Shown: positions 1-64,000 of the stretch, piece after piece
How positions within the stretch are numbered: the first letter of the stretch is position 1
Layout: each line of letters begins with the position of its first letter
Assembly: GCA_944472135.2 (NCBI GenBank)
Contig: OX235262.1
Coordinates: 68,758,887-68,822,886, forward strand
Direction of reading: 5' to 3'
DNA: 64,000 bases
Source: Trichobilharzia regenti
Taxonomy: Eukaryota; Platyhelminthes; Trematoda; Strigeidida; Schistosomatidae
Position numbers and translations under genes: made by a program
The notes under the pieces: generated by a model
The model's input: the letters and a program-made list of their open reading frames with translations, nothing else
The model's database searches: none
What the model was told of the DNA's origin: nothing

Positions 1-639
1 GTAATCAGAACAAAGTTTCGATATTGATCAAATAGCTCAGAACTTAAGCGAGTCATGACGACAGATCTATTGGCAAACCAGTCGCCTTAAAGTCTTTTTC
101 CAATGAGCGCTGACTGCACCTAACTCAACTGACTAGATATATCAGCATAAAATCGTATTCAGTCCTATCAAAATCAGTAAACGAAGTTCACAATTCCCAA
201 TTTACACAATTCGAGTAGATCACAATGCACACGATCTGCTTGATATCAGAAATGAGAATCAAGACAACCTAGCACAAATGCGCAACACTACATACTACTG
301 ACTAAGTGAGATGAGTAGTTGCGCACCAATCACAGCAACCAGTAGTGCTTGCTAGCTGATGGTTGAACTAGGCCAGGCCAGTCCAATGATGTTTAGATCC
401 CTTCGATTCGACTAGCTTAAGTAATCCAGTTTCACTTGAAACTTAGTTTAAAATATCTCACGAAGTACAGCCGGGCTGTACAAAACAATGATTATGGATG
501 AAACAGGTGCGTAAGTCCATGTAACACACTGAGGATTTGCAAATACTACACACAGTATGAAGTTGTCACTGTGTGTGTGTGTGGCATGTATAGAAGAAAC
601 GCACACAATTACTTTCAATAGTATAATGATTAAAGTATT
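1..639. other. No gene seen; old repeat traces
   Basis: No open frame with coding character is visible on either strand. Part of it (about 300-365) resembles 2525-2600: both share the string CAACCAGTAGTGCTT and flanking context, so this is probably an old dispersed repeat. If the SOCS-like gene continues leftward, this is 3' intron sequence of that gene. Confidence 0.4.
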
Positions 640-800
640 GTTTTATTTCAGTTTTAACCACAGATTGAAATCCCTTAGAGAACCATTGAATATCAATCAG
701 GGAGTACTTAGACAGCTATTTCGTCCTAGCTTAGAGACTCATCGGTAGTACGCACCTACCGGGGTTAAAATCCGTAAAAATACTCACCGATGACACTAGA
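640..800 (-). repeat. SINE fragment with decayed hammerhead core
   Basis: On the minus strand the order is a GTACTAC segment, CGATGAGTC in place of the hammerhead CUGAUGA box, a short stem with its partner in TAGGACG, then GAAA, AGCTGTC and AAGTACTCCC. The same order occurs at 3315-3510 (minus) and 4690-5010 (plus). This is the layout of Schistosoma Sm-alpha-like SINEs, where a pol III-type head is followed by a type I hammerhead. Stem I (GTACT with AGTAC) is still complementary. The conserved box carries a substitution (C at the usual U4), so self-cleavage is unlikely or weak. Flanking text (TCAATGGTTCTCTAAC) recurs in the other copies and at 920-960. Confidence 0.6.
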
Positions 801-1139
801 TGATGCTAGTCACGAATTGGTAGAAGTTCGAGTTGACAGGCCATTGAGTCTCTAGTCTCAGTGGTTGAATGATTTACAAGCTTGACTTGTAACTGGATGG
901 TTCTCCAGTGAAATTCTGGTGATTTTCAATGGTTCTCTAACTGATATCAAACTAAACTCTTGAAAGCATTATTTTACATATAAATTCACGGATTTCAATT
1001 TCTATTATTTTCCATTGGTGAAATGATATAATTGTTGATCCTTTTCATGACACCACTGTGTATTGCGTAATATAGGTATGTATATACCTATAGGTTAACT
1101 AAAACTATTATTAATAATTAATACCCATTCTTAATGAGT

Positions 1140-2330
1140 CCGAGATTTGATGTTGTATGTAATGAATAGTAACAATACTAGTGCTGATAGTACTAATACT
1201 AACAATATTAATAATAATAATGGTGCTGGTAATATTCAACTAGCGAATATATTTTAAGAATGTGAAGTTGACTACATCACATCAAATACAAACTACGCAT
1301 TCGCATACTCACACTCAAATACACACACACACACACTCAGATACGTACACATTCACATTGATGGATAACAACATGCCTTCAGATGATGATGGGTTTAGTT
1401 ATTGACAGTGAGTGCAATCGACATAGAGACCTCTACACACACACACACATACATACAAGCACGCAAACACAAAAGTGTGCATACAAATGCATTTACATCA
1501 ATACATATATATATATACGTATATTGTAGATAGGTAAGAATACACACTAACGCTAATAATATTCACAAATACTCTGCGTATACGAAGAATAAAAAAATAA
1601 TAATAAAAATAAAATAACTTGGCTAATAGCCAAATTAAAAGTAGGTACTAACACAAATAATAAAGTAAGGAATACCAATATTATATAGAAATAAAATAAG
1701 CAGTCTTATTATGAATGTGTACATGTGTACCAGCCAGCCAACCAGACAATGAGCCAGCCAAAAGCCAACAACAATACGTACACACGTGTGGAATACCGAC
1801 TACTACCTACTGTATGAATGTACGTATGCACGTATGTATGTATGCATGTCGATTATATGTAGCCAGTGTGGTTTAATTATTAATCAATCAATATTATCAA
1901 TAAAATAGAAAACAAAAAATCAACAACATGAACCTGCATGTGCTCTCTCTCTCTCTCTCGCCCTCCTTCTCTTATACAACACTCTGTAGTATATGAAAAA
2001 TAACAACATGAGCGAGTGATTGAGCGAGCGAGCAAACGAGCAAGCCAATATGATATGTGTGTATACACACACACGTGCGTATTTAAGACAGGGAAAAAAA
2101 CAATCACATATTTTCTGTCTGATACTATTACTCCAATTACTACTACTATTACTGCTAAATAATCTTGAAAGTCTTAGGCAAAACATTTTTTTATCTAGTT
2201 TTCTTATCACACATAATAACATCATGAGATGTGAAATGTTGGCGTACACAAAGTAGATTTTAAATGGTCATGTGAGTAGGCAGAGATGACTGAATATACA
2301 TATATAAGTGATGATATACCAGTCTAACCT
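1140..2330. other. Gene-free, microsatellite-rich stretch
   Basis: AT-rich DNA holding (AAT)n-like, (CA)n (about 1315-1335 and 1438-1450), (AT)n (about 1505-1518), (GTAT)n-like (about 1825-1845) and (CT)n (about 1940-1960) tracts. Short open frames here read through simple repeats and show no domain. I see no gene. Confidence 0.6.
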
Positions 2331-2333
2331 TAG

Positions 2334-2490
2334 CGACAAAATAAAAAAGACTTCAGTAAAAAGAAAAAAAACTAGAATAACTGAGGAAAATTTGGCGAAA
2401 CATTCACAGTCTATTCAAAGTCGCAATTTATACGATTCACCCCAATTTCCTTGGGGTGACCGAAATGATGCTGATTACAGTGCAGTATGA
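2334..2490 (+). CDS. Candidate exon, unrecognised protein
   Basis: An acceptor-like CCTTAG precedes position 2334. From the second base the frame stays open for 51 codons to a TGA at 2488-2490. The translation is rich in Lys at first (KKTSVKRKKTRITEENL) and ends in QFPWGDRNDADYSAV, a composition that looks like protein rather than translated AT-rich DNA. The GTATGA around the stop could also be a splice donor, so this may be a terminal or an internal exon. No domain is recognised and no partner exon was found. It lies on the strand opposite the SOCS-like gene, so it would belong to a different gene. It may still be chance. Confidence 0.28.
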
Positions 2491-2509
2491 GATCTGCATA
2501 AATGAGTAA

Positions 2510-3240
2510 CACTTTATACTATTGATTGATTGATTCAGATATGAGCAGTTGTATACAACTTAAATCAACCAGTAGTGCTTACCTGTTAGCCAGATCGAAG
2601 TAGTCTAAATATCTGATGACTTTTTCGCTCGTTTGGGGCCAAGCTTATCAGCGATGTGCCCAGTATGACTCAGCTTAGAGAGGTGAATCAGTTTAAACCA
2701 CCCAGAGAATTCTGGCTACCTATCTACTTGGGCTGGGCGAACTGGTAACACCTTAAATCACTGCGGATGAGCTCGGCTGTAAGCAAACGAAACAGCTGTC
2801 CGAGGTGTTTAGATCACTTTGATTTAGCTAGCGGGGGAGCAGGACTGATTGATATGAGTAATATACAACTACTCACCTCAGTCATTCAAGTAATATATAG
2901 TTTCAGTTGAGTCACGCAAGATGGAAAAACCTCTTAAGGATATAAATATAGTAGTGAGAAAAAAGTCTGTAAGCGAAGATAACCTACGAATCTAATTAAA
3001 CTCTCGTACCAGGGAAATATAAATGGTCAGATCTAAATGTCAGTAGGTTGGGCTTCAATAAGAGCTGGATGTAAACTACTTTTGCGCAAAACATCTACTA
3101 ATAGATTCATTAGCATTATTAATACTCAACGTGTAATTATAGAATTGACATTCTTCGTCTCCAGCAGAGATATACTTAGATGAGAGTGTTCTTAACTCGT
3201 CGGACAAGAGGATTGCACTCTGTGATTACTTCACTTTCTT
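2510..3240. other. Dispersed repeat DNA, no gene
   Basis: The left part (2525-2600) resembles 300-365. Around 2765-2810 is GGATGAGCTCGG followed by ACGAAACAGCTGTC, which recalls the 3' half of the SINE hammerhead but lacks a proper stem II. On the minus strand 3070-3225 has an open frame of about 50 codons without a recognisable domain. It is most easily read as repeat-derived. Confidence 0.35.
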
Positions 3241-3314
3241 TTGCAGGGAAAACTAACACACATTTGTGCGCAACAATACCTCAATACCATTTCAGTGATA
3301 TTATTATTTTCCAA

Positions 3315-3510
3315 GTATTGGTTTGCAGGATTTGATTGATCGGCTATAGGATTTCATCATGAGCTCACCTGGGAGTACTGAACAGCTGTTTCATCCTAGT
3401 TCAGGACTTGATCTTCAGTAGTACGCACCCACACTGCGGGGTTCGAACCCAGTACCTGCTGGTTACTAGGCGAGCTCGTAGACTGTTAAGCCACTGGGAC
3501 CCGATCAAAT
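3315..3510 (-). repeat. tRNA-headed SINE with hammerhead-like core
   Basis: Read on the minus strand this has a TGGCTTAACAGTC segment like a pol III A box, then GGTTCGAACCC (complement of about 3439-3449), a good B box. These are followed by GTACTACTGAAGATCA, AAGTCC/AGGA, TGAAACAGCTGTT and CAGTACTCCC. That is the head-plus-hammerhead order of Schistosoma Sm-alpha-type SINEs. Stem I (GTACT/AGTAC) is preserved. The catalytic box is altered and the cleavage triplet reads GTT instead of GTC, so this copy is probably inactive. The 3' body (GGATTTCATCATGAGCTCACC on the plus strand) matches the end of the 4690-5010 copy. Confidence 0.7.
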
Positions 3511-3659
3511 GGCCTATGAATTCCAACTTCTGCCAATTATGATTATTATTATGAAACGCACAATTTGTAGTCATTTATCTAACAGTCCCACTGACAGTTT
3601 ACCATTTTTCTTTGCTTTTCTTCACGTTCCGAGTAAAACATAGAACATCAAGCTTAGGG

Positions 3660-3860
3660 CTCTGAAGTTTCCAAAGTGATGATGTTGTTTTCACAAGATA
3701 CGGTTGCTAGTCTCACACCCAACTTTCCCTTCTTACCGGGCTTACTACTGGCTTATATGAGGTTAAGGAGTGCGTCGGTCGGGGGTCGAACCCGACCCAA
3801 CCACGTGAGTGGCTGGCGAGCATTCCTGCTGCCGAATCATCGATGCACTAATGGTGGGTT
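3660..3860 (+). repeat. Dispersed repeat with B-box-like end (copy 1)
   Basis: It matches 5580-5790 (plus) and 9195-9450 (minus). Shared landmarks are a GAAGTTTC start, a block reading about GGTTGCTAGTCTCACACCCAA, a CTTACTACTGGCTTATATGAGG-like block, and GGAGTGCGTCGGTCGGG. It ends with GGTCGAACCCGACC, which has the form of a pol III B box in a palindromic arm. It looks like a short non-coding retroposon. The 40-60 kb RTE copies end in a similar coding tail, so a 3'-truncated LINE is an alternative. Confidence 0.5.
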
Positions 3861-4079
3861 TGTATTTATCATTTATATATAAATTTATGCACATTACGGT
3901 AAAACCTATTGAGTTTTTTTTACTACAACATTTTTGAATACTATTAGTGAATATAGTGAAGAGGATTAAAGTAGTCAATACCGTTTAAAAGTTTACATAT
4001 TTTTAAAGAGTCTTACCAAGTATAAATGAAATGAACACTTTTTTGAAAAAGAGAAAAAAAGGGCCTATAGGAAACTAAC

Positions 4080-4248
4080 CTTGATTATGTTCAATTCTTG
4101 TATGATACGTTTCACCGCGTACTCGAAAACTTAAACTCAAAATATGCGTATCATGACCACTATCACGGACTAGAAAACTACCATCTGGTCGTTTGGCTAA
4201 TAGAAATTGAGCTTCTTGAAAACTTAATGGCCCCCAATACCAGCCCAT
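4080..4248 (-). CDS. SOCS6/7-like gene, SH2-domain exon
   Basis: This exon encodes the first 56 codons of an SH2 domain. It begins MGWYWGPLS, contains PDGSFLVRDS and continues ILSLSFRVRGETYHTRIEH. The FLVRDS arginine is the conserved phosphotyrosine-binding residue of SH2 domains. The combination GWYWGP, PDGSFLVRDS, LSLSFR and HTRIEH is characteristic of SOCS6/SOCS7 suppressors of cytokine signalling, which bind phosphotyrosine receptors or adaptors and recruit an elongin-cullin5 ubiquitin ligase through a SOCS box. The acceptor is excellent: a long pyrimidine tract then CTACTAG, phase 0. The donor is CAAG/GTTAGT, phase 1. The upstream exon (11417-11596) ends in phase 0 with MLELRK, which mirrors the basic stretch before the SH2 domain in SOCS6. 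The rest of SH2 and the SOCS box were not found downstream in this window. Family call is strong; choice between SOCS6 and SOCS7 is not. Confidence 0.88.
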
Positions 4249-4689
4249 CTAGTAGAGAGAGAGAGAAAAAAAAAGTGAAGAAAAGTGGATAGAGTTGCTA
4301 CTCTGAAAATTGTTTCAATGACATACAAACACACACACACATTACTGTCAACCACAAAGTAGTTACCCGCTACCAAATACCAAGTGTTGATTAAATTATA
4401 TTAGAGCAGGTGTGCAATTTATTCGCTTTGCAAGTTAACAGCATAACACTTAATATTGTCCTCTTAAATTTAATATTAAATACGAGAAGCAAGCAATAAA
4501 TAGGTTTCGAGTGAAAGAAGAAATACTGTTAAACTTTGTGGAATTGCATTATTCACCACGCATTCCTTTCAACACATCTCAAAGTTTGGTAATCTTGAAT
4601 AACTTCATTGATAGAATTCAGTCTACACTAACACCAAGGAAAAGACGTATCACCCTCATGACCAGTCAGTGTATTTGATACAGTCCTAA

Positions 4690-5010
4690 AGGAGATCGAT
4701 CGCAAAACCCAATAGCTGAGTGGTAACGTCTATGACTGCAGTACTGGGTGACGCCGGTTCCTCTAAGACTGCAGATACGCTTTGCTGATGAGTACCAAAG
4801 AAGCATGAAACTTAGGTCTAAGGCTTCCTCCAGGTTGGATCCAACCATCTAACATGGAATTCAAAAATTCAGGTTCGAATCCCGGTGGGTGCGCACTGAT
4901 GAAGAGTCCCAAATTAGGACGAAACAGCTGTCCAGTACTCCCAGGTTTTCCAATGGTTCTCTAACTAATGTCAGCTCATGATGAAATCCTGAAACCAATC
5001 AAATCCCTAC
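4690..5010 (+). repeat. Composite SINE with two hammerhead-like cores
   Basis: TAGCTGAGTGGTAACGTC (about 4711-4730) resembles a pol III A box. GCTGATGAG at 4784-4792 with GAAAC at 4807-4811 looks like a decayed hammerhead core. A second block has a perfect B box GGTTCGAATCC (4872-4882), CTGATGA (4896-4902), a 4-bp stem GTCC (4906-4909)/GGAC (4917-4920), GAAAC (4921-4925), then AGCTGTCCAGTACTCCC. This second core matches the Schistosoma Sm-alpha hammerhead arrangement, but there is a 3-nt insertion between the CTGATGA box and stem II, and the 5' strand of stem I has lost its complement to AGTAC. The unit ends in a body shared with the 3315-3510 copy. Confidence 0.7.
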
Positions 5011-5579
5011 AAACCATCACTTGAATATCAAAAATTCTTCACCAAGATGACCCAAACAAAGAAGTCACGTAAATCGGACACTAGATACCCGCTTGCGTGA
5101 CAAATAATCACCTGGTGTTACATGGTTGAAGGTAATCAGCAGAAAGCGCTAGACCTAGATTTCCCGCTTATAAGCACCCATCAGTATGCCGTGTCTGTAA
5201 CCTAGAAGGGACTAATACCTCTCTGCTAGGATTCAAACTTGCGTCAGCTAATATTACAGCCAGAGATGTTACCATTCAGATATTCGGGCTCATTATTGAC
5301 CCATAGTAGGACTGTAATGGAATCATTGATTGGTCACTAAGGTGTAAGTGAGGTCATGTATCTTTATACCTTTGTGTCAGTGCTGACCGAATTTCATTAC
5401 ATAAATAAATATTGTAGAACAACAGATCATTCTTGACTGTCTGGATCTCTGTAGGTGTGTGAAGTATCTACATCGAAAAAATTAATATACTTTATAGCCC
5501 AGATTCCCGTGTTCAATTGCTTACACTTTTTCAGACATCTGTGAGTATTGTACTATGTATTTGTAATGCGTTTTCTTTT

Positions 5580-5790
5580 TCATTCCTTGTGTTCCACGTG
5601 GAAAATAGGCCGCCAAGCTTGAAGTTTCGGTTAGTAGTGTTGTTCTTACGCCGTGGGGTTACTAGTCTCACATCCAAACCTAACTTTTACCTAGACTTAC
5701 TAGCGGCTAGTAAACAAGGCGAGGTTGAGGAGTGCGTCGGTCGGGAATTTGACTCAGACCAAGTGCGTAGTTGCTGAGTTTAATACTGCA
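5580..5790 (+). repeat. Dispersed repeat with B-box-like end (copy 2)
   Basis: Same family as 3660-3860 and 9195-9450: TGTTCCACGTGGAAAA, AAGCTTGAAGTTTCGG, GGGTTACTAGTCTCACATCC and GGAGTGCGTCGGTCGGG occur in the same order. The B-box-like palindrome seen in copy 1 is mutated here. It lies downstream of the SH2 exon's neighbours, inside the large intron of the SOCS-like gene. Confidence 0.5.
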
Positions 5791-6332
5791 ACAGCAGAAG
5801 GCAAGACACGGAAGCAAAAGCATACTTTCAAGAGATCACACCTCTTTTCATATATATGCATATAAGTATATAGTTTTATATTCTCTAACCAACCATTGAG
5901 AGTGTGATTTCGGTTTACGTCAAACAACGTGAAATACAATGTTCAAATATACATAGTACTCTGTTGTTAATGCAGTATATAACCATGAGAAAAGTATTCT
6001 GTCTCTAACATCAAATAGAATGTTCAAATAGAGATGTATTGTATTCTGTTGCTAAGGCCGAATTGAACTGTGAGAATATGTGAGAATCATAAACCGTAGG
6101 AACAGACTGTCTGTATCACACCATAACACTACTAATGAACCACCACAGACGAGCATTTGTAATGAGTACTTTACATACAATGATACGTCCTAATTTAGGT
6201 CATACGTTGAGAAATATTACTGCCAGTAGTGATCAAACCAGCTGTTGTAATTTGTTTTTTTTTTTTGTCACGGATATTAAGCGCAATGCTGAACCTATAG
6301 AATCTTGTATACAAGTTGTATTTTAATTTCAG

Positions 6333-6414
6333 CTTTTATACTACTTTAGAACAGTGCAAGATGAAATCAATATCAGTAGAAGGCGAATCAAACACACAAC
6401 TATTAGATGAAAAG
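6333..6414 (+). CDS. Candidate short exon, unrecognised protein
   Basis: An 82-nt stretch is bounded by an acceptor TTTTAATTTCAG and a consensus donor GAAAAG/GTGAGT. It is open in one frame (last base of a split codon, then 27 codons) reading FYTTLEQCKMKSISVEGE and ending LLDEK. An ATG lies at 6361. Both splice signals are strong and the protein composition is plausible. I recognise no domain and no partner exon. It lies on the opposite strand within the 7.2-kb intron of the SOCS-like gene, so it would be a nested gene. A chance combination cannot be excluded. Confidence 0.27.
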
Positions 6415-6894
6415 GTGAGTCAAGAGGCAAAAAGAATAAAGTAGGGTAGACTATAAAATCTGGTTTTGAGACTTAGATTATAGATCCGTAAACAAATCCG
6501 TCATAGACCGTGGTGACAACGGAAAATCTAATAAAAATTAATTCGATCCACAATATACTGCTTAACTTTGAAAAATGTTACGCATTCCGAGCATCGATGA
6601 ATGGATAAATGTGATTCACGAGGAGGATTTATCGAGGTTTCTACTTAATTGCTTACTAGTTTTGTAAAGTCAAGAAATTCTTTAGATCAACATGATGATA
6701 GCAAATGAACCTAGATTCCCTTTGTCTGTTCAACTCAGTCTAGTTGTATAAATTAGTGCAGTGCACGGTATTCCAAGAGAACCATTCAAATTACCTCTTA
6801 TCAGTATAGAGATAAAAATCAAAATAAGATCATCCATATACCTTTTACACACCTGATAATACTCAGACTCTCGACAAAGACTTTCCGGGTACCA

Positions 6895-7410
6895 GGTAAT
6901 GTATGACCCGACCGAAAGCTGCTACCTTGACGTGGTGGTCGGGCTTGAACACCGCAATGACCCAACAAGCTATACTAGCTGAGACTTATATCACTTGAGG
7001 TCCTACCATGCCAGAAAGGTTATTAGGATAGCGGTTAGACAAAAAGCAGCTACTCAATCCATTGCTATGACTGAAACAAAATCAAAAAATATCATGCCGG
7101 ATCGGTTGGGGCCCGGATTAACAACGACCACGCTTCCTACTGCCATGTCACAGGGCAGAAGTGATAAATATGCTACTGAGACACACCAAATAAAAAAGAA
7201 CAGACAAAAACAGGCCGCGTGTGACCGGCCTCAAGCAGTTGTCCCTTGGGCTCTGTGGTCACGCAACACCCTCTCTGTTTCAGGTACCCGAAGAATTAAT
7301 CAACTTCCACGGTGTGGGCAGCCGGGAAGTAACAACTGCCCACACACTTCCAAAAGCACACGAAGCCTCCCTGAGCATCATTCCCATTCAGGCAGGTAAT
7401 GTATGACAGT
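6895..7410 (+). repeat. Probable LINE 5' region with hairpin
   Basis: CCCGACC (6907-6913) and GGTCGGG (6937-6943) form a perfect 7-bp stem. They are followed by ATGACCCAACAAGC, GTCCTACCATGCC and an open frame (6995-7399) whose translation contains GPGLTTTTLP and AMSQGRSDKYATETH. A second overlapping frame (7221-7406) reads PEELINFHGVGSREV. The open but domain-less frame and the structured start suggest the 5' part of a retroposon, possibly of the RTE family whose 3' ends occur at 9.5 and 12.3 kb. This link is an inference; no shared sequence with those copies can be shown here. Confidence 0.4.
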
Positions 7411-8364
7411 TGTACTAGTTGTGAGAGTTGAAGATATTCATCCAATTTTTTAATGTGAAAGTAGGATGGGCCGGTTTCGAACCTTAGACTTACTTACTTA
7501 CTTAGCTGAATGAGTCACATACCATACCAAGTTAGATATCATTGAGCAATTGCGTATATCCACAAAGACTCTCTACCCTATCACTACCACCTATGGCTCT
7601 AAACATGTTAAAACTTCTGTCGAAACATTCAACTCTTCACGATCGATTTCAACAATACAATCGTTATTACTTCTTTTGAAACGAAGAATGAAAACAACCG
7701 ATTAATCTGTGATCCACTTTCAAGAAATCTACACGAATGGAATATCAGCGATTATGATACGTATGGATAGATAGATTCCCAAAAAGTTGTAATTCATAAC
7801 CTTGCCGTGAACACTACCATCAGACTAGAGACTATAGTGATAATCAATACACTTTTGTTGTTCAGACTTTACTTAAAAATAAATGAAACATATGCAGTAA
7901 CACACGAGAATTAGAAGTAAACACCCGTGTCAATTGACTTGACCATAATAACACAAAATAGTCTCTCCAACCTTCTCTACAATGCGTTTTTTATCACATG
8001 TGATGATAATTTTTCCACATATTTATGTCTACCATCAAAAACAACAGCAAAAAAAGAAACGCACTAGAAAATTAAAATGATTGATGAAATGACTAAGTTG
8101 TAAAATAGACAATAAAATGCGCGATGGAATAGGGAAGATGGAATTGCTCTACAAATTCTACATATGCACTGGATTTTGGACTAACAGGTCTACTATGGTG
8201 AAATAGACAGACAGACAACCATAGTAATAATAATAATACATCAGTGTATATATATATATATAATGGAAATTAACAACTGTAGGCGAACCAATTTACTACC
8301 ATTGAGGCAGTCTAGCTAGCAGTTATGATTCACACATGCATATACATATATTTGTCTTTCTGCT

Positions 8365-8433
<69 letters not shown>

Positions 8434-9190
8434 GTAATGTCAGTGCTATAAAGTCAATCTGTTATGATACATATATATATACACATACACACAAGGACTA
8501 AAAGGTAAACAAAATAAAACTAAAATTTGGACAACGCATAAAAATAGTGATAAAAATAATTCTCTAAGCAATGATGTCTACCAGGCACATTATCATCATA
8601 GTATATAGTACACATCAGTTGTGAATAATTAATAGAATGGAAATTGTAATAATAATAATAATAATGACGATAATAGCTTGTAGTCATCATTATATTGCCT
8701 GCCATAAGTTAAATCACTATTGTTGTATATTGATTGACGAGAACAGAAAACATGTCTCTAAGCCTTGCAAAATTATAGGCATAAAAGTAAAACAACTACT
8801 ACTCAGTGTAGCTACACATATCACACACACACAAACAAATCCAACCCTGCAGCTTGAAGGTTGTTTAACCAGTGGATGTGTTTATGTGGAGACATGTAAT
8901 GTTGATAATAATAGTAATGATTAACTCGCCAAAACTAAATATGCATTAAAACGGTATCGAAACGCTTAAATAAATCAATAAGTAAGTGTTGAACTACATT
9001 ATGAAAATTAAAAACTGACTTATACGAACACACATACACACACACACAAAGGAGATATAGATAAAATTCCTGTCAAGTTAAAAATATGACATTATCGACA
9101 GGGTGAGAACTGCTGTCTAAGAATGCGTATGAACCATATATGTCATACACAAAACTAACGATCGAGGCACTATTTCGATAATGTTTCTCT
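7411..9190. other. Intronic DNA with microsatellites
   Basis: No exon is visible. There is an uninterrupted (TA)n run of about 27 units at 8368-8422 and a shorter one at about 8249-8261. Short (CA)n and (AAT)n tracts occur near 8820, 9030 and 8650. Small open frames here read through simple repeats. By position this is intron of the SOCS-like gene. Confidence 0.6.
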
Positions 9191-9194
9191 TTAA

Positions 9195-9450
9195 TATCTG
9201 TATTGTCTTGCTGATATATTCTACTAGTGGTAATCGAGTAATTCTACATGCTCACCTTGTACGCATGTAGTTCAAGGTTAGGTCCTCGGCCAAGGTACTC
9301 CTTTACCTCACTAAGCCAGTAATAAGACTGGTAAAGAGAGAAGGCTGGTGGGTATGAGGATAGCAACCCCATCCCGTATAAATAAACACCACTGCTATCG
9401 AAACTTCAAAGCTCTAGCTTGAAGCCTCATGTTCCACTGGGAACGCAAAG
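9195..9450 (-). repeat. Dispersed repeat (copy 3, inverted)
   Basis: The minus strand carries the same blocks as 3660-3860 and 5580-5790: GTTCCCAGTGGAACATGAGG, TTTGAAGTTTCGATAGCAGT, a GGGGTTGCTATCCTCATACCC-like block and CTTATTACTGGCTTAGTGAG. In the plus direction the last part resembles the C-terminal end of RTE ORFs (a GTTCCACTGGGAACGCAAAG tail as at 40795-40830), so the family may be derived from an RTE 3' end. Confidence 0.5.
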
Positions 9451-9464
9451 AAATTAAAAAAATG

Positions 9465-10320
9465 TAGCACACAAAGGTGAATAGGGAGAGAGAAATAAAT
9501 TCAAAAGAGATATAATGAACAGAAATTTTAGGGAGAGAGAACAGCAATGTGGAAAAACATGAACATTTAGTGTATATGAAAGGTTACAAAGAGTGGTGAA
9601 TGTATTAACGCCATTAGGAACGATTTTGAGACACATCACCAAAGAGGATAAACTAGGATAGACAATAAAACAAAGGCATATAGTGAGAGAAGATTTATGT
9701 TTAAGGTAAAAGCTGAGACTGAATACTTATGGGCTGTTATGGCCAATTTCGAGACTTGGACAATATAGACAACCAAAACAAATCAGACTTGAACACGGAT
9801 GACAACTAAAAATGCTTACAACTTAATTTAGTCTTCAATATACTGTTTCACTTCCAAAATGCATTGTGAGCATGATGGATGGATATCTGTGATTCACGAG
9901 GGAAACAGTTCTTGGCTATTAGTTCTCACCATCCCGAGTTAGCCTACACCTTACTACTTGGCTTAGACCAACTGTCAAAGACTTCAATGGAATGACTCCA
10001 TTTCTTGGTTTGTCTACCCTTAACTGTTTTCCAACCTAATCCAATACAGACTAACATTGATCCTTGAGAAAGGTGGTGGTTATGCATGTGCAACGCATGT
10101 CCTATTCATTTCAATCGATAGAACTTCACAATCTCATCGATTGGACTTACTCTCTTTACTTAACACTACTCTTTAACCTCAATATATTGTTCACCATATT
10201 GGTAGTACTTAACACGGGAGATAGAGCGAAAACGTCTATAGTTAAAGATAGCTAGTCTTTACATATTTCCCATATTCAGTGGTTATGTTTCACAGCCATT
10301 ACACTACAAGTCATTTAAAT
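9465..10320 (-). repeat. RTE LINE 3' end, decayed (copy)
   Basis: This is the same family as 41880-44760. It shares the blocks for the C-terminal end of the RT protein ([11 protein letters not shown] region, here around 10070-10150), the glycine-rich GGQTK stretch near 10000 and the 3' UTR block GAACGATTTTGAGACACATC near 9616-9640. Stops interrupt the frame throughout. It lies in the large intron of the SOCS-like gene in the same orientation as the gene. Confidence 0.6.
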
Positions 10321-10329
10321 GGCATAAGA

Positions 10330-11410
10330 TTTTTTTAGAAATGTTTTGAGCTATGGGACACACTTGTGTCAAGAATAACTACGGATATTACTCAATTCTC
10401 TAAGTCTAAGGCCTCATATGTTGACTGAAATTCATCACTATCAATATCAATGAATCTGATTAAAAGTTAAAACTGACAACAAAACAACCAATTAAAGAAG
10501 AATTAAACCAATCATACATCAGAAATACCAATCAGTCTAGAAGAAACTTTGTGTTATAAATACTAGTGAAAGTCTAACATATTCACTACCTTCGTGAAAG
10601 ATCTTGTAACAAAAAAAAACACAAAAACATGAAAAGCTTTGAGAATAAAACCTACTAAACTATATTTTTTTGCAAAATAATTGTGCTTGCTGTTTAACTG
10701 GTACTACTATTACTACTAATAATGATAATACTACTTGACGCTTAATAAGCCGTTCAATTATTCAATGAATACTCGACCAAAGTTCATTAAAACTTGTTTT
10801 ATTTCATACACAGTCTGTCAGAATAATTTTTTCTAGAATAAAAAGCAAATTATTATGTGCGTTTGAATATGTCAAAGGATGATAACGATATTTGAACAGG
10901 ATTATCTGTAATCATCTACACGTAAACTGTTTCTATATGCACACGTCTAAATGAAGAATAACATTCAACGAAATATAATGCATCTTATATAAGTAGTAAT
11001 GGTAGTAATGTAAGTAAGAGAAAATATTGTGTCTATGTACTTATGAATAAAGTTGAAAATAACGCTTATGTACACGTTAGATGCATACGCGGGTGGTATC
11101 AGTACCGATAAGCTCAATTAAAAGGATTATATTTCACATCATGTAGTACTATTAGTCACTTGAGAGTCAATTACTTAACTACTCAGGTAGTAGAATTTAT
11201 TTCACTCAACCGTCTATTTAGCCACTAACCACTCATCTAGTTGTAATCTTTAGAATTCACGTAAAAAAATTCGTTTATAAAGTTACAAATTTAAGCGTGG
11301 AAAAAAGAAACAGAATCTAGTTCCAGAACATAAAATCAATCGGATGAAAAAATAATCATAATAGTATTACAGTTATTTAATGTAAATATTAAAAATTAAA
11401 GAGACAGCAT
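10330..11410. other. Gene-free intronic stretch
   Basis: AT-rich DNA without recognisable exon or element. It lies between the RTE fragment and the Ser-rich exon of the SOCS-like gene. I see nothing further in it. Confidence 0.5.
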
Positions 11411-11416
11411 TTTTAC

Positions 11417-11596
11417 CTTTCTCAGTTCTAACATGCTTCGATGAAATGATGAACGACTATCCTGTAATGTAGATGACAGTCTTCGGATAGATGCACTGCG
11501 GGAATCTCGTGATACAGAATTGGTGGATACAGACATATTAATGCTGTCAGATGCTCGGACATCATAAGCATTGTATGTATGACAACTGGTAACAGG
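11417..11596 (-). CDS. SOCS6/7-like gene, Ser-rich linker exon
   Basis: A 180-nt exon of exactly 60 codons, phase 0 at both ends. The acceptor is CTTACCTTATAG and the donor AGAAAG/GTAAAA. The peptide starts PVTSCHTYNAYDVRASDS, has SVSRDSRSASIRRLSS in the middle and ends SFHRSMLELRK. It has about 16 serines and several RxxS-type sites, so it could be a phosphorylated linker. Joined directly to the SH2 exon it places ELRK immediately before GWYWGP, as expected for SOCS6/7, where a short basic helix precedes the SH2 domain. No complete ORF of this frame starts with ATG, so it is visible only as an exon. The intron to the SH2 exon is 7168 nt. Confidence 0.8.
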
Positions 11597-12274
11597 CTAT
11601 AAGGTAAGAGAAGCGTGAAAACAAAAGTATTTTCCAATGTAAAAATATTTTCGAACAAAATGAACCAATTAATTAATTAAAGCAATAACTGATATTATTT
11701 TCCTTTAAAGACTGTAGAAACTTATGTCCTATTTTCTTTACTTTTCGAGTATTTATAGTTACCGATGTCGAAATGAGCGAACAGAGTTTGGTTTTAGATA
11801 TTTTCTTTACACGTTGAGCGTCGATAGCCTAACTTTATAGGCATATAACGGTCAGCCTGTATCGATATCACATCAGTCGAAAGTAGTTTCGAAATCAATC
11901 ACATATATTCGGTGAAGAAATTGGGTGGACAAATTATCAAAGTTACACTGTAATGTCCAATAGTGGTGAAGGCAAAATTGTACAGATGCTACCAATTTAA
12001 AAAAATTGTAAATCGTTGACAAATAGAAAATATTTTGATTACACACAGATGCAGAAATTTGTAATAAATTAAAGTGCCATGTTATAATATCTATTTGTAT
12101 GAATATTCATGAAATCTCAATCTGATCTTTCCCTAGAATGATTATGAGCAGCAACCAATGCTGTGAGGTACATAGACAAGTTATTTTCCAAAGGTACAGT
12201 TCAAAATGAGTATATACTCATAAAATTCAAAAAGAAATCGTATACAGTTTTTTACACGTTATTCAGTGTCTTAA

Positions 12275-12700
12275 GAAGCAGACTGGATTTCCAACGTAGA
12301 AATTGGCACAAAATTGCAGCAGTTAAGGTTATCACACTTCATTAAGTAGTCAAATAATCACATGGAGAACAATGGGAATTCAATGCATCTGAGAGATGAT
12401 AAAGAGTGAATACATCCACACCGTTGAGGGAGGGGCTATGAGCCAAGTCACTCATTCTTTGTAACCCAATCGTATATCAGCTAACATTGCTCGTCAAAGC
12501 TGATGGCCTGAAATGCGGAACACATGTCCTAGCTTTCCCAGTCAATGTAGCTTCACAGCCTAGTCAATTGAGTTACCCTCTTTACTTAACACTCTACACC
12601 TAACCGCATCACTCGCGACTGTATTGTACTAAATAACTCAAGAGACAGAACGGAGACACGAAGACGAGACATGTAGTTTACCACTAGACTGTGACCGTAA
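12275..12700 (-). repeat. RTE LINE 3' end, decayed (second intronic copy)
   Basis: It matches the 41880-44760 RTE family: GGATTTCCAACGTAGAAATT and GCAGCAGTTAAGG at the 3' UTR side, then TCAGCTAACATTGCTCGTC, GGAACACATGTCCTAGC and CCTCTTTACTTAACACTCTA, which encode the end of the RT protein. An internal deletion removed the GGQTK segment. It lies in the 1.5-kb intron between the Ser-rich and His-rich exons. Confidence 0.6.
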
Positions 12701-13122
12701 ACTACCATCGAACCTACCGAAATAGCATACACCAGAATAGATAACTGTCTTGTTACCCCTAATAATTAATACAAAAGAAATAGAGAACAAGTCCAGATGA
12801 AACTATGATTCGCTTATCTTGGCATTCGGTCAAATTATTATTCAGTTACATATTAAGGCTAATTAAGTGTTAATTATATCTGACTGATTACCTTAGTCTT
12901 ATTGATAAAGTAGGAGAAGTGTTTAATGCGCAGTTCTTAATTTCAAAACAAAACTGTTGTATATCTATAAAGTTTGCTTTAATAAATTCTTAATTTTCAC
13001 TTAGGATGCCATTAGTGTATGGGAAATATTGAAAAGACGGTCATGTCATATCTAAAACATTGATTTGATACAGTTGATTCACACAACTCTTAATCGATCT
13101 TAAAACTTTCAGAATAACTTAC

Positions 13123-13515
13123 AGTGACTTGATCAGTACATACTGGTGGTTGATTATTAGCATTTTGGCAGGATAAGGGAGAACTGACTGATGTTTCCTC
13201 TAAAATACAAGTATCCATAGCAGACGCGATAGTTGTTGGTGGACGCTGTCGATCACAGACGACTGGACTTGTAACTGGACTTAAAGGACAAGAGGCGACA
13301 TTATTAGCGACATCAGTACAGTCGTGATGATGATGGTGGTGGTGAACATGGTGAAAGTGATGTATATGATGAACATGGTGTATCTGTCCATTTTTATCGA
13401 TTATTGTAGTAGGATGTTCTCCAAAATCAATATCTTCAGTGCATTTTAAGACATTGTTAGGATCACTAGATGTTTCACACGGAAGGCGCGAAGTATTTGG
13501 GTTTACTGAATCACA
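13123..13515 (-). CDS. SOCS6/7-like gene, His-rich exon
   Basis: A 393-nt exon of exactly 131 codons, phase 0 at both ends. The acceptor GTTACACAG follows a pyrimidine tract. The donor ACT/GTAAGT is a perfect consensus, so the in-frame TAA at 13090 just after it is intronic rather than the end of the protein. The peptide begins CDSVNPNTSRLPC, has a run of 7 His within a segment reading HHVHHIHHFHHVHH, and ends PVCTDQVT. Proline and serine are frequent. Histidine runs can bind zinc or mediate localisation, but no role can be assigned here. It belongs with the flanking exons by matching phases and strand. Confidence 0.78.
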
Positions 13516-14531
13516 CTGTGTAACATCAAAACAGGCATCCAACAAAAAAGATAAAAAGAAAAGAAAATAATCGATCATGAAGAAAAAATATAATTAAAGG
13601 AACAATGATAATAACACCTAAGTTAAACGTAGATGCCCTAATTAATTCCAGACCATATCACTAAACGTTGATTTAAGCTGCCTAAGGGATTTTAACCATG
13701 ATACTTATGAGGCGTAGAACAGACAGATTTTCAGTGACTGGTATTTGGTCTTAATAACCCTGCTCAGTCGTAGGCATCCTATAGCTATTTGAAAATTAAA
13801 TGGAGTGAACTGTAATTCAAAATCTAACAAAATCTGTGCATCCATTACTGACTCATGGAAGTTTTTATTTAGTACCGTTTGGTGTGTTTCACAGTAACAA
13901 TAGCACAAAAACCAAAAAAGTAGCAATATACATAATTATCATATTTAACATAACATAAGGAAACTTATGTTATCTAGCACTCTGTATAGAAATAACCAAA
14001 ATATAAAAGTATAAGTGGAGATTTTAAAAATATAGTTACGTTACTAAAATGGTAACATATTCGGTTTTGCTTCAAAGCTCTGACCTAGTACATAAAGGTA
14101 AATTAATTGTAGTATTATCTATGTTGTATAGCTTAACGAGGGCTGAACCCGAACAAAAGACCTATTCAATAGATGCTGACTAGAAAAAAGTCTGGCTGAC
14201 CAACTGAAGGTAAACTGATAGGAAATTGCTAAGAATACAAAGTTATCCCAGGCGTTCTTTAATTACCAAAAGAATATTCAAGTAATGCAGTTACGAAGAT
14301 TTGTGGATTAGAGAGCATGGTCATCGGCATATTTAAGGATGGTATTTAGTCGCTCGATGATCAGAAAGCTGACAGGGACTAATAACTGCCAGTGGTTCGA
14401 TAAAAACAGGCTTATATATATATATATATATAATCCTTGTTGCTGATCCTTTTTTCCCAAATACCTACTTTATCTTAAAAGTTACTGATTAAAAAATATC
14501 AGAAACATACTATGCTTAAAATAACACTCAC

Positions 14532-16148
14532 ATTTGCTTGGCCGGATACATACGATGGACACGCACACATCATCGCTAGAGCCGACTCTGGTCTCTTATG
14601 GTTCATGCACATATTCGATAGCTTTGGAGTTTGATATCTAGTTGGAATAAGTCCTACCGTCTTTGATGTACGGATGGTTCTTACTCGACTACTGGATGGG
14701 CTCAGGCTATCAAGACGGTTGAAATGCTTTTCTGTTGTGTCTGGAGTGACCGCAGAATTAATGCATTTGACAGCAGAGCTGCGACTAGTTGCTGATCTAG
14801 GTGGCAGTGAATGATGGTTGACGGGTGGATGAGAAAATGAACTAGTCTCACACTCATTTGAAATACTTGGACTTACTTCAGTCCCCTCAGTGCAGTTATT
14901 GTTGTAACTCAGTGAACGTTTGTGACGCAAAGGAAGACTACGTCTCGGTCTTTGATTACAAATATCTCTTTTCCATTCACGATCTTTCTTCTGAATCAGT
15001 GTTTTAACACGTCCACTTATTTTATCCTCATTTGAACTTGATGGGCTCCTGGGAAGTGAAAACATATCATTTGATGACTGGGGAAATTGATTTTTGGCCT
15101 TGGAATTTTTAGAAACAAGAAATATTCGCTGGAAAGTCTCAGAAATCCACTGCAAGCTACCGCATCCTGCTTTATTTATGTTACCCAGATCTTTACGATA
15201 GTTAGAAGCCTTCCTGTTTACAAAATGGTTAGAAATCAAATTGAGTCCTCGATATTCAGAAGAGAAACATCTTGGATGCGACGTACATTCAGAATCCACT
15301 TTATTGGCCAAAACATTAGAACCCCACAAGTTTGAAGAACATGTGCAAGTGGAGGTGGGTAGATCAGATGTCGAGTTGGAATCTCTCACTAGTTCACACA
15401 TATTCGCTGTCCGGTATTTAGAACTTGAACAAACATGTTTCTTCTCAAAACGCTTGCATGTGGCCGACTTTGTCACCTTTGCATCGGAAGTGCTTTTACT
15501 AACCCCAAGACTATGTAAATGGCTACTTCCTCCTGATAATTCCTTATCGGATTTATTTAATACACTTTTACGAGATGAACAATTAATCCTCACAAGGCTG
15601 TCAGAGAATTGAGAATGGCTAGCACACCCAGTGTGAGTTGTTTCACATTTCAATGAAAATGGAGACTGTCTCGGGGCATTCACAGATTGTTTATCAAAAA
15701 ATCTATTGTTAGTACACGGTCGATTTATGTCAATAGCATTCCTTGTGCAAATCGCACAAGTCTCCACAAGATCAGCACTATGGGAAGCATTCAGTTGTCG
15801 GACTGGACCGGATATGTGTTTCGGAGGAAGTGGGGGAATATCGTTCGCAGTTTTGGGTGGTACAGGAGGTGGGTGGTCGTCGCTCGATGACGAGGCTACG
15901 TGACCAACTGGGAAACCATATCTTCTGCCCATATGACGATGTGTAATGGTGTGAGGTGACTGTACTGGTGGATATAAAGGAGAAGTATTCTGACTGCAAT
16001 CGATACCCGTATCTGCAGTAGAATTCGAGGCAAGAGAGCCGGGGTTGTCATTTTCAGTCCACTGACAGGCCAGAGGTACACGCTTTTGAGGCTTTTCACA
16101 TGCGCAAACAGCGGTCTCGAAGTGCATGGCATGCTCAACAAGATTAAA
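14532..16148 (-). CDS. SOCS6/7-like gene, large N-terminal exon
   Basis: A 1617-nt exon (539 codons). The donor AAT/GTGAGT is consensus. At the 5' side CGTCTCAG can act as an acceptor at 16149. Alternatively translation starts at the ATG ending 16127 (MHFETAVCAC), because an in-frame TGA lies just upstream of the acceptor. From that ATG, residues 86-92 are PPPVPPK and 98-103 are PPLPPK, both class II SH3 ligands. The rest is Ser/Thr/Asn-rich and low in hydrophobics, with RRSLPLRHKRSLSY around residue 400, and looks disordered. SOCS7 (NAP4) also has a long Pro-rich N-terminus that binds Nck-type SH3 domains, which fits the downstream SH2 exon. Confidence is high that it is coding, moderate for the SOCS assignment of this exon. 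Confidence 0.82.
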
Positions 16149-16149
16149 C

Positions 16150-17890
16150 TGAGACGAAAGTCATCCAGAAAGATACTCAAAATAAATATCTTCAAGTAAA
16201 CAGATCCAGTCTTCTTTGAAATATTAGGGATTTAAAATCGTTCCAAAATGTTTTCCTATCTAATTTCAAATACCGTGCTTCACATCCATATACGAAACGA
16301 AAATCTAACACATCCCGAAACACAGAAGTTACTCCCAAGGACACACAGATGTAACGCATGTGGACATATTATGCGCCATAATAAAGCATTGACTGGATTC
16401 GTAATAACAAAGTATCCTTGTAAGAGATTGAAGGAAAATCACAAGAATCACCAGCCAACTATAAATCACCCAAATAATCCTATAAATGGATTCTAATGCT
16501 GTTGATACAGATCATGAAGCAGGGAATAACTTTCTTTGAAATAATATCCTGTTTAGTTTATGCGGGGGATCGAACGACTTCGTTGTTAATAATCCTGAGG
16601 GACTTAGTTCCCTTTTGACAGTGTCAGTTATATTTGCCTGGGTTAGTGATTACAATCAGGCGTGAATTAACTGCTCATTCGGCCTTTAGAGTGATGAACT
16701 TGTACGTAGTTAGAATATTTTTGATACCATAGCAGCAGTTGAATTGCGCTCCAGGCAAATATATACTATTAGCTTTAATTCAGCCAGAGAAGAGCTAAAC
16801 GAAATTCTTGCTTGATAATAGTAGTCACCGATTTGAGAGATCAAATGGAAAAGGATGGCTCTGGACAACTATGCCTTCGTCAACATGCGCTTAAAGTGAT
16901 AGTGGCACGTAAACAGAGGCCTTCTATACACACTACTATGAAAAATATTATCATGGCCGAATTTTAAAATTCCTTTAGGAATATGAGAAATATTCAGAAT
17001 CACATCTGTCTGGATCGCCATGACATAGAATTGCGTAGAATGTCTGACTAATATTTTTGGCCTATTCCATAATAAATGGAGTCTTACAACATTGAAACCA
17101 TGTGTGAGCCTCGACTTTGAGTGTGCTTCGTGTGTAACATCACCAGCTTGTCTCAGTATTCTGTGTGTAGACTGCTGTTCAGTTATATGCATAAGGTGAT
17201 ACACAATGTGTGGATGACTTCATGTTCGTTATAAAAATTACGTGTATTAATTCACTTTTTTCTTCTCTTCCTGACCTTAGCACTGACGGTTTCAAGTATC
17301 CAGTTCACAAACTGTCAATAACGCTGTCGGAAATTATTGCTGTTGGCAGAAGACAACTCTCCGGAACTCTGAATACTATTTTGGTACCTAATAACCAGTT
17401 GAAGTTGAATGCGACTGACAATAAAAGATAGATTGAAACTTAGAAGATTTATTGCCCGAAAAATAAGAAACCAAAGGAGCAAAGTTAATTAAAGAGCACT
17501 TTAGGCACCGAGTTCATAATTAGTTGACTCCGATATTCGGCCTGCAAGCAGACTTCAAGGCTGAGTCATAGCTTGTCACCTCCAGTGAAAATGAGACCAA
17601 TTCGAATTGGCAACGTCACTAGATATCGAATTTGACAGACGGTTTTTTGTTCTTCTGTATCACTGGATTGGTTGTGTCTACAATGGTGGCGGCTAGTGTT
17701 GGGACATTTGCAGGGCATTGATGATGTTCTCTCTTCCTATCCCTCCCATGTTAACTATGCGTGCTCACTTCGATATTAACTCAATCGTCTTTCCAATATT
17801 TTCAAGACGTGGGCCCCTATCAGAACCACACAACATAGCAAATACTGAGAAATGGTGCCTGGACAGTCGTCTATATTAAGTCAAGAACAA
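16150..17890. other. Unassigned repeat-like DNA
   Basis: No recognised domain. The open frame on the minus strand at 16869-17204 has no family resemblance that I can see. If the SOCS-like gene has more 5' exons, they would be here or further right; none was identified. The right part probably belongs to the 5' side of the Gypsy remnant that follows. Confidence 0.35.
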
Positions 17891-18831
17891 AACATTGTCA
17901 TAGGAAAAAAGAAGACAGGGCCGGGAAGATGAAAGTTTTCCGTCACTCTGCAGGCTTCCAATAGAACCCCGATCTAGACGATAGTGTAGAAAACACTGAC
18001 AGTTATCCTCGGGCTTAGGCCACAGCTCTCACAGGCTGTCACTGTCACTTACCTAGACGCAGCAGTCTAGGGCTAAGAATCCCCGGAAAGATAACCTATT
18101 AGTCGATACTCGAGGGGGATTTTCAATAATGAAAGAAACTTCTTGATACACGATTGGTGAAGCGAGCGGGCATCATTCACTGAATATAGTACTTTGGAAA
18201 GTGCTAGCAGAATTCTCAATTCTGACGTCAACCATACCCCAAACTTCGAAGGCTGACCTGAAAATTACTCGTGCTATATGTAAAAAGCCTTCTATTTTCC
18301 GCCAAGCCAAGAAGGTTGGCTCCGGCTAAGCTAAAATAAGAGAAATCCCAATTTGACTACGCCCTTCATTTGAAGATTATTCAGCCATTAAATAGTCAAT
18401 GGGTCTTACTGCTAATAATAACTTACATTTCGTATAAGCTGATTTTCACAAGAAATGCATGCCATTTTTACACGCACGATCAGTTTTGTCATAAATTACA
18501 ATCATGAAGTATCATGAATTGGTACTTTTTCAAAAGTTTAAATTGTTGGGTTATTGTATAAGTAGTCGGAATAGGTTAGCAGAAATTTTAAATTGTAAAC
18601 CCTTCAGTAAGTTCACCATCCAAACTTCGTTCCATTTCCTGGTGATAGTTATGACCGACCAGCGAATAGCGCATATTAGGGTAAGCGCTATGCCGCCACG
18701 GGATTGAACGCTATTTCAGGAAGAGAAGAGCGGACTGGGAGACTGCGAAATGGTACAAAATACCATTGATACGCCTTATTCCTGGTGCCTAAGAAAAATC
18801 GGACCGATTACAGCCTCTGTAGCGGTTACAG
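17890..18831 (+). pseudogene. Gypsy-type retroelement remnant (protease to RT start)
   Basis: Around 18085-18120 a frame reads NLLVDTRGDF, close to the retropepsin motif LVDTGAE of Gypsy polyproteins. Near 18785-18831 another frame reads LVPKKNRTDYSLCSGYR, which corresponds to the VPKK...R.C.DYR segment at the start of the Gypsy reverse transcriptase. Frames shift between them and several stops are present, so it is dead. The RT reading is cut at 18832 by the insertion described below and resumes at about 20546. Confidence 0.6.
18405..18545 (-). repeat. Retroposon 3' tail (TGCCTGTA-hairpin-ATT family)
   Basis: Read on the plus strand it starts with TAATAATAAC, then TTTCGTATAAGC, GATTTTCACAAG, GAAATGCATGCCATTTTT, ACACGCACGATCAG. 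This is the degenerate form of a module found in many places in the window (see 22487-23430, 27055-28907, 50440-50670, 54600-54657). In element sense (minus) it would be GATCGTGC, a hairpin and an (ATT)n tail. The following GTCATAAATTACAATCATGAAG also matches 23080-23100 and, inverted, 55860-55885. Confidence 0.5.
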
Positions 18832-19519
18832 GAGGGAGGGTGGCGCTAGCTGATCAGTAGATATGGTGGGGGTCACTAAGGTGAATCACCCCATTCTGCA
18901 GGAACAGCAATATGCAATTTGAAGGCTCGAGACATTTCTGATTTTTATGAGGGCTTAGATCTTTATCTTGAAAAAGATAATAATGAACGCCTAGACAGGT
19001 CATGCTTCTGCCTTTAAATATATACCATTCACTCGGCCTATTGTTGAGATGCGACCATGTGGGATCTGCACAGATTTATGGGGCATCTTATAAATTAACT
19101 TGCTATCCATCGTCGGATCTTTAAATACCACTTCACAATGTCTTATCTCATTTATTTTCTAATAATGTCTTTACTTGATCCTCATTATATTCCATTAAAC
19201 CTAACATTTTATAGCTCTTTATGAATTTGATTCGACTTATTCTATTCCTATTCTCTGTAGGGTACGGTTGTGCACCAAATGCACAAAAAGGCATAGAATA
19301 TAAAAACAACTGGCTTGAAAATAATTGTGTTAAAGCCAAAAGTGGACATCATGATAGTAAGACCTATATGGGTAGCATTATACATCGCAAATGAACGTTG
19401 TCGGCCTAAGAATTAATTGCTTCCCCATTCTGTCTCCTATATAAATGTATTCATTAATGATATATTGCACTTACTTATTTCATTACACTTTATTGATTCA
19501 CCTTAGCACTTTTACTTTT

Positions 19520-20032
19520 CTAAAACAGCTGTAATTATATATATATATATATATCAAATATTAAACTGTTGAAACATTATTAACTTGTAGACAATTTAAG
19601 ATTTGACATTATATCATCCTTGATCGTGCCTGTAAAAATGGCATGCATTTTCATGTAAATTTATGTTTATATGAAAATAAATTATTATTATTATTATTAC
19701 AATCCCTTGTAAACGTTGTACTTACCTCAATATTCGTTGGTTATCGTATGCCTACAACCACGGGATGAAAACGAAACGAAGCCAGTTTTCCCGCTCAACC
19801 TGGAGGACAACTGTACAATTCAATAACTATACGGCCTGGTCCAGACAATGAGTGTAATTATATATATATATATATAAAATATTTAACTGTTGAAACATTA
19901 TTAACTTGTAGACAATCTATGATTTGACATTATACCATACTTGATCGTGCCTGTAAAAATGGCATGCATTTTCATGTAAGTTTATATGTTTATATGAGAA
20001 TATACATTATTATAATTATTATTATTACACAG
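19520..20032 (+). repeat. Two direct copies of a ~170-bp retroposon
   Basis: Both copies begin with an (AT)n run, contain ACTGTTGAAACATTATTAAC and TTGTAGACAAT, then GATCGTGCCTGTAAAAATGG, a hairpin built from CATGCATTTTCATGT...TATATGAAAAT, and an (ATT)n tail. They are separated by about 155 bp containing CGTTGGTTATCGTATGCC. The layout (short body, conserved 3' stem, microsatellite tail) fits a SINE or 5'-truncated LINE copies. The same pair is found in the right arm and in the third copy at 23438-24285. Confidence 0.65.
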
Positions 20033-20037
20033 TCCCT

Positions 20038-20393
20038 TTCAATGGAGTTGAAGATTGAACGATCAATTCTTGGTTGTTTGCTCAAACCAAATTCCCCAAT
20101 TTTCGCGGAGGCATCAATACGACAGTCATCGTCTCTTCGGTCGCTGTTCAGAAAGAAGAGTGAAACATCGTCAGAAGTAATACAAAGATTTATTATTGTA
20201 ATATTTGTTTTCAGACCTTAGTTCGCTTATTCTTTTTATATGTTGGTGTAACAATAAAGAAATATCAAACGGCAGATCGGTGTTTTGGTTTTATCGTCCG
20301 TTATAACTAAGCGTTTCTGAAATCTTCGAAGAACAGCGTGGGCCCGAGCGTAGCGAGAGCTGGGCATTAACGGTTTATGAGACGTGATTGACA
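20038..20393 (+). repeat. Solo LTR of the 45.6-49.6 kb family
   Basis: It aligns with the LTR at 49255-49626 over its whole length: GTTGAAGATTGAACGATCAA at the start, CGACAGTCATCGTCTCTTCG, the poly(A) signal block TGTAACAATAAAGAAAT, TAAGCGTTTCTGA, and GGGCATTAACGG near the end, closing with GTGATTGACA. No internal region follows, so this is a solo LTR or a truncated insertion. Its start lies directly after the (ATT)n tail of the preceding retroposon. Confidence 0.75.
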
Positions 20394-20540
20394 TTTTCTG
20401 ACGATGTTTCACTCTTCTTTCTGAACAGCGACCGAAGAGACGATGACTGTCGTATTGATGCCTCCGCGAAAATTGAGGAAGTTGGTTTGAGCAAACAACC
20501 ATGAATTGATCGTTCAATCTTCAACTCCATTGACAGTCCC
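20394..20540 (-). repeat. Inverted LTR 5' fragment abutting the solo LTR
   Basis: Immediately after the LTR end, the first ~140 bp of the same LTR follow in opposite orientation, from TTTTCTGACGATGTTTCAC to CAACTCCATTGACA (complement of the LTR start TGTCAATGGAGTTG). The two pieces therefore make a tail-to-head inverted pair, which suggests a twin-primed or rearranged insertion. After it, Gypsy RT sequence resumes. Confidence 0.7.
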
Positions 20541-20545
20541 AAATA

Positions 20546-20870
20546 AGAAAACCATCCCAGACAGATACCTGGAGGCACCAATAGTCTTCGAGATGCTAAA
20601 GTATTTACCAAGATTGACTCAGTTTACGCCTATCGCAATATGTTGGTTGCCGTAGAAGATGTACCTAAACCAGCCATTACCCTCCTTTTGGATTCCATGA
20701 GTTTCTGCAAATGCCATTTTTTCTCTGGAATGTCGCACAAACTTTCTAAGCAATAATGAATGACCTGCACGAACTGACGGTCGCCAGAGTGCATATAAAT
20801 GACCTATTCACAGCTATCTCAGACATAACAATCCGAGCAGTTCAAATTCGGGCAACATTACGCAAACTAG
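20546..20870 (+). pseudogene. Gypsy RT remnant (palm domain)
   Basis: In one frame around 20549-20690 the text reads PDRYL, then NSLRDAKVFTKIDSVYAYR and EDVPKPAIT. In another it continues EFLQMPFFLWNVAQTF and MNDLHELTVARVHINDLF. These match the Gypsy RT blocks around the FSKIDL.RAY, MPFGL.NA.QTF and Y.DD motifs; the catalytic DD reads ND. Frameshifts and stops make it a pseudogene. The first 140 bp are part of the inverted duplication. Confidence 0.75.
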
Positions 20871-21089
20871 AACAAACCCACATGACAACCAATCAGCATA
20901 AGTTCCTTTGGAGGCAGAAACATTTGGGTTCCTAAGGCATATCATTGACAGCTGAGGGATCATACCGATGCCACCAGTCATTATACAGCACTTACCTCCC
21001 CAACTCACCTGCAAAATTTCTTTAAGGTTGATCAATGTCTATCGATGTTTTGTCCCTAAAATGCACCTAGTACATGCAGCCTCCAACTG

Positions 21090-22000
21090 ATCAGTCAAGG
21101 TGAGCCTAAAGACTTTCGGCAGTCAAAATGGGGTAGGCGATGCAAATGCACGACTGGAGGATGCTCTGGCGAGAACCAAAATCCTGAAATATCCCGGTCT
21201 AAGTGCCCCTTTTGCGACTATACCGCGTGAATCCATTGGCGCTTCAGGAACAACACTGAATCACCTAAATGCAATAGCTAATAACCAACCGCTTTTTTCT
21301 TATCCTCATAACTCGATTGGTTTTATTGCGTGTCCTCATCAATAGTAGCTCTGTGGCCTGTTATCACAGTGGTTGAATGACAAGTTATATTTTTGTATGC
21401 TTTTTGGATGAAATTTTGCATTAAAACACTTTTCTGACGTATGCATTATCATCATATTGGCAGTATACTCTTGAGCTGCGTTATATTCTACACACTTTTA
21501 TCAGGAGGTATAGCTTGACGCTGATATCTGCTCCAATTAATGGATTGAAGGGGGAGGTGAGTTTGAAAGTATATTTTTTTCTGTTTACTGAAACTCATTA
21601 ACAGCCACCAGATAAAGTAAGTAGCACCACTACGAAAAGGGGATATGCCATTTAATCGCCGACTTAACTCTACCGAAACAAGGTATTTCACTTTTTGCTG
21701 GCAATCTATCTAGCCGCAAAACACTTCCGTTGCCTGGCGGTGGATAGTACATCACGATCCCTATGTACCATAATCCTTACACTTGCGCATTCAGGGCGAA
21801 GTCGGATAAATACTGGCCGAAAGAGACTCCCCACCTGGACTTAACATCACGGCTTAGGATTGATATAAGACATGTTAAGGGGAAGGAGAACTGTATGGGT
21901 GATGAGCTGTTGAGAATACAAGTGATGACAGCAGAAAACCGCTACCGACGTACAATCAGGCAAAGATTATTACACTGTGTCACGGGAAAATAGAGACTAC
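21090..22000 (+). pseudogene. Gypsy RT/RNase H remnant
   Basis: At 21137-21260 a frame reads ARLEDALARTKILKYPG and SAPFATIPRESIGASG, corresponding to the connection between RT and RNase H (F...K.AL..A..L.HP...AP...TDAS). At 21763-21993 the frame reads FRAKSDKYWPKETPHLD, then IDIRHVKGKENCMGDELL, matching the end of RNase H (SDKYSPRE.RHL...DIRHV.GK.N..AD.LSR). The orientation and order agree with the RT remnant upstream. Stops interrupt it. Confidence 0.75.
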
Positions 22001-22480
22001 AAGCGTGATGCAGGAATCCCGTGCACATATACAATTTATATGTAGTCAGTAAGGTCGAAGATGCAATGCTCAGTGCCGTACCTGATTCACTGTGAGTCAT
22101 CTCACACGGAATCACTTATCGGATTCTCATAAGCCGCTTATCGAGCACCACGCTGAACCTAGGAAAATGTTGCGTTATTGGCTAGATCTTTTAGAAACAC
22201 CTCCCCGCTGAGTACTAACTACAAAATTAGTCCTCAGAAAATAAACTGGTTTAGTAGTTCAGAGACCTAGTGCCTCAGCGAATACTTGCCTCTGTTGGTT
22301 GCTACGGATAGAAAGAATGCTTCCAGACAACTGACTGTGGTAGCAACATGTCTGATCCTGCACCATGTCGTGACATGATCCTTGCTTCTACTTATGTTAG
22401 TGACAGATTTTCCAGTAGCTGTCTCAGAATGGTACTCTGCTGTTTGTCTGTTCCTCTGTTCTACTACTGCTAATAATAAT
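22000..22480. other. Probable Gypsy 3' remnant, no clear domain
   Basis: Follows the RNase H remnant. Short stretches suggest integrase or its surroundings but none is certain. I see no independent gene. Confidence 0.3.
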
Positions 22481-22486
22481 ATATTC

Positions 22487-23430
22487 TCATTTTTTACATG
22501 AGGGACGCCAGTTTATAGGCATCATCAATGTGATAATTTACATATACGATTAGCAATCATACTTGATAATAATGTTTTGATAAAATACATATTTTTTCCT
22601 ACCTGTGTAGGACACACCAAATGTACAGGCATGGATAAACATTATTTAAATTTCATAAATTTGGTTTATGGTTAAGTTACATTGTTGCTAACGTTTTTGT
22701 CTTTGGCTTGTGGGAACAATACGCTAACTAGTCATTCAATGGAGCACATCAAAATATATGGAAATATTGCTTTCGCATTAACAAAAAAAGCCAAGTATGT
22801 TATGGATGGATTACATATACTTGGGAAAAAATAAAGCTGGAAGTAATTCCCCAATACAACTTTGGTGTGTACGGCATGGAGGATTATTCTTGATTTATAT
22901 CAGAATTTGGTAATAATTTAAAATAAGTGATACGCCTGTATGGTTTTGTCAGCATTTTCATCGTAACACCACAAGTGAATTGTACCCAATGCAGACTAAT
23001 AGTAATGATAATTTATATTTTCATATAAACGAGTATTTTCAAGAAATGAAAGCTATTTTCACAGATACGATCAGTTATGTTGTAAGTTACAATCGTGAAG
23101 TATTATAAATCTATACTTTTTAATGGTATAAAGGTATATTCCACAACTGTAATCCAGGTTGCGTCGTGGGGAAAGTTAATTCGTTATTAACCAGGCAACT
23201 GAAAGATATGGGACCAATAATGTTTGCAGATCATTTGTCATTGTAAATGGTCAAACATCCACATTATTCATTCTCACTCAAAAAGTCAAATGGAAGCTAA
23301 AATGATGAGGGAAAAAAGAAGACAAACAACAGCAACGCAAAAGAAAGCAAGAGGAGTCCTTAAGGAGTAATTAATAAATATATACATATATATATTCTGT
23401 TTAGTAACTATGGTTATTTTCGTGCACTAA
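22487..23430 (-). repeat. Retroposon complex R (direct repeat, copy 1)
   Basis: A block repeated in direct orientation at 24292-25319. It begins with (AAT)n and TTCTCATTTTTTACATGAGG, has a second hairpin TCCTA (22597-22601)/TAGGA (22608-22612), then a body with CATTCAATGGAGCACATCA and TACTTGGGAAAAAATAAAGC, a third tail module (about 23005-23100), and ends with AGGAGTCCTTAAGGAGTAAT and GTTTAGTAACTATGGTTATT. In element sense (minus) each module ends in a hairpin plus ATT repeats. It is non-coding. Confidence 0.75.
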
Positions 23431-23437
23431 CTAACTA

Positions 23438-24285
23438 ATAATAATTTTATATTTTCATATAAACATAAATGTACATGAAAATGCATGCCATTTTTACAGG
23501 CACGATCAAGTATGGTATAATGTCAAATCATAGATTGTCTACAAGTTAATAATATTTCAACAGTTAAATATTTTATATATATATATATAATTACACTCAT
23601 TGTCTGGACCAGGCCGTATAGTTATTGAATTGTACAGTTGTCCTCCAGGTTGAGCGGGAAAACTGGCTTCGTTTCGTTTTCATCCCGTGGTTGTAGGCAT
23701 ACGATAACCAACGAATATTGAGGTAAGTACAACGTTTACAAGGGATTGTAATAATAATAATAATTTATTTTCATATAAACATAAATTTACATGAAAATGC
23801 ATGCCATTTTTACAGGCACGATCAAGGATGATATAATGTCAAATCTTAAATTGTCTACAAGTTAATAATGTTTCAACAGTTTAATATTTGATATATATAT
23901 ATATATAATTACAGCTGTTTTAGAAAAGTAAAAGTGCTAAGGTGAATCAATAAAGTGTAATGAAATAAGTAAGTGCAATATATCATTAATGAATACATTT
24001 ATATAGGAGACAGAATGGGGAAGCAATTAATTCTTAGGCCGACAACGTTCATTTGCGATGTATAATGCTACCCATATAGGTCTTACTATCATGATGTCCA
24101 CTTTTGGCTTTAACACAATTATTTTCAAGCCAGTTGTTTTTATATTCTATGCCTTTTTGTGCATTTGGTGCATAACCGTACCCTACAGAGAATAGGAATA
24201 GAATAAGTCGAATCAAATTCATAAAGAGCTATAAAATGTTAGGTTTAATGGAATATAATGAGGATCAAGTAAAGACATTTTTTAA
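23438..24285 (-). repeat. Partial third copy of the inverted-duplication arm
   Basis: It matches 27720-28575 in the same orientation and 19155-20030 in the opposite one. It is bounded on both sides by AAT microsatellite. It starts AATAATAATTTTATATTTTC and ends GTAAAGACATTTTTT, where the arm copies continue GTAAAGACATTATTAG. It differs from the arms at scattered positions (for example CATAACCG where the arms have CACAACCG), so it is older than, or independent of, the near-identical pair. Confidence 0.8.
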
Positions 24286-24291
24286 TAATAA

Positions 24292-25319
24292 TAATAATAA
24301 TAGTATATTCTCATTTTGTACATGAGAGACGCCAGTTTACAGGCATCATCAATATGATAAATTACATATACGATTAGCAATCATAATTAATAATAATGTT
24401 TTAATAAAGTACACATTTTTTCCTACCTGTGTAGGACACACCAAATATACAGGCATGGATAAGCATTAATTAAATTTCATAAATTCGGTTTATGGTCAAG
24501 TTACATGGTTGCTGGCGTTTTTGTTTTAATAATAATTATAATAATGTATATTCTCATATAAACATATAAATTTACATGAAAATGCATACCATTTTTTAGG
24601 TCTGTGGGAACAATATGATAACCAGTCATTCAATGGAGCACATCATGAAATATAGGAATATTGACTTCGCATTAACAAAAAAACCCAAGTAAGTTTTGGA
24701 TGGATTAAAAATACTTGGGAAAAAATAAAGCTTGAAGTTATTCCACAATATAACAAGTCATTCAATGGAGCACATCATGAAATATAGGAATATTGTCTTC
24801 GCATTAACAAAAAAACCCAAGTAAGTTTTGGATGGATTAAAAATACTTGGGAAAAAATAAAGCTTGAAGTAATTCCTCAATATAACCTGGGTGTGTACAA
24901 ATCCGAATCTCATTTTTGATTTGATTTATATCCAAATTGGGTAATAAGGAAGCTATTTTTACAGATACGATCAGTTATGTTATAAGTTTTCCATTGGTAT
25001 AAGAGTATATTCCACAAATGTAATCCACAAATGTAATCCAGGTTGCGTCGTGGAGAAAGTTAATTCGTTATTAACCAGGCAACTGAAAGATACGGGACCA
25101 ATAATGTTTGCAGACCATTTGTCATTGTAAATGGTCAAATATCCACATTATTCATTCTCATTCAAAAAGTCAAATGGAAGCTGAAATGGTGAGAGAAAAA
25201 AGAAGACAAACAACAGCAACGCAAAAGAAAGCAAGAGGAGTCCTTAAGGAGTGATTAATAAATATATACATATATATTCTGTTTAGTAACTGTGGTTATT
25301 TTGGTACACAAACTAACTA
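24292..25319 (-). repeat. Retroposon complex R (direct repeat, copy 2)
   Basis: It repeats 22487-23430 with about 80 extra bases from an internal insertion of an (AAT)n tail fragment (about 24528-24600) and a tandem duplication of 132 bp (unit starts near 24624 and 24756, each with GTCATTCAATGGAGCACATC). A 16-nt stretch (CCACAAATGTAATCC) is also doubled near 25012-25042. Its right end CTAACTA touches the 3' end of the CR1-like LINE at 25320. Confidence 0.75.
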
Positions 25320-27054
25320 GTCCCGTTATGCTAACTTTTATATTATGTGTGAACTAATATTACTGTCCTGTGTAGAAATGTTAATCATCTAGTTCCAATA
25401 ATATTAAAGTTTATAATTGTAGTTTGCTGTAACTACACGTTTAAACAACTTAGAATATCTATGTAGGGTGAAAAAGAGGGTGTAAGAGTCAGACGTAGAA
25501 GTGCATTGTCATCTTTGAGCAGTCTGGTGACTGAGGAGATGAACACTGGAAGTGTGTTTGCATCGCGCACATTAGCTGGTAGTCTATTCCAAATGACTGA
25601 AAACTTATTTAAGAAGAAGTTGTACCGCACGTAAGTCTGACAGTGCTCTATAGCAGCTAGGTTGTGATGATTTCTAAGATTGTAACTGACGACAGCGGTA
25701 GGTTTAGTTATTGGCTCGGAGGAATGCAAGAGAAGATTAGTTAGCTTATAGTAAAAGATTAGGTTTAGCTTAAGGCGTCTTTTCCAGAGGGGTTCTAATC
25801 TTAGTCTTACGCATCTCTCATGGTATTCCAGACTACTTTCTAAACCAAGAGTTCTTGAGGTAAACTGCCGTTGCACTCCCTCTAATTTAAGCTTGTCATT
25901 TTGTCTTAGTCCGCTAAGAATAAACGTGCAGTATTCTAAGATAGGTCGGACACATACTTTGTATAATAAAACCCTAGTTTCACAACAAAAGAAATTGCGT
26001 GTTATGCATCCTATCAGCCTACGCGTTTTACGTCTGGCATAATCAGTCTGTTCAGCGAACGTTAGGTTACTAGAGTATCTAATACCGAGATCTACGACTG
26101 AATTGAGCTTAGCTAGTTTTCGCCCATTTATTTCAAGGTTTAGATCAAGCTTACTGTTGCCGATACAAATCCAGCCGCATTTGTCAATGTTAAAATTTAG
26201 GCAGGATTCAGCACACCACGTTGCAAGGCTACTTAGTTCAAGATGTATTTTAGTAACCATATCGCTTAATTCATGAGTGTAGCAGGAGTAGACGACTTTG
26301 AGGTCGTCAGCATATAGGAATGGTTTACCTGAGGTGAAGCACTTGCAAATGCTGTTAATGTAAACTGTGAATAAAAGTGGACCTAGGACACTACCTTGCA
26401 CGACCCCACTTGAGATCTGCCTAGGGTGAGACAATACAGATCCAACTTTGGTTATTTGTACCCTGTTGCTTAGAAATGATTTTAACCAGTTCAGTAATGG
26501 GTTGCGAATTCCACAAGAGTACAGCTTCTCAAAGAGAATACTGTGAGATACCATGTCAAATGCCCTAGATATATCGAAGTATAGAACAACGACTAGCTTA
26601 CGTGCTTCGCGATTACTAGTGATGCAGTTGAAAAAGTCGAAGTGGCAAGTAACGCAGGATCTATTTTTGAGAAATCCATGTTGAGACCTTGTAACAAGAT
26701 CCTCCCTAATTAGGTAGTCTGACAATTGATCCTTTACAACTTTCTCCATGATTCGTGAGATAACTGGGGTTATATTTATGGGTCTGTAATTGCGGACGTT
26801 TGCCCTATCACCAGATTTGTAATGTGGAATTATGAAGCTAGTTTTCCACTCACTAGGGTAAGTGCCAGTGTCCATAGATATTGAGAAGAATTTAAGAAGT
26901 AACAGGGGTATATCACACCCACTGTTTTTGAAAATTATCGAAGCTAGGCCATCCGGTCCCGTACTAGTGGAAGGTTTAAGGCTTTTAATTGCTTGTACTA
27001 TTAACTGATTAGTGAACACAATGCTTCCAAGGGACGAGATAGTAAGGGGAGCGT
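25320..27054 (-). pseudogene. CR1-like LINE, 5'-truncated, RT ORF open
   Basis: The ORF at 25433-27019 (528 codons, minus) is an almost intact reverse transcriptase C-terminal two thirds. In order: STGPDGLASIIF (RT block 1), YRPINITPVISRIMEKVV, SQHGFLKNRSC, VVLYFDISRAFDMVSH (block A, first Asp), SGVVQGSVLGPLLFTVYIN (block B), FLYADDLKVV (catalytic YADD), LNFNIDKC, and the C-terminal region with LEYC. The QHGF, ISRAFD and VVQGSVLGP motifs place it in the CR1 clade. There is no endonuclease: the copy is cut at about 27054. The 3' UTR ends at 25320 in GCATAACGGGA, and the same end occurs at 38640. It cannot move by itself without the 5' part. Confidence 0.85.
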
Positions 27055-28907
27055 AAGGAGGGTAATGGCTGGTTTAGGTACATCTTCTACGGCAACCAAC
27101 ATATTGCGATAGGCGTAAACTGAGTCAATCTTGGTAAATACTTTAGCATCTCGAAGACTATTGGTGCCTCCAGGTATCTGTCTGGGATGGTTTTCTTATT
27201 TGGGACTGTCAATGGAGTTGAAGATTGAACGATCAATTCATGGTTGTTTGCTCAAACCAACTTCCTCAATTTTCGCGGAGGCATCAATACGACAGTCATC
27301 GTCTCTTCGGTCGCTGTTCAGAAAGAAGAGTGAAACATCGTCAGAAAATGTCAATCACGTCTCATAAACCGTTAATGCCCAGCTCTCGCTACGCTCGGGC
27401 CCACGCTGTTCTTCGAAGATTTCAGAAACGCTTAGTTATAACGGACGATAAAACCAAAACACCGATCTGCCGTTTGATATTTCTTTATTGTTACACCAAC
27501 ATATAAAAAGAATAAGCGAACTAAGGTCTGAAAACAAATATTACAATAATAAATCTTTGTATTACTTCTGACGATGTTTCACTCTTCTTTCTGAACAGCG
27601 ACCGAAGAGACGATGACTGTCGTATTGATGCCTCCGCGAAAATTGGGGAATTTGGTTTGAGCAAACAACCAAGAATTGATCGTTCAATCTTCAACTCCAT
27701 TGAAAGGGACTGTGTAATAATAATAATTATAATAATGTATATTCTCATATAAACATATAAACTTACATGAAAATGCATGCCATTTTTACAGGCACGATCA
27801 AGTATGGTATAATGTCAAATCATAGATTGTCTACAAGTTAATAATGTTTCAACAGTTAAATATTTTTATATATATATATATAATTACACTCATTGTCTGG
27901 ACCAGGCCGTATAGTTATTGAATTGTACAGTTGTCCTCCAGGTTGAGCGGGAAAACTGGCTTCGTTTCGTTTTCATCCCGTGGTTGTAGGCATACGATAA
28001 CCAACGAATATTGAGGTAAGTACAACGTTTACAAGGGATTGTAATAATAATAATAATAATTTATTTTCATATAAACATAAATTTACATGAAAATGCATGC
28101 CATTTTTACAGGCACGATCAAGGATGATATAATGTCAAATCTTAAATTGTCTACAAGTTAATAATGTTTCAACAGTTTAATATTTGATATATATATATAT
28201 ATAATTACAGCTGTTTTAGAAAAGTAAAAGTGCTAAGGTGAATCAATAAAGTGTAATGAAATAAGTAAGTGCAATATATCATTAATGAATACATTTATAT
28301 AGGAGACAGAATGGGGAAGCAATTAATTCTTAGGCCGACAACGTTCATTTGCGATGTATAATGCTACCCATATAGGTCTTACTATCATGATGTCCACTTT
28401 TGGCTTTAACACAATTATTTTCAAGCCAGTTGTTTTTATATTCTATGCCTTTTTGTGCATTTGGTGCACAACCGTACCCTACAGAGAATAGGAATAGAAT
28501 AAGTCGAATCAAATTCATAAAGAGCTATAAAATGTTAGGTTTAATGGAATATAATGAGGATCAAGTAAAGACATTATTAGAAAATAAATGAGATAAGACA
28601 TTGTGAAGTGGTATTTAAAGATCCGACGATGGATAGCAAGTTAATTTATAAGATGCCCCATAAATCTGTGCAGATCCCACATGGTCGCATCTCAACAATA
28701 GGCCGAGTGAATGGTATATATTTAAAGGCAGAAGCATGACCTGTCTAGGCGTTCATTATTATCTTTTTCAAGATAAAGATCTAAGCCCTCATAAAAATCA
28801 GAAATGTCTCGAGCCTTCAAATTGCATATTGCTGTTCCTGCAGAATGGGGTGATTCACCTTAGTGACCCCCACCATATCTACTGATCAGCTAGCGCCACC
28901 CTCCCTC
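27055..28907 (-). repeat. Right arm of 1.85-kb inverted duplication
   Basis: Inverted copy of 18832-20687. It ends at CCACCCTCCCTC (28907), which is exactly where the insertion begins in the left arm, and on the inner side at AAGGAGGG (27055), which is exactly where the CR1-like LINE starts. It contains the Gypsy RT fragment of the left arm, the LTR pair and the two retroposon copies. Target-site duplications cannot be seen at the outer ends (left flank GGTTACAG, right flank GTTTTATG), so a simple terminal-inverted-repeat transposon is not supported. Confidence 0.9.
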
Positions 28908-29640
28908 GTTTTATGATGTTAGGCTCTGAGACTATGATTATTATGGCTACCGCAAATATATTGCTTGGTACTAGACATGTTCGTACCCCATATTCCATCT
29001 CCCTAGCCTTCTTAATGTGTGCTTCCAATAGGTCTCTATGTACATCTTTATGAACATATTATATATGTATGCATGCGTCCTAATGAGCAGATTACTTTAT
29101 AAGAAGTTAAAACCTTAAAGAGTAAAAAGAATAGGTTTTATGAATAGTGGAGCAGGATTCAGCAGAACACTATAGCTGGTTCAATATAGGTAGTATGAAT
29201 TGAAGGTAAGGTCGGTTGGCAGGACTTAGTGTACTTATACATAGTAAACATTTGACATTGCAAAGTAATCCGTCGACACATATTATAAAAAGGTATTGAT
29301 ACTGAACCAACAAAATTTTAGCATTTGGTTAACAATACTGCAGAAGGGTTTTTAGTCTTAAGGGTAGCCGTAAAGTAAATTAGACCATGCATGAGAAGAG
29401 TATAATCAATATTATATTTCGTATTAGCAAAGAATACATTAGACTCAATAACTGAGTGTTATAAGGGAAACAAGCGTGGTAAATCAAGAGAACACTTCTT
29501 GCATAAACATTTTAATCATTTTAAGTATTTTAATAGCAATCTAATTTAAGAATTGAACATGCATGAATAATAAGCATTATTATATTAGTATACACATGTG
29601 TAAAACGTTAAAAGGTGTGGATGCTATTACAATTATTTCC
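28908..29640. other. Gene-free stretch
   Basis: AT-rich DNA with no recognised domain or repeat structure. It separates the inverted duplication from the next LINE. Confidence 0.45.
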
Positions 29641-29715
29641 AGTGTTACTTTTGCCAACACAACTTAGTGAAAATTATAGAGAATAGAAATCAGTAAATTA
29701 GTTAACGTTCGCTGC

Positions 29716-30523
29716 GTGAGTATTAGAGTCGAGATATACGTATGTGACTATACTGAAGACTGGACTGGCCTTCAATTTCCGTTCTACCAACAGTTGTGGT
29801 CTTTTAGACGAGCTAGGGTGGACATGTTAAAGTGTCTTTCTAGGCTCCGTTTGAACCCATCAGGGTTTTCACAACATCTTATTTCAGGTGGTAGTTGGTT
29901 CCAAAGAGTGCAATATTTTATGGTGAAAAAGTTTGCCCTAATGGATTTTCTGTGGGTAGCCACCTTGACAAGGTAGTCGTGGTTTCGCAGCTGATATGAT
30001 TTAATATTTTCCCAAAATATGGATGAGTTACTGTAGCAGTGTTTCCTAATGACTTTGAAGAGTAGAAATAGGTTGCACTTCACTCTCCTTAACCACAGAG
30101 GCTCTAATTTCAGACGTACACACCTGTCAACATATTCCACTTGTTGGTCGAACCCTATTATGCGTTTCGTGAGGAATCTCTGGACACTTTCGATTTTTTT
30201 CTGTCTACAGTCCTGAGGTTACTAAATAGGAGAGCACAATATTCAAGTTTGGGACGGATACATGTCCTATATATAGCTAATCTTGCTTCTTGGGTGTAGA
30301 AGTTACGCAGTACAAAGCCAGTAAGTCGTTTACAGTCAGATACAACCTTATTTGCATGATCGGAAAAGGATAAATCTGAGTATGTTATCCCGAGATCTGT
30401 GACTGTGTTCAGTTTTGAGAGGAGCTTACCGTACATATAAGGCACATTATCGGTTTCCAGCGTCCAAGGTGGGTTATACCGCACTTGTCTGGGTTGAAAG
30501 TCAGTTGCCACTTTTCGCTCCAA
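29716..30523 (-). pseudogene. CR1-like LINE B, RT C-terminal end (frameshifted)
   Basis: Minus-strand frames at 30158-30523 and 29784-30140 continue the reverse transcriptase of the 30409-32823 ORF after frameshifts. The text includes VVSDCKRLTGFVLRNFY, RPKLEYCALLFSNLR, CVRLKLEPLWLRRVKCNL, YQLRNHDYLVKVATHRKS and TLWNQLPPEI. The same blocks occur in the CR1-like copy at 25433 (RPILEYC, RLRLEPLWKRRLKLNL, YNLRNHHN, IWNRLPANV), so both are one clade but different subfamilies. The stop is at 29784 and the 3' UTR extends to roughly 29640-29716. Confidence 0.8.
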
Positions 30524-32823
30524 TCGCCTAGATCATTTAAGTCTTGTTGGATCTTGCTTTCGACGCTCATATCACCGTACCCATAATCATATACTATCTT
30601 GAGATCATCTGCAAAAAGGTATGGCTTGCCATACTTGATTACAGAGACTATGTCATTTATAAATAAGAGGAATAGAATAGGGCCAAGAACACTACCTTGT
30701 ATTACACCACTGGTTATCGGCTTTGAGGAAGACAACTGGTGGTTGATTTTGACTAATTGCTCTCTTTCTGTGAGAAAAGAACTTATCCATTTGTGAAGAT
30801 TTCCGGTTATTCCGTAGGATTGGAGTTTTGTTAGGAGTCTGATATGTGGGACTTTATCGAAGGCCTTGCTAACGTCAAGAAACAATGTTGTTACCGAACG
30901 CCCATTATCAATGCTTTGTGTGATGTAGTCAAAATAATCTAAGTGGCAAGTAATGCACGACCTTCTACTTAAGAAACCGTATTGGGATGGGGATAGTAGG
31001 TCATTTGACAGCAAGTACTGAATGATTTGAGTCTTAACTATCTTTTCCATTACACGTGAAACTACAGACGTGATGTTGATGGGGCGGTAGTTGTTGATAT
31101 CAGCTATAGGCCCGTATTTATGGATAGGTACAATATAAGACTTCTTCCAGCAGTTAGGGTATGTCCCATCGCTTAATGAAATTGAGTATAACTTGAGTAA
31201 GAGTAAACTCATGTCATTACCACCTTTTTTCAGCAGAACGGAAGATATACCGTCTGGGCCAGTAGTGTTACTAAGCTTAAGATTTGCGACAGCTTTATCG
31301 ATCTCATGTGTGGTGAAAATTATGTCACTTAAACATTCGTCTGTTTTACGTGGGAAATCCACGACTTCATCGTTCTCTAAGGTGTATAATCTGGCGAAGT
31401 GCTTGCTAAACAGTTCACATATCGCCTCATTATTTTCGTAAGCAATGCCGTCTAAGTATATTATTTTCGGATAGGGTGTTTTGGAGTTCATCAACCTACT
31501 TTTAAAAAGTTTGGCTATTTCTCCTGAGTTATGCGGTGCATGAATGGCCTGCATTTCTTTGTTTCTGAGGCCTATATTTCTCAACTCTTCAATTCTACTG
31601 AGAAGGGACGTTATGGCAATTAATGACGATAAGTCATGATATCTGTAGTATTTTATTGAGTGCTTACGTAGACTTCTTCTAAACGATGTCGGAATATAAT
31701 CACTTTGGGGGAATCTGAAGTTAAGAATCTTCTCGGGTGCAATGACGTCGTGAATTGAGTTAATATTCTGATAGAAGTTGTTAAGAATTGCATCTAAGGA
31801 CTGGTTCGAAAAGTACGAGTCCCAATTAGAACATCTAATTAGGTGCTGATACAAGTCCCAGTCAGCATGTGTGTACAATCTCATAGGTATCTGGCCAGCT
31901 TCATCTCTGCGTTTTGTTTCAGGAAAGATGTCAAAAGAACAAACTACTATTCTATGGTCACTACCTGGAAATTCATGTCCAACATGTACGGTAGATGGCG
32001 TTATGTTGTTCGTGAAAATAAGGTCTAGGATATTTGCGGATCTAGTGGGTGAATTTATGTGTTGTGTCCACCCTCCTGTGACGATGGAATTTATGAGATT
32101 ATCGTACCTTTGGGGTCCTCGGAGTGAAGACCATGATACTTCTGGCAAGTTGAAATCGCCTCCGATAATTTTATAACTGAAAGGAAGATTGGCTGTAACA
32201 TTAAAGATATTGCTAAGCATATTATCATATTCCCTGCTGGATGAAGGGGGCCGGTACACACAACCCACAAGTATAGGTTTACTTCTGACAACTTTTATTT
32301 CGACCCAGATCGAGTCATTGAGTTGTGACAGAATTGGGTTACTAAACTGGGTTGCACACATGGATTGTTCACAGTAAATTAGTGTTCCACCCCCACGACC
32401 TGTCCGTCTGTCCCGAAAAAGGTTGTATTTATCAATCCTTAGGCTGTCATTGGAGATTTCACTTGTGCACCAGGCTTCGGTGATCATAATCAATGACGGT
32501 CTGCATATAGAAGCTATTGTACTTAGTGCTAAATGTTTGCTTAGAACTGATCTCGTATTTACTAGGATAATAGATAAACACTGGCTATGTGGTTTCAGTG
32601 AGCGGACAACATCTTGGTAAAATAATCCGTGAGTATCCTCTATATACATGTTATCAGACTCATTTACCAATATCTTTGGATCGTAGGAAGACTTCAGGTA
32701 GATTTTTGAGGTGGTAGTCAGGGATGGGCTTACGTTTGGATATGGTATGCAGTGAGAGACACCTGTGTGATAATCAGATATTAATATTTTAGAGATATTA
32801 GTATCCGCGTTTGGTGTCGACAC
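30409..32823 (-). CDS. CR1-like LINE B, ORF2 endonuclease-RT
   Basis: An 804-codon open frame. The N-terminal part is an APE-type endonuclease: SIILVNTRSVLSKH, IMITEAW (catalytic Glu), GGGTLIY, VGCVYRPP, IIGGDFNLPEVSW (catalytic Asp and Asn) and FPGSDHRIV (the SDH catalytic pair). The middle linker is followed by RT: TTGPDGISSVLL, NYRPINITSVVSRVMEKIV, SQYGFLSRRSC, TTLFLDVSKAFDKVPH, SGVIQGSVLGPILFLLFIND and YLFADDLKIV (FADD in place of YADD). It nicks target DNA and reverse-transcribes its RNA there. The frame is intact to about residue 790, where a frameshift moves into the C-terminal frame at 30523. It is likely dead but fairly young. Confidence 0.88.
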   Translation of the reverse strand: MSTPNADTNISKILISDYHTGVSHCIPYPNVSPSLTTTSKIYLKSSYDPKILVNESDNMYIEDTHGLFYQDVVRSLKPHSQCLSIILVNTRSVLSKHLALSTIASICRPSLIMITEAWCTSEISNDSLRIDKYNLFRDRRTGRGGGTLIYCEQSMCATQFSNPILSQLNDSIWVEIKVVRSKPILVGCVYRPPSSSREYDNMLSNIFNVTANLPFSYKIIGGDFNLPEVSWSSLRGPQRYDNLINSIVTGGWTQHINSPTRSANILDLIFTNNITPSTVHVGHEFPGSDHRIVVCSFDIFPETKRRDEAGQIPMRLYTHADWDLYQHLIRCSNWDSYFSNQSLDAILNNFYQNINSIHDVIAPEKILNFRFPQSDYIPTSFRRSLRKHSIKYYRYHDLSSLIAITSLLSRIEELRNIGLRNKEMQAIHAPHNSGEIAKLFKSRLMNSKTPYPKIIYLDGIAYENNEAICELFSKHFARLYTLENDEVVDFPRKTDECLSDIIFTTHEIDKAVANLKLSNTTGPDGISSVLLKKGGNDMSLLLLKLYSISLSDGTYPNCWKKSYIVPIHKYGPIADINNYRPINITSVVSRVMEKIVKTQIIQYLLSNDLLSPSQYGFLSRRSCITCHLDYFDYITQSIDNGRSVTTLFLDVSKAFDKVPHIRLLTKLQSYGITGNLHKWISSFLTEREQLVKINHQLSSSKPITSGVIQGSVLGPILFLLFINDIVSVIKYGKPYLFADDLKIVYDYGYGDMSVESKIQQDLNDLGDWSEKWQLTFNPDKCGITHLGRWKPIMCLICTVSSSQN

Positions 32824-32831
32824 TGTGTCAG

Positions 32832-34380
32832 CTATCTCCCGGGAAATATGCCTTGCCCTAGCTGTAGACTGTTCGCTATGCCAGCAAGGAATTGATCCGA
32901 TATCATGCGTGCTATATGCATGATTCCAGGTGTTTCTGTTAACTGACGCTGGTGAAAATCCTGCCCTAAGGTATAACCGATATGTGTATTCGGTAATTTG
33001 TTGCCAGTATAAGAATGAAGTGTTGGTATCTGTTTCTGGTATTCATCAGACCATGGCAAGTTTTGTGCAGAAATCGGCACATGCTCCCCACTAGACACAT
33101 AAGATATATGAATGGCTTGCTAAATGTGGTCTGTGGCCGATGTTTGGGGTATTTTCTATAACTTTCAGTAGACAGAATATTAGAAGTGGGCTGGTTGACA
33201 AGGGGTTTACGTAGTGGATGTGCAGAACAATACCTACTACCTTGCTGTGCTGTTTGTCTAGAATTAGGGATTCGATAAAATTGGCTTTCCACTTGGCACC
33301 AATTAGGCCTACCCCTAGGAGCTTCGTCTACCATATTTGACTTTCTCTTACAAAGAAGGCCTACAGGTGCTTTCGTCTCTTTCTTATCAAAGAGCTTTCT
33401 TGCTCCGGGTTTAGTATTTAATTTATTTACTTCTTTTTCCCTATCTTATGATCAACTGGCTGATGATGGCTAACAGGGCAGTCAGCACATGCTATGTAGG
33501 GTTTCTGTGGCTTGAACACCTCATGAGCTTTAGTTTTCTTAATGGAAATGGGACGTTTGTCATAACGCCTAGAAAACTTGCCAACTTGGGTGGCTACATT
33601 CGACTGGTGCTTCACAGAGTGTGGATTGTCAGACTGAGGAGTAACTGACTTATAAGGCAATGGTTGGACCACCAGTGGGATGGGTTTTGATGGTTTCGGT
33701 GTCTTGACTTTTGCGTCAGTGTGAAAACGATGTATTTCAACATTATTTCCCGTTGACTCATCTATGTCCACCATTTCAGTGTCTGCATCAATATCGTTAT
33801 ATAATGCTTGGCTAACATTAGCCACTACCTGCGAAAATGTCTGTTGCATGCCGTGATCAGATATTTCAATAGACGGAATAACGCACGGAACATCATCTAC
33901 AGTTATCCTATTAGAGTTATCAGGGTTCACTGTTCCTGAGCGGCATCGCCTTTGGCATGGTGTTAAATCAGGTGCAACCCTAATGTTAGTGTATGGTGTT
34001 GAAGAGCCTATTTTCTTACCCGATTTCAGAAAATTCCTGGCTTCTTCGGTAGACCTAAACTTGAAAAGCACAGGACACGGGTGGTTTGCAGATTTCTTAC
34101 GAAGACGCAAAACCTGACATTCTGTCAACGACATATTACAAGCCTTTAGACACGAATTCTTAAGTTTGGCAATCGGCTCTCTGTCTGGAATGTTATAGGC
34201 CAAGACGTTATGTGAAGACATAATCCTCTTAACAGCTTCTTCAGCCAAATAGTCAATTATGCGCTCGGATTTGATTAGTGATTCAAAACAGATGTTTTGT
34301 GATGGGTCACACAGTTGCGTGAGAGGCATAATGCTGTCAAACTTGCTCTGTAGTTCTGCTACAGAATCTTTAAGGCGGCC
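32832..34380 (-). pseudogene. CR1-like LINE B, ORF1 (nucleic-acid-binding protein)
   Basis: The frame at 33427-34329 (300 codons) has NVLAYNIPDREPIAKLKNSC, CQVLRLRKK and PVLFKFRSTEEARNFLKSG, the layout of the RRM-like domain of LINE ORF1 proteins. A basic Pro/Ser-rich tail follows, ending with CADCPVSHHQPVDH, a short Cys/His cluster. Two smaller frames (32966-33334 and 32832-33098) continue towards ORF2 after frameshifts. Upstream, an in-frame stop and the boundary of the inserted L2-like element (about 34390) cut off the N-terminus, which is found again at 38055-38276. Confidence 0.7.
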
Positions 34381-34399
34381 TGTTTGACATCTGGGCTAC

Positions 34400-37300
34400 C
34401 TTTTTCCTGCATCTACATATTGCATCTAATAAGTCATGTTTTCATTCCTAATTTTAATAAAATATGATCACAAATCGCATAAAATACAGTAATTCATTCA
34501 TTAAACGTTTTAAACCATATGACTTTCATGCAACTAATAATGCATCTAATAAATCTAAGAGAAAACATCACGCTGGCTGGCAGCGTGCACTTAAACAGAC
34601 ACCTTTATATCGTACAACCATTCCTGTTATTGTCACTTCAAACTGCCGTTCACTTCCCAACAAAATTATGCATCTCCAGTCTCTCTTATCATCTGATACT
34701 TATCACAATACGGCGATTGTTGCATTACAAGAAACATGGCTCCATGAACTCTATGATGACAATCTGGTTTCCCTAAATGGTTTTACATTGTTTAGACAAG
34801 ATCGACTATGCTCCAGAAAGAAAAGAGGTGGAGGTGTTGCAACTTTCATTCATTCTCAATGGTCAACTTCAAATAACGTATGTTTTTCTTACTCTAATGA
34901 CTTTATTGATTGTATAACGGTCAAATGCCGCCCGAAACACTTATCCAAATTCAAATACGTCTTCATCTCTAACATTTATGTTACTCCTGGCTGTTCTGCA
35001 TCTGATCTATCTGATTTTGCTGATGAATTCACTGAATTCGCCGTTACACATCTTGAAAACTCTTTATCAGTTGTCACAGGAGATTTTAACTGCTGTGATT
35101 GTTCTTTCCTCGTATCATTAGGTCATGCCAATATTGTTAAATTCCCTACTCGACTTGATAAAACCCTTGACCTGGTGTTCATTAATGATGAGGAAATATA
35201 TGAAGTACGCCGACGTGCTCCTATCATGAACTCAGATCATTGTATTATTCGGATATTACCTAAGATATACAGCAGATCTCACTTTAATATCTTCTCAAAT
35301 CTGTCCAAGAAAACACAGCAAAGGTGTTACTCACAAGAAAATATGCTCAAACTAAGATGCATGCTAAATGACACTAACTGGGAACTTTTCAACGAACACA
35401 AACTGGATGATACTATTTCCAATTTGACTGACTATCTTAAATTCTGTCTTGATATATGCTGTCCAAAACAGATAATTTTCAAAAGAATGGATCGTTTTTC
35501 TTCCCCTCATCTCAAAAAACTTCGTAGAGAAAAAGAGAAGCTGTACAAGACAAAGAATAAATCTGGTCTTAAGAAGATAAACACCCAAATTAAATCTGAA
35601 ATCAAGAGACTAAACAACATTTATAATCAAACAATACTATCTTGTAAAACCTCAGAAAACATATGGAAGCTTTTTAGAGAAATTACTGGTTGTGGTAAGC
35701 ATAATAATTTTGCCTCTTCTATTGATGTAAATACTCTCAATAGATCTTTCATCCGCCCTCCAAATGTCCTTTCTGCCTTCAATTTAACTAATAACACGAC
35801 CAGTGACTTTCATCGTTTCAATACTTCTGATGTTCTTAAATGTTTGAAATCTCTTAAACCTTCCCAGAGTCTAGGCCCTGATGGTATACCTGCCATTGTT
35901 TTAAAGAAATGTGCTGATATTTTAAGTAACCCACTTACAAGCATTTTCAATACTTCTTTTTCTAATAATAATGTACCTTCTCTGTGGAAAGATATTAAAA
36001 TCATCCCTGTACCCAAGTCTGGTTCTGGAGATAGTGTTAAGTTTAGACCAATTGCCATTACCTCTCCTTTTTGAAACTGATGGAGAAATTACTGTTACAA
36101 AAACTCATTCCCTCCCTAAGCTTCTCAAACGATCCAAAGCAGTTTGCTTACAAACAGGGTAGAAGTACTTTGGATGCTGCTGCTGTGTTTCATCACAACA
36201 TTGTATCCTCCTTAGACAAAGGGGCCAAGTATGTCCGTTGTACTTTCCTTGATTACACATCTGCTTTTGACTCTGTACCTAGAGGCCTTTTGTTAAACAA
36301 GCTTAGCCTTACACAAACTGAGTCCTGGGCTATCAACTGGCTGCACTCTTACTTCTCCAATAGGATGCAGTACACGGTATATAATGGTGTAGCTTCCTCT
36401 CCTTTGCTTACTGAAGCTGGTGTTCCTCAGGGTGCTGTTCTCTCGCCGTTTCTCTTTTCCTTCTTCTTACATGACTTACCTCTCTCAGACGAAATCAACT
36501 TCGTCAAATATGCAGATGACCTGACTGTTTCGCTTCCCGTTAAGTCTCAGTCAGACTGCTTCAAATTAAATAGCTTCCTGTCGGACATCAGTCAGTGGTC
36601 TAAAATAAATGGCCTAACGCTGAATCCCTCAAAATGCCAGACTGTCGACTTCTCCTTTAGGCATAAACGAGATCTACAAACACTAGTAAGCACTCATGAT
36701 GTCTGTAGAATTGCGGGGACTATAATTGAAACAAAGTCTAATGCAAAATACCTCGGATTAGTTATATCTTCCGACCTTACTTGGTCATCTCATATCCAAA
36801 TGATTTCCAAGAAAGTGTTTCGTCTAACCTACTACATTAAGAAACTCAGACTAACTGGAGTCCCTCAACCTCTGCTTACACAATTTGTCAACTCTCGTAT
36901 CCTACCTATTCTACTTTACTGTTCCCCGTTAGTCTTTCCTGGGTTACTGAAAAAGGATTATACCATCCTGAGAAGGATGTTGAAGGTAGTTAGTAGGACT
37001 AGCGGTGTAAAACTCAGTCAGCTCGTCACAACATTAGTGGATAAGCATCTGAATACATGTGAGAAATGGTCTAAAACCATACTCTCTGACCCCCAACACC
37101 CCCTCTATTCCCAACTCTCTCCCTGCATCTCATCAGGTAGAACCAGAAATCAGTATAAAATAATATATGCTCGCACAACCAAGTATAGGAACTCAACGAT
37201 ACCATATTTGGCCCGTGTTCTAAGTGACAGAGACAATGTTAGGCGTGAAACCTATGACTTGCTTTGTTGTTAATAACATAATTTTGGCCCTTGTTATTTC

Positions 37301-38050
37301 CCCCTTACACTCTCTTATTTGTACTCTATAGTGAACAACCTTCTTAAACATACTTAGCTGCTTAAAATTATTATCATTGGCTTACTTGTTTTTACTTTAT
37401 TCTATTCCTTCTTTTGTACATCTACTGGGTCCGACTATATTATCACTATGATTATTAAAAATTGTCCCGTCATTAACCATCATGTAACATTAGTTTTGTG
37501 GTTGTTCTTTGTTCGGCACTATTTAACTGACAATCTTGTTTGTTATTGCCACTATCACCATCTTAAAAATTTTGTATTATGCATGATTCCTCACACTACC
37601 ACTACAAACAACCGCATTAGTACTGACAATAAAAGCAAACAACCTGAAATGTTTATCTTATGATTGCTTAGTGTTGTTCAATCAAATTAACTGATCATCT
37701 TGGCTATAAACATTTTTAAGAACATCTCATAATTTCCCGTATGATTATAGCTGTTACTGTTCACCACGCATACACATATCGTAGCTTCCACTAACCAATA
37801 CTGAAATATTTTTTTCATTATTTGTGTTGATCTTCTTTTTTACTCGGTATTTTTATTTGCATTTTTTTGGTTATTTCTGTTTCTTTTTTTTGGTTTTTTT
37901 TATATATTTTATTTTTATTTTTTTATAATACTCCTTTTAAATGTACGATGAAATTAGATGCAATATTGTAGATATGTGCTGAAAATTCCACACTGTACCA
38001 CAAGTACTGTTTCTGGAATAAAGCGAAATTGTTATGTTATGTTATGTTAT
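34400..38050 (+). mobile_element. L2/Rex-like LINE inserted into LINE B
   Basis: A nearly full-length LINE. One ORF (34464-36074) has the APE endonuclease: VIVTSNCRSLPNKI, IVALQETWLHE, RGGGVATFIHS, VVTGDFNCCD, MNSDHCII. It continues into RT with SLGPDGIPAIVL and KFRPIAITSPF. A one-base deletion in a T run near 36070 moves the rest to another frame (36071-37273): QFAYKQGRSTLDAA, CTFLDYTSAFDSVPRG, GVPQGAVLSPFLFSFFLHD, FVKYADDLTVS. The QFAY..RST and GVPQGAVLSP motifs fit the L2/Rex side of the Jockey superfamily. The 3' UTR has an AATAAA (about 38019) and ends in four TATGT units. The 5' end is near 34400. A separate ORF1 is not seen. Confidence 0.87.
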
Positions 38051-38638
38051 GTACTGACTTCTGAAGTGTCAGTATATCATTTTTTCTACAAGCCGCATTC
38101 TCTGTCAATTCCTCCATGATATCAGATACCATAACTCTGGGTGTGGCTGGTGTAAAAAGTGTAGAATCGTCAACGGAGCTGAGGCCTTCAGATGGTTGAC
38201 TAGTATTAAATCTCAGTCTCTTAACGGTACTTACACGTTTGATAGACTTAACCATTAAAGAACTGAGAAACTTCACAATTTCACAACTTCCGGAAAAAAA
38301 GTTTTGAGGATATAAAAATAAGATAGCTGTATTATCGAAGTATCAAAACAGCAACGATAAACAGATATATAGTGCAAAAATAAAAAGTCAGACTTTCCTT
38401 TACAGGGTTTGCTGTGAATAAAGTCCTGAGTTCCACGTGGTTAGATAGGGTATCCGAAGATTCTTGATGTAGATTTCACGAGTGAATGCTATATGTTGTT
38501 CCAGTTGATACAATACAATCCTTTTTGACTATGGATAGCTGGATAATGTGAGGAAAGCGGCTAATTTTCAAAGTATTAAGGAAAAATGATTCACGCAGAA
38601 ACTGAACACCTGTAGCGCAACAGTATAAAAAATATATA
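38051..38638 (-). pseudogene. LINE B ORF1 N-terminus and 5' UTR
   Basis: The minus frame 38055-38276 reads MKFLSSLMVKSIKRVS, then SDIMEELTENAACRKND and ILTLQKS, where it runs into the tail of the L2-like insertion. The Leu/Glu-rich end and the facing start at about 34375 (RLKDSVAELQSKFDSI) look like the two halves of one coiled coil, so the insertion split ORF1. A TGAC is present at both junctions and may be part of a short target-site duplication. From 38277 to about 38638 is probably the 5' UTR; it abuts the 3' end of another CR1 copy at 38640. Confidence 0.7.
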
Positions 38639-38639
38639 G

Positions 38640-39085
38640 TCCCGTTATGCTAACTTTTATATTATGTGTGAACTAATATTACTGTACTGTGTAGAAATGT
38701 TTATCATGGAGTTCCAGTAATATTAAAATTTATAATTGTAGTTTGTTGTAACAACACGTTTAAAGAACTTAAAATATCTATGTAGGGTGAAAAAGAGGGT
38801 GTGAGGGTCAAACGTAGAAGTGCATTGTATTTTTGAGCAGTCTGGTGACTGAGGAGATGAACACTGGAAGTGTGTTTGCATCGCGCGCATTAGCTGGTAG
38901 TCTATTCCAAGTGACTGAGAACTTATTTAGGAAGAAGTTGTACCGCACGTAAGTCTGACAGTGCTCTATAGCAGCTAGGTTGTGATGATTTCTAAGATTG
39001 TAACTGATGACAGTGGTAGGTTCAGTTATTGGCTCCGAGGAGTGCAAGAGAAGATTTGCTAGCTTGTAGTAGAAGACAAGGTTTC
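38640..39085 (-). pseudogene. CR1-like LINE 3' fragment (copy of 25320 family)
   Basis: It matches 25320-25750 throughout: same 3' end (TAGTCCCGTTATGC on the plus strand), same 3' UTR and the same C-terminal text (YNLRNHHNLAAIEHCQTYV, FLNKFSVTWNRLPANARD). It diverges at about 39085, the truncation point. Its 3' end touches the 5' end of LINE B, so two CR1 copies lie head to tail. Confidence 0.85.
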
Positions 39086-39208
39086 ATTTTGTCTAGGGGT
39101 GACTTGAATCTGTCGAGTGCTTTTTGCTCTTAAAAAACCTCAATTAAGAGTCACGTAAGCTTGAAAGTACTTCCAAAGCTTTTGATTTAACAGAACTTTC
39201 TAAGAAAC

Positions 39209-39690
39209 ATGCAGTCAGCAAGATATATCCTCTACTTACTTTACAACAAAGTGATCTACAATTATCCTACCACTATCTGTGAACCATTCAGTGAGTGGCT
39301 TGCGAATTTCCGTTTAGCAGTACACATTCCTAATGAAACTACACCCTTTACCAGCTTCTTTTCCAGGAGAGACGCGTCCACCAGTAAATTCATGCGGCAG
39401 GCAATTAATAGCTCTAGAAATTCCACTAGCACGGTACTGGTCGGTCTCTCATCAATAATCCTCAAATACAATAAGTGCGATAGCCCCTTTCTACTTCTTA
39501 AGTTCTTCGCTATATTTGTGGACATAAGCACTTTCCCTAATCAGCAGAAAACCGGGTTTATAACTCTGTACTACGAATCAGGTGATAAGATTAACGTTCG
39601 CAATCATAGACCTACTAGTATAACTCCAGTTATGGAGAGGTTGTTGAAAACCATCGACTTGGGGGAAGTCTCGTTACAAATGCTGGACAA
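39209..39690 (+). pseudogene. CR1-like RT fragment, inverted
   Basis: Plus-strand frame with STSTVLVGLSSIILKYNKCD, LLLKFFAIFVDISTFP, KTGFITLYYESGDKINVRNH and RPTSITPVMERLLK. Block by block this aligns with STGPDGLASIIFKNSGCD...YRPINITPVISRIMEKVV of the 25433 ORF, but in opposite orientation and more diverged. Only RT blocks 1-2 remain. Confidence 0.75.
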
Positions 39691-40835
39691 GAACTTCTAG
39701 AAGAAAGGTCAATGGACAACATACCGAACGATGACATGAAAATCTTCATGGGAGATATGAACGCAGGTCAAATTGGAGAACTGCTCGTCGCGAGTCGAGA
39801 GGCTCTTGCTCCAGGAAATGAATGAGAACAGAGGATTATTTTCAGACTTCTGCGCTTACATTGATTTGGTGATTGGAGGCAGTGTGTACAAGCACAAGGA
39901 TATATACAAGGCCAGCGACATGGATTTCGCCTAACAGACTCACCACAAACCAGATAGACTTCATATCAGTGCTGCTCAAGGAAGTGGAGACGCAACTAGC
40001 CTGCTGGACACAAAGCCGAGAGGGGGAGCAGATGTGGAGTCAGACCATCTGCCAGGTCAAGGAATCTTCAAGGTGGAGCTAAAGGCCTTCAGAACAACTG
40101 TAGATAGGCCGCTGTAAATGAAAAAGAAAATTCAAAAACTGGAGGACAAAGCTACAAGGAGTGCCCTCACCACAGATATCAGAGCAGGGTCTGAGATACT
40201 ACGTGGCATTAGAGAGGAAGCCCGTGTGGAAGAACATTGGAACTCTCTGAAGGCGATGTTGAGGGAAAGATTTGCAAGTGTTCCAGGAAAAAAGAAGAGA
40301 CAAGACAAGGAATGGTTGTCAACGGATACCTGGAAGCTAATCGGGGATAGGAGGATGGCGAAAGTGAAGATGACTCAACGCAAAGATGTTCAGACTTTCA
40401 ACACAAACATGAAGTCATTCAGCTCCTCTAAATGGGTCAGAAACTTGGTCAGCTTGTCATGAAAAGGATTTCCAACAGGTTTCAGATTTTCTTCAGTAGC
40501 TACCATCGCTCAACACTGAAGATTTAATGGCCATAAAGAATAAGTAGCAAGAAACAGTGGGAATAAACCAACCAGGAGCTGGCTGCTCAACAAATACGTG
40601 GGAGAGAGTGGAGATGGATCGGGCATACACTGAAGAGAGCAGAATGACGTCGCGCAATGCAGGCCATTGCTCGAGTTGAATCTGAATAGGAAGCGACGAG
40701 TGTGCCGTCCCAGGGTGACATGGAGGAGATTGTGTGACGAGAAGGAGATGAAGTTGAAGAAGACGGCAGAAGATAGGAGAAAATGGAGATGCGTTGTTGG
40801 AGCCCTGTGTTCCACTAAGAACTCAAGGAAATAAT
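39690..40835 (+). pseudogene. RTE (SR2-like) LINE, internally deleted
   Basis: The first part holds endonuclease text: ENRGLFSDFCAYIDLVIGGS and VYKHKDIYKASDMDF (the LVIGGT.F.H..IHK region of RTE endonucleases), followed by HHKPDR. The second part (40118-40462) reads KLEDKATRSALTTDIR and KKKRQDKEWLSTDTWKLI, the linker before RT. The RT itself is missing. The last 300 bp (40540-40835) carry the C-terminal end (RRWRWIGHTLK-like) and a final GALCSTKNSRK followed by (AAT)n. Stops and frame changes are frequent. It is SR2-like by these motifs. Confidence 0.75.
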
Positions 40836-41290
40836 AATATTATTATTTGTGAAAATTATGCTTACACATAGCACCCGTTTTTGATCGTCACTTCCTGCAA
40901 ACATTTTCTTCTCTTGACGCAGAATATTCAAGCAAAATATTCACCAACAGTATATCGTATCGGGTTCCATCTGGAGAATACTCAATCGCCTGCGACATTT
41001 GCTCTTCATCTTTTTGCTGAAGTTGATATTAGTTGATTGCCCACTACTAGGATTATAAACAGTTATTCGTACTTTATACATCATCAGTATGTAAATCAGA
41101 CTCTCTCGGTATATGTTTAAAACACGTGAAATTGTAATTTTGAGGAAGACGCTAACTCACTGAGCACATGGTCCCCAATAAGATGAAGATGAAAAATTTA
41201 CTGAATGATTCTTGACACAAGAGAACTAAACGGCGGACCGGACTAGTTGAAGGTATTGACCTCGATTCACTAGTCAGATGACAGACAGGG
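40836..41290. other. Gene-free stretch
   Basis: Starts with the short (AAT)n tail of the RTE fragment. No coding or repeat structure was recognised in the rest. Confidence 0.4.
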
Positions 41291-41660
41291 AAATATAGGT
41301 GCTGCACAGGAATTATTTTGCAGATTCCACCAAGATATCGCTCTTGAATTTTATAGAGATAATAGGCGCATCGTGAGCTTGTAGATGTGGAGTAATGTCT
41401 TCACAGATGTATATAGTCAACGTCAATAGATATGTGCAAAGATTTCCAGCCTGTCAGCATAAAAAATCTGCCCGGAAAGATGTGTCACCTCTGTTTTGAG
41501 TACATGGGTGCCATATGGCAGTAAACAGGCCACAAAACAACATGATGCACAGTTATCTGGATGAATTTATGTACACAAATATGTTTGTACCACAACTCAA
41601 GACTCCGACAAGGAATTCGTTATTTTGAAACATAAGAGAAAGTTATCTAGTTTAAATGTT
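41290..41660 (+). pseudogene. Possible Merlin transposase remnant
   Basis: One frame reads DSTKISLLNFIEIIGAS and then, after stops, NRPQNNMMHSYLDEFMYTN. The SYLDEFMY text is the C-terminal motif of Merlin (IS1016/ISXO2-like) transposases and aligns with SYLDEFIYRTSF at 59575-59610, which lies in a convincing Merlin copy. The catalytic residues are not preserved in an obvious way, so this is a probable but eroded copy. Confidence 0.45.
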
Positions 41661-41879
41661 TTAACACTGACACAGGTTTCTAAATCTCGCCCATTTGCCA
41701 AGAGCTCTTCAGGTTCGTTGATCAAAGTCACTGCGTCTGTTTAATTTGAACCTTTGCTCGTGTCTTTTATGTTCAGGGTTACCATCTATTAATTGACCCA
41801 CAACTTCTTTCATTATCGCGTTTAGCAAGCTCAGAAACATTCGTTTACACCAACGCAGTAAGGCGATTGCCCAAGGTTG

Positions 41880-44760
41880 CTAAAAGAATGCTCTATGTGA
41901 CTTGCTCGTTACATTAGCAGACGAGAGGATAGCGGGACAAACTGTCTGTCTGGATTCAACATAGAACTTGGCACCGAAGTGCAGCAGTTCGAGTTGCCAC
42001 GTTCCAAATAGCACGCAGAAGTAGACAAGAAGATGAGTGAAGAGAATCAATACAGTCTGACAAGTATAAGAGTGAAACAGAATGGGTAATGGTAGAAAGG
42101 AATATGAAAGATTACAGAGAATGAATACATCTGCGCTGGCCATTGACAACGATTTTGAGCCATGTCACCTATAGCCTCCAGCCATTGATTCCTAGAGTCC
42201 CGAGGGCCCCAACCCGGAAGTCTGCATCTCCCTACCTGACCGACTCAGTTTAACTGTCAAGGATTTCATGGATTGATGAGGCCATGTTTTTGTTTGGCCA
42301 CCACTGGCTCTTTTCCAACCTGCACCTATATCAGCTAGCAATGCCCGTCGGGGGAGGCGATGGTTAGGGATGCGCAGCACGTGACCTGCCCATCTCAATC
42401 TATGTAACTTTATAGCCTCGTCGATTGATTTTCCCCCTTTGCCCAACACTCTACGCCTAACGTCAGCATTACTTACCTTATTAAACCACCTAACGTGAGA
42501 AAGAGACCGCAGACGTCTACGATCGAAAGCATTCAACCTTTTCATGTCTTCAACTCGTATTGGCCATGTTTCAGAGGCATATGGAAGGACGGAGCGAACT
42601 GCTGAGCAGTACACACGTCCCTTGGTTGATAGCCGGATGTCACGCCCACGCCAGAGATGGTGTAGGTCAGCGAAAGCAGCTCGAGCTCGTTGGATCCGTG
42701 GCGAGATTTCGTCGCCAATCGGTCCGTTGGTGCTAATACAACTTCCCAAATAGGTGAAGTGGTCAACATGTTCTGTCACTTCACTCCCTATCACTAAGGT
42801 AGGAGTTGACGTAGTCCAATCCTGTAGCAACATCTTACATTTTACAGGGGAGAACCGCGTGCCGAGCGTGCGAAGATTGATGCTCAAGGTGTTCAGAAGA
42901 CTCTGCATTTTGTCAGCATCCTCCCCTAACAGTACTATGTCATCTGCATATTCTAAGTCCCTAAGACTATTCCCTGGTAACAAGTCGATTCCTAAGTCGT
43001 TACGTTCAGTTAAGGATACTTCCATCAGCATATCTATGATGAAGTTAAACAGAAATGGGGAAAGTGGACATCCCTGTCGGACACAACTGGTTGTTATCAA
43101 TTCAGATGACAATTCCCCATAAACCCTTAACGACTACGTGAGTTTGAATAGAGTGCCTTGATTAGTGCAGTGTACCTTCTTGGCACTCCCTTCACAGTCA
43201 AACATTGCCATAGTACCTTTCGATCCACGGAGTCGAAGGCCGCCTTCAAGTCAAAAAATATGGCAATTGTTGGACGCCGAGAAGTTTGTCTATGTTCTAG
43301 AATCTGCCGGAGAGTGAAGATATGATCTATGGTCTAAAGCCCGCCTGATTTTCCCTTGTCTGTTCCTCCCGAGTTCTGCTTAGTCTATGCATGATTACTG
43401 AGCCTAGGATTTTAGAGACTATGTTCGTTAGGCTGACCCCCTATGATTACCACACGAGGACTTGTTTCCCTTCTTGAATATCAGTATAATAAGTGACTTA
43501 CCCTAGTCTGCTGGAATCGTCTCTGATTCCCTAGTGCCTCAGTTAATCTACGAACTAGTATGTCACCCAATATATAGACACCTCCGGAATAATTCTGTCG
43601 GGTCCTGCAGCTTTGCCATGTTTCAAATTACAGATAGCTTTTGTGACCTCACTTACAGACGGCGGACCAGTGTCTATATCCCATTCGGGTGTGTGCTGGA
43701 CGGCGGGGAGGTTCGGTGTGGCTGTGGGCAAGTTAAATTGTTCCTCAAAGTGTTCTTTCCAGCGTTCAAGGCGTCTATCCTGAGAGCTAATTTTTGTGCC
43801 ATGTTTCTTCAAGATTGTTTCACTTATGATTTGCCTTCTCCCACCCGTTTCCCTGATAATTTTAAAGAGTTGTCTGGTGTTACCAATCACTCATGCTTTT
43901 TCCATCTCTCTCGCCTTTGTTACCCACCACTGTTCACGGTCCTTGCGGAGACTTTTCGTAAGTTTCCTTTTGTGCAGCTTTCGCTCCTCATTGAATTCGG
44001 AGCTCGCCGGAATAAGTCTTCCAGCATCTATCAGTTCGGATGAGGCAGTCGAAATCCAATGGTTTTTACTCACCTTTGGGTTTAGCTTATTCACAGCTTT
44101 TACAGATGTATCTATGGCCGTCTGAATATTCTTCCAAGCTTCTTCAGGGTGAGCACAGCTGTCGAACAGAGATATGTGTTTAGCTAGTTCTTCCTCACAT
44201 AGGGATTTCGTTCCCTGATCGAGCTGGGAACGTGATGGGTTTGCCGCTAGCTCTTTCTTACATCCGTTTAGTCGTGGGTACACACGAGCGTGGGCAAGTG
44301 CGTGATCCGTATCCACATACGTGTTTCAGAAGGAGTGACAAACTCCTACCGACCCACGCCAACGATAGCTTATTGCTATGTGGTCTATTTTTGTCCAACG
44401 CTGGTTTGATGATGGGGGTTGCCAGGTCAAACGGTGTCTCTCCTTGTGTTTGAAGTAAGTGCTTACAAGAAACAAATGATTATCGGAAGAGAACTGTAGG
44501 AGACGGTCACCGTCGTCGGTTCGCTGGCATGGGACTCCATAAGTGCCACCGACATCCTTCTCAGATTGGCACAATTTCCGTATATGAGCATTAAATTCGC
44601 CGGCTAGAACGACTATATCTGAGCGTTTAGCCTTTCGCAACAAACTAGACAGCCTTTTGGCACAAACTAGTCGATAGGCACTCAGATTAGCCGCGTTTTG
44701 CTGTTGTATTCGGGCTATTTTACGTTGTCCTTCGGGTTTCCTTTATCGAAAATGTATTTT
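41880..44760 (-). pseudogene. RTE-clade LINE, 5'-truncated
   Basis: Minus strand. Endonuclease end at 44326-44643: AKRSDIVVLAGEFNAHI, RTDDGDRLLQFSSDNHLFLV, TKIDHIAISYRW. Linker at 43891-44316 (VNKLNPKVSKNHWISTASSE, WWVTKAREMEKA) and 43555-43890 (LGNTRQLFKIIRETGGR-like start, LKHGKAAGPDRI of RT block 1). Blocks 2-3 are frameshifted. The last 306 codons (42192-43112) are open: [61 protein letters not shown] and [24 protein letters not shown] and EYADDI are RTE hallmarks. The 5' UTR and the start of the endonuclease are missing. Related 3' ends occur at 9465, 12275 and 62620. Confidence 0.88.
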
Positions 44761-45625
44761 GAATAACATGTTTTAAGTAAACGTCGTATGAAAGCTGAGA
44801 AAATAGTCGCTCATAGTCTGCTGATAAAATACCGATTTTTCATCGAATTTACTTTTTAAAGTGCATGAGGGATGTCGAAATTCGCAGTAAATTGCAATTT
44901 ATGATAATAAACACTAGACAGCTCATATAAACGATACATATTCTTGTAAATGATGAAGTGTGTTGAATATCAGGTAATTCAGTTTTAATGATACTCAGTT
45001 AATAATAATTTATTCACATAAATTAAATATTCGCATGACTGACATACCGTTTATACAGGCATGATCATATTTGAAAAGTGCAATCTGAAATGAAAAGTGT
45101 TCTATGACATTAAAAATTGAATAATGGAAAAATATCTTGAAACTTTATAAGAAGTTTTCGATGTTTACTTTTAACTGAATAAGTTACAAAATATTAGTTC
45201 AAGTCTAAAGTTTATTCTATAATATACTTATAGTCAGTCAACTCCATGCGGGAATTACGAAACGTTGCGATAACAGAAAGTTAGAAGAGAGGTGACACAC
45301 AGGTGCTAGGGTAAGACACATGGGATGCAGAGCTTACAATCATTATCATTTGATCAATTGATAAGGGTTCGAAAATTTATAAAACTCCACAGTAGAGAGT
45401 AAGTACAGCATTATTTTAGTATTAGCAAATACAACAGATAAACAGACTTCAGAATGAAACTTGTTCCATTGTTCATCGTGTGTACTGTCAATATTTTGAA
45501 TAAATTTCAAGTAATACAAACGTAGAAAGCAGCATTACTATATATTTGCAGTGCTCCAGTGCAATAATTCCAAAATGAGAAGAAAGAAGAAAAGAGAAAG
45601 AGAGTAGCAGAGGCAGCCAACAAAT
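44760..45625. other. Gene-free stretch with one retroposon tail
   Basis: No coding region. At 45000-45070 is a diverged tail module: AATAATAATTTATTCACAT, then ACATACCGTTTATACAGGCATGATCA. Its hairpin is not well kept. The rest is AT-rich. Confidence 0.45.
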
Positions 45626-45629
45626 AATA

Positions 45630-45990
45630 GTTACGTTAGTGAAGTTGAAGGCTGGACGATCAATTCATGGTTGTTTGCCCGAACCAAACTTTATATTTTG
45701 ACCGGAGTCATCGATCCAGCAGTCATCGTCTCACCGTTCGCTGTTCGTTGGAGGACAGAGAAAAACTATCAGAAGTATTATTGTCATTTGTTGTTATGAC
45801 ATTTATTCTTAGACTTTGTGTACAATAACTTAGTGGTTTGCTCTGTCTTGGTGTAAGAATAAATGGTTCTAAAGTCACCAATTTGTGTTCTGGTTTTTTT
45901 CTTTGGTTATAACGCATAGTTTCTGAAAGTCTTCCAAGGACAGTGTGAAGTCCAGCTTAGTTAGCCCTGGATATTCACAGTTTCTGATGA
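45630..45990 (+). repeat. 5' LTR of a non-autonomous LTR element
   Basis: It aligns with the LTR at 49255-49626: GAAGTTGAAGGCTGGACGAT, TTCATGGTTGTTTGCCCGAA, CAGTCATCGTCTCACCGTTC, ATCAGAAGTATTATTGTCAT, a polyadenylation-type block GTGTAAGAATAAATGG, GTGTTCTGGTTTTTTTC and CATAGTTTCTGA. The two LTRs differ at many positions, so they are either old or from different subfamilies. The exact ends and a primer-binding site are not certain. Confidence 0.65.
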
Positions 45991-46209
45991 TTCTCCTGGA
46001 ATTATTTATCTTATTTGACGTCAATTCGTCTTTCCTCGCGTCTGCAAGTCTTCTTTGGACAAGTGTTATATGGAACTTTTCTGGATCGTTTGGTCAAGTT
46101 TGCCTGGGTGAAAGAAAGGACAAAGCGTTTTGGAAGCAGACAGGAAAGTAAGTAATGATGGGTTGCCTTTTATATGTAATGATGTGTAAGATGCTAAGCA
46201 TGATAAGAC

Positions 46210-47065
46210 TGATGTCCTTGTTTATCTGTCTAGGGATAATAGGAATTTTAAAATTCCTAAATGTGAGCCTAGATATTTCGACGGAAACCCAGCTGACTGT
46301 CCACAGCTTGAAAAGGAATTTGAGGTCATATTGAGTAGGTTTGCAAAAATTGATGAAATGAAGTTAATGTATTTGCTGAGTTACTGCACTGGAGTTGCTT
46401 CAAGAGCTATACAGTGCTGTAAGTTCATGCCCCCCAACGAAGGATACTCTGAGGATATAGGTGTACTGCGTCAATGAAACGAACGTATTTGAGGCTGTTA
46501 AAGGTAATGGTAGTCAACTACAAGATGACTCCAAGGCACTGAATGAGTTTTTGGATAATCTGATGACTTATAAGAATACGTTGATTTCGATGAATTGCAT
46601 GAGCGATCTGAACTCAAGTACGTCCTAGAGGTAATAGCGAGACGCATACCTACTCGACTGCAAAGGAAGTGGGTGAAGATAAGCTCCCGTATAGAAGATG
46701 AAGGTATCGAGCCAAAGTTCGATGATATCCTCAAACTGGTAAAAGATAGCGTCAATCTATCTATGAGCAAGTTCGCCAGTCTATTGCATCTCACCCCTAG
46801 AATAGAGCAGTCTGAGGGCAAAACCCAATCATTGATGACGAATAAGCCTCAGAGAGGTGGATATCGAGAAGACTCCATGATGTCTAGTAATGCATATAGA
46901 CCTAGTGAGTGTAACAGGTTTCGTAGTACATCCTCAACAGATAAGTTACAAGATGCAAGACAAACACGGTTGTGTTTTACACGTGTGCAAGAGGTGCATA
47001 CAGAAGTGAACTGTGAACCAGTAAGCAAGTTCAGTGATAAGCTTAATTGTAAACTCCAGACCTGA
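46210..47065 (+). pseudogene. gag-like region (BEL/Pao, DUF1759-like)
   Basis: After the 5' LTR a frame reads FPKC-like text then PRYFDGNPADCPQLEKEFEV and KLMYLLSYCTGVASRAIQCC. This is the pattern F.G....W..F...F......K..YL...L.G.A...I that marks the gag of BEL/Pao elements (DUF1759). Two frameshifts follow, then DSKALNEFLDNLMTYKNTL and (46595-47065) ELKYVLEVIARRIPTRLQRK, FDDILKLVKDSVNLSMSKF. The zinc-knuckle region is not clear; RLCFTRVQEVHTEVNC is at its position. It would form the capsid of the element. It is disabled by stops and frameshifts. Confidence 0.6.
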
Positions 47066-48032
47066 CTCCGAATTGTGTGACGATAACGGTGTTGTGAAGA
47101 AGTCTGTAGTTGCAACTGGTAAGCCATTGTTGAATAGAGTGTCACAGAATAGAGTTACTGCTTCAGGGTGCAGTTCTGACTCCAAAAGTTTACAAGGTAT
47201 TACTAGTCAGAGTGAAGTTATAAGACCTTTTAGGATTTGCGAGGAGGAACCAAAATTGTCTACTTCTGTTATTAAAGAGTTTGAAAATGATGAAATTGAC
47301 GGTAAAGTGAATATTCGTGATAATGATCATGATACTTCACAGTTGTCTTTGGTTGATCAAGATGAGATGAGGGATATGCCTACTACTGCTAAGTTGAACA
47401 AAGTTTCTGTACAACTTGAACGTGAAGTAGAAATAATTGCAGATGCAGTTGCAGAAGGCATGCATACTTGTGAGACCGTCAGTGGGAGTGATCAGCATGT
47501 AGCCCACCTATCATCAGATGATAGTGCTAAACCCGAACCAGTAGTGAAAGACAGCAGTGGTGGTAATCTTGCAGTTGGACAACTATCTGAAAGCCGAAAA
47601 AGAACAGCTCCTGATCCACCGCTAAGTTCATCACCTTGTGTCACTCAGTCATCGTTGGTGTTTTTATCCACAATGAAATGGACGTCCATGAACTCACGTG
47701 CCTTATGCAATGACTATGATAGTATTGGTGCGTTTGAAAAGACGAAAGATATTGCTCAGTTTAGTGAGAATAAGCCAAGTGTAAACGAGAGAGTAATTGT
47801 TAAATTGACTTGCATGAATAAAGGCATTTCTAGTTTCAAGTTACTAATTGAATGTTATTATCTTTGGTGTAAATTACTCTGTTTCTACACTTGGTTGATG
47901 AGATATGTCGTGTGTTTGTTGGTTATCTATATTCTACGATACAATGACATGGGCGTGTTGCCGTTCAGATTTGAGGATATAGCTGATAGAGGGAAGTCAA
48001 CAAATGAACTCTGCGACGATTTTCCAACCTAG
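47034..48032 (+). CDS. Unfamiliar ORF with C-terminal membrane segment
   Basis: A 332-codon open frame directly after the gag-like region, overlapping it by 32 nt in another frame. There is no protease, RT, RNase H or integrase motif. Residues 1-250 are hydrophilic and Ser/Asp/Glu-rich (for example VEIIADAVAEGMHTC). Residues about 268-300 are strongly hydrophobic (LLIECYYLWCKLLCFYTWLM, RYVVCLLVIYIL), which would form one or two membrane-spanning helices, followed by a short charged tail. An envelope-like or accessory protein of the LTR element is possible by position and shape only; no sequence match is claimed. It is the longest intact frame between the two LTRs. Confidence 0.5.
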   Translation: MISLIVNSRPDSELCDDNGVVKKSVVATGKPLLNRVSQNRVTASGCSSDSKSLQGITSQSEVIRPFRICEEEPKLSTSVIKEFENDEIDGKVNIRDNDHDTSQLSLVDQDEMRDMPTTAKLNKVSVQLEREVEIIADAVAEGMHTCETVSGSDQHVAHLSSDDSAKPEPVVKDSSGGNLAVGQLSESRKRTAPDPPLSSSPCVTQSSLVFLSTMKWTSMNSRALCNDYDSIGAFEKTKDIAQFSENKPSVNERVIVKLTCMNKGISSFKLLIECYYLWCKLLCFYTWLMRYVVCLLVIYILRYNDMGVLPFRFEDIADRGKSTNELCDDFPT

Positions 48033-48490
48033 AGCGTCAACCTGAGAGGGGTTGTAGGCGTACTGCTGTAAGTCCTACAATTCTTCAAAGGGTAGCGCAT
48101 TAATAAGCAGCCCAATGTGCTCGGTGTGTGATTTTGTACATATGTTCATATTGTATATACTGAATTGATATTATCTGTCATCTAGCTGTTGGTAATTCTG
48201 TTTGTGTCCGGACGACTTCCCCTTGGATCATCAACCTGAGAAGGAATGTAGGCGTACTGCTGTAAGTCCTACAGTTCTTCAAGGGTAGTTTGCCGTGCCA
48301 GAATACACAACATTTGATGTGTTGATTGTACGTATGTTTGTGTTAAATAATTGTGTTGGTTCCAATTATTGTAATTGTTGGTTAATCTTGTTTGTGTCCG
48401 GACATTCCACAACTTACAATCGTCAACCTGAGAAGGGTTGCAGGCGTACTGGTGTAAGTCCTGCGATTCTTCAAAGGAATTACATCGAGA
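48020..48490 (+). repeat. Three 193-bp repeats, each with a hairpin
   Basis: Three copies in tandem (hairpins at 48052-48080, 48246-48274 and 48438-48466; spacing 194 and 192). Each has CAACCTGAGA before the stem, a 7-nt stem, a 15-nt loop CGTACTGCTGTAAGT (one change in copy 3) and TTCTTCAA after. The stems are TTGTAGG/CCTACAA, ATGTAGG/CCTACAG and TTGCAGG/CCTGCGA. Copy 3 changes a T-A pair to C-G on both sides and has one G-T wobble. Copies 2 and 3 are each preceded by GTTTGTGTCCGGAC. They lie between the ORF and the 3' LTR. Confidence 0.8.
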
Positions 48491-48599
48491 CATGATCTGC
48501 GAGTTTGTGTGTACTGTTTGTATATATGTGTGGTGTGTCATATCAATTGGTGTTTTTTGGATTCATTGTGTTTACTTGTTGTTTTCGTATCTTGTTGTT

Positions 48600-48900
48600 A
48601 TTGCGTAATTTTTTTAAATTGTCCGTCGTGCTTACTTTGATTTTGATTTGATTTTTGATTTACAGCTTGATTCCACACTGTATTTTCGGTACAAGTATGG
48701 AATTTTCAGCATTCTGAAGTTGTTTCGGGTCTTCTATATCCATGAATGAATTGATTGATGTTAAAGATATCAGATGGGTCGTATACGCCGGGGAGGCTAT
48801 TGCTGAGAATGAAATGCATACGGAGATAATTGTTAGCTGCGGTCCCACACGCCGGGGAGCCAGAGTGTAGACGACTGAGGCTTGCATGCGTCACCGTTAC
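48600..48900 (-). pseudogene. L2-like LINE 3' end fragment
   Basis: On the minus strand the end reads TGCTGAAAATTCCATACTTG, ACAGTGTGGAATCAAGCTGT and then an A-rich tail (AATCAAAAATCAAATC). The same 3' end is found at 59846-59930 (plus) and in the L2-like LINE near 37978-38020. A small frame (48706-48894) contains GTAANNYLRMHFILSN and may be the last part of its RT protein. Confidence 0.55.
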
Positions 48901-49254
48901 TTGAATTGAGGCAGAATGAGTGACAAGCGATCGCAGTGATAATTGGTAGTGAGTAGATAAGTGGATGTGCGTAGAGTATCATGAGGTGCTGCTATGGTCA
49001 CGTTGCATTCTGCAGGAGTCATTCTAGCAAGTGGAGATTGTGTCGCAAGATTTCAAGAGGATGCCTTTAACTGGAGGCGCAGGTCGTCATTGATGTGTGA
49101 GATTGTGCTGTGGGTATGCTTGTGGTGTGTTGGCTTTTCTGTTTGTTTTCCATTTCAGCTCTGTCCGTGTGACCCAGGTTCTCGCAATGGCATCCAAGTC
49201 AACGTGTATTGGTTGTGATGGGAAAAAGGGTTGGATCCCCATTTTGCCGGGGAG

Positions 49255-49626
49255 TGTCAATGTAGTTGAAGATTGAACGATCAATTCATGGTTGCTTGCC
49301 CGAACCCAACTTCCCCAATTTTCGCGGAGGCATCAATACGACAGTCATCGTCTCATCGGTCGCTGTTCAGAAAGAAGTCAGGAGAAAACCGTCAGAAGTA
49401 ATATTGTGATTTATTGTTGTAATATTTGTTCGTAGACCTTAGTTTTAAAGCTTAATTTTTCAGTTGGCTATATGTTGGTGTTACAATAAAGAATTCTCGA
49501 GTGGTCAATCGGTGTTTTGGTTTTTGCGTCCGTTATTACTAAGCGTTTCTGAGAAATTTCAAGGAACAGCGTGAGTCCCAGCGTAGCAAGAGCTGGGCAT
49601 TGACGGTTTACGAGACGTGGCTGACA
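49255..49626 (+). repeat. 3' LTR of the non-autonomous element
   Basis: It starts TGTCAATG and ends GGCTGACA, a proper TG...CA pair, length 372. Internal signals are ACAATAAAG (polyadenylation) and a G/T-rich stretch after it. A purine-rich stretch GGGAAAAAGGG lies upstream (49220-49231) and CCGGGGAG directly precedes the LTR; either can be the polypurine tract. It matches the solo LTR at 20038-20393 better than the LTR at 45630. Confidence 0.75.
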
Positions 49627-51044
49627 ATGACCTTATCTAGTTTACGCATCCACGATCAAATTTCTTTCCTGTTATAAAACTACGATAAGACTGCTGAAAA
49701 ATTGAATAAATACATCTCTGATCTCAACATAATACATCAATAAACCTCAAGCCAATGGTGCTGCTCACAACAAAGTTAAATAGGAGAATTGACTTCAAGC
49801 TTTATTTTTCCCAGATACCTGTATTACATTCAAGTGATGTCTGGGTTTTTTGTTAATGCGAAGACAATATTTCTATATCTCTTTATGTGCTACACAAACA
49901 GACTTTATAGCAGACTGTTCCGACTGACTCTAATGTCAGAAAGAACAACCAAACTGTAAGTCCATTATACATCAAATTATGTGTAATTTATATAATAACT
50001 TATCCATGCCTGTACAATAGGTATGTTCCTGCATAAACAGGAAGAAATATATATTATTATTAATATAATCCTAAGCACCATTATTGTTTAAATTTGTCGA
50101 AAATGCGCGTAAAAACAGAGTGTTGCGTTACATTTGGTCGATATAGTGGACCACTCACAAAAGTGTAAAAATGGCTTATAAAACGATAGTTTACCGTAAA
50201 CGATGTTTTAAGTAACATAATCTGCAAGAGGCTCACCACAGCAGTTAGAATATAGTTGAACATGCAGAGAAGTACTATTGATTCAGCTACCGGCGAATTT
50301 TTTATTCTTTTCGATCTGGAACCAGAATGACCGCAAACCAATCCATACAAAATGTCGAAAAAAGCATGCAGGAGCAGAATATTACCATCAAATGAATCGG
50401 TGTGATCTGAGATACAGCCGTGAGCATAATAATAATAATATATATTCTCATTTTTTACATGAGGGACGCCAGTTTACAGGCATCATCAATTCGATAATTT
50501 ACACATAATATTAATAAGCATATTTAGTAAAGATAATATAATAAAGTACATTTTTTCCCTAGCTATGTAGGGTACACCAATTGTATAGGCATGCATAAAT
50601 ATTGTTTTAATAATAATAATATATTCCTTCCTGTTTATGCAGGAACATACCTATTGTACAGGCATGGATAAGTTATTATATAAATTACACATAATTTGAT
50701 GTATAATGGACTTACAGTTTGGTTGTTCTTTCTGACATTAGAGTCAGTCGGAACAGTCTGCTATAAAGTCTGTTTGTGTAGCACATAAAGAGATATAGAA
50801 ATATTGTCTTCGCATTAACAAAAAACCCAGACATCACATGAATGTAATACAGACATATGGGAAAAATAAAGCTTGAAGTCAATTCTCTTATATTACTTTG
50901 TTGTGAACAGCACCCTTGGCTTAAAGATTATTGATGTATTATGTTGAGATCAGTGATATATTTATTCCATTTTTCAGCAGTCTTATCGTAGTTTCATAAC
51001 AGGAAAGAAATTTGATCGTGGAGGCGAAAATTAGATAAGGTCAT
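49627..51044. repeat. 1.4-kb palindromic element, arms ~440 bp
   Basis: The left arm (49627-50068) starts ATGACCTTATCTA and ends in ATT repeats. The right arm (50606-51044) is its inverted copy, starting with AAT repeats and ending TAGATAAGGTCAT. Each arm has the module GTTCCTGCATAAACAGGAA next to CCTGTACAATAGGTATG. The loop (50069-50605) has a non-repetitive part (50235-50425) and two more hairpin tail modules (50447-50463 and 50557-50572). It begins at the base right after the 3' LTR. Non-coding. Confidence 0.85.
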
Positions 51045-51284
51045 GTTAAGTTGTTTTACTGCATCAAATGGTCCCGAGGTCGATTCCAGAATTCCCCATT
51101 TGCGCCATTTGTGTCTGCATGGCGGACTGTACTCGTAAGTTGAGTAAAATGTTGAAAACCAGTTGCTTCTTTATTTCAGATCATGAATACTCATTTACAT
51201 CGTGTCCGCCAGCTTCTTTAAATGGTAGAATTGGATCGTTCCTGGAATTTGAGTGATTATGGGATAAATGGTTTGGAATTAATC
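51045..51284. other. Gene-free stretch
   Basis: It has one 62-codon open frame (51068-51256) with several Cys but no domain I recognise. I do not call a gene here. Confidence 0.35.
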
Positions 51285-51477
51285 ATAGCAGTTAGAATAC
51301 AGTTAAACATGCAGAGAAGTACTTTTGATTCAGCAACCGGTGAATTTTTTATTCTTTTCGATCTAGTACCAGAATAACTGCGAACCATTCCATTCAATAT
51401 GTCGAATAAGGCACGCAGGAGGAGATCATTACCATGGAATGAGTCAACTTGATCTGAGATGCAGCTTTCAGCATGTT
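51285..51477 (+). repeat. Direct repeat of the palindrome loop
   Basis: It matches 50235-50425 over about 190 bp, for example CAGCAACCGGTGAATTTTTT against CAGCTACCGGCGAATTTTTT, ATTCTTTTCGATCT in both, and AACATGCAGAGAAGTACT in both. The loop sequence therefore exists outside the palindrome too, so the palindrome either arose within this sequence or carried a copy of it. Confidence 0.75.
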
Positions 51478-51949
51478 TTCGTTATATCATAGATATCCAG
51501 GTTTATTGGCGCTGTAGAGGCAGTGATTTGGATTATGACGTATTCTACAAAGTCTCCGTGCCCATTTGAAGTATACATGCGCTTTGAAAGGATTACTTTG
51601 TTGGCTCCTACCCCCACTGAGTGTTAACAACAGCTGCTGTGGGTTTATGTATTTCCTCGCCTTTTTGGATAAAACATCGCCGCATTCTTTTTGGGTAGGA
51701 AACCAGTTGGTGGATTATATATGATATCCAAGTAACTTTTATCTTTTCATGCGGTGTTGCGGTAAGTTTCTACCTTGTTTTCTCATATTTCATTCGTATG
51801 TTGATTATGGTTCGCCCTTTGTATCAGGTAGACATAGTTTGATCGACTCTTGGTTGAATGGGTAATAATATTATTATTATCAGTTGTTGAATCAGTCTTT
51901 GTTCTTATTTTTCTCACGACTAATACTGAAGACGTAAACATTGACGTAA

Positions 51950-52430
51950 ATTACTGTCGATCAATTTGGTTCTGGGATAGACGAAGTCATCAGAGTGGTT
52001 AACTAGGTGGTGTATATATCCGAAATCGTATGATCGGTTATATTCTGCCCACTCATTCGTTTAAATGGTAGTGCCTGGCAAGATGAGTCTCTGAGTAATT
52101 GGGAGAAAAGTGTCAGCACTCCTATCTGGGATAAGTTCAGTAAATCCTTTCCGAATTTAGGTGTCTTAAATTCCCGATACCCAAACGTCATTTGTTCTAG
52201 CATGTCTCCGACTGTATTCCTTCTTTATATGGACCTTTTCGTCGATATGAACGACAACACCGACTCCTCCCAAAACATGTGTAGTACTGTTTATTTTCCA
52301 TGACGCTAAATTTCGAAAAAACTGGAACAGTTGCACAGTTGACGTCAGTGTATCATTTGTTCGATCGGCAGTTAATCTTATACCGAACTTCAAAATCCAG
52401 TAATGGCACAGAAACAGAATATTCGTCAAG
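51950..52430 (-). pseudogene. Merlin transposase remnant
   Basis: Minus strand. The frame at 52166-52429 reads LFQFFRNLASWKI, then LGGVGVVVHIDEKVHIKKEY and NDVWVSG, matching the GG.G..VEIDES..KRKY.RG...WVFG start of the ISXO2/IS1016-type DDE domain of Merlin transposases; the first catalytic Asp is kept. In another frame with stops it continues RKGFTELIPDRSADTFLP, QRLILPGTTI, TNEWAEYNRS and FGYIHHLVNHSDDFV. The same blocks appear in order at 59284-59520 (plus). The second catalytic Asp reads N. The C-terminal part is missing. Confidence 0.8.
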
Positions 52431-52439
52431 GAAAGTTTC

Positions 52440-54590
52440 GATTTTTAAAGAAAGTTCCTAAAAGACAATTAACCGAGATTGCCAGTTACCAGTAGGAACA
52501 CTTAAGCGTTTCCTACACTCTGTACATCTAAATATATATCCGTCAATGACCTGGGAATACGGTCGCAGGTTCATTGAAGCATCACGGCTACATATACGGG
52601 AACGTTTAATCAGTCTATTGTTGCTGAAATGGCAACCATCCAGGTGACTCCGCGTTATCCAGACGTAATTATGGATGCTCTACACCTTTTGCTTTGCATA
52701 TTCGCTCCAGATCTTGTTCTGGATTACTGTAAATGAAGGTCACTTACGCACATTGTGGTTGATAGATTTTCTTTTGCGTAAACGTTGCGGCTAATGCGTG
52801 ATCTGTGTGAAATTTGCATCTAAGCAGATAAGCACCATTCGTTTTCTCACTAGAATTATGGTAAGTCTCCTCAACGAACGACTAGCATGCGTTCAGGGGC
52901 ATTTGAGCGTTCGCACTCCTGGGACGCTATTGTTGAACTTCGTCCTTCTTTGATTAAGCTACCCAGCAATATTCTTCATGGTAATGGATCCAATGCTTAT
53001 CACATCTGTGAAATTTCTACACATGTTATCTTGTTCCCTTAGGCTAAAAAATATAACGTCTATCCGATTTTATAATTTCAATGCCCGCATCAGTAACGTT
53101 AAACACGTATTAGCCGCAACGGTTACGCAAAAGAAAATCTACCAATCACAATGTGCGTAATTGACCTTCAGGTGCTCAGCCTCTCCGTAAGCTATTTGTG
53201 TCGCTATCGCTATCCCTTGTCCGCGAATACGGGTACATACCCGATCCTTAGCAGGGCAACTCTAAAGAATAGTAGCCCAAACCGAAACGACCTTTGAACG
53301 CACAAGTGACCTTGAGCAAGGAATCAGGTGACTCTGTTATTTCCAGAGGTAATTATGGATGCTCCACACCTCTGTGCGTTTTGTGAGGATATAGGCTACA
53401 ACCAGGTGTTTCCGCGCAGTGCATGGGTTACCACGCTCATAGCTACAGGCGTTATAATCGCCTATTTTTCTGAAAATAGGTTATATTTGACGAGTTTTAG
53501 ACTTCTGTAGCCAGAAGGCAGTATTTTAACGTATTTTCTTCGTAGTAAAGCGCAAAATTGTATGTTATAGCTCGGACGAATTACTGATAAAAAAGTCATC
53601 CTTTTTAAAAAAGATTCCCATGGAAAAACTATTATTTGCATCTTAGTGCGTTGAGGGTTTGTTTTTTGTTAGTTGTTTCAGGTCTTTAGGTTGTAAACAG
53701 ACTACAGGCAGTGGCTGTTGTCATTCCAGTTAATCTATGAGAATTGGGCATATGAAAGAGAAATAGCCTGCAGACATAGGTTAGATGTGTGTTTTGAGGA
53801 TGTTAAACACTTCTGTTATCATCGGTGATGACTGAGATATTCCATAACACATCGACGACATCATAGCTCACGCACTCTGACTTTTGTGTTTAACTCCTTT
53901 TAAACCTCGTAAGTAGGTGAAATTATCACCTGTCTTTCACTTTAAACTAATTGTTCGCAGAAAAGACTGTAAAATATCGGGAAAATAATATTTCCTGAAG
54001 AAAAACAATAAAAAACGATGAACCCCATGCCTGTTATATATTTTGAATTATTAACACCTTTTAAATACTTCTGCACCTGTCTGCTGGTTTTCTTGTGTCT
54101 TCTTCTCTTTTCAAACATACTGCTTTCAACGAAGGTACAGTGCTGCAGTTCTCTACTTATTCGTGATATTGCTAGCTCATCTGGTGAATAACGGGATCAT
54201 CGGTATATAAAATCTGCTGACAAGTTCAAAGTGGGTCTCATAAACAACTGGAAATGTCACAAATATGATGTACTTACAGGTAAATTTAAAGTTTAATAGA
54301 CTTTAAAACTCTTTCTGAATAATTTACTGATAATTATTGTTTATTCTGCATCTCTTATGTAATACGTCAGCACCTGTACAGAAATGCCACTTACCTTCCT
54401 CAACTAACGCAATCATTTATGATTCCCGCGTGAAATTGACATGTATTTTTTTCAATCACAGTTTAGATTTGACGCTATATCTAGTTCCTTATTTGTACAT
54501 TTCATTTTAAATGTTTCTCTCACATTTACCAGTATTCAACTTATTTCTAAATTAACAAATCATATATATTCTATAAGTTTTCATAAGTGT
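52440..54590. other. Gene-free stretch with an old repeat
   Basis: No convincing coding frame. The segment 52870-52950 (CATGCGTTCAGGGGCATTTG, then GAGCGTTCGCACTCCTGGGA) is a diverged copy of 60455-60530. Around 53290-53330 the text recalls part of it in inverted form. Nothing else was recognised. Confidence 0.4.
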
Positions 54591-54594
54591 ACAT

Positions 54595-54660
54595 ATGTTC
54601 ATGCCTGTAAAAATGACTGGTTTCTGTTACAGAAATAAAATTATTATTATTATTATCATG
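54595..54660 (+). repeat. Retroposon 3' tail with hairpin
   Basis: It reads GTTCATGCCTGTAAAAATG, then TTTCTG (54621-54626), TTA, CAGAAA (54630-54635), then TAAAATTATTATTATTATTA. The stem is a perfect 6 bp with a 3-nt loop. Same order as the other modules in the window, with a different stem sequence. Confidence 0.7.
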
Positions 54661-55830
54661 CGATGAATGAGACAGGCTGCTGAATTTCCTGGTGATTATA
54701 TCTATTTTGATGAAGTTCCTAGTTAAAACTGCTTGGACGAAGATGTGATAATAGTTTAATCACATTTGCACATGGAATTTCAGAAGGCCTTAATTGCTCA
54801 GTGCATAACATGGCATCAGATTATATCGTTATCAGTGTTCATCGCATCCCGAAGAATAGTATAAATAGTCCTTCTCAAATGTCAGAGTACTTAAAATGAG
54901 TATCAGCTTTCCGTCGATTAGTAGCTAGCAGCTGTGTCATACAACTACTACACCTGTTACATAAGTCATATCAGCGTTAATAATTATTTTGTTTTAGATC
55001 ACTAAGATATTCTGAGATCCTTAATGACTTAATTGTGGCTATGAAGGATATGGAAGAAGCACTTATGGCTCATATCTTAAAAGCAGTTATTATTAAGCAA
55101 GTTATCTGTAAGGATTTTGTGACGTTCACGTTACAATGCTTGAGTGTATGGGGTTACTGCCTGCTTCTGTGCGTTAAGGGAAATTTGGTAAAAATCCTTA
55201 TACAATGGAGGTTCCTATAAAGTCACTATGAATACTGCAAACTGTTGATAAGAAACTGCATCAAAGGAAAAAATGCCGAACAGCTAGAAAATACTACTGC
55301 AGTTTTGATGATTAATACCTTTTGCATTTGTAAATCATCTTTCCAAAGCTCAGAATGACGCCAAAACATCCATGATACCCCACAGGCCCTACAGAAATTC
55401 GTGAGAGATCTTACATGTCAGGTTGTCTTACGAATTGTAAGCTTGCAGTTCTTTTAATTTACCTGTCACTGAAATACCACTTATGTACTTCACGATAGTC
55501 TTTTTATTTACGCACTATTACACTCCATTTAATCTCAACTGGATAGGCCTTTATTAAAGCTAAGACTTGCCCTTTGTGTCTATTATTTGCTTGCCTAAAG
55601 TCTGGTTGCTTTTATTAGAAACAGAACAACAACGTTTGAACAAAGCTGCATTTTCATCGAAAACGTCATAGTTTCCACGCTTACACCGATACGGTTGGCA
55701 TTAAACATTGCAAATGTATACTAACATTCCAAGGACATAGCACTTAGCCAAATGTACACTGTTCGTTGTGAAGGGTTTACAGTGTAACACTTATCATAAC
55801 CAATTCTAATTACTCGTACAATAGTTGAAC
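54661..55830. other. Gene-free stretch
   Basis: No coding region, repeat or structure recognised. Confidence 0.4.
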
Positions 55831-55834
55831 GACT

Positions 55835-55965
55835 TAAACTTTTGAAAAAGTACTAATTTATGATACTTCACGATTGCAGTTTATAACAGAACTTATTGCG
55901 CCTGTAGAAATGACATGCATTCTTTGTAAACATTCGTTTATACGACATATGAAATTATTATTTGC
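55835..55965 (+). repeat. Retroposon 3' end (family of 18405 and 23010)
   Basis: It shares TTTTGAAAAAGTACTAATTT and TGATACTTCACGATTG with the inverse of 18490-18540 and 23085-23120, followed by GCGCCTGTAGAAATGACATGC and an A/T-rich end with ATTATTATTT. The hairpin is eroded. Confidence 0.55.
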
Positions 55966-55984
55966 TTGCTGCTATCCTTTAGAA

Positions 55985-56235
55985 GATGAACAATATGTGT
56001 GACAGTGAAAACCACAGAAGAATACTGTCATGAACGAAGAATGAGAAAGGAGAATGAACCATTTTCAGCAAAGGTAGGCAAATATAAAGCGTTTAACTTT
56101 AATATTACTCCTTTCTTGCTTCAGCGATTTAAAAAATACACTTTGTTAACTTATTTGCAGATAGCCGATAACGTCAGTCAACCCGGTCACAGCGATTCAA
56201 CATTGCCCAAATTATTACGACAAACAACTGAGTAA
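55985..56235 (+). CDS. Candidate two-exon segment, unrecognised
   Basis: A frame open from 55999 to a TGA (56233-56235). It contains a possible intron: AGCAAAG/GTAGGC at about 56073 and TTATTTGCAG ending at about 56160, 88 nt long. Spliced, the text would read VKTTEEYCHERRMRKENEPF joined to IADNVSQPGHSDSTLPKLL. Composition is protein-like and the intron size is normal for schistosomes. An acceptor CTATCCTTTAG at 55983 precedes it. There is no domain match and no other exon. Confidence 0.25.
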
Positions 56236-56239
56236 AGAT

Positions 56240-57510
56240 ATTTGCTTGTTATTATTTTTCATTAAATATATTTAACATCCTTCTTACCAGACCTTTCTTA
56301 TTCTATCTGAGTGTAGCTATATTTGTCATGATGACTAGACGCAGACATGACTTATCAATGAGACCTGACAAAGTAATTGGTGGCATATATTAGTGTGAGT
56401 TAAATCTAACTACGAGTCCTAAAGCTGAACGAATTCAATAATTTGTCTCGTGTAGACTTCAATTTACGCTACATGCTAACAGCCTTAGTCATATGGATTT
56501 GACATCACGCTTTAAGTGAAATACTAGTAATGCAATACTCTCAAATACACCTAACCGTATACGAACTGGAACTCGAACGCAATGCCTAAGTTCTGCCTAT
56601 TGTTGTAATTTGTCCCTAAAGACTTGCATATGACTATGAGACGTATCCACGTAACTTCACTAAAATACTTATAATTTAACACGTATAACGACCGACATCG
56701 TTCCTGCGAAATTACACTTACGTATAGTTAGTAGTTAAAGTCCTAGGGAGCACCGGTCTAGCATGCCGTGCTCACAAAGTGAACACGTGAATTGAAAGAC
56801 AACAAGACTTACATTGAAAGTATGTTTTAATTATGACACAAAGTTGGTTTATTTACATATTAAGAATACGATTGATTCCTGCGATTACTTCGTCTGCATA
56901 AGTATTGGCAAAAACATCTTCAAATTTGTCAGTGATCCTCGTAATGCCCGCATTGATAGTACTCTGTTTGGTTTTCAATATGTCACGTTGATTTCGAGGG
57001 ACAACTGTTGACGTGCTTTGAGATGCGAACAAGTTGGGTGACCACGTCCATTGTTTACAGTTCTGCACACATGGCTGACTACAAAAGGTGGAACAAAAAC
57101 ATTAAGATAATTATGAACAGAATATTACAGGTTTAATGATGGTAGTGCTTGTGTTCTGTTTCCAGTTAAGGCATTGTACACACGCATACGGTTATGAAAA
57201 CAACAAATTTCAGTATATAAGATTTTCAGTTAATTAAGGTTAGGTCGGCATGCATTAAAATGGAGTCGTAAAAACGCAAATATATCTGTAAAATGGGGCT
57301 TTCTGAAATGGATCAACAGCAAGTGTCGCCAGGGGGTATTGACAAGTCTGAAACGTCGTACACGTGCATGTACAAGCACGTTGTAGATATTGACTGACAC
57401 TAGCATCCGGTCAGCTTATAACTCTGAAATAGAAATTAAATCTGGAAAATGAGATTATTAAAGGCATCAATCTGATCTCCTTCTACACTGCACTAAGCGG
57501 TATAAGTAGT
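56240..57510. other. Gene-free stretch, possible MULE 3' side
   Basis: The minus frame 56853-57068 may be a remnant of the C-terminal end of the transposase that follows, but no SWIM zinc motif is visible. Nothing else is recognised. Confidence 0.35.
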
Positions 57511-57513
57511 TCT

Positions 57514-58700
57514 TCACAATGGAATTACGTGTCTACAATAAAAGTTTTGATTATGTTTTAAAAAACTTACTTTACGACAAAATGCTAGACAAACATGGAA
57601 AGAACACAAAACAATGTGCGTTAACTTGACTGCTGCTATTTCAGCTTGCGCACAGTCCATAATGAAACTCTCCCTTCTAGAAATATCTTCCATTATTTGA
57701 CGAAATGAGTCCAATATCCTAAATACATCACGTTTGAATTCCCTTCTAGTCCAAGCAAATAAAACTGGTCGTCCACGACCAAAATTATCCGTCACAAGTA
57801 ATGGGAACAAAAAATACCTGCACATTGATCGATGAATTGGTAAACCTACTTCCCTTTATTTGTATTATATGTGGAATCGATACCAACAACCTCCGGGAAC
57901 TGTTTATACAATTCCATTTGCTCATAAGTTGCAAAACAAACTCTTGTTAGTGAAATCCTGATCGGTTCATCGGAATAATACTCCATTAACTTCTCACGGG
58001 ATTTTAGGAATTCAAAAATGTCACTATGACTCGAAATACCTTAAGTAATTAACAAGTACGTCAACGTTACCTTTAGTAACTGCGGCTTTCATATTTTTAA
58101 CGTCGATACGGGTTATATCCTTGTAGTACTTATCCTTAACATGCATTATTATTTCACCGGTTGAGTGGGATTGCTGAAGAACTGGTTCCAAGTTTTCCTT
58201 CTCTTCCACTGTTAGTCGTCTAAACCATGGGTCATTCCGCATGCGCACCCTGCTGCATGGATGGTTATGCAAGGTCTTGTGGGAAGCAATTATGTATTCA
58301 CTGCAACGCAAAACCACGTGAAATGAAGACGGACAATTGCAACACTTAGACCTTAAATATTCATCAAATCAGAGTACATTTCTTCTTACGACTTGCTTTT
58401 CAGTATAAACCCAGGTCTTGTACGATTCACTCCAAAAGTGCATTTAAAACCAACGTAAGCGTACTTAAATCCGTCATCCGGTATTGTTTTGCTGTAAGAA
58501 TGAACATAGTGAGTGCAGGACAACTACATTGTTAGCATTAAATGACTTCCTCACTTTTTTAGATTCTGCTAATGACTTCTCAAATTCATCCCAGCTGAAG
58601 AAACGCCTTCCAAGTATAATTTCACCGAAAATTCCACTTAAGTCTGCGCCCCCTTCACTCGAATTGACTACCTGCAACGAACTGAAATACATTTATCAAT
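57514..58700 (-). pseudogene. Mutator-like (MULE) transposase, Curupira-like
   Basis: Minus strand. First piece 58474-58692: LGRRFFSWDEFEKSLAESKK, an N-terminal FAR1/MULE-type start. Second piece 58024-58317: CSEYIIASHKTLHNHPCS and RRLTVEEKENLEPVL. Third piece (57855-58020): IRISLTRVCFATYEQMEL and VVGIDSTYNTNKGK, the first catalytic Asp of the MULE domain. Fourth piece 57600-57815: FLFPLLVTDNFGRGRPVLFA, FIMDCAQAEIAAV (second Asp) and LCSFHVCLAFCRKV. This is the order of MULE DDE transposases. Between the third and fourth pieces lie 32 nt bounded by AAG/GTAGGT and GTGCAG. Other gaps are likely introns or deletions. Schistosome MULEs named Curupira are the closest known relatives; that assignment is by family knowledge. 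Confidence 0.8.
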
Positions 58701-58709
58701 TGGTATCCA

Positions 58710-59260
58710 TCTGTGTCACAACCATTCTAAGATAATTCGTAAAAAACAAAATTGAAATACAGGAATGATCAATAACCATCAAGAAAATACCGCACGTATA
58801 ACCTAAATTACAGAAAAGAACAAGAACCCACCGGTTCGTTGACATCGCAAGCAACCGATAGGCCAAACAACGGAGTGTATGACAAACCAAGCCTAGTACA
58901 TGCACAAATAAAGAAAAACAGAGGGTTAGAACAGTCAAATTTACGTTTATACTCATCACATATGCTGGCAAACGACGCAAACACAAACACACCAAAACAG
59001 CACCCGACAGCACCTACCCAGGACAATTCGAAATCCAATCGACCGCCACTGTTCTAGCCAATGAAAGACGAGAAAACCTGAAGCGCGGAAGATATGACAG
59101 GTCATAGCGTATATCCCCATCCTTTGCGTTGTAAATTCGCTTCGGATCTCGTTTTGAATACTGTTTGGAGAACGGACTGTTCGAGAACCTATGTCTTTCG
59201 TTAATAATTTACAGATTCCCTAGGTACTTTCTATAAGAAAATACAATCGACGGAGATTGA
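58710..59260. other. Gene-free stretch
   Basis: No coding region recognised. It separates the MULE and Merlin remnants, which are on opposite strands. Confidence 0.4.
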
Positions 59261-59265
59261 GTCTG

Positions 59266-59671
59266 AATCAGCAATAGGTATTGGGAATATATGACACCAG
59301 CGTCCAGAAAGGATATATTGAGGCGATCCCCAATCGCAGAGCAGATGTATTATTGTCTATTATCCAGCGCTTAGTGCTGCCTGGGACGACTATTTATACA
59401 GATGAGTGGAGTAGTTACAGTTAGTTATCGAATCTGGGCTATATTCATCAAGTGGTCAACCATACAAATGGTTTTCTCAATCCTTTTGATGGAACTCACA
59501 CTAATTTCATTGAAAGTTTCTGGATCTTCTAAAAAACGTATCAGATCTGTGAATGGATCAAGAAATGCAATAATATACAGTTATCTCGATGAGTTTATCT
59601 ACAGGACTTCATTTAACATGAGAACCAAGGCAAAGTTCAACGACATCGTCCCAAGGGATGCGAACGCATGA
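59266..59671 (+). pseudogene. Merlin transposase, C-terminal half
   Basis: One frame reads VLGIYDTSVQKGYIEAIPNR, RADVLLSIIQRLVLPGTTIY, TDEWSSYS (second catalytic Asp), LGYIHQVVNHTNGFLNPFDG and THTNFIESFW (catalytic Glu). After a frame change near 59525 it continues SSKKRIRSVNGSRNAII and YSYLDEFIYRTSFNMRTKAK. This is a complete set of Merlin C-terminal motifs. Stops replace a Trp codon before VLGIYD and a codon after WSSYS. The first catalytic Asp is upstream of the preserved part. It complements the copy at 51950-52430, which keeps the N-terminal half. Confidence 0.85.
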
Positions 59672-59845
59672 GTGACCTTCAGCCAACAAATCATAAAAAT
59701 GAGGAATTTTTGCACAAAAAATGACGTATATTCACAAGGAAATGCATGAAAACATATTTAACAGACTACATTCTCTGACATGGCCCTCGCCGACGTACAC
59801 CTGATATCTATGGTCGGCCTGCGAAATTTGGGCTACCGATATCCA

Positions 59846-59935
59846 TGCTGAAAATTCCATACTTGTACCAAAATTACAGTGTGGAATCAAGCTGTAATCA
59901 AAATTAAAATTAATTAAATACGTCCCAGTTATGAT
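59846..59935 (+). repeat. L2-like LINE 3' tail
   Basis: TGCTGAAAATTCCATACTTG, ACAGTGTGGAATCAAGCTGT and an A-rich tail (AATCAAAATTAAAATTAATT). Same end as 48600-48720 (inverted) and as the 3' UTR of the L2-like LINE near 37978-38020. Confidence 0.6.
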
Positions 59936-60161
59936 GAAGAGTATCAGTTGCTAAGTTGGAATAGTTTCTGTAGATTTATTCACCGAAGTGATTGAAGATG
60001 TGCTGTTTTGTGAACCGTTTATCTCTCTTCTCTTGCTGTGTAGTTATCTCCAAAGCCCTCGTTTAAATTACTATGGTTTCAATAAGGGCATCGATGGCTA
60101 CATACAAAGAAAATGAGGATAGTAAAACAAATTGAAATAAACGACATTAACAATTAATCTA

Positions 60162-60342
60162 TCCCTAATCGCAACCCTAACCTTAATCCGGACCCTAACC
60201 CTAAACTTAACACTAGCCCTTACCTTAATCCTAACTCTAATGGCAATCATTATCCTGCCGTAAACCTAACCTTAATCCCAATTATGACCGTAACTCCAAC
60301 GCTAACCCCAATGCTCATCTTAACCCTAATACTAACCCTAAC
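60162..60342 (+). repeat. Degenerate interstitial telomere-like tract
   Basis: About 180 bp made of hexamers close to CCCTAA: AACCCTAACC, GGACCCTAACCCTAAACTTA, TTAATCCTAACTC, AACCTTAATCCC, CTAACCCCAATGC, AACCCTAATACTAACCCTAA. Most units carry one substitution. TTAGGG is the telomere repeat of flatworms and most animals, so this is an internal telomere-like sequence. Confidence 0.8.
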
Positions 60343-60371
60343 AAGATGTTAACACATTGTCCAAACATTAA

Positions 60372-60752
60372 TTAAAAGCGTGATCTGGGTGAAACTTGCT
60401 CCTTATTTGATGAATAGGGTTGATATTTCAGCTGTGATAATGAGATACCGTTAGCCAACGACTGGCATGCGTTCAAGGTCATTGGAGCGTCCACACTCCT
60501 GGGAGGCTGTTGTTGAACTTCGCCAGAATCAAAACTCCTATGAGAAATTGGTAGGTTTCTTGCGAGATATACGAGAACGTTTTCCTTTGTAACTGTTTTA
60601 ACATTGCATTCTTTATATATTAACGACTTATTACAATTATGCGCCAATTTTTTCAAGCCTGCTGATTGGTCGAAGTTGTCCGTGTCAAGGTCATTTGTCC
60701 GTTCGCTAGGTAGTGTCGGTTTGGGCTGCCATTCTTTAGATTTGCCCTTCAC
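60372..60752 (-). other. Open frame over an old repeat
   Basis: A 126-codon minus frame without a known domain. Part of it (60455-60530) is a copy of the 52870-52950 repeat on the same strand, so the frame is probably incidental. An ATGGTAAGTC follows at about 60754. Confidence 0.35.
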
Positions 60753-61140
60753 AGCATGGTAAGTCCTTTACGTATTTTATGTGCAATAGATCAGTTTAGT
60801 TTGTCACACTGGGCTCTAAAAGGGAAGTAGTATCTGACTGGCTGCTTCAAGGTCCTCTGAAGTTGGTGTCTATTCCTTACTGTTGCCGGTAAAAGAGACA
60901 TGTCGTCGGTCGAGAGTCTACAGAGGAAATAAATAGCTGAAGTTGGATTTGTTTGTTAATCTTAGCAAGGTGAAAATTCCCGTTTGCACAATTATTGCTG
61001 CTGAATTTCCTGTATATTTCGCTCCTTCCAGCAGCATGCAAAAAAATATGCATGTTAACATGCAACAACCCAGTCGGTTAATTCACATGGGAAAAGTGGG
61101 CAAACCGTGGGATAAGAGGGTAATTTTGATCGGCAAACAC

Positions 61141-61180
61141 GTGGGTAAAAGATGGTGTAAATGCAACCGATTTTACCCAC
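61141..61180 (+). other. Perfect 10-bp inverted repeat
   Basis: GTGGGTAAAA (61141-61150) and TTTTACCCAC (61171-61180) are exact complements with a 20-nt spacer. AAGTGGGCAAACC and GTGGGATAAG just upstream are variants of the same text. Confidence 0.6.
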
Positions 61181-61380
61181 TTTGGTTTAAACCAACCTAC
61201 TAAGCTTCTTAACCATAGTGGTTGACGATTTATACAGTGATGCAGTCCATGCTGTAGAGTGTGGTGACAAATCTTGTGATAAGATAAGTGGAAGCATTCT
61301 GAAGACAAATCTTAAGGCTCCAGCCTCGAAGGTTGTAATGACCACTAACATTTCCATTGCTGCTAGTGAGAAGATAATGC

Positions 61381-61923
61381 GAATGTTTAAGCCGCATCTT
61401 CCAAGTTAACTAACTAGTATGAAACACCTGGAAACCAGTCATTCCTGTCCACTTACTGTCATTGTTAGTGGAGTGCATTACCGTATTGGTTTGCAAAGTA
61501 TGTAGCTCCTACACTGCGTTGTATAAAATGTATTATCCGTACCCTGCACTTGCCTAATTCGGTTTGAGTGAAATACAGAATATCAGATGAATATAACTTT
61601 CAAGGCGACTTTCATTACGCTTGTTACTGTAGGAAAAATTAGTGTAGTAGTTCTCAATCAGGTTCTAGAGTGAGCATTTGGGAAACATGAGTGAAACGCT
61701 AGTACACCAAGTTGCATTCCCCAACTATTCTGTATTTGGTCCAACAGAATAACGCAAGTGCAATGTACGGATAATAGATCTTATACAACACCGTGTAGGC
61801 GTTACCATACTTTGCAAACCAATATGGTAATACACTCCACTACGAATGACAGGGACAGGAATGACTGGTTTCCAGATGTTTCATAATAGTTGGTAAACTT
61901 GGCAGATACAGTCTAAACACTCA
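61381..61923. mobile_element. MITE-like inverted-repeat element
   Basis: Two imperfect inverted arms of about 200 bp (61381-61582 and 61725-61923) enclose 140 bp. Shared text: CTTCCAAGTTAAC against CTGCCAAGTTTAC, TATGAAACACCTGGAAACCA against TATGAAACATCTGGAAACCA, TTGGTTTGCAAAGTATG in both, and GAAATACAGAATA against CAAATACAGAATA. No coding capacity. A target-site duplication is not visible. Confidence 0.75.
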
Positions 61924-61929
61924 TGTTAG

Positions 61930-62615
61930 CTTATAAGTATCCCCACCGTAGAGATTACGAATTCCCGACAATAATTTGGGCACCAAGTCAGATTGAATCA
62001 CTATAAAATATCTAAAACAATCCAAGCATATTTAGGAAGAATTTCAAACGAAATTTCGCTGAATGTTTCTCTGTGTCAGCCACAGAGTCTTTGGTAGATT
62101 TATTCGGATTTTACTAACCATCAAAATATATAGTGAAAAATAATTAAAAAAAATGAAGTGAATTCCTTTAAAGGTCACTTACCGGTAGACATTTGTACCA
62201 ATAGGAAAATGTAAACAGTCACCACATATTTGTAATGACTAATGTCAAATTGTCATATGTGCATATTTGTCTGTATAAGTGTGCATGCATGTTGTTTGTT
62301 ATACGGAAAACATCTCGAAACATGATAATACTTCTCAAGTGTTGGTTTGGAGAACTGATCCCGAGCTGACATCAGTTAGAGAACTATTGGAAAACCTTGA
62401 AGTACCTGGAGCACTGATAATATTTTTACAGAGGCCACAACATAGGATTGAATATTCTTGTATTCTGTCTTATCTGTTTTGCTACATGAGTGTCTGTCAC
62501 ATTGGTGATAAGCCTATTCCTTCTCTTCCATTTGTTGCATTTGATGTGTCTAAATTACGCAAAGCTTCAGAGGTTGGCCTTTCTCTATGCGAATGACAGT
62601 CTTTTCCTAGAATTT
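61930..62615. other. Gene-free stretch
   Basis: The open frame at 62279-62596 (105 codons, plus) has no recognised domain. I do not call a gene. Confidence 0.35.
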
Positions 62616-62619
62616 CTAC

Positions 62620-63290
62620 ATTGTCGAGATCTGTCTGTTTTCGATATAGAACTTTGCACTTACGTGCGGTAATTCAAGTTGCCACACTCCATGTAGCACA
62701 CAAAGCAAGAGAAGAAGATAGAAGAAATGCATAATAGAGACATTAAACAGAGGTGTGAGACAAAGGAAAAATAGTAACGAACAACAAAACAGTTTCATCG
62801 GAAATCATAAGTCACAAGGAGTGGATGCATCTGCACCAACCATTGAGAACGATTTTGAGCCACGTCACCGATTGCTTCCAACCATTGGTTTTTGCCGTCC
62901 CGAGGACCCCAACCAGGGAGTCTACACCTTCCTACGTGACTGGCTTAAACTAACTGTTGTAGATTCCATCGACTGGTGCCATTTTTTTGTTTGACCTCCG
63001 CTAGCTTTTTTCCAGCCTGACCCTATATCCGCTAACATTGCATGTCGAGGAAGGAGATGACTAGGCATACGTAACACATGTCCTAACCATCTCAGTCTTT
63101 GTAAATTCACAACCTCGTCTATTGATTTTCCCTCCTTACCTAGCACTCAACCGAGGCCTAACCTCAATATTGCTCACCTTATTATACCACTTCACACGGG
63201 AGATAGAACGCAGGTACCTATGATCAAAGACAGCTAGCCAATCTTTTCATGTCTCAGTGGCCAGGTTTCACAGCCATGGGGGCCACTGAG
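62620..63290 (-). pseudogene. RTE-clade LINE 3' end (copy)
   Basis: The minus frame 62922-63146 reads LQRLRWLGHVLRMPSHLLPR, HAMLADIGSGWKKASGGQTK and KWHQSMES, matching the end of the 41880-44760 RTE. The 3' UTR block (AACGATTTTGAGCCACGTC near 62848-62866 and ATATAGAACTTTGCAC near 62643) is also shared. It is truncated at about 63290. Confidence 0.85.
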
Positions 63291-63339
63291 AGGGGTGATA
63301 ACAGTTAGTACTCAGCTTAAACAATGCTTATACTTATGA

Positions 63340-64000
63340 GGAAATAAACAAAAATTTAAGAGGATTATAAGTATAAGAAGTACAATAACAATAAGGGTTG
63401 ATGTTGTAAGGGTGGAGAAAATGGTTTATTTAATAGTGCAAAGAAGGTTAGTCCGTTCATGTCTGACACTATTTTCATCACATAAAATACGTGCCAAATA
63501 TAGTATAGTGGAATTTTTATACTTAGCCGTACGTGCATAAAGTCTTTTGAAATGACTTCTTGTTTTACCTGAGGAGACACAAGGTGAAAGCTGAGGGTAA
63601 AGTGGATGCTCACAGTCTGAAAAATTCCTTTAGCAAATTTTTGCCTATCAATGAGGATGTCAATGATATGGCCCAGTGGGATACCACTCGCCCTACTGAC
63701 AGTCTTCAGAGTTCTACAAAGTATGGCATAGTTTTTTTAAGCAATCCGGGAAAGAATAACGGTGGACAATAAAGAAGAATAGGTGAGATGCACGAGTTGA
63801 CAGACTGTAAGAGAAAAGGGTTGAGTTGTGCTTGAGTGCCTTAACTTCTTAATGTTAATAGTCTGAAGAAATATTCTTTTAGAAACCGCTAAGACATGGG
63901 AAGACCAGGATAGGTCAGAAAAAAGAATTAATCCAAGATACTTAACGTCTGACTTGATTTTCATATCACTATCATCAATTTCGCAGCGGCCATAGGAATT
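63340..64000 (-). pseudogene. L2-like LINE, 3' part, running off the window
   Basis: The minus frame 63737-63964 reads DVKYLGLILFSDLSWSSHVL and KKLRHSSTTQP, which aligns with NAKYLGLVISSDLTWSSHIQ and KKLRLTGVPQP in the L2-like LINE at 34400-38050. The upstream part of the RT is outside the window to the right. The coding end and 3' UTR are between about 63340 and 63740. Confidence 0.7.

Follow-up and report, generated by a model that had tools for sequence, protein, structure and literature searches.

A two-hairpin module at the 3' ends of CR1/L2-like LINEs of Trichobilharzia regenti, present singly or in tandem

Introduction

The requirement of a LINE for the 3' end of its own RNA has been studied in zebrafish L2-clade elements, where deletion of the 3' stem-loop is reported to abolish retrotransposition of both ZfL2-1 and ZfL2-2, and where ZfL2-1 provided with the stem of the other element, but with its own loop, retains about half the mobility of the wild type (PMC4176376). 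In amniote CR1 elements, which show strong 5' truncation, a 3' hairpin and a microsatellite are described as conserved across subfamilies (PMC4316615). For plant stringent LINEs of the L1 clade, Ohshima's review describes a hairpin with compensatory stem changes and a conserved loop and flank (PMC3747384). Finally, chimeric insertions of R2 and LINE-1, in which two RNAs are joined end to end, are attributed to template jumping or RNA ligation (PMC3414825, PMC13174262).

Here we describe a module that recurs at the 3' ends of LINEs in a window of 64,000 nucleotides (the whole stretch of Trichobilharzia regenti DNA that was analysed) and follow it into the rest of the genome. In the literature that we consulted, including what PMC8392823 offers on the subject, we found no report of such a tail in flukes, which does not prove its absence.

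Results

A preliminary description of the window had proposed a shared tail in which a GATC-preceded box, a single hairpin and an (ATT)n stretch follow one another. All six stem pairs that it named are present at their positions, and the recurrence of box plus tail is real: TGCCTGTA with an ATT-type tail no more than 90 nt away occurs at 13 sites exactly and at 16 with one mismatch, while about 60 shuffled boxes under the same tail rule gave a mean of 0.03 and a maximum of 1 exact site (mean 0.55, maximum 4 with one mismatch). Genome-wide, the pattern counts 16,657 matches, overlapping ones included, versus 39 for the reversed control. Viral contigs, searched with two module patterns, gave 0 matches for each and hence no copy of the tail from outside. 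We list 18 module sites in the window.

The hairpin of the earlier account is the second of two. Its box is the 5' arm and loop of an overlooked first hairpin with CATGCC and GGYRTG arms; since the box is paired around the loop TGTAMAAT, the module consists of two hairpins, the variable stem lying directly 3' of the first hairpin and being followed by (ATT)n. Folding of the module sequences predicts both. GATC stands before the box in D, in F and in one G copy out of two, but not in the other types, its place being taken by TATCCA or TATGCA in A and C, GTTCA in E and TGATGA in B; moreover, the C modules (boxes at 22631, 24455 and 50591, all on the minus strand) are internal and have no direct (ATT)n, a B module following 109-110 nt downstream. 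Between-type ungapped conservation is confined to the module: averaged over seven type representatives, ungapped identity rises from 0.30-0.34 upstream to 0.62 over the last 6 nt ahead of the box and 0.96 within it, and falls to 0.61 over the 7 nt that follow.

A covariance model trained on five A/C-type sequences and run over the 64 kb recovered 16 of the 18 listed sites as its 16 best of 22 matches, missing two G copies. Five of these 16 are training-type sequences by construction; only two of the other 11 have E < 0.01 (F and one B), and the rest, at 0.095-0.28, lie near the first non-module match at 0.3, so that recovery of B, D and E by the A/C-built model comes with weak E-values. Rfam at gathering scores has no match at the modules of the window. 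The sole Rfam match in the window, at the same scores, is a hammerhead ribozyme.

Autonomous LINEs that end in the module are found both in the genome and in the window, contrary to the earlier statements that none of the window's ORF-bearing LINEs carries the tail and that the partner enzyme is unknown. In the genome, L024 and L027 (family E) match each other over about 7.5 kb that extends to the tail as two overlapping blocks and includes a long open ORF1 (511 aa) and ORF2 (1075 aa). Both RVT_1 and endonuclease exceed their Pfam cut-offs in the L027 ORF2; the endonuclease domain is also above its cut-off in RT30 and below it in L013. The module forms the 3' terminus of L024 and L027 (E), L013 (X) and the RT25 and RT30 LINEs. 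Truncated E-family copies have scattered BLAST starts and a common (ATT)n end; a 5'-truncated copy in the window (53862..54657, plus strand, 93% to L027) ends in module E (box 54602) and (ATT)n. We looked for target-site duplications and found no clear ones.

Two ORF-bearing LINEs of the window end in the module, both on the minus strand. LINE CB (24283..27073) runs from an ORF2 fragment of 546 aa with an RVT_1 domain match (27073-25433) through its 3' UTR into an internal module C (24419..24457, box 24455; covariance model) and a terminal module B (24307..24347, box 24345; covariance model and folding), then (ATT)n; the ORF is continuous with C-B in the genome copies L014, L023, L032, L037, L044, L045, L047, L053, L057 and L058. 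A 5'-truncated D-type module within it (24524..24596, minus) is skipped in alignments of other CB copies. LINE D (27711..34374), with the RT30 ORF2 of 877 aa (33042-30409), ends in a D module (27718..27796, box 27794; E 0.26) composed of the first hairpin, a long second hairpin and an ATT tail. Its 3' UTR holds a 165-nt truncated D copy (28209-28045) with an extra D module (28047..28116, minus; E 0.16), and the same element is contiguous in L009 without this unit. The other D modules, all recovered by the covariance model, lie at 19625..19699 and 19946..20031 (plus) in an inverted duplicate (18832-20687 and 27055-28907, 99.8%) and at 23751..23820 and 23436..23504 (minus) in a third copy (23438-24291, 98%), so that all six D sites fall in three copies of one duplicated locus.

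A second, 5'-truncated CB copy (22471..23437, minus) carries a relic module, described below, and after it modules C (22595..22633, box 22631; covariance model) and B (22483..22523, box 22521; E 0.28), then (ATT)n. The 3' end of LINE X (50426..51863, minus; 99% to L013) bears the composite tail A-C-B: an internal A with its own (ATT)n (50627..50666, TTCCTG/CAGGAA; covariance model), C (50555..50593, CCCTA/TAGGG; covariance model) and a terminal B followed by (ATT)n (50444..50484, CTCAT/ATGAG; E 0.095). A 5'-truncated H/X-type 3' UTR copy (49627..50069, plus; box 50007), 95.7% identical to X (L013) and 92.9% to H (L007), has an A-only tail. Module F (44997..45063, minus; covariance model), the lower end of whose tail was set by eye, has further copies of its type on C1, and two old 3' ends have G-type modules (55769..55965, plus, box 55899; 18411..18606, minus, box 18476).

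A reverse transcriptase tree places the five module LINEs together in a group of 9 rows (84/85) that excludes the two module-less LINEs of the window; with n = 2 this separation falls short of significance as clustering, 49 out of 500 shuffles being as low. The module LINEs group with Schistosoma proteins, and in a comparison with solved structures every match is a non-LTR reverse transcriptase, by name mostly R2 and LINE-1. We call the LINEs CR1/L2-like on the strength of their domains, Schistosoma relatives and layout, the tree having been built without named CR1/L2 references.

The bodies in front of the module had been considered unrelated and ascribed to several LINE and SINE families; in fact, they are 3' UTRs of related LINEs. 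From loci drawn mostly through the five LINE families, and hence in a biased sample, we obtained 134 module matches (122 distinct stretches), for 130 of which the best alignment is with one of the 3' ends of five LINE references; the other four are two false positives together with the F copy and a G copy of the window. LINE/SINE tail pairs are said to be common in the CR1 and RTE clades (PMC3747384). Many truncated copies measure just 165-450 nt, and for 8 of the 130 modules assigned to a LINE reference the match ahead of the box is shorter than 60 nt, as might be expected if SINEs and LINEs with unrelated bodies shared a tail through which non-autonomous families borrow one LINE enzyme. Yet 122 of the 134 matches of this biased sample have at least 60 nt of LINE 3' UTR upstream of the box, copy starts are scattered as truncation would have it, and the G type runs further upstream in L025. 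No SINE family with the tail, and no short non-autonomous family bearing a 5' head of its own, was found among the 134 matches, which come mostly from a few families; ARAGORN, run on the window and blind to diverged heads, found no tRNA-like sequence. A SINE identity was set aside because no fixed 5' end or foreign head was found in this sample, and we regard borrowing of this kind as very improbable.

We next turn to the pairing of the stems. In the first hairpin 91.7% of 72 cells are paired versus 21-48% when slid, with 5/6 pairs kept in the C module of A-C-B and 4/6 in E; a change on both sides affects a single pair, a count attained in 149 of 500 shuffles. The summed energy of the second hairpin is -49.6, and none of 2000 shuffled sums is lower than -27.3. 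As MAFFT fails to align it across all types, pairs were counted on the homologous A/C set and energies computed for each type separately. In five homologous sequences 3/5 pairs are changed on both sides and 0 on one side, and the number of further pair types in the A/C set (4 versus a shuffle mean of 4.6, i.e. no excess) refers to a structure drawn from those same sequences. Seven close comparisons hold 22 differences over 121 unpaired positions; their 78 pairs include three changed on both sides, one changed on one side and still pairing, and one broken. The L028-type hairpin taken alone gives p = 0.14, and the proposal of its stem (TCTTA/TAAGA) as a family of its own was dropped, a 35-place pattern having one exact genome match. 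The compensatory variation claimed earlier is supported as regards an RNA-level hairpin before the tail and paired changes, which exceed most controls, and is cut back in its extent: family-level double changes number two (T-A to C-G and A-U to G-C, both in the second hairpin), with a third known from one genomic copy, and the independent ones are few because some of the compensatory changes belong to a single set of homologues (A, C of C-B and C of A-C-B). Overall, stem changes between types mostly preserve pairing.

Could the stems pair simply because the types descend from one LINE 3' end and have drifted neutrally for too short a time? The 3' UTRs of A, C and H/CB are homologous (about 312 nt at 72-74%), and a stretch of 119-131 nt is common to D, G and the CB relic at 72-75%, as plain descent would predict. 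Against this, ungapped similarity between types does not extend beyond the module although the ORF2s of E, D and H/CB are only 37-48% identical, and changes in close pairs spare the stems or come paired. Furthermore, the superseded D/G-type module TATCTGTG, internal in the CB 3' UTR (23003..23073, minus; box ~23066), retains 2/6 first-hairpin pairs, which is what drift would give. We regard plain descent with neutral drift as a very unlikely account of the similarity.

Tandem tails take two forms, a decayed D/G-like module before C-B in CB 3' UTRs, and A-C-B. A-only and A-C-B ends both occur on related 3' UTRs, and LINE X carries the 3' UTR of LINE H. The pattern suggests that 3' ends were added one after another and exchanged, and the chimeric ends could result from ordinary recombination. 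It is nearly an even prospect that the tandem tails arose in DNA, by nested insertion or gene conversion and not by template jumping or read-through: nested insertion clearly occurs (D pieces at 24524-24596 and 28045-28209) and L010 is an H/X mosaic. On the other side, A-C-B and C-B are the mobile 3' end of many copies, which indicates an RNA stage for the amplified forms, if not for the others. An origin in DNA, hard to exclude, bears only on how the tandem tails arose.

Discussion

In this study we have dissected a 3'-terminal module of two hairpins and an (ATT)n tail on related LINEs of a fluke. Very probably it is the 3'-terminal recognition signal of these CR1/L2-like LINEs, superseded internal modules being free to decay; recognition itself is inferred from stringent-type LINEs that have been studied experimentally. 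By analogy with them, the ORF2 protein of the LINE itself would bind module RNA laid out as a first hairpin CATGCC-UGUAMAAU-GGYRUG, a second hairpin of variable stem and (ATT)n, and target-primed reverse transcription would start in the ATT tail. A new 3' end would form when the truncated 3' end of another LINE is appended to, or replaces, the old one, after which the terminal module would do the work. Hairpins near a 3' end would also suit transcript 3'-end formation or RNA stability, which the present evidence does not separate from recognition; since the module adjoins a microsatellite-like tail on LINEs with related reverse transcriptases, as in experimentally supported stringent LINEs, we consider such a role improbable.

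It is possible, and we propose it tentatively, that the module is a portable recognition cassette and that LINE 3' ends evolve by repeated capture of the terminal cassette of another LINE (the relic and then C-B; A and then C-B; X with the end of H), so that control of mobilisation could pass between the enzymes of different lineages. If so, ORF and tail would have different histories through tail turnover.

LINEs make up a large share of schistosome genomes. The tail described here would provide a trematode example of the stringent type, one that occurs in thousands of copies alongside its autonomous partners in a single genome, which would make tail recognition and its change testable by comparison. 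The type of signal is already known; less ordinary are the elements that end in a stack of two or three such signals, where one may ask on which of them an enzyme acts and what becomes of the others.

The analogy to CR1/L2-type tails drawn in the preliminary description is supported. Like UnaL2, ZfL2-1 and ZfL2-2 as described for the stringent L2 clade (PMC4176376), the fluke LINEs have a stem-loop near the 3' end and then short repeats, but their module has two adjacent hairpins, the upstream one more conserved, the tail unit is ATT, and two or three modules sometimes stand in tandem. In the ZfL2 elements, stem sequence can reportedly vary while the structure matters, to judge by a mobility test (PMC4176376); in the fluke, sequence comparison suggests that the same may be true. 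Judged by description, amniote CR1 is alike in its 3'-UTR hairpin, microsatellite motif and 5' truncation, and differs in having an octamer as tail repeat (PMC4316615). The plant hairpin also compensates its stem changes, but those LINEs belong to another clade (L1) and one hairpin is described for them (PMC3747384). Finally, as in the R2 and LINE-1 chimeras described (PMC3414825, PMC13174262), a single insertion holds parts set end to end; in the fluke, unlike in those chimeras, these parts derive from the 3' ends of LINE families that are related to one another, and the composite has become the amplified 3' end.

Abundance of the module and its local conservation

The window corresponds to C1:68758887-68822886 of the 954-Mb genome G000 and carries the box at 18 sites. 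Followed by an ATT-type tail, TGCCTGTA occurs 13 times exactly in the window, as compared to a maximum of 1 for about 60 shuffled boxes. In the genome, the pattern TGCCTGTA-N28-58-(ATT)3 yields 5,393 + 11,264 matches, counts that take in overlapping matches in long ATT tails, against 23 + 16 for a control read backwards; a narrower pattern of the module yields 806 + 1,016 matches against 0. In both the window and the genome, the combination of box and tail is far beyond chance: the module is real and widespread.

We then took a census of module types among 100 listed pattern matches. Removal of 19 that matched a retained one in all but the count of ATT units, and of three without letters, left 78 places, all in the first 3.15 Mb of C1, several of which are local duplicates and hence not independent. 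Known types account for 77 of them (B 24, D 22, C 17, A 8, F 4 and D' 2), the remaining one being unrelated. E-type copies are listed in the narrower genome search and are absent among the places listed in this part of C1. In the same listing, B lies within 140 nt after C at 14 of the 17 C places and within 220 nt after A at three of the eight A places.

Conservation between the module types is local. When representatives of seven types are aligned without gaps at the box, mean identity is 0.30-0.34 from -80 to -6, 0.62 at -6 to -1, 0.96 in the box, 0.61 over the next seven positions and 0.33-0.39 beyond. Gapped alignment reveals more upstream sequence common to D, G and the relic module of the CB LINE family, and likewise to the H and CB families.

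Two predicted hairpins

The box is more than a bare sequence motif, being an arm of a predicted hairpin: CATGCC (GATGCC in B, CGTGCC in D) is predicted to pair with GGTATG, GGTGTG, GGCATG or GGCGTC around a loop of 9 nt (8 nt in B). All six pairs form in A, B, C, D and F, five in the C of A-C-B tandems and four in E, the window copy of which has one more change (GACTGG). Across 12 representatives, 91.7% of 72 cells are paired, as compared to 21-48% with the partner slid by 1-3 columns. Just one pair has changed on both sides, a number matched in 149 of 500 shuffles, so this hairpin is conserved rather than covarying.

The second hairpin follows directly. With one representative per type, its summed energy is -49.6 kcal/mol, whereas the lowest of 2,000 sums from dinucleotide-shuffled sequences is -27.3; taken singly, the types range from 0/2,000 shuffles (D) to p 0.14 (the type of genome locus L028). 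In five homologous A/C sequences, three of its five pairs have changed on both sides, one-sided changes are absent and every cell is paired; one of these double changes depends on L028, which exists as a single copy in the genome. For both hairpins taken jointly in this set, the percentage paired and the covariation score are reached by 0/500 shuffles and the number of double-changed pairs by 11/500, while further pair types do not exceed shuffles (500/500). Seven close comparisons, which have sequences in common and so are not independent, contain 22 differences at 121 unpaired positions; at their 78 pairs we find three double changes that still pair, one single change that pairs and one that breaks pairing. 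The compensatory stem changes reported in the preliminary description are thus supported by the A/C set and the close comparisons, but by few independent events.

A covariance model built from the five A/C sequences places 16 of the 18 window sites at the top of its ranking, five of the 16 being training-type sequences. Among the others, F (E-value 1e-4) and one B (0.002) stand out clearly; the remaining nine have E-values of 0.095-0.28, with the first non-module match at 0.3. The ranking supports relatedness, and the E-values for B, D and E support it weakly.

LINEs that end in the module

The partner search covered 20 regions of about 8 kb fetched around A- or E-type tails plus one C-like tail, and RT-bearing ORFs lie upstream of many of these tails. 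In family E, two overlapping blocks of homology, spanning about 7.5 kb in all, link loci L024 and L027 as far as the tail; L020 shares this homology, but with about 240 nt of other sequence intervening shortly before the tail. All three carry ORF1 (511 aa) and ORF2 (1075 aa), the latter with RVT_1 and endonuclease domains in L027. In L024 and L027, then, LINEs with long open ORF1 and ORF2 end in the module.

The preliminary description held that no ORF-bearing LINE of the window carries the tail. This is wrong, because two of them are contiguous with modules in other copies: the CB LINE, an ORF2 fragment at 27073-25433 (-), with C-B in ten loci (L014, L023, L032, L037, L044, L045, L047, L053, L057 and L058), and the D LINE, with ORF2 at 33042-30409 (-), with a D module in L009 (34374-28209, then 28044-27711). 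The box scan found no module close behind the ORF of the window LINE RT34 (34461-37273, +) or the RTE-like ORF (42192-43133, -).

In a 35-row protein tree, the five module-bearing references (E, H, X, CB and D) group with the LINE of L018, two Schistosoma proteins and one unnamed relative in nine rows (84/85), nested in an 18-row group (82/87); two window LINEs without the module fall outside, on long branches. With few rows, the clustering is not significant (49/500 shuffles as low). X ORF2 is sister to that of CB (54% identity; 99/96) and 44% identical to that of H. The nearest fluke-named relatives of E ORF2 (39-40%) are from Schistosoma haematobium, S. spindalis, S. intercalatum and Dicrocoelium dendriticum; it also matches a record labelled Streptococcus dysgalactiae (38%), which looks mislabelled. 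Our provisional label for the module LINEs, CR1/L2-like, is drawn from domain layout and not from the tree.

5'-truncated E copies have their (ATT)n end in common, whereas their BLAST starts are scattered over reference positions 5935 to 7062, a later L020 start and the L024 start at 5360 being alignment breaks. Flanks after the tail differ among them, and no clear target-site duplication was seen in those examined. The fetched loci contain 134 module matches, in 122 distinct 460-nt stretches. For 130 of the matches the best alignment is with a 3' end among the five references, eight of them matching it over less than 60 nt upstream; the other four are two false positives, the F copy and, at 55899, a G copy. 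Because A, E and C-B queries were used to fetch the loci, this count leaves room for rare SINEs. ARAGORN found no tRNA-like sequence in the window.

A host-gene ORF of the window at 14499-16160 (-) is 93% identical to a Trichobilharzia szidati and 46% to a Heterobilharzia americana protein, which places the sequence in a schistosome belonging to Trichobilharzia or close to it. The window also contains a Type I hammerhead ribozyme at 4893-4938 (+), above the Rfam gathering score, with related stretches at 675-766, 3367-3449 and 62342-62410; a 1.85-kb inverted duplication (18832-20687 and 27055-28907, 99.8% identity), part of which is present a third time at 23438-24291; chromosome-internal, degenerate CCCTAA repeats that resemble telomeric sequence (60173-60240); and an imperfect palindrome of about 540 nt (61381-61922, 74% self-complementary). 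A repeat present in several copies (20036-20540, 49250-49626 and 45640-45987), whose inverted ends of 141 nt (97%) lie less than about 500 nt apart in all, is possibly a fold-back or MITE-like element.

Tandem tails and possible exchange of 3' ends

The tail is A-only in L001, L002, L006, L007 and L015 and A-C-B in L003-L005 and L008-L013, and in L014 it is A-C, then interrupted. An automatic count over fetched loci and window, which asks solely for a C box after A and in which L004 and L009 are one place, gives eight A-only and 11 composite tails.

Family H, defined by L001, L002, L006 and L007, shows 92-95% identity to L010 over the stretch between the ORF2 end and the tail. Family X (L005, L008, L012, L013 and L014), of which L013 carries the A-C-B tail and two ORFs (562 and 1007 aa), shares the H 3' UTR (about 92% identity) downstream of L013 position 7255 but not upstream of it. 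L010 combines the ORF2 of H with an A-C-B tail; its 23 diagnostic sites are those of H at the first 12 and mixed after. Because L002, L003, L006 and the window copy at 49627 are likewise mixed, some of these sites may be shared polymorphism. A separate stretch of about 650 nt in the X 3' UTR (L013:6597-7255) matches one before an X-type ORF1 start (L017:5358-6004) at 84%, so the 5' and 3' UTRs of X are partly alike.

CB LINEs carry a decayed D/G-type module inside the 3' UTR, before an H-like stretch and C. In 29 copies, some duplicating each other, the relic box is TATCTGTA in 28; the first hairpin keeps two of six pairs, and the second half is kept in six copies (the window's, L026, L038, L039, L048 and L052) and deleted in 23. 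As D or G has 119-131 nt in common with the relic at 72-75%, we read it as the ancestral end, now superseded. From relic to C, identity with the H 3' UTR up to A is 71-74%. The order relic, H-like end with C, then B is what would result if foreign 3' ends had been added one after another. Tandem tails could arise by template jumping, by read-through or by nested insertion; the last does occur, since D pieces lie inside the CB (24524-24596) and D (28045-28209) LINEs. Elsewhere, four CB 3' ends lie at an exact 2,386-nt spacing (G000:C3:62973596-62981034, L033-L036), which may reflect the incorporation of a LINE copy into a tandem array.

Comparison with known LINE tails

The module is of an already known kind, very probably acts as RNA, and LINEs ending in it are present within the window; its tandem, exchangeable tails are the part of most further interest. 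The ORF2 protein of stringent-type LINEs recognises its RNA by a 3'-terminal stem-loop; ZfL2-1 and ZfL2-2 without it show no retrotransposition, and the authors conclude that the loop is the recognised part, a foreign stem being tolerated (PMC4176376). Other studies describe a 3' hairpin and microsatellite motif kept in amniote CR1 (PMC4316615) and compensatory stem changes in plant L1-clade LINEs (PMC3747384). By analogy, the fluke module would be a 3' recognition signal of the stringent kind, bound by the ORF2 protein of the LINE, and our guess is that the hairpin read by the enzyme is the more conserved first one. The fluke module fits this kind with its conserved first stem and loop (UGUAMAAU), followed by a second hairpin constrained in its stem and by a tail of ATT units.
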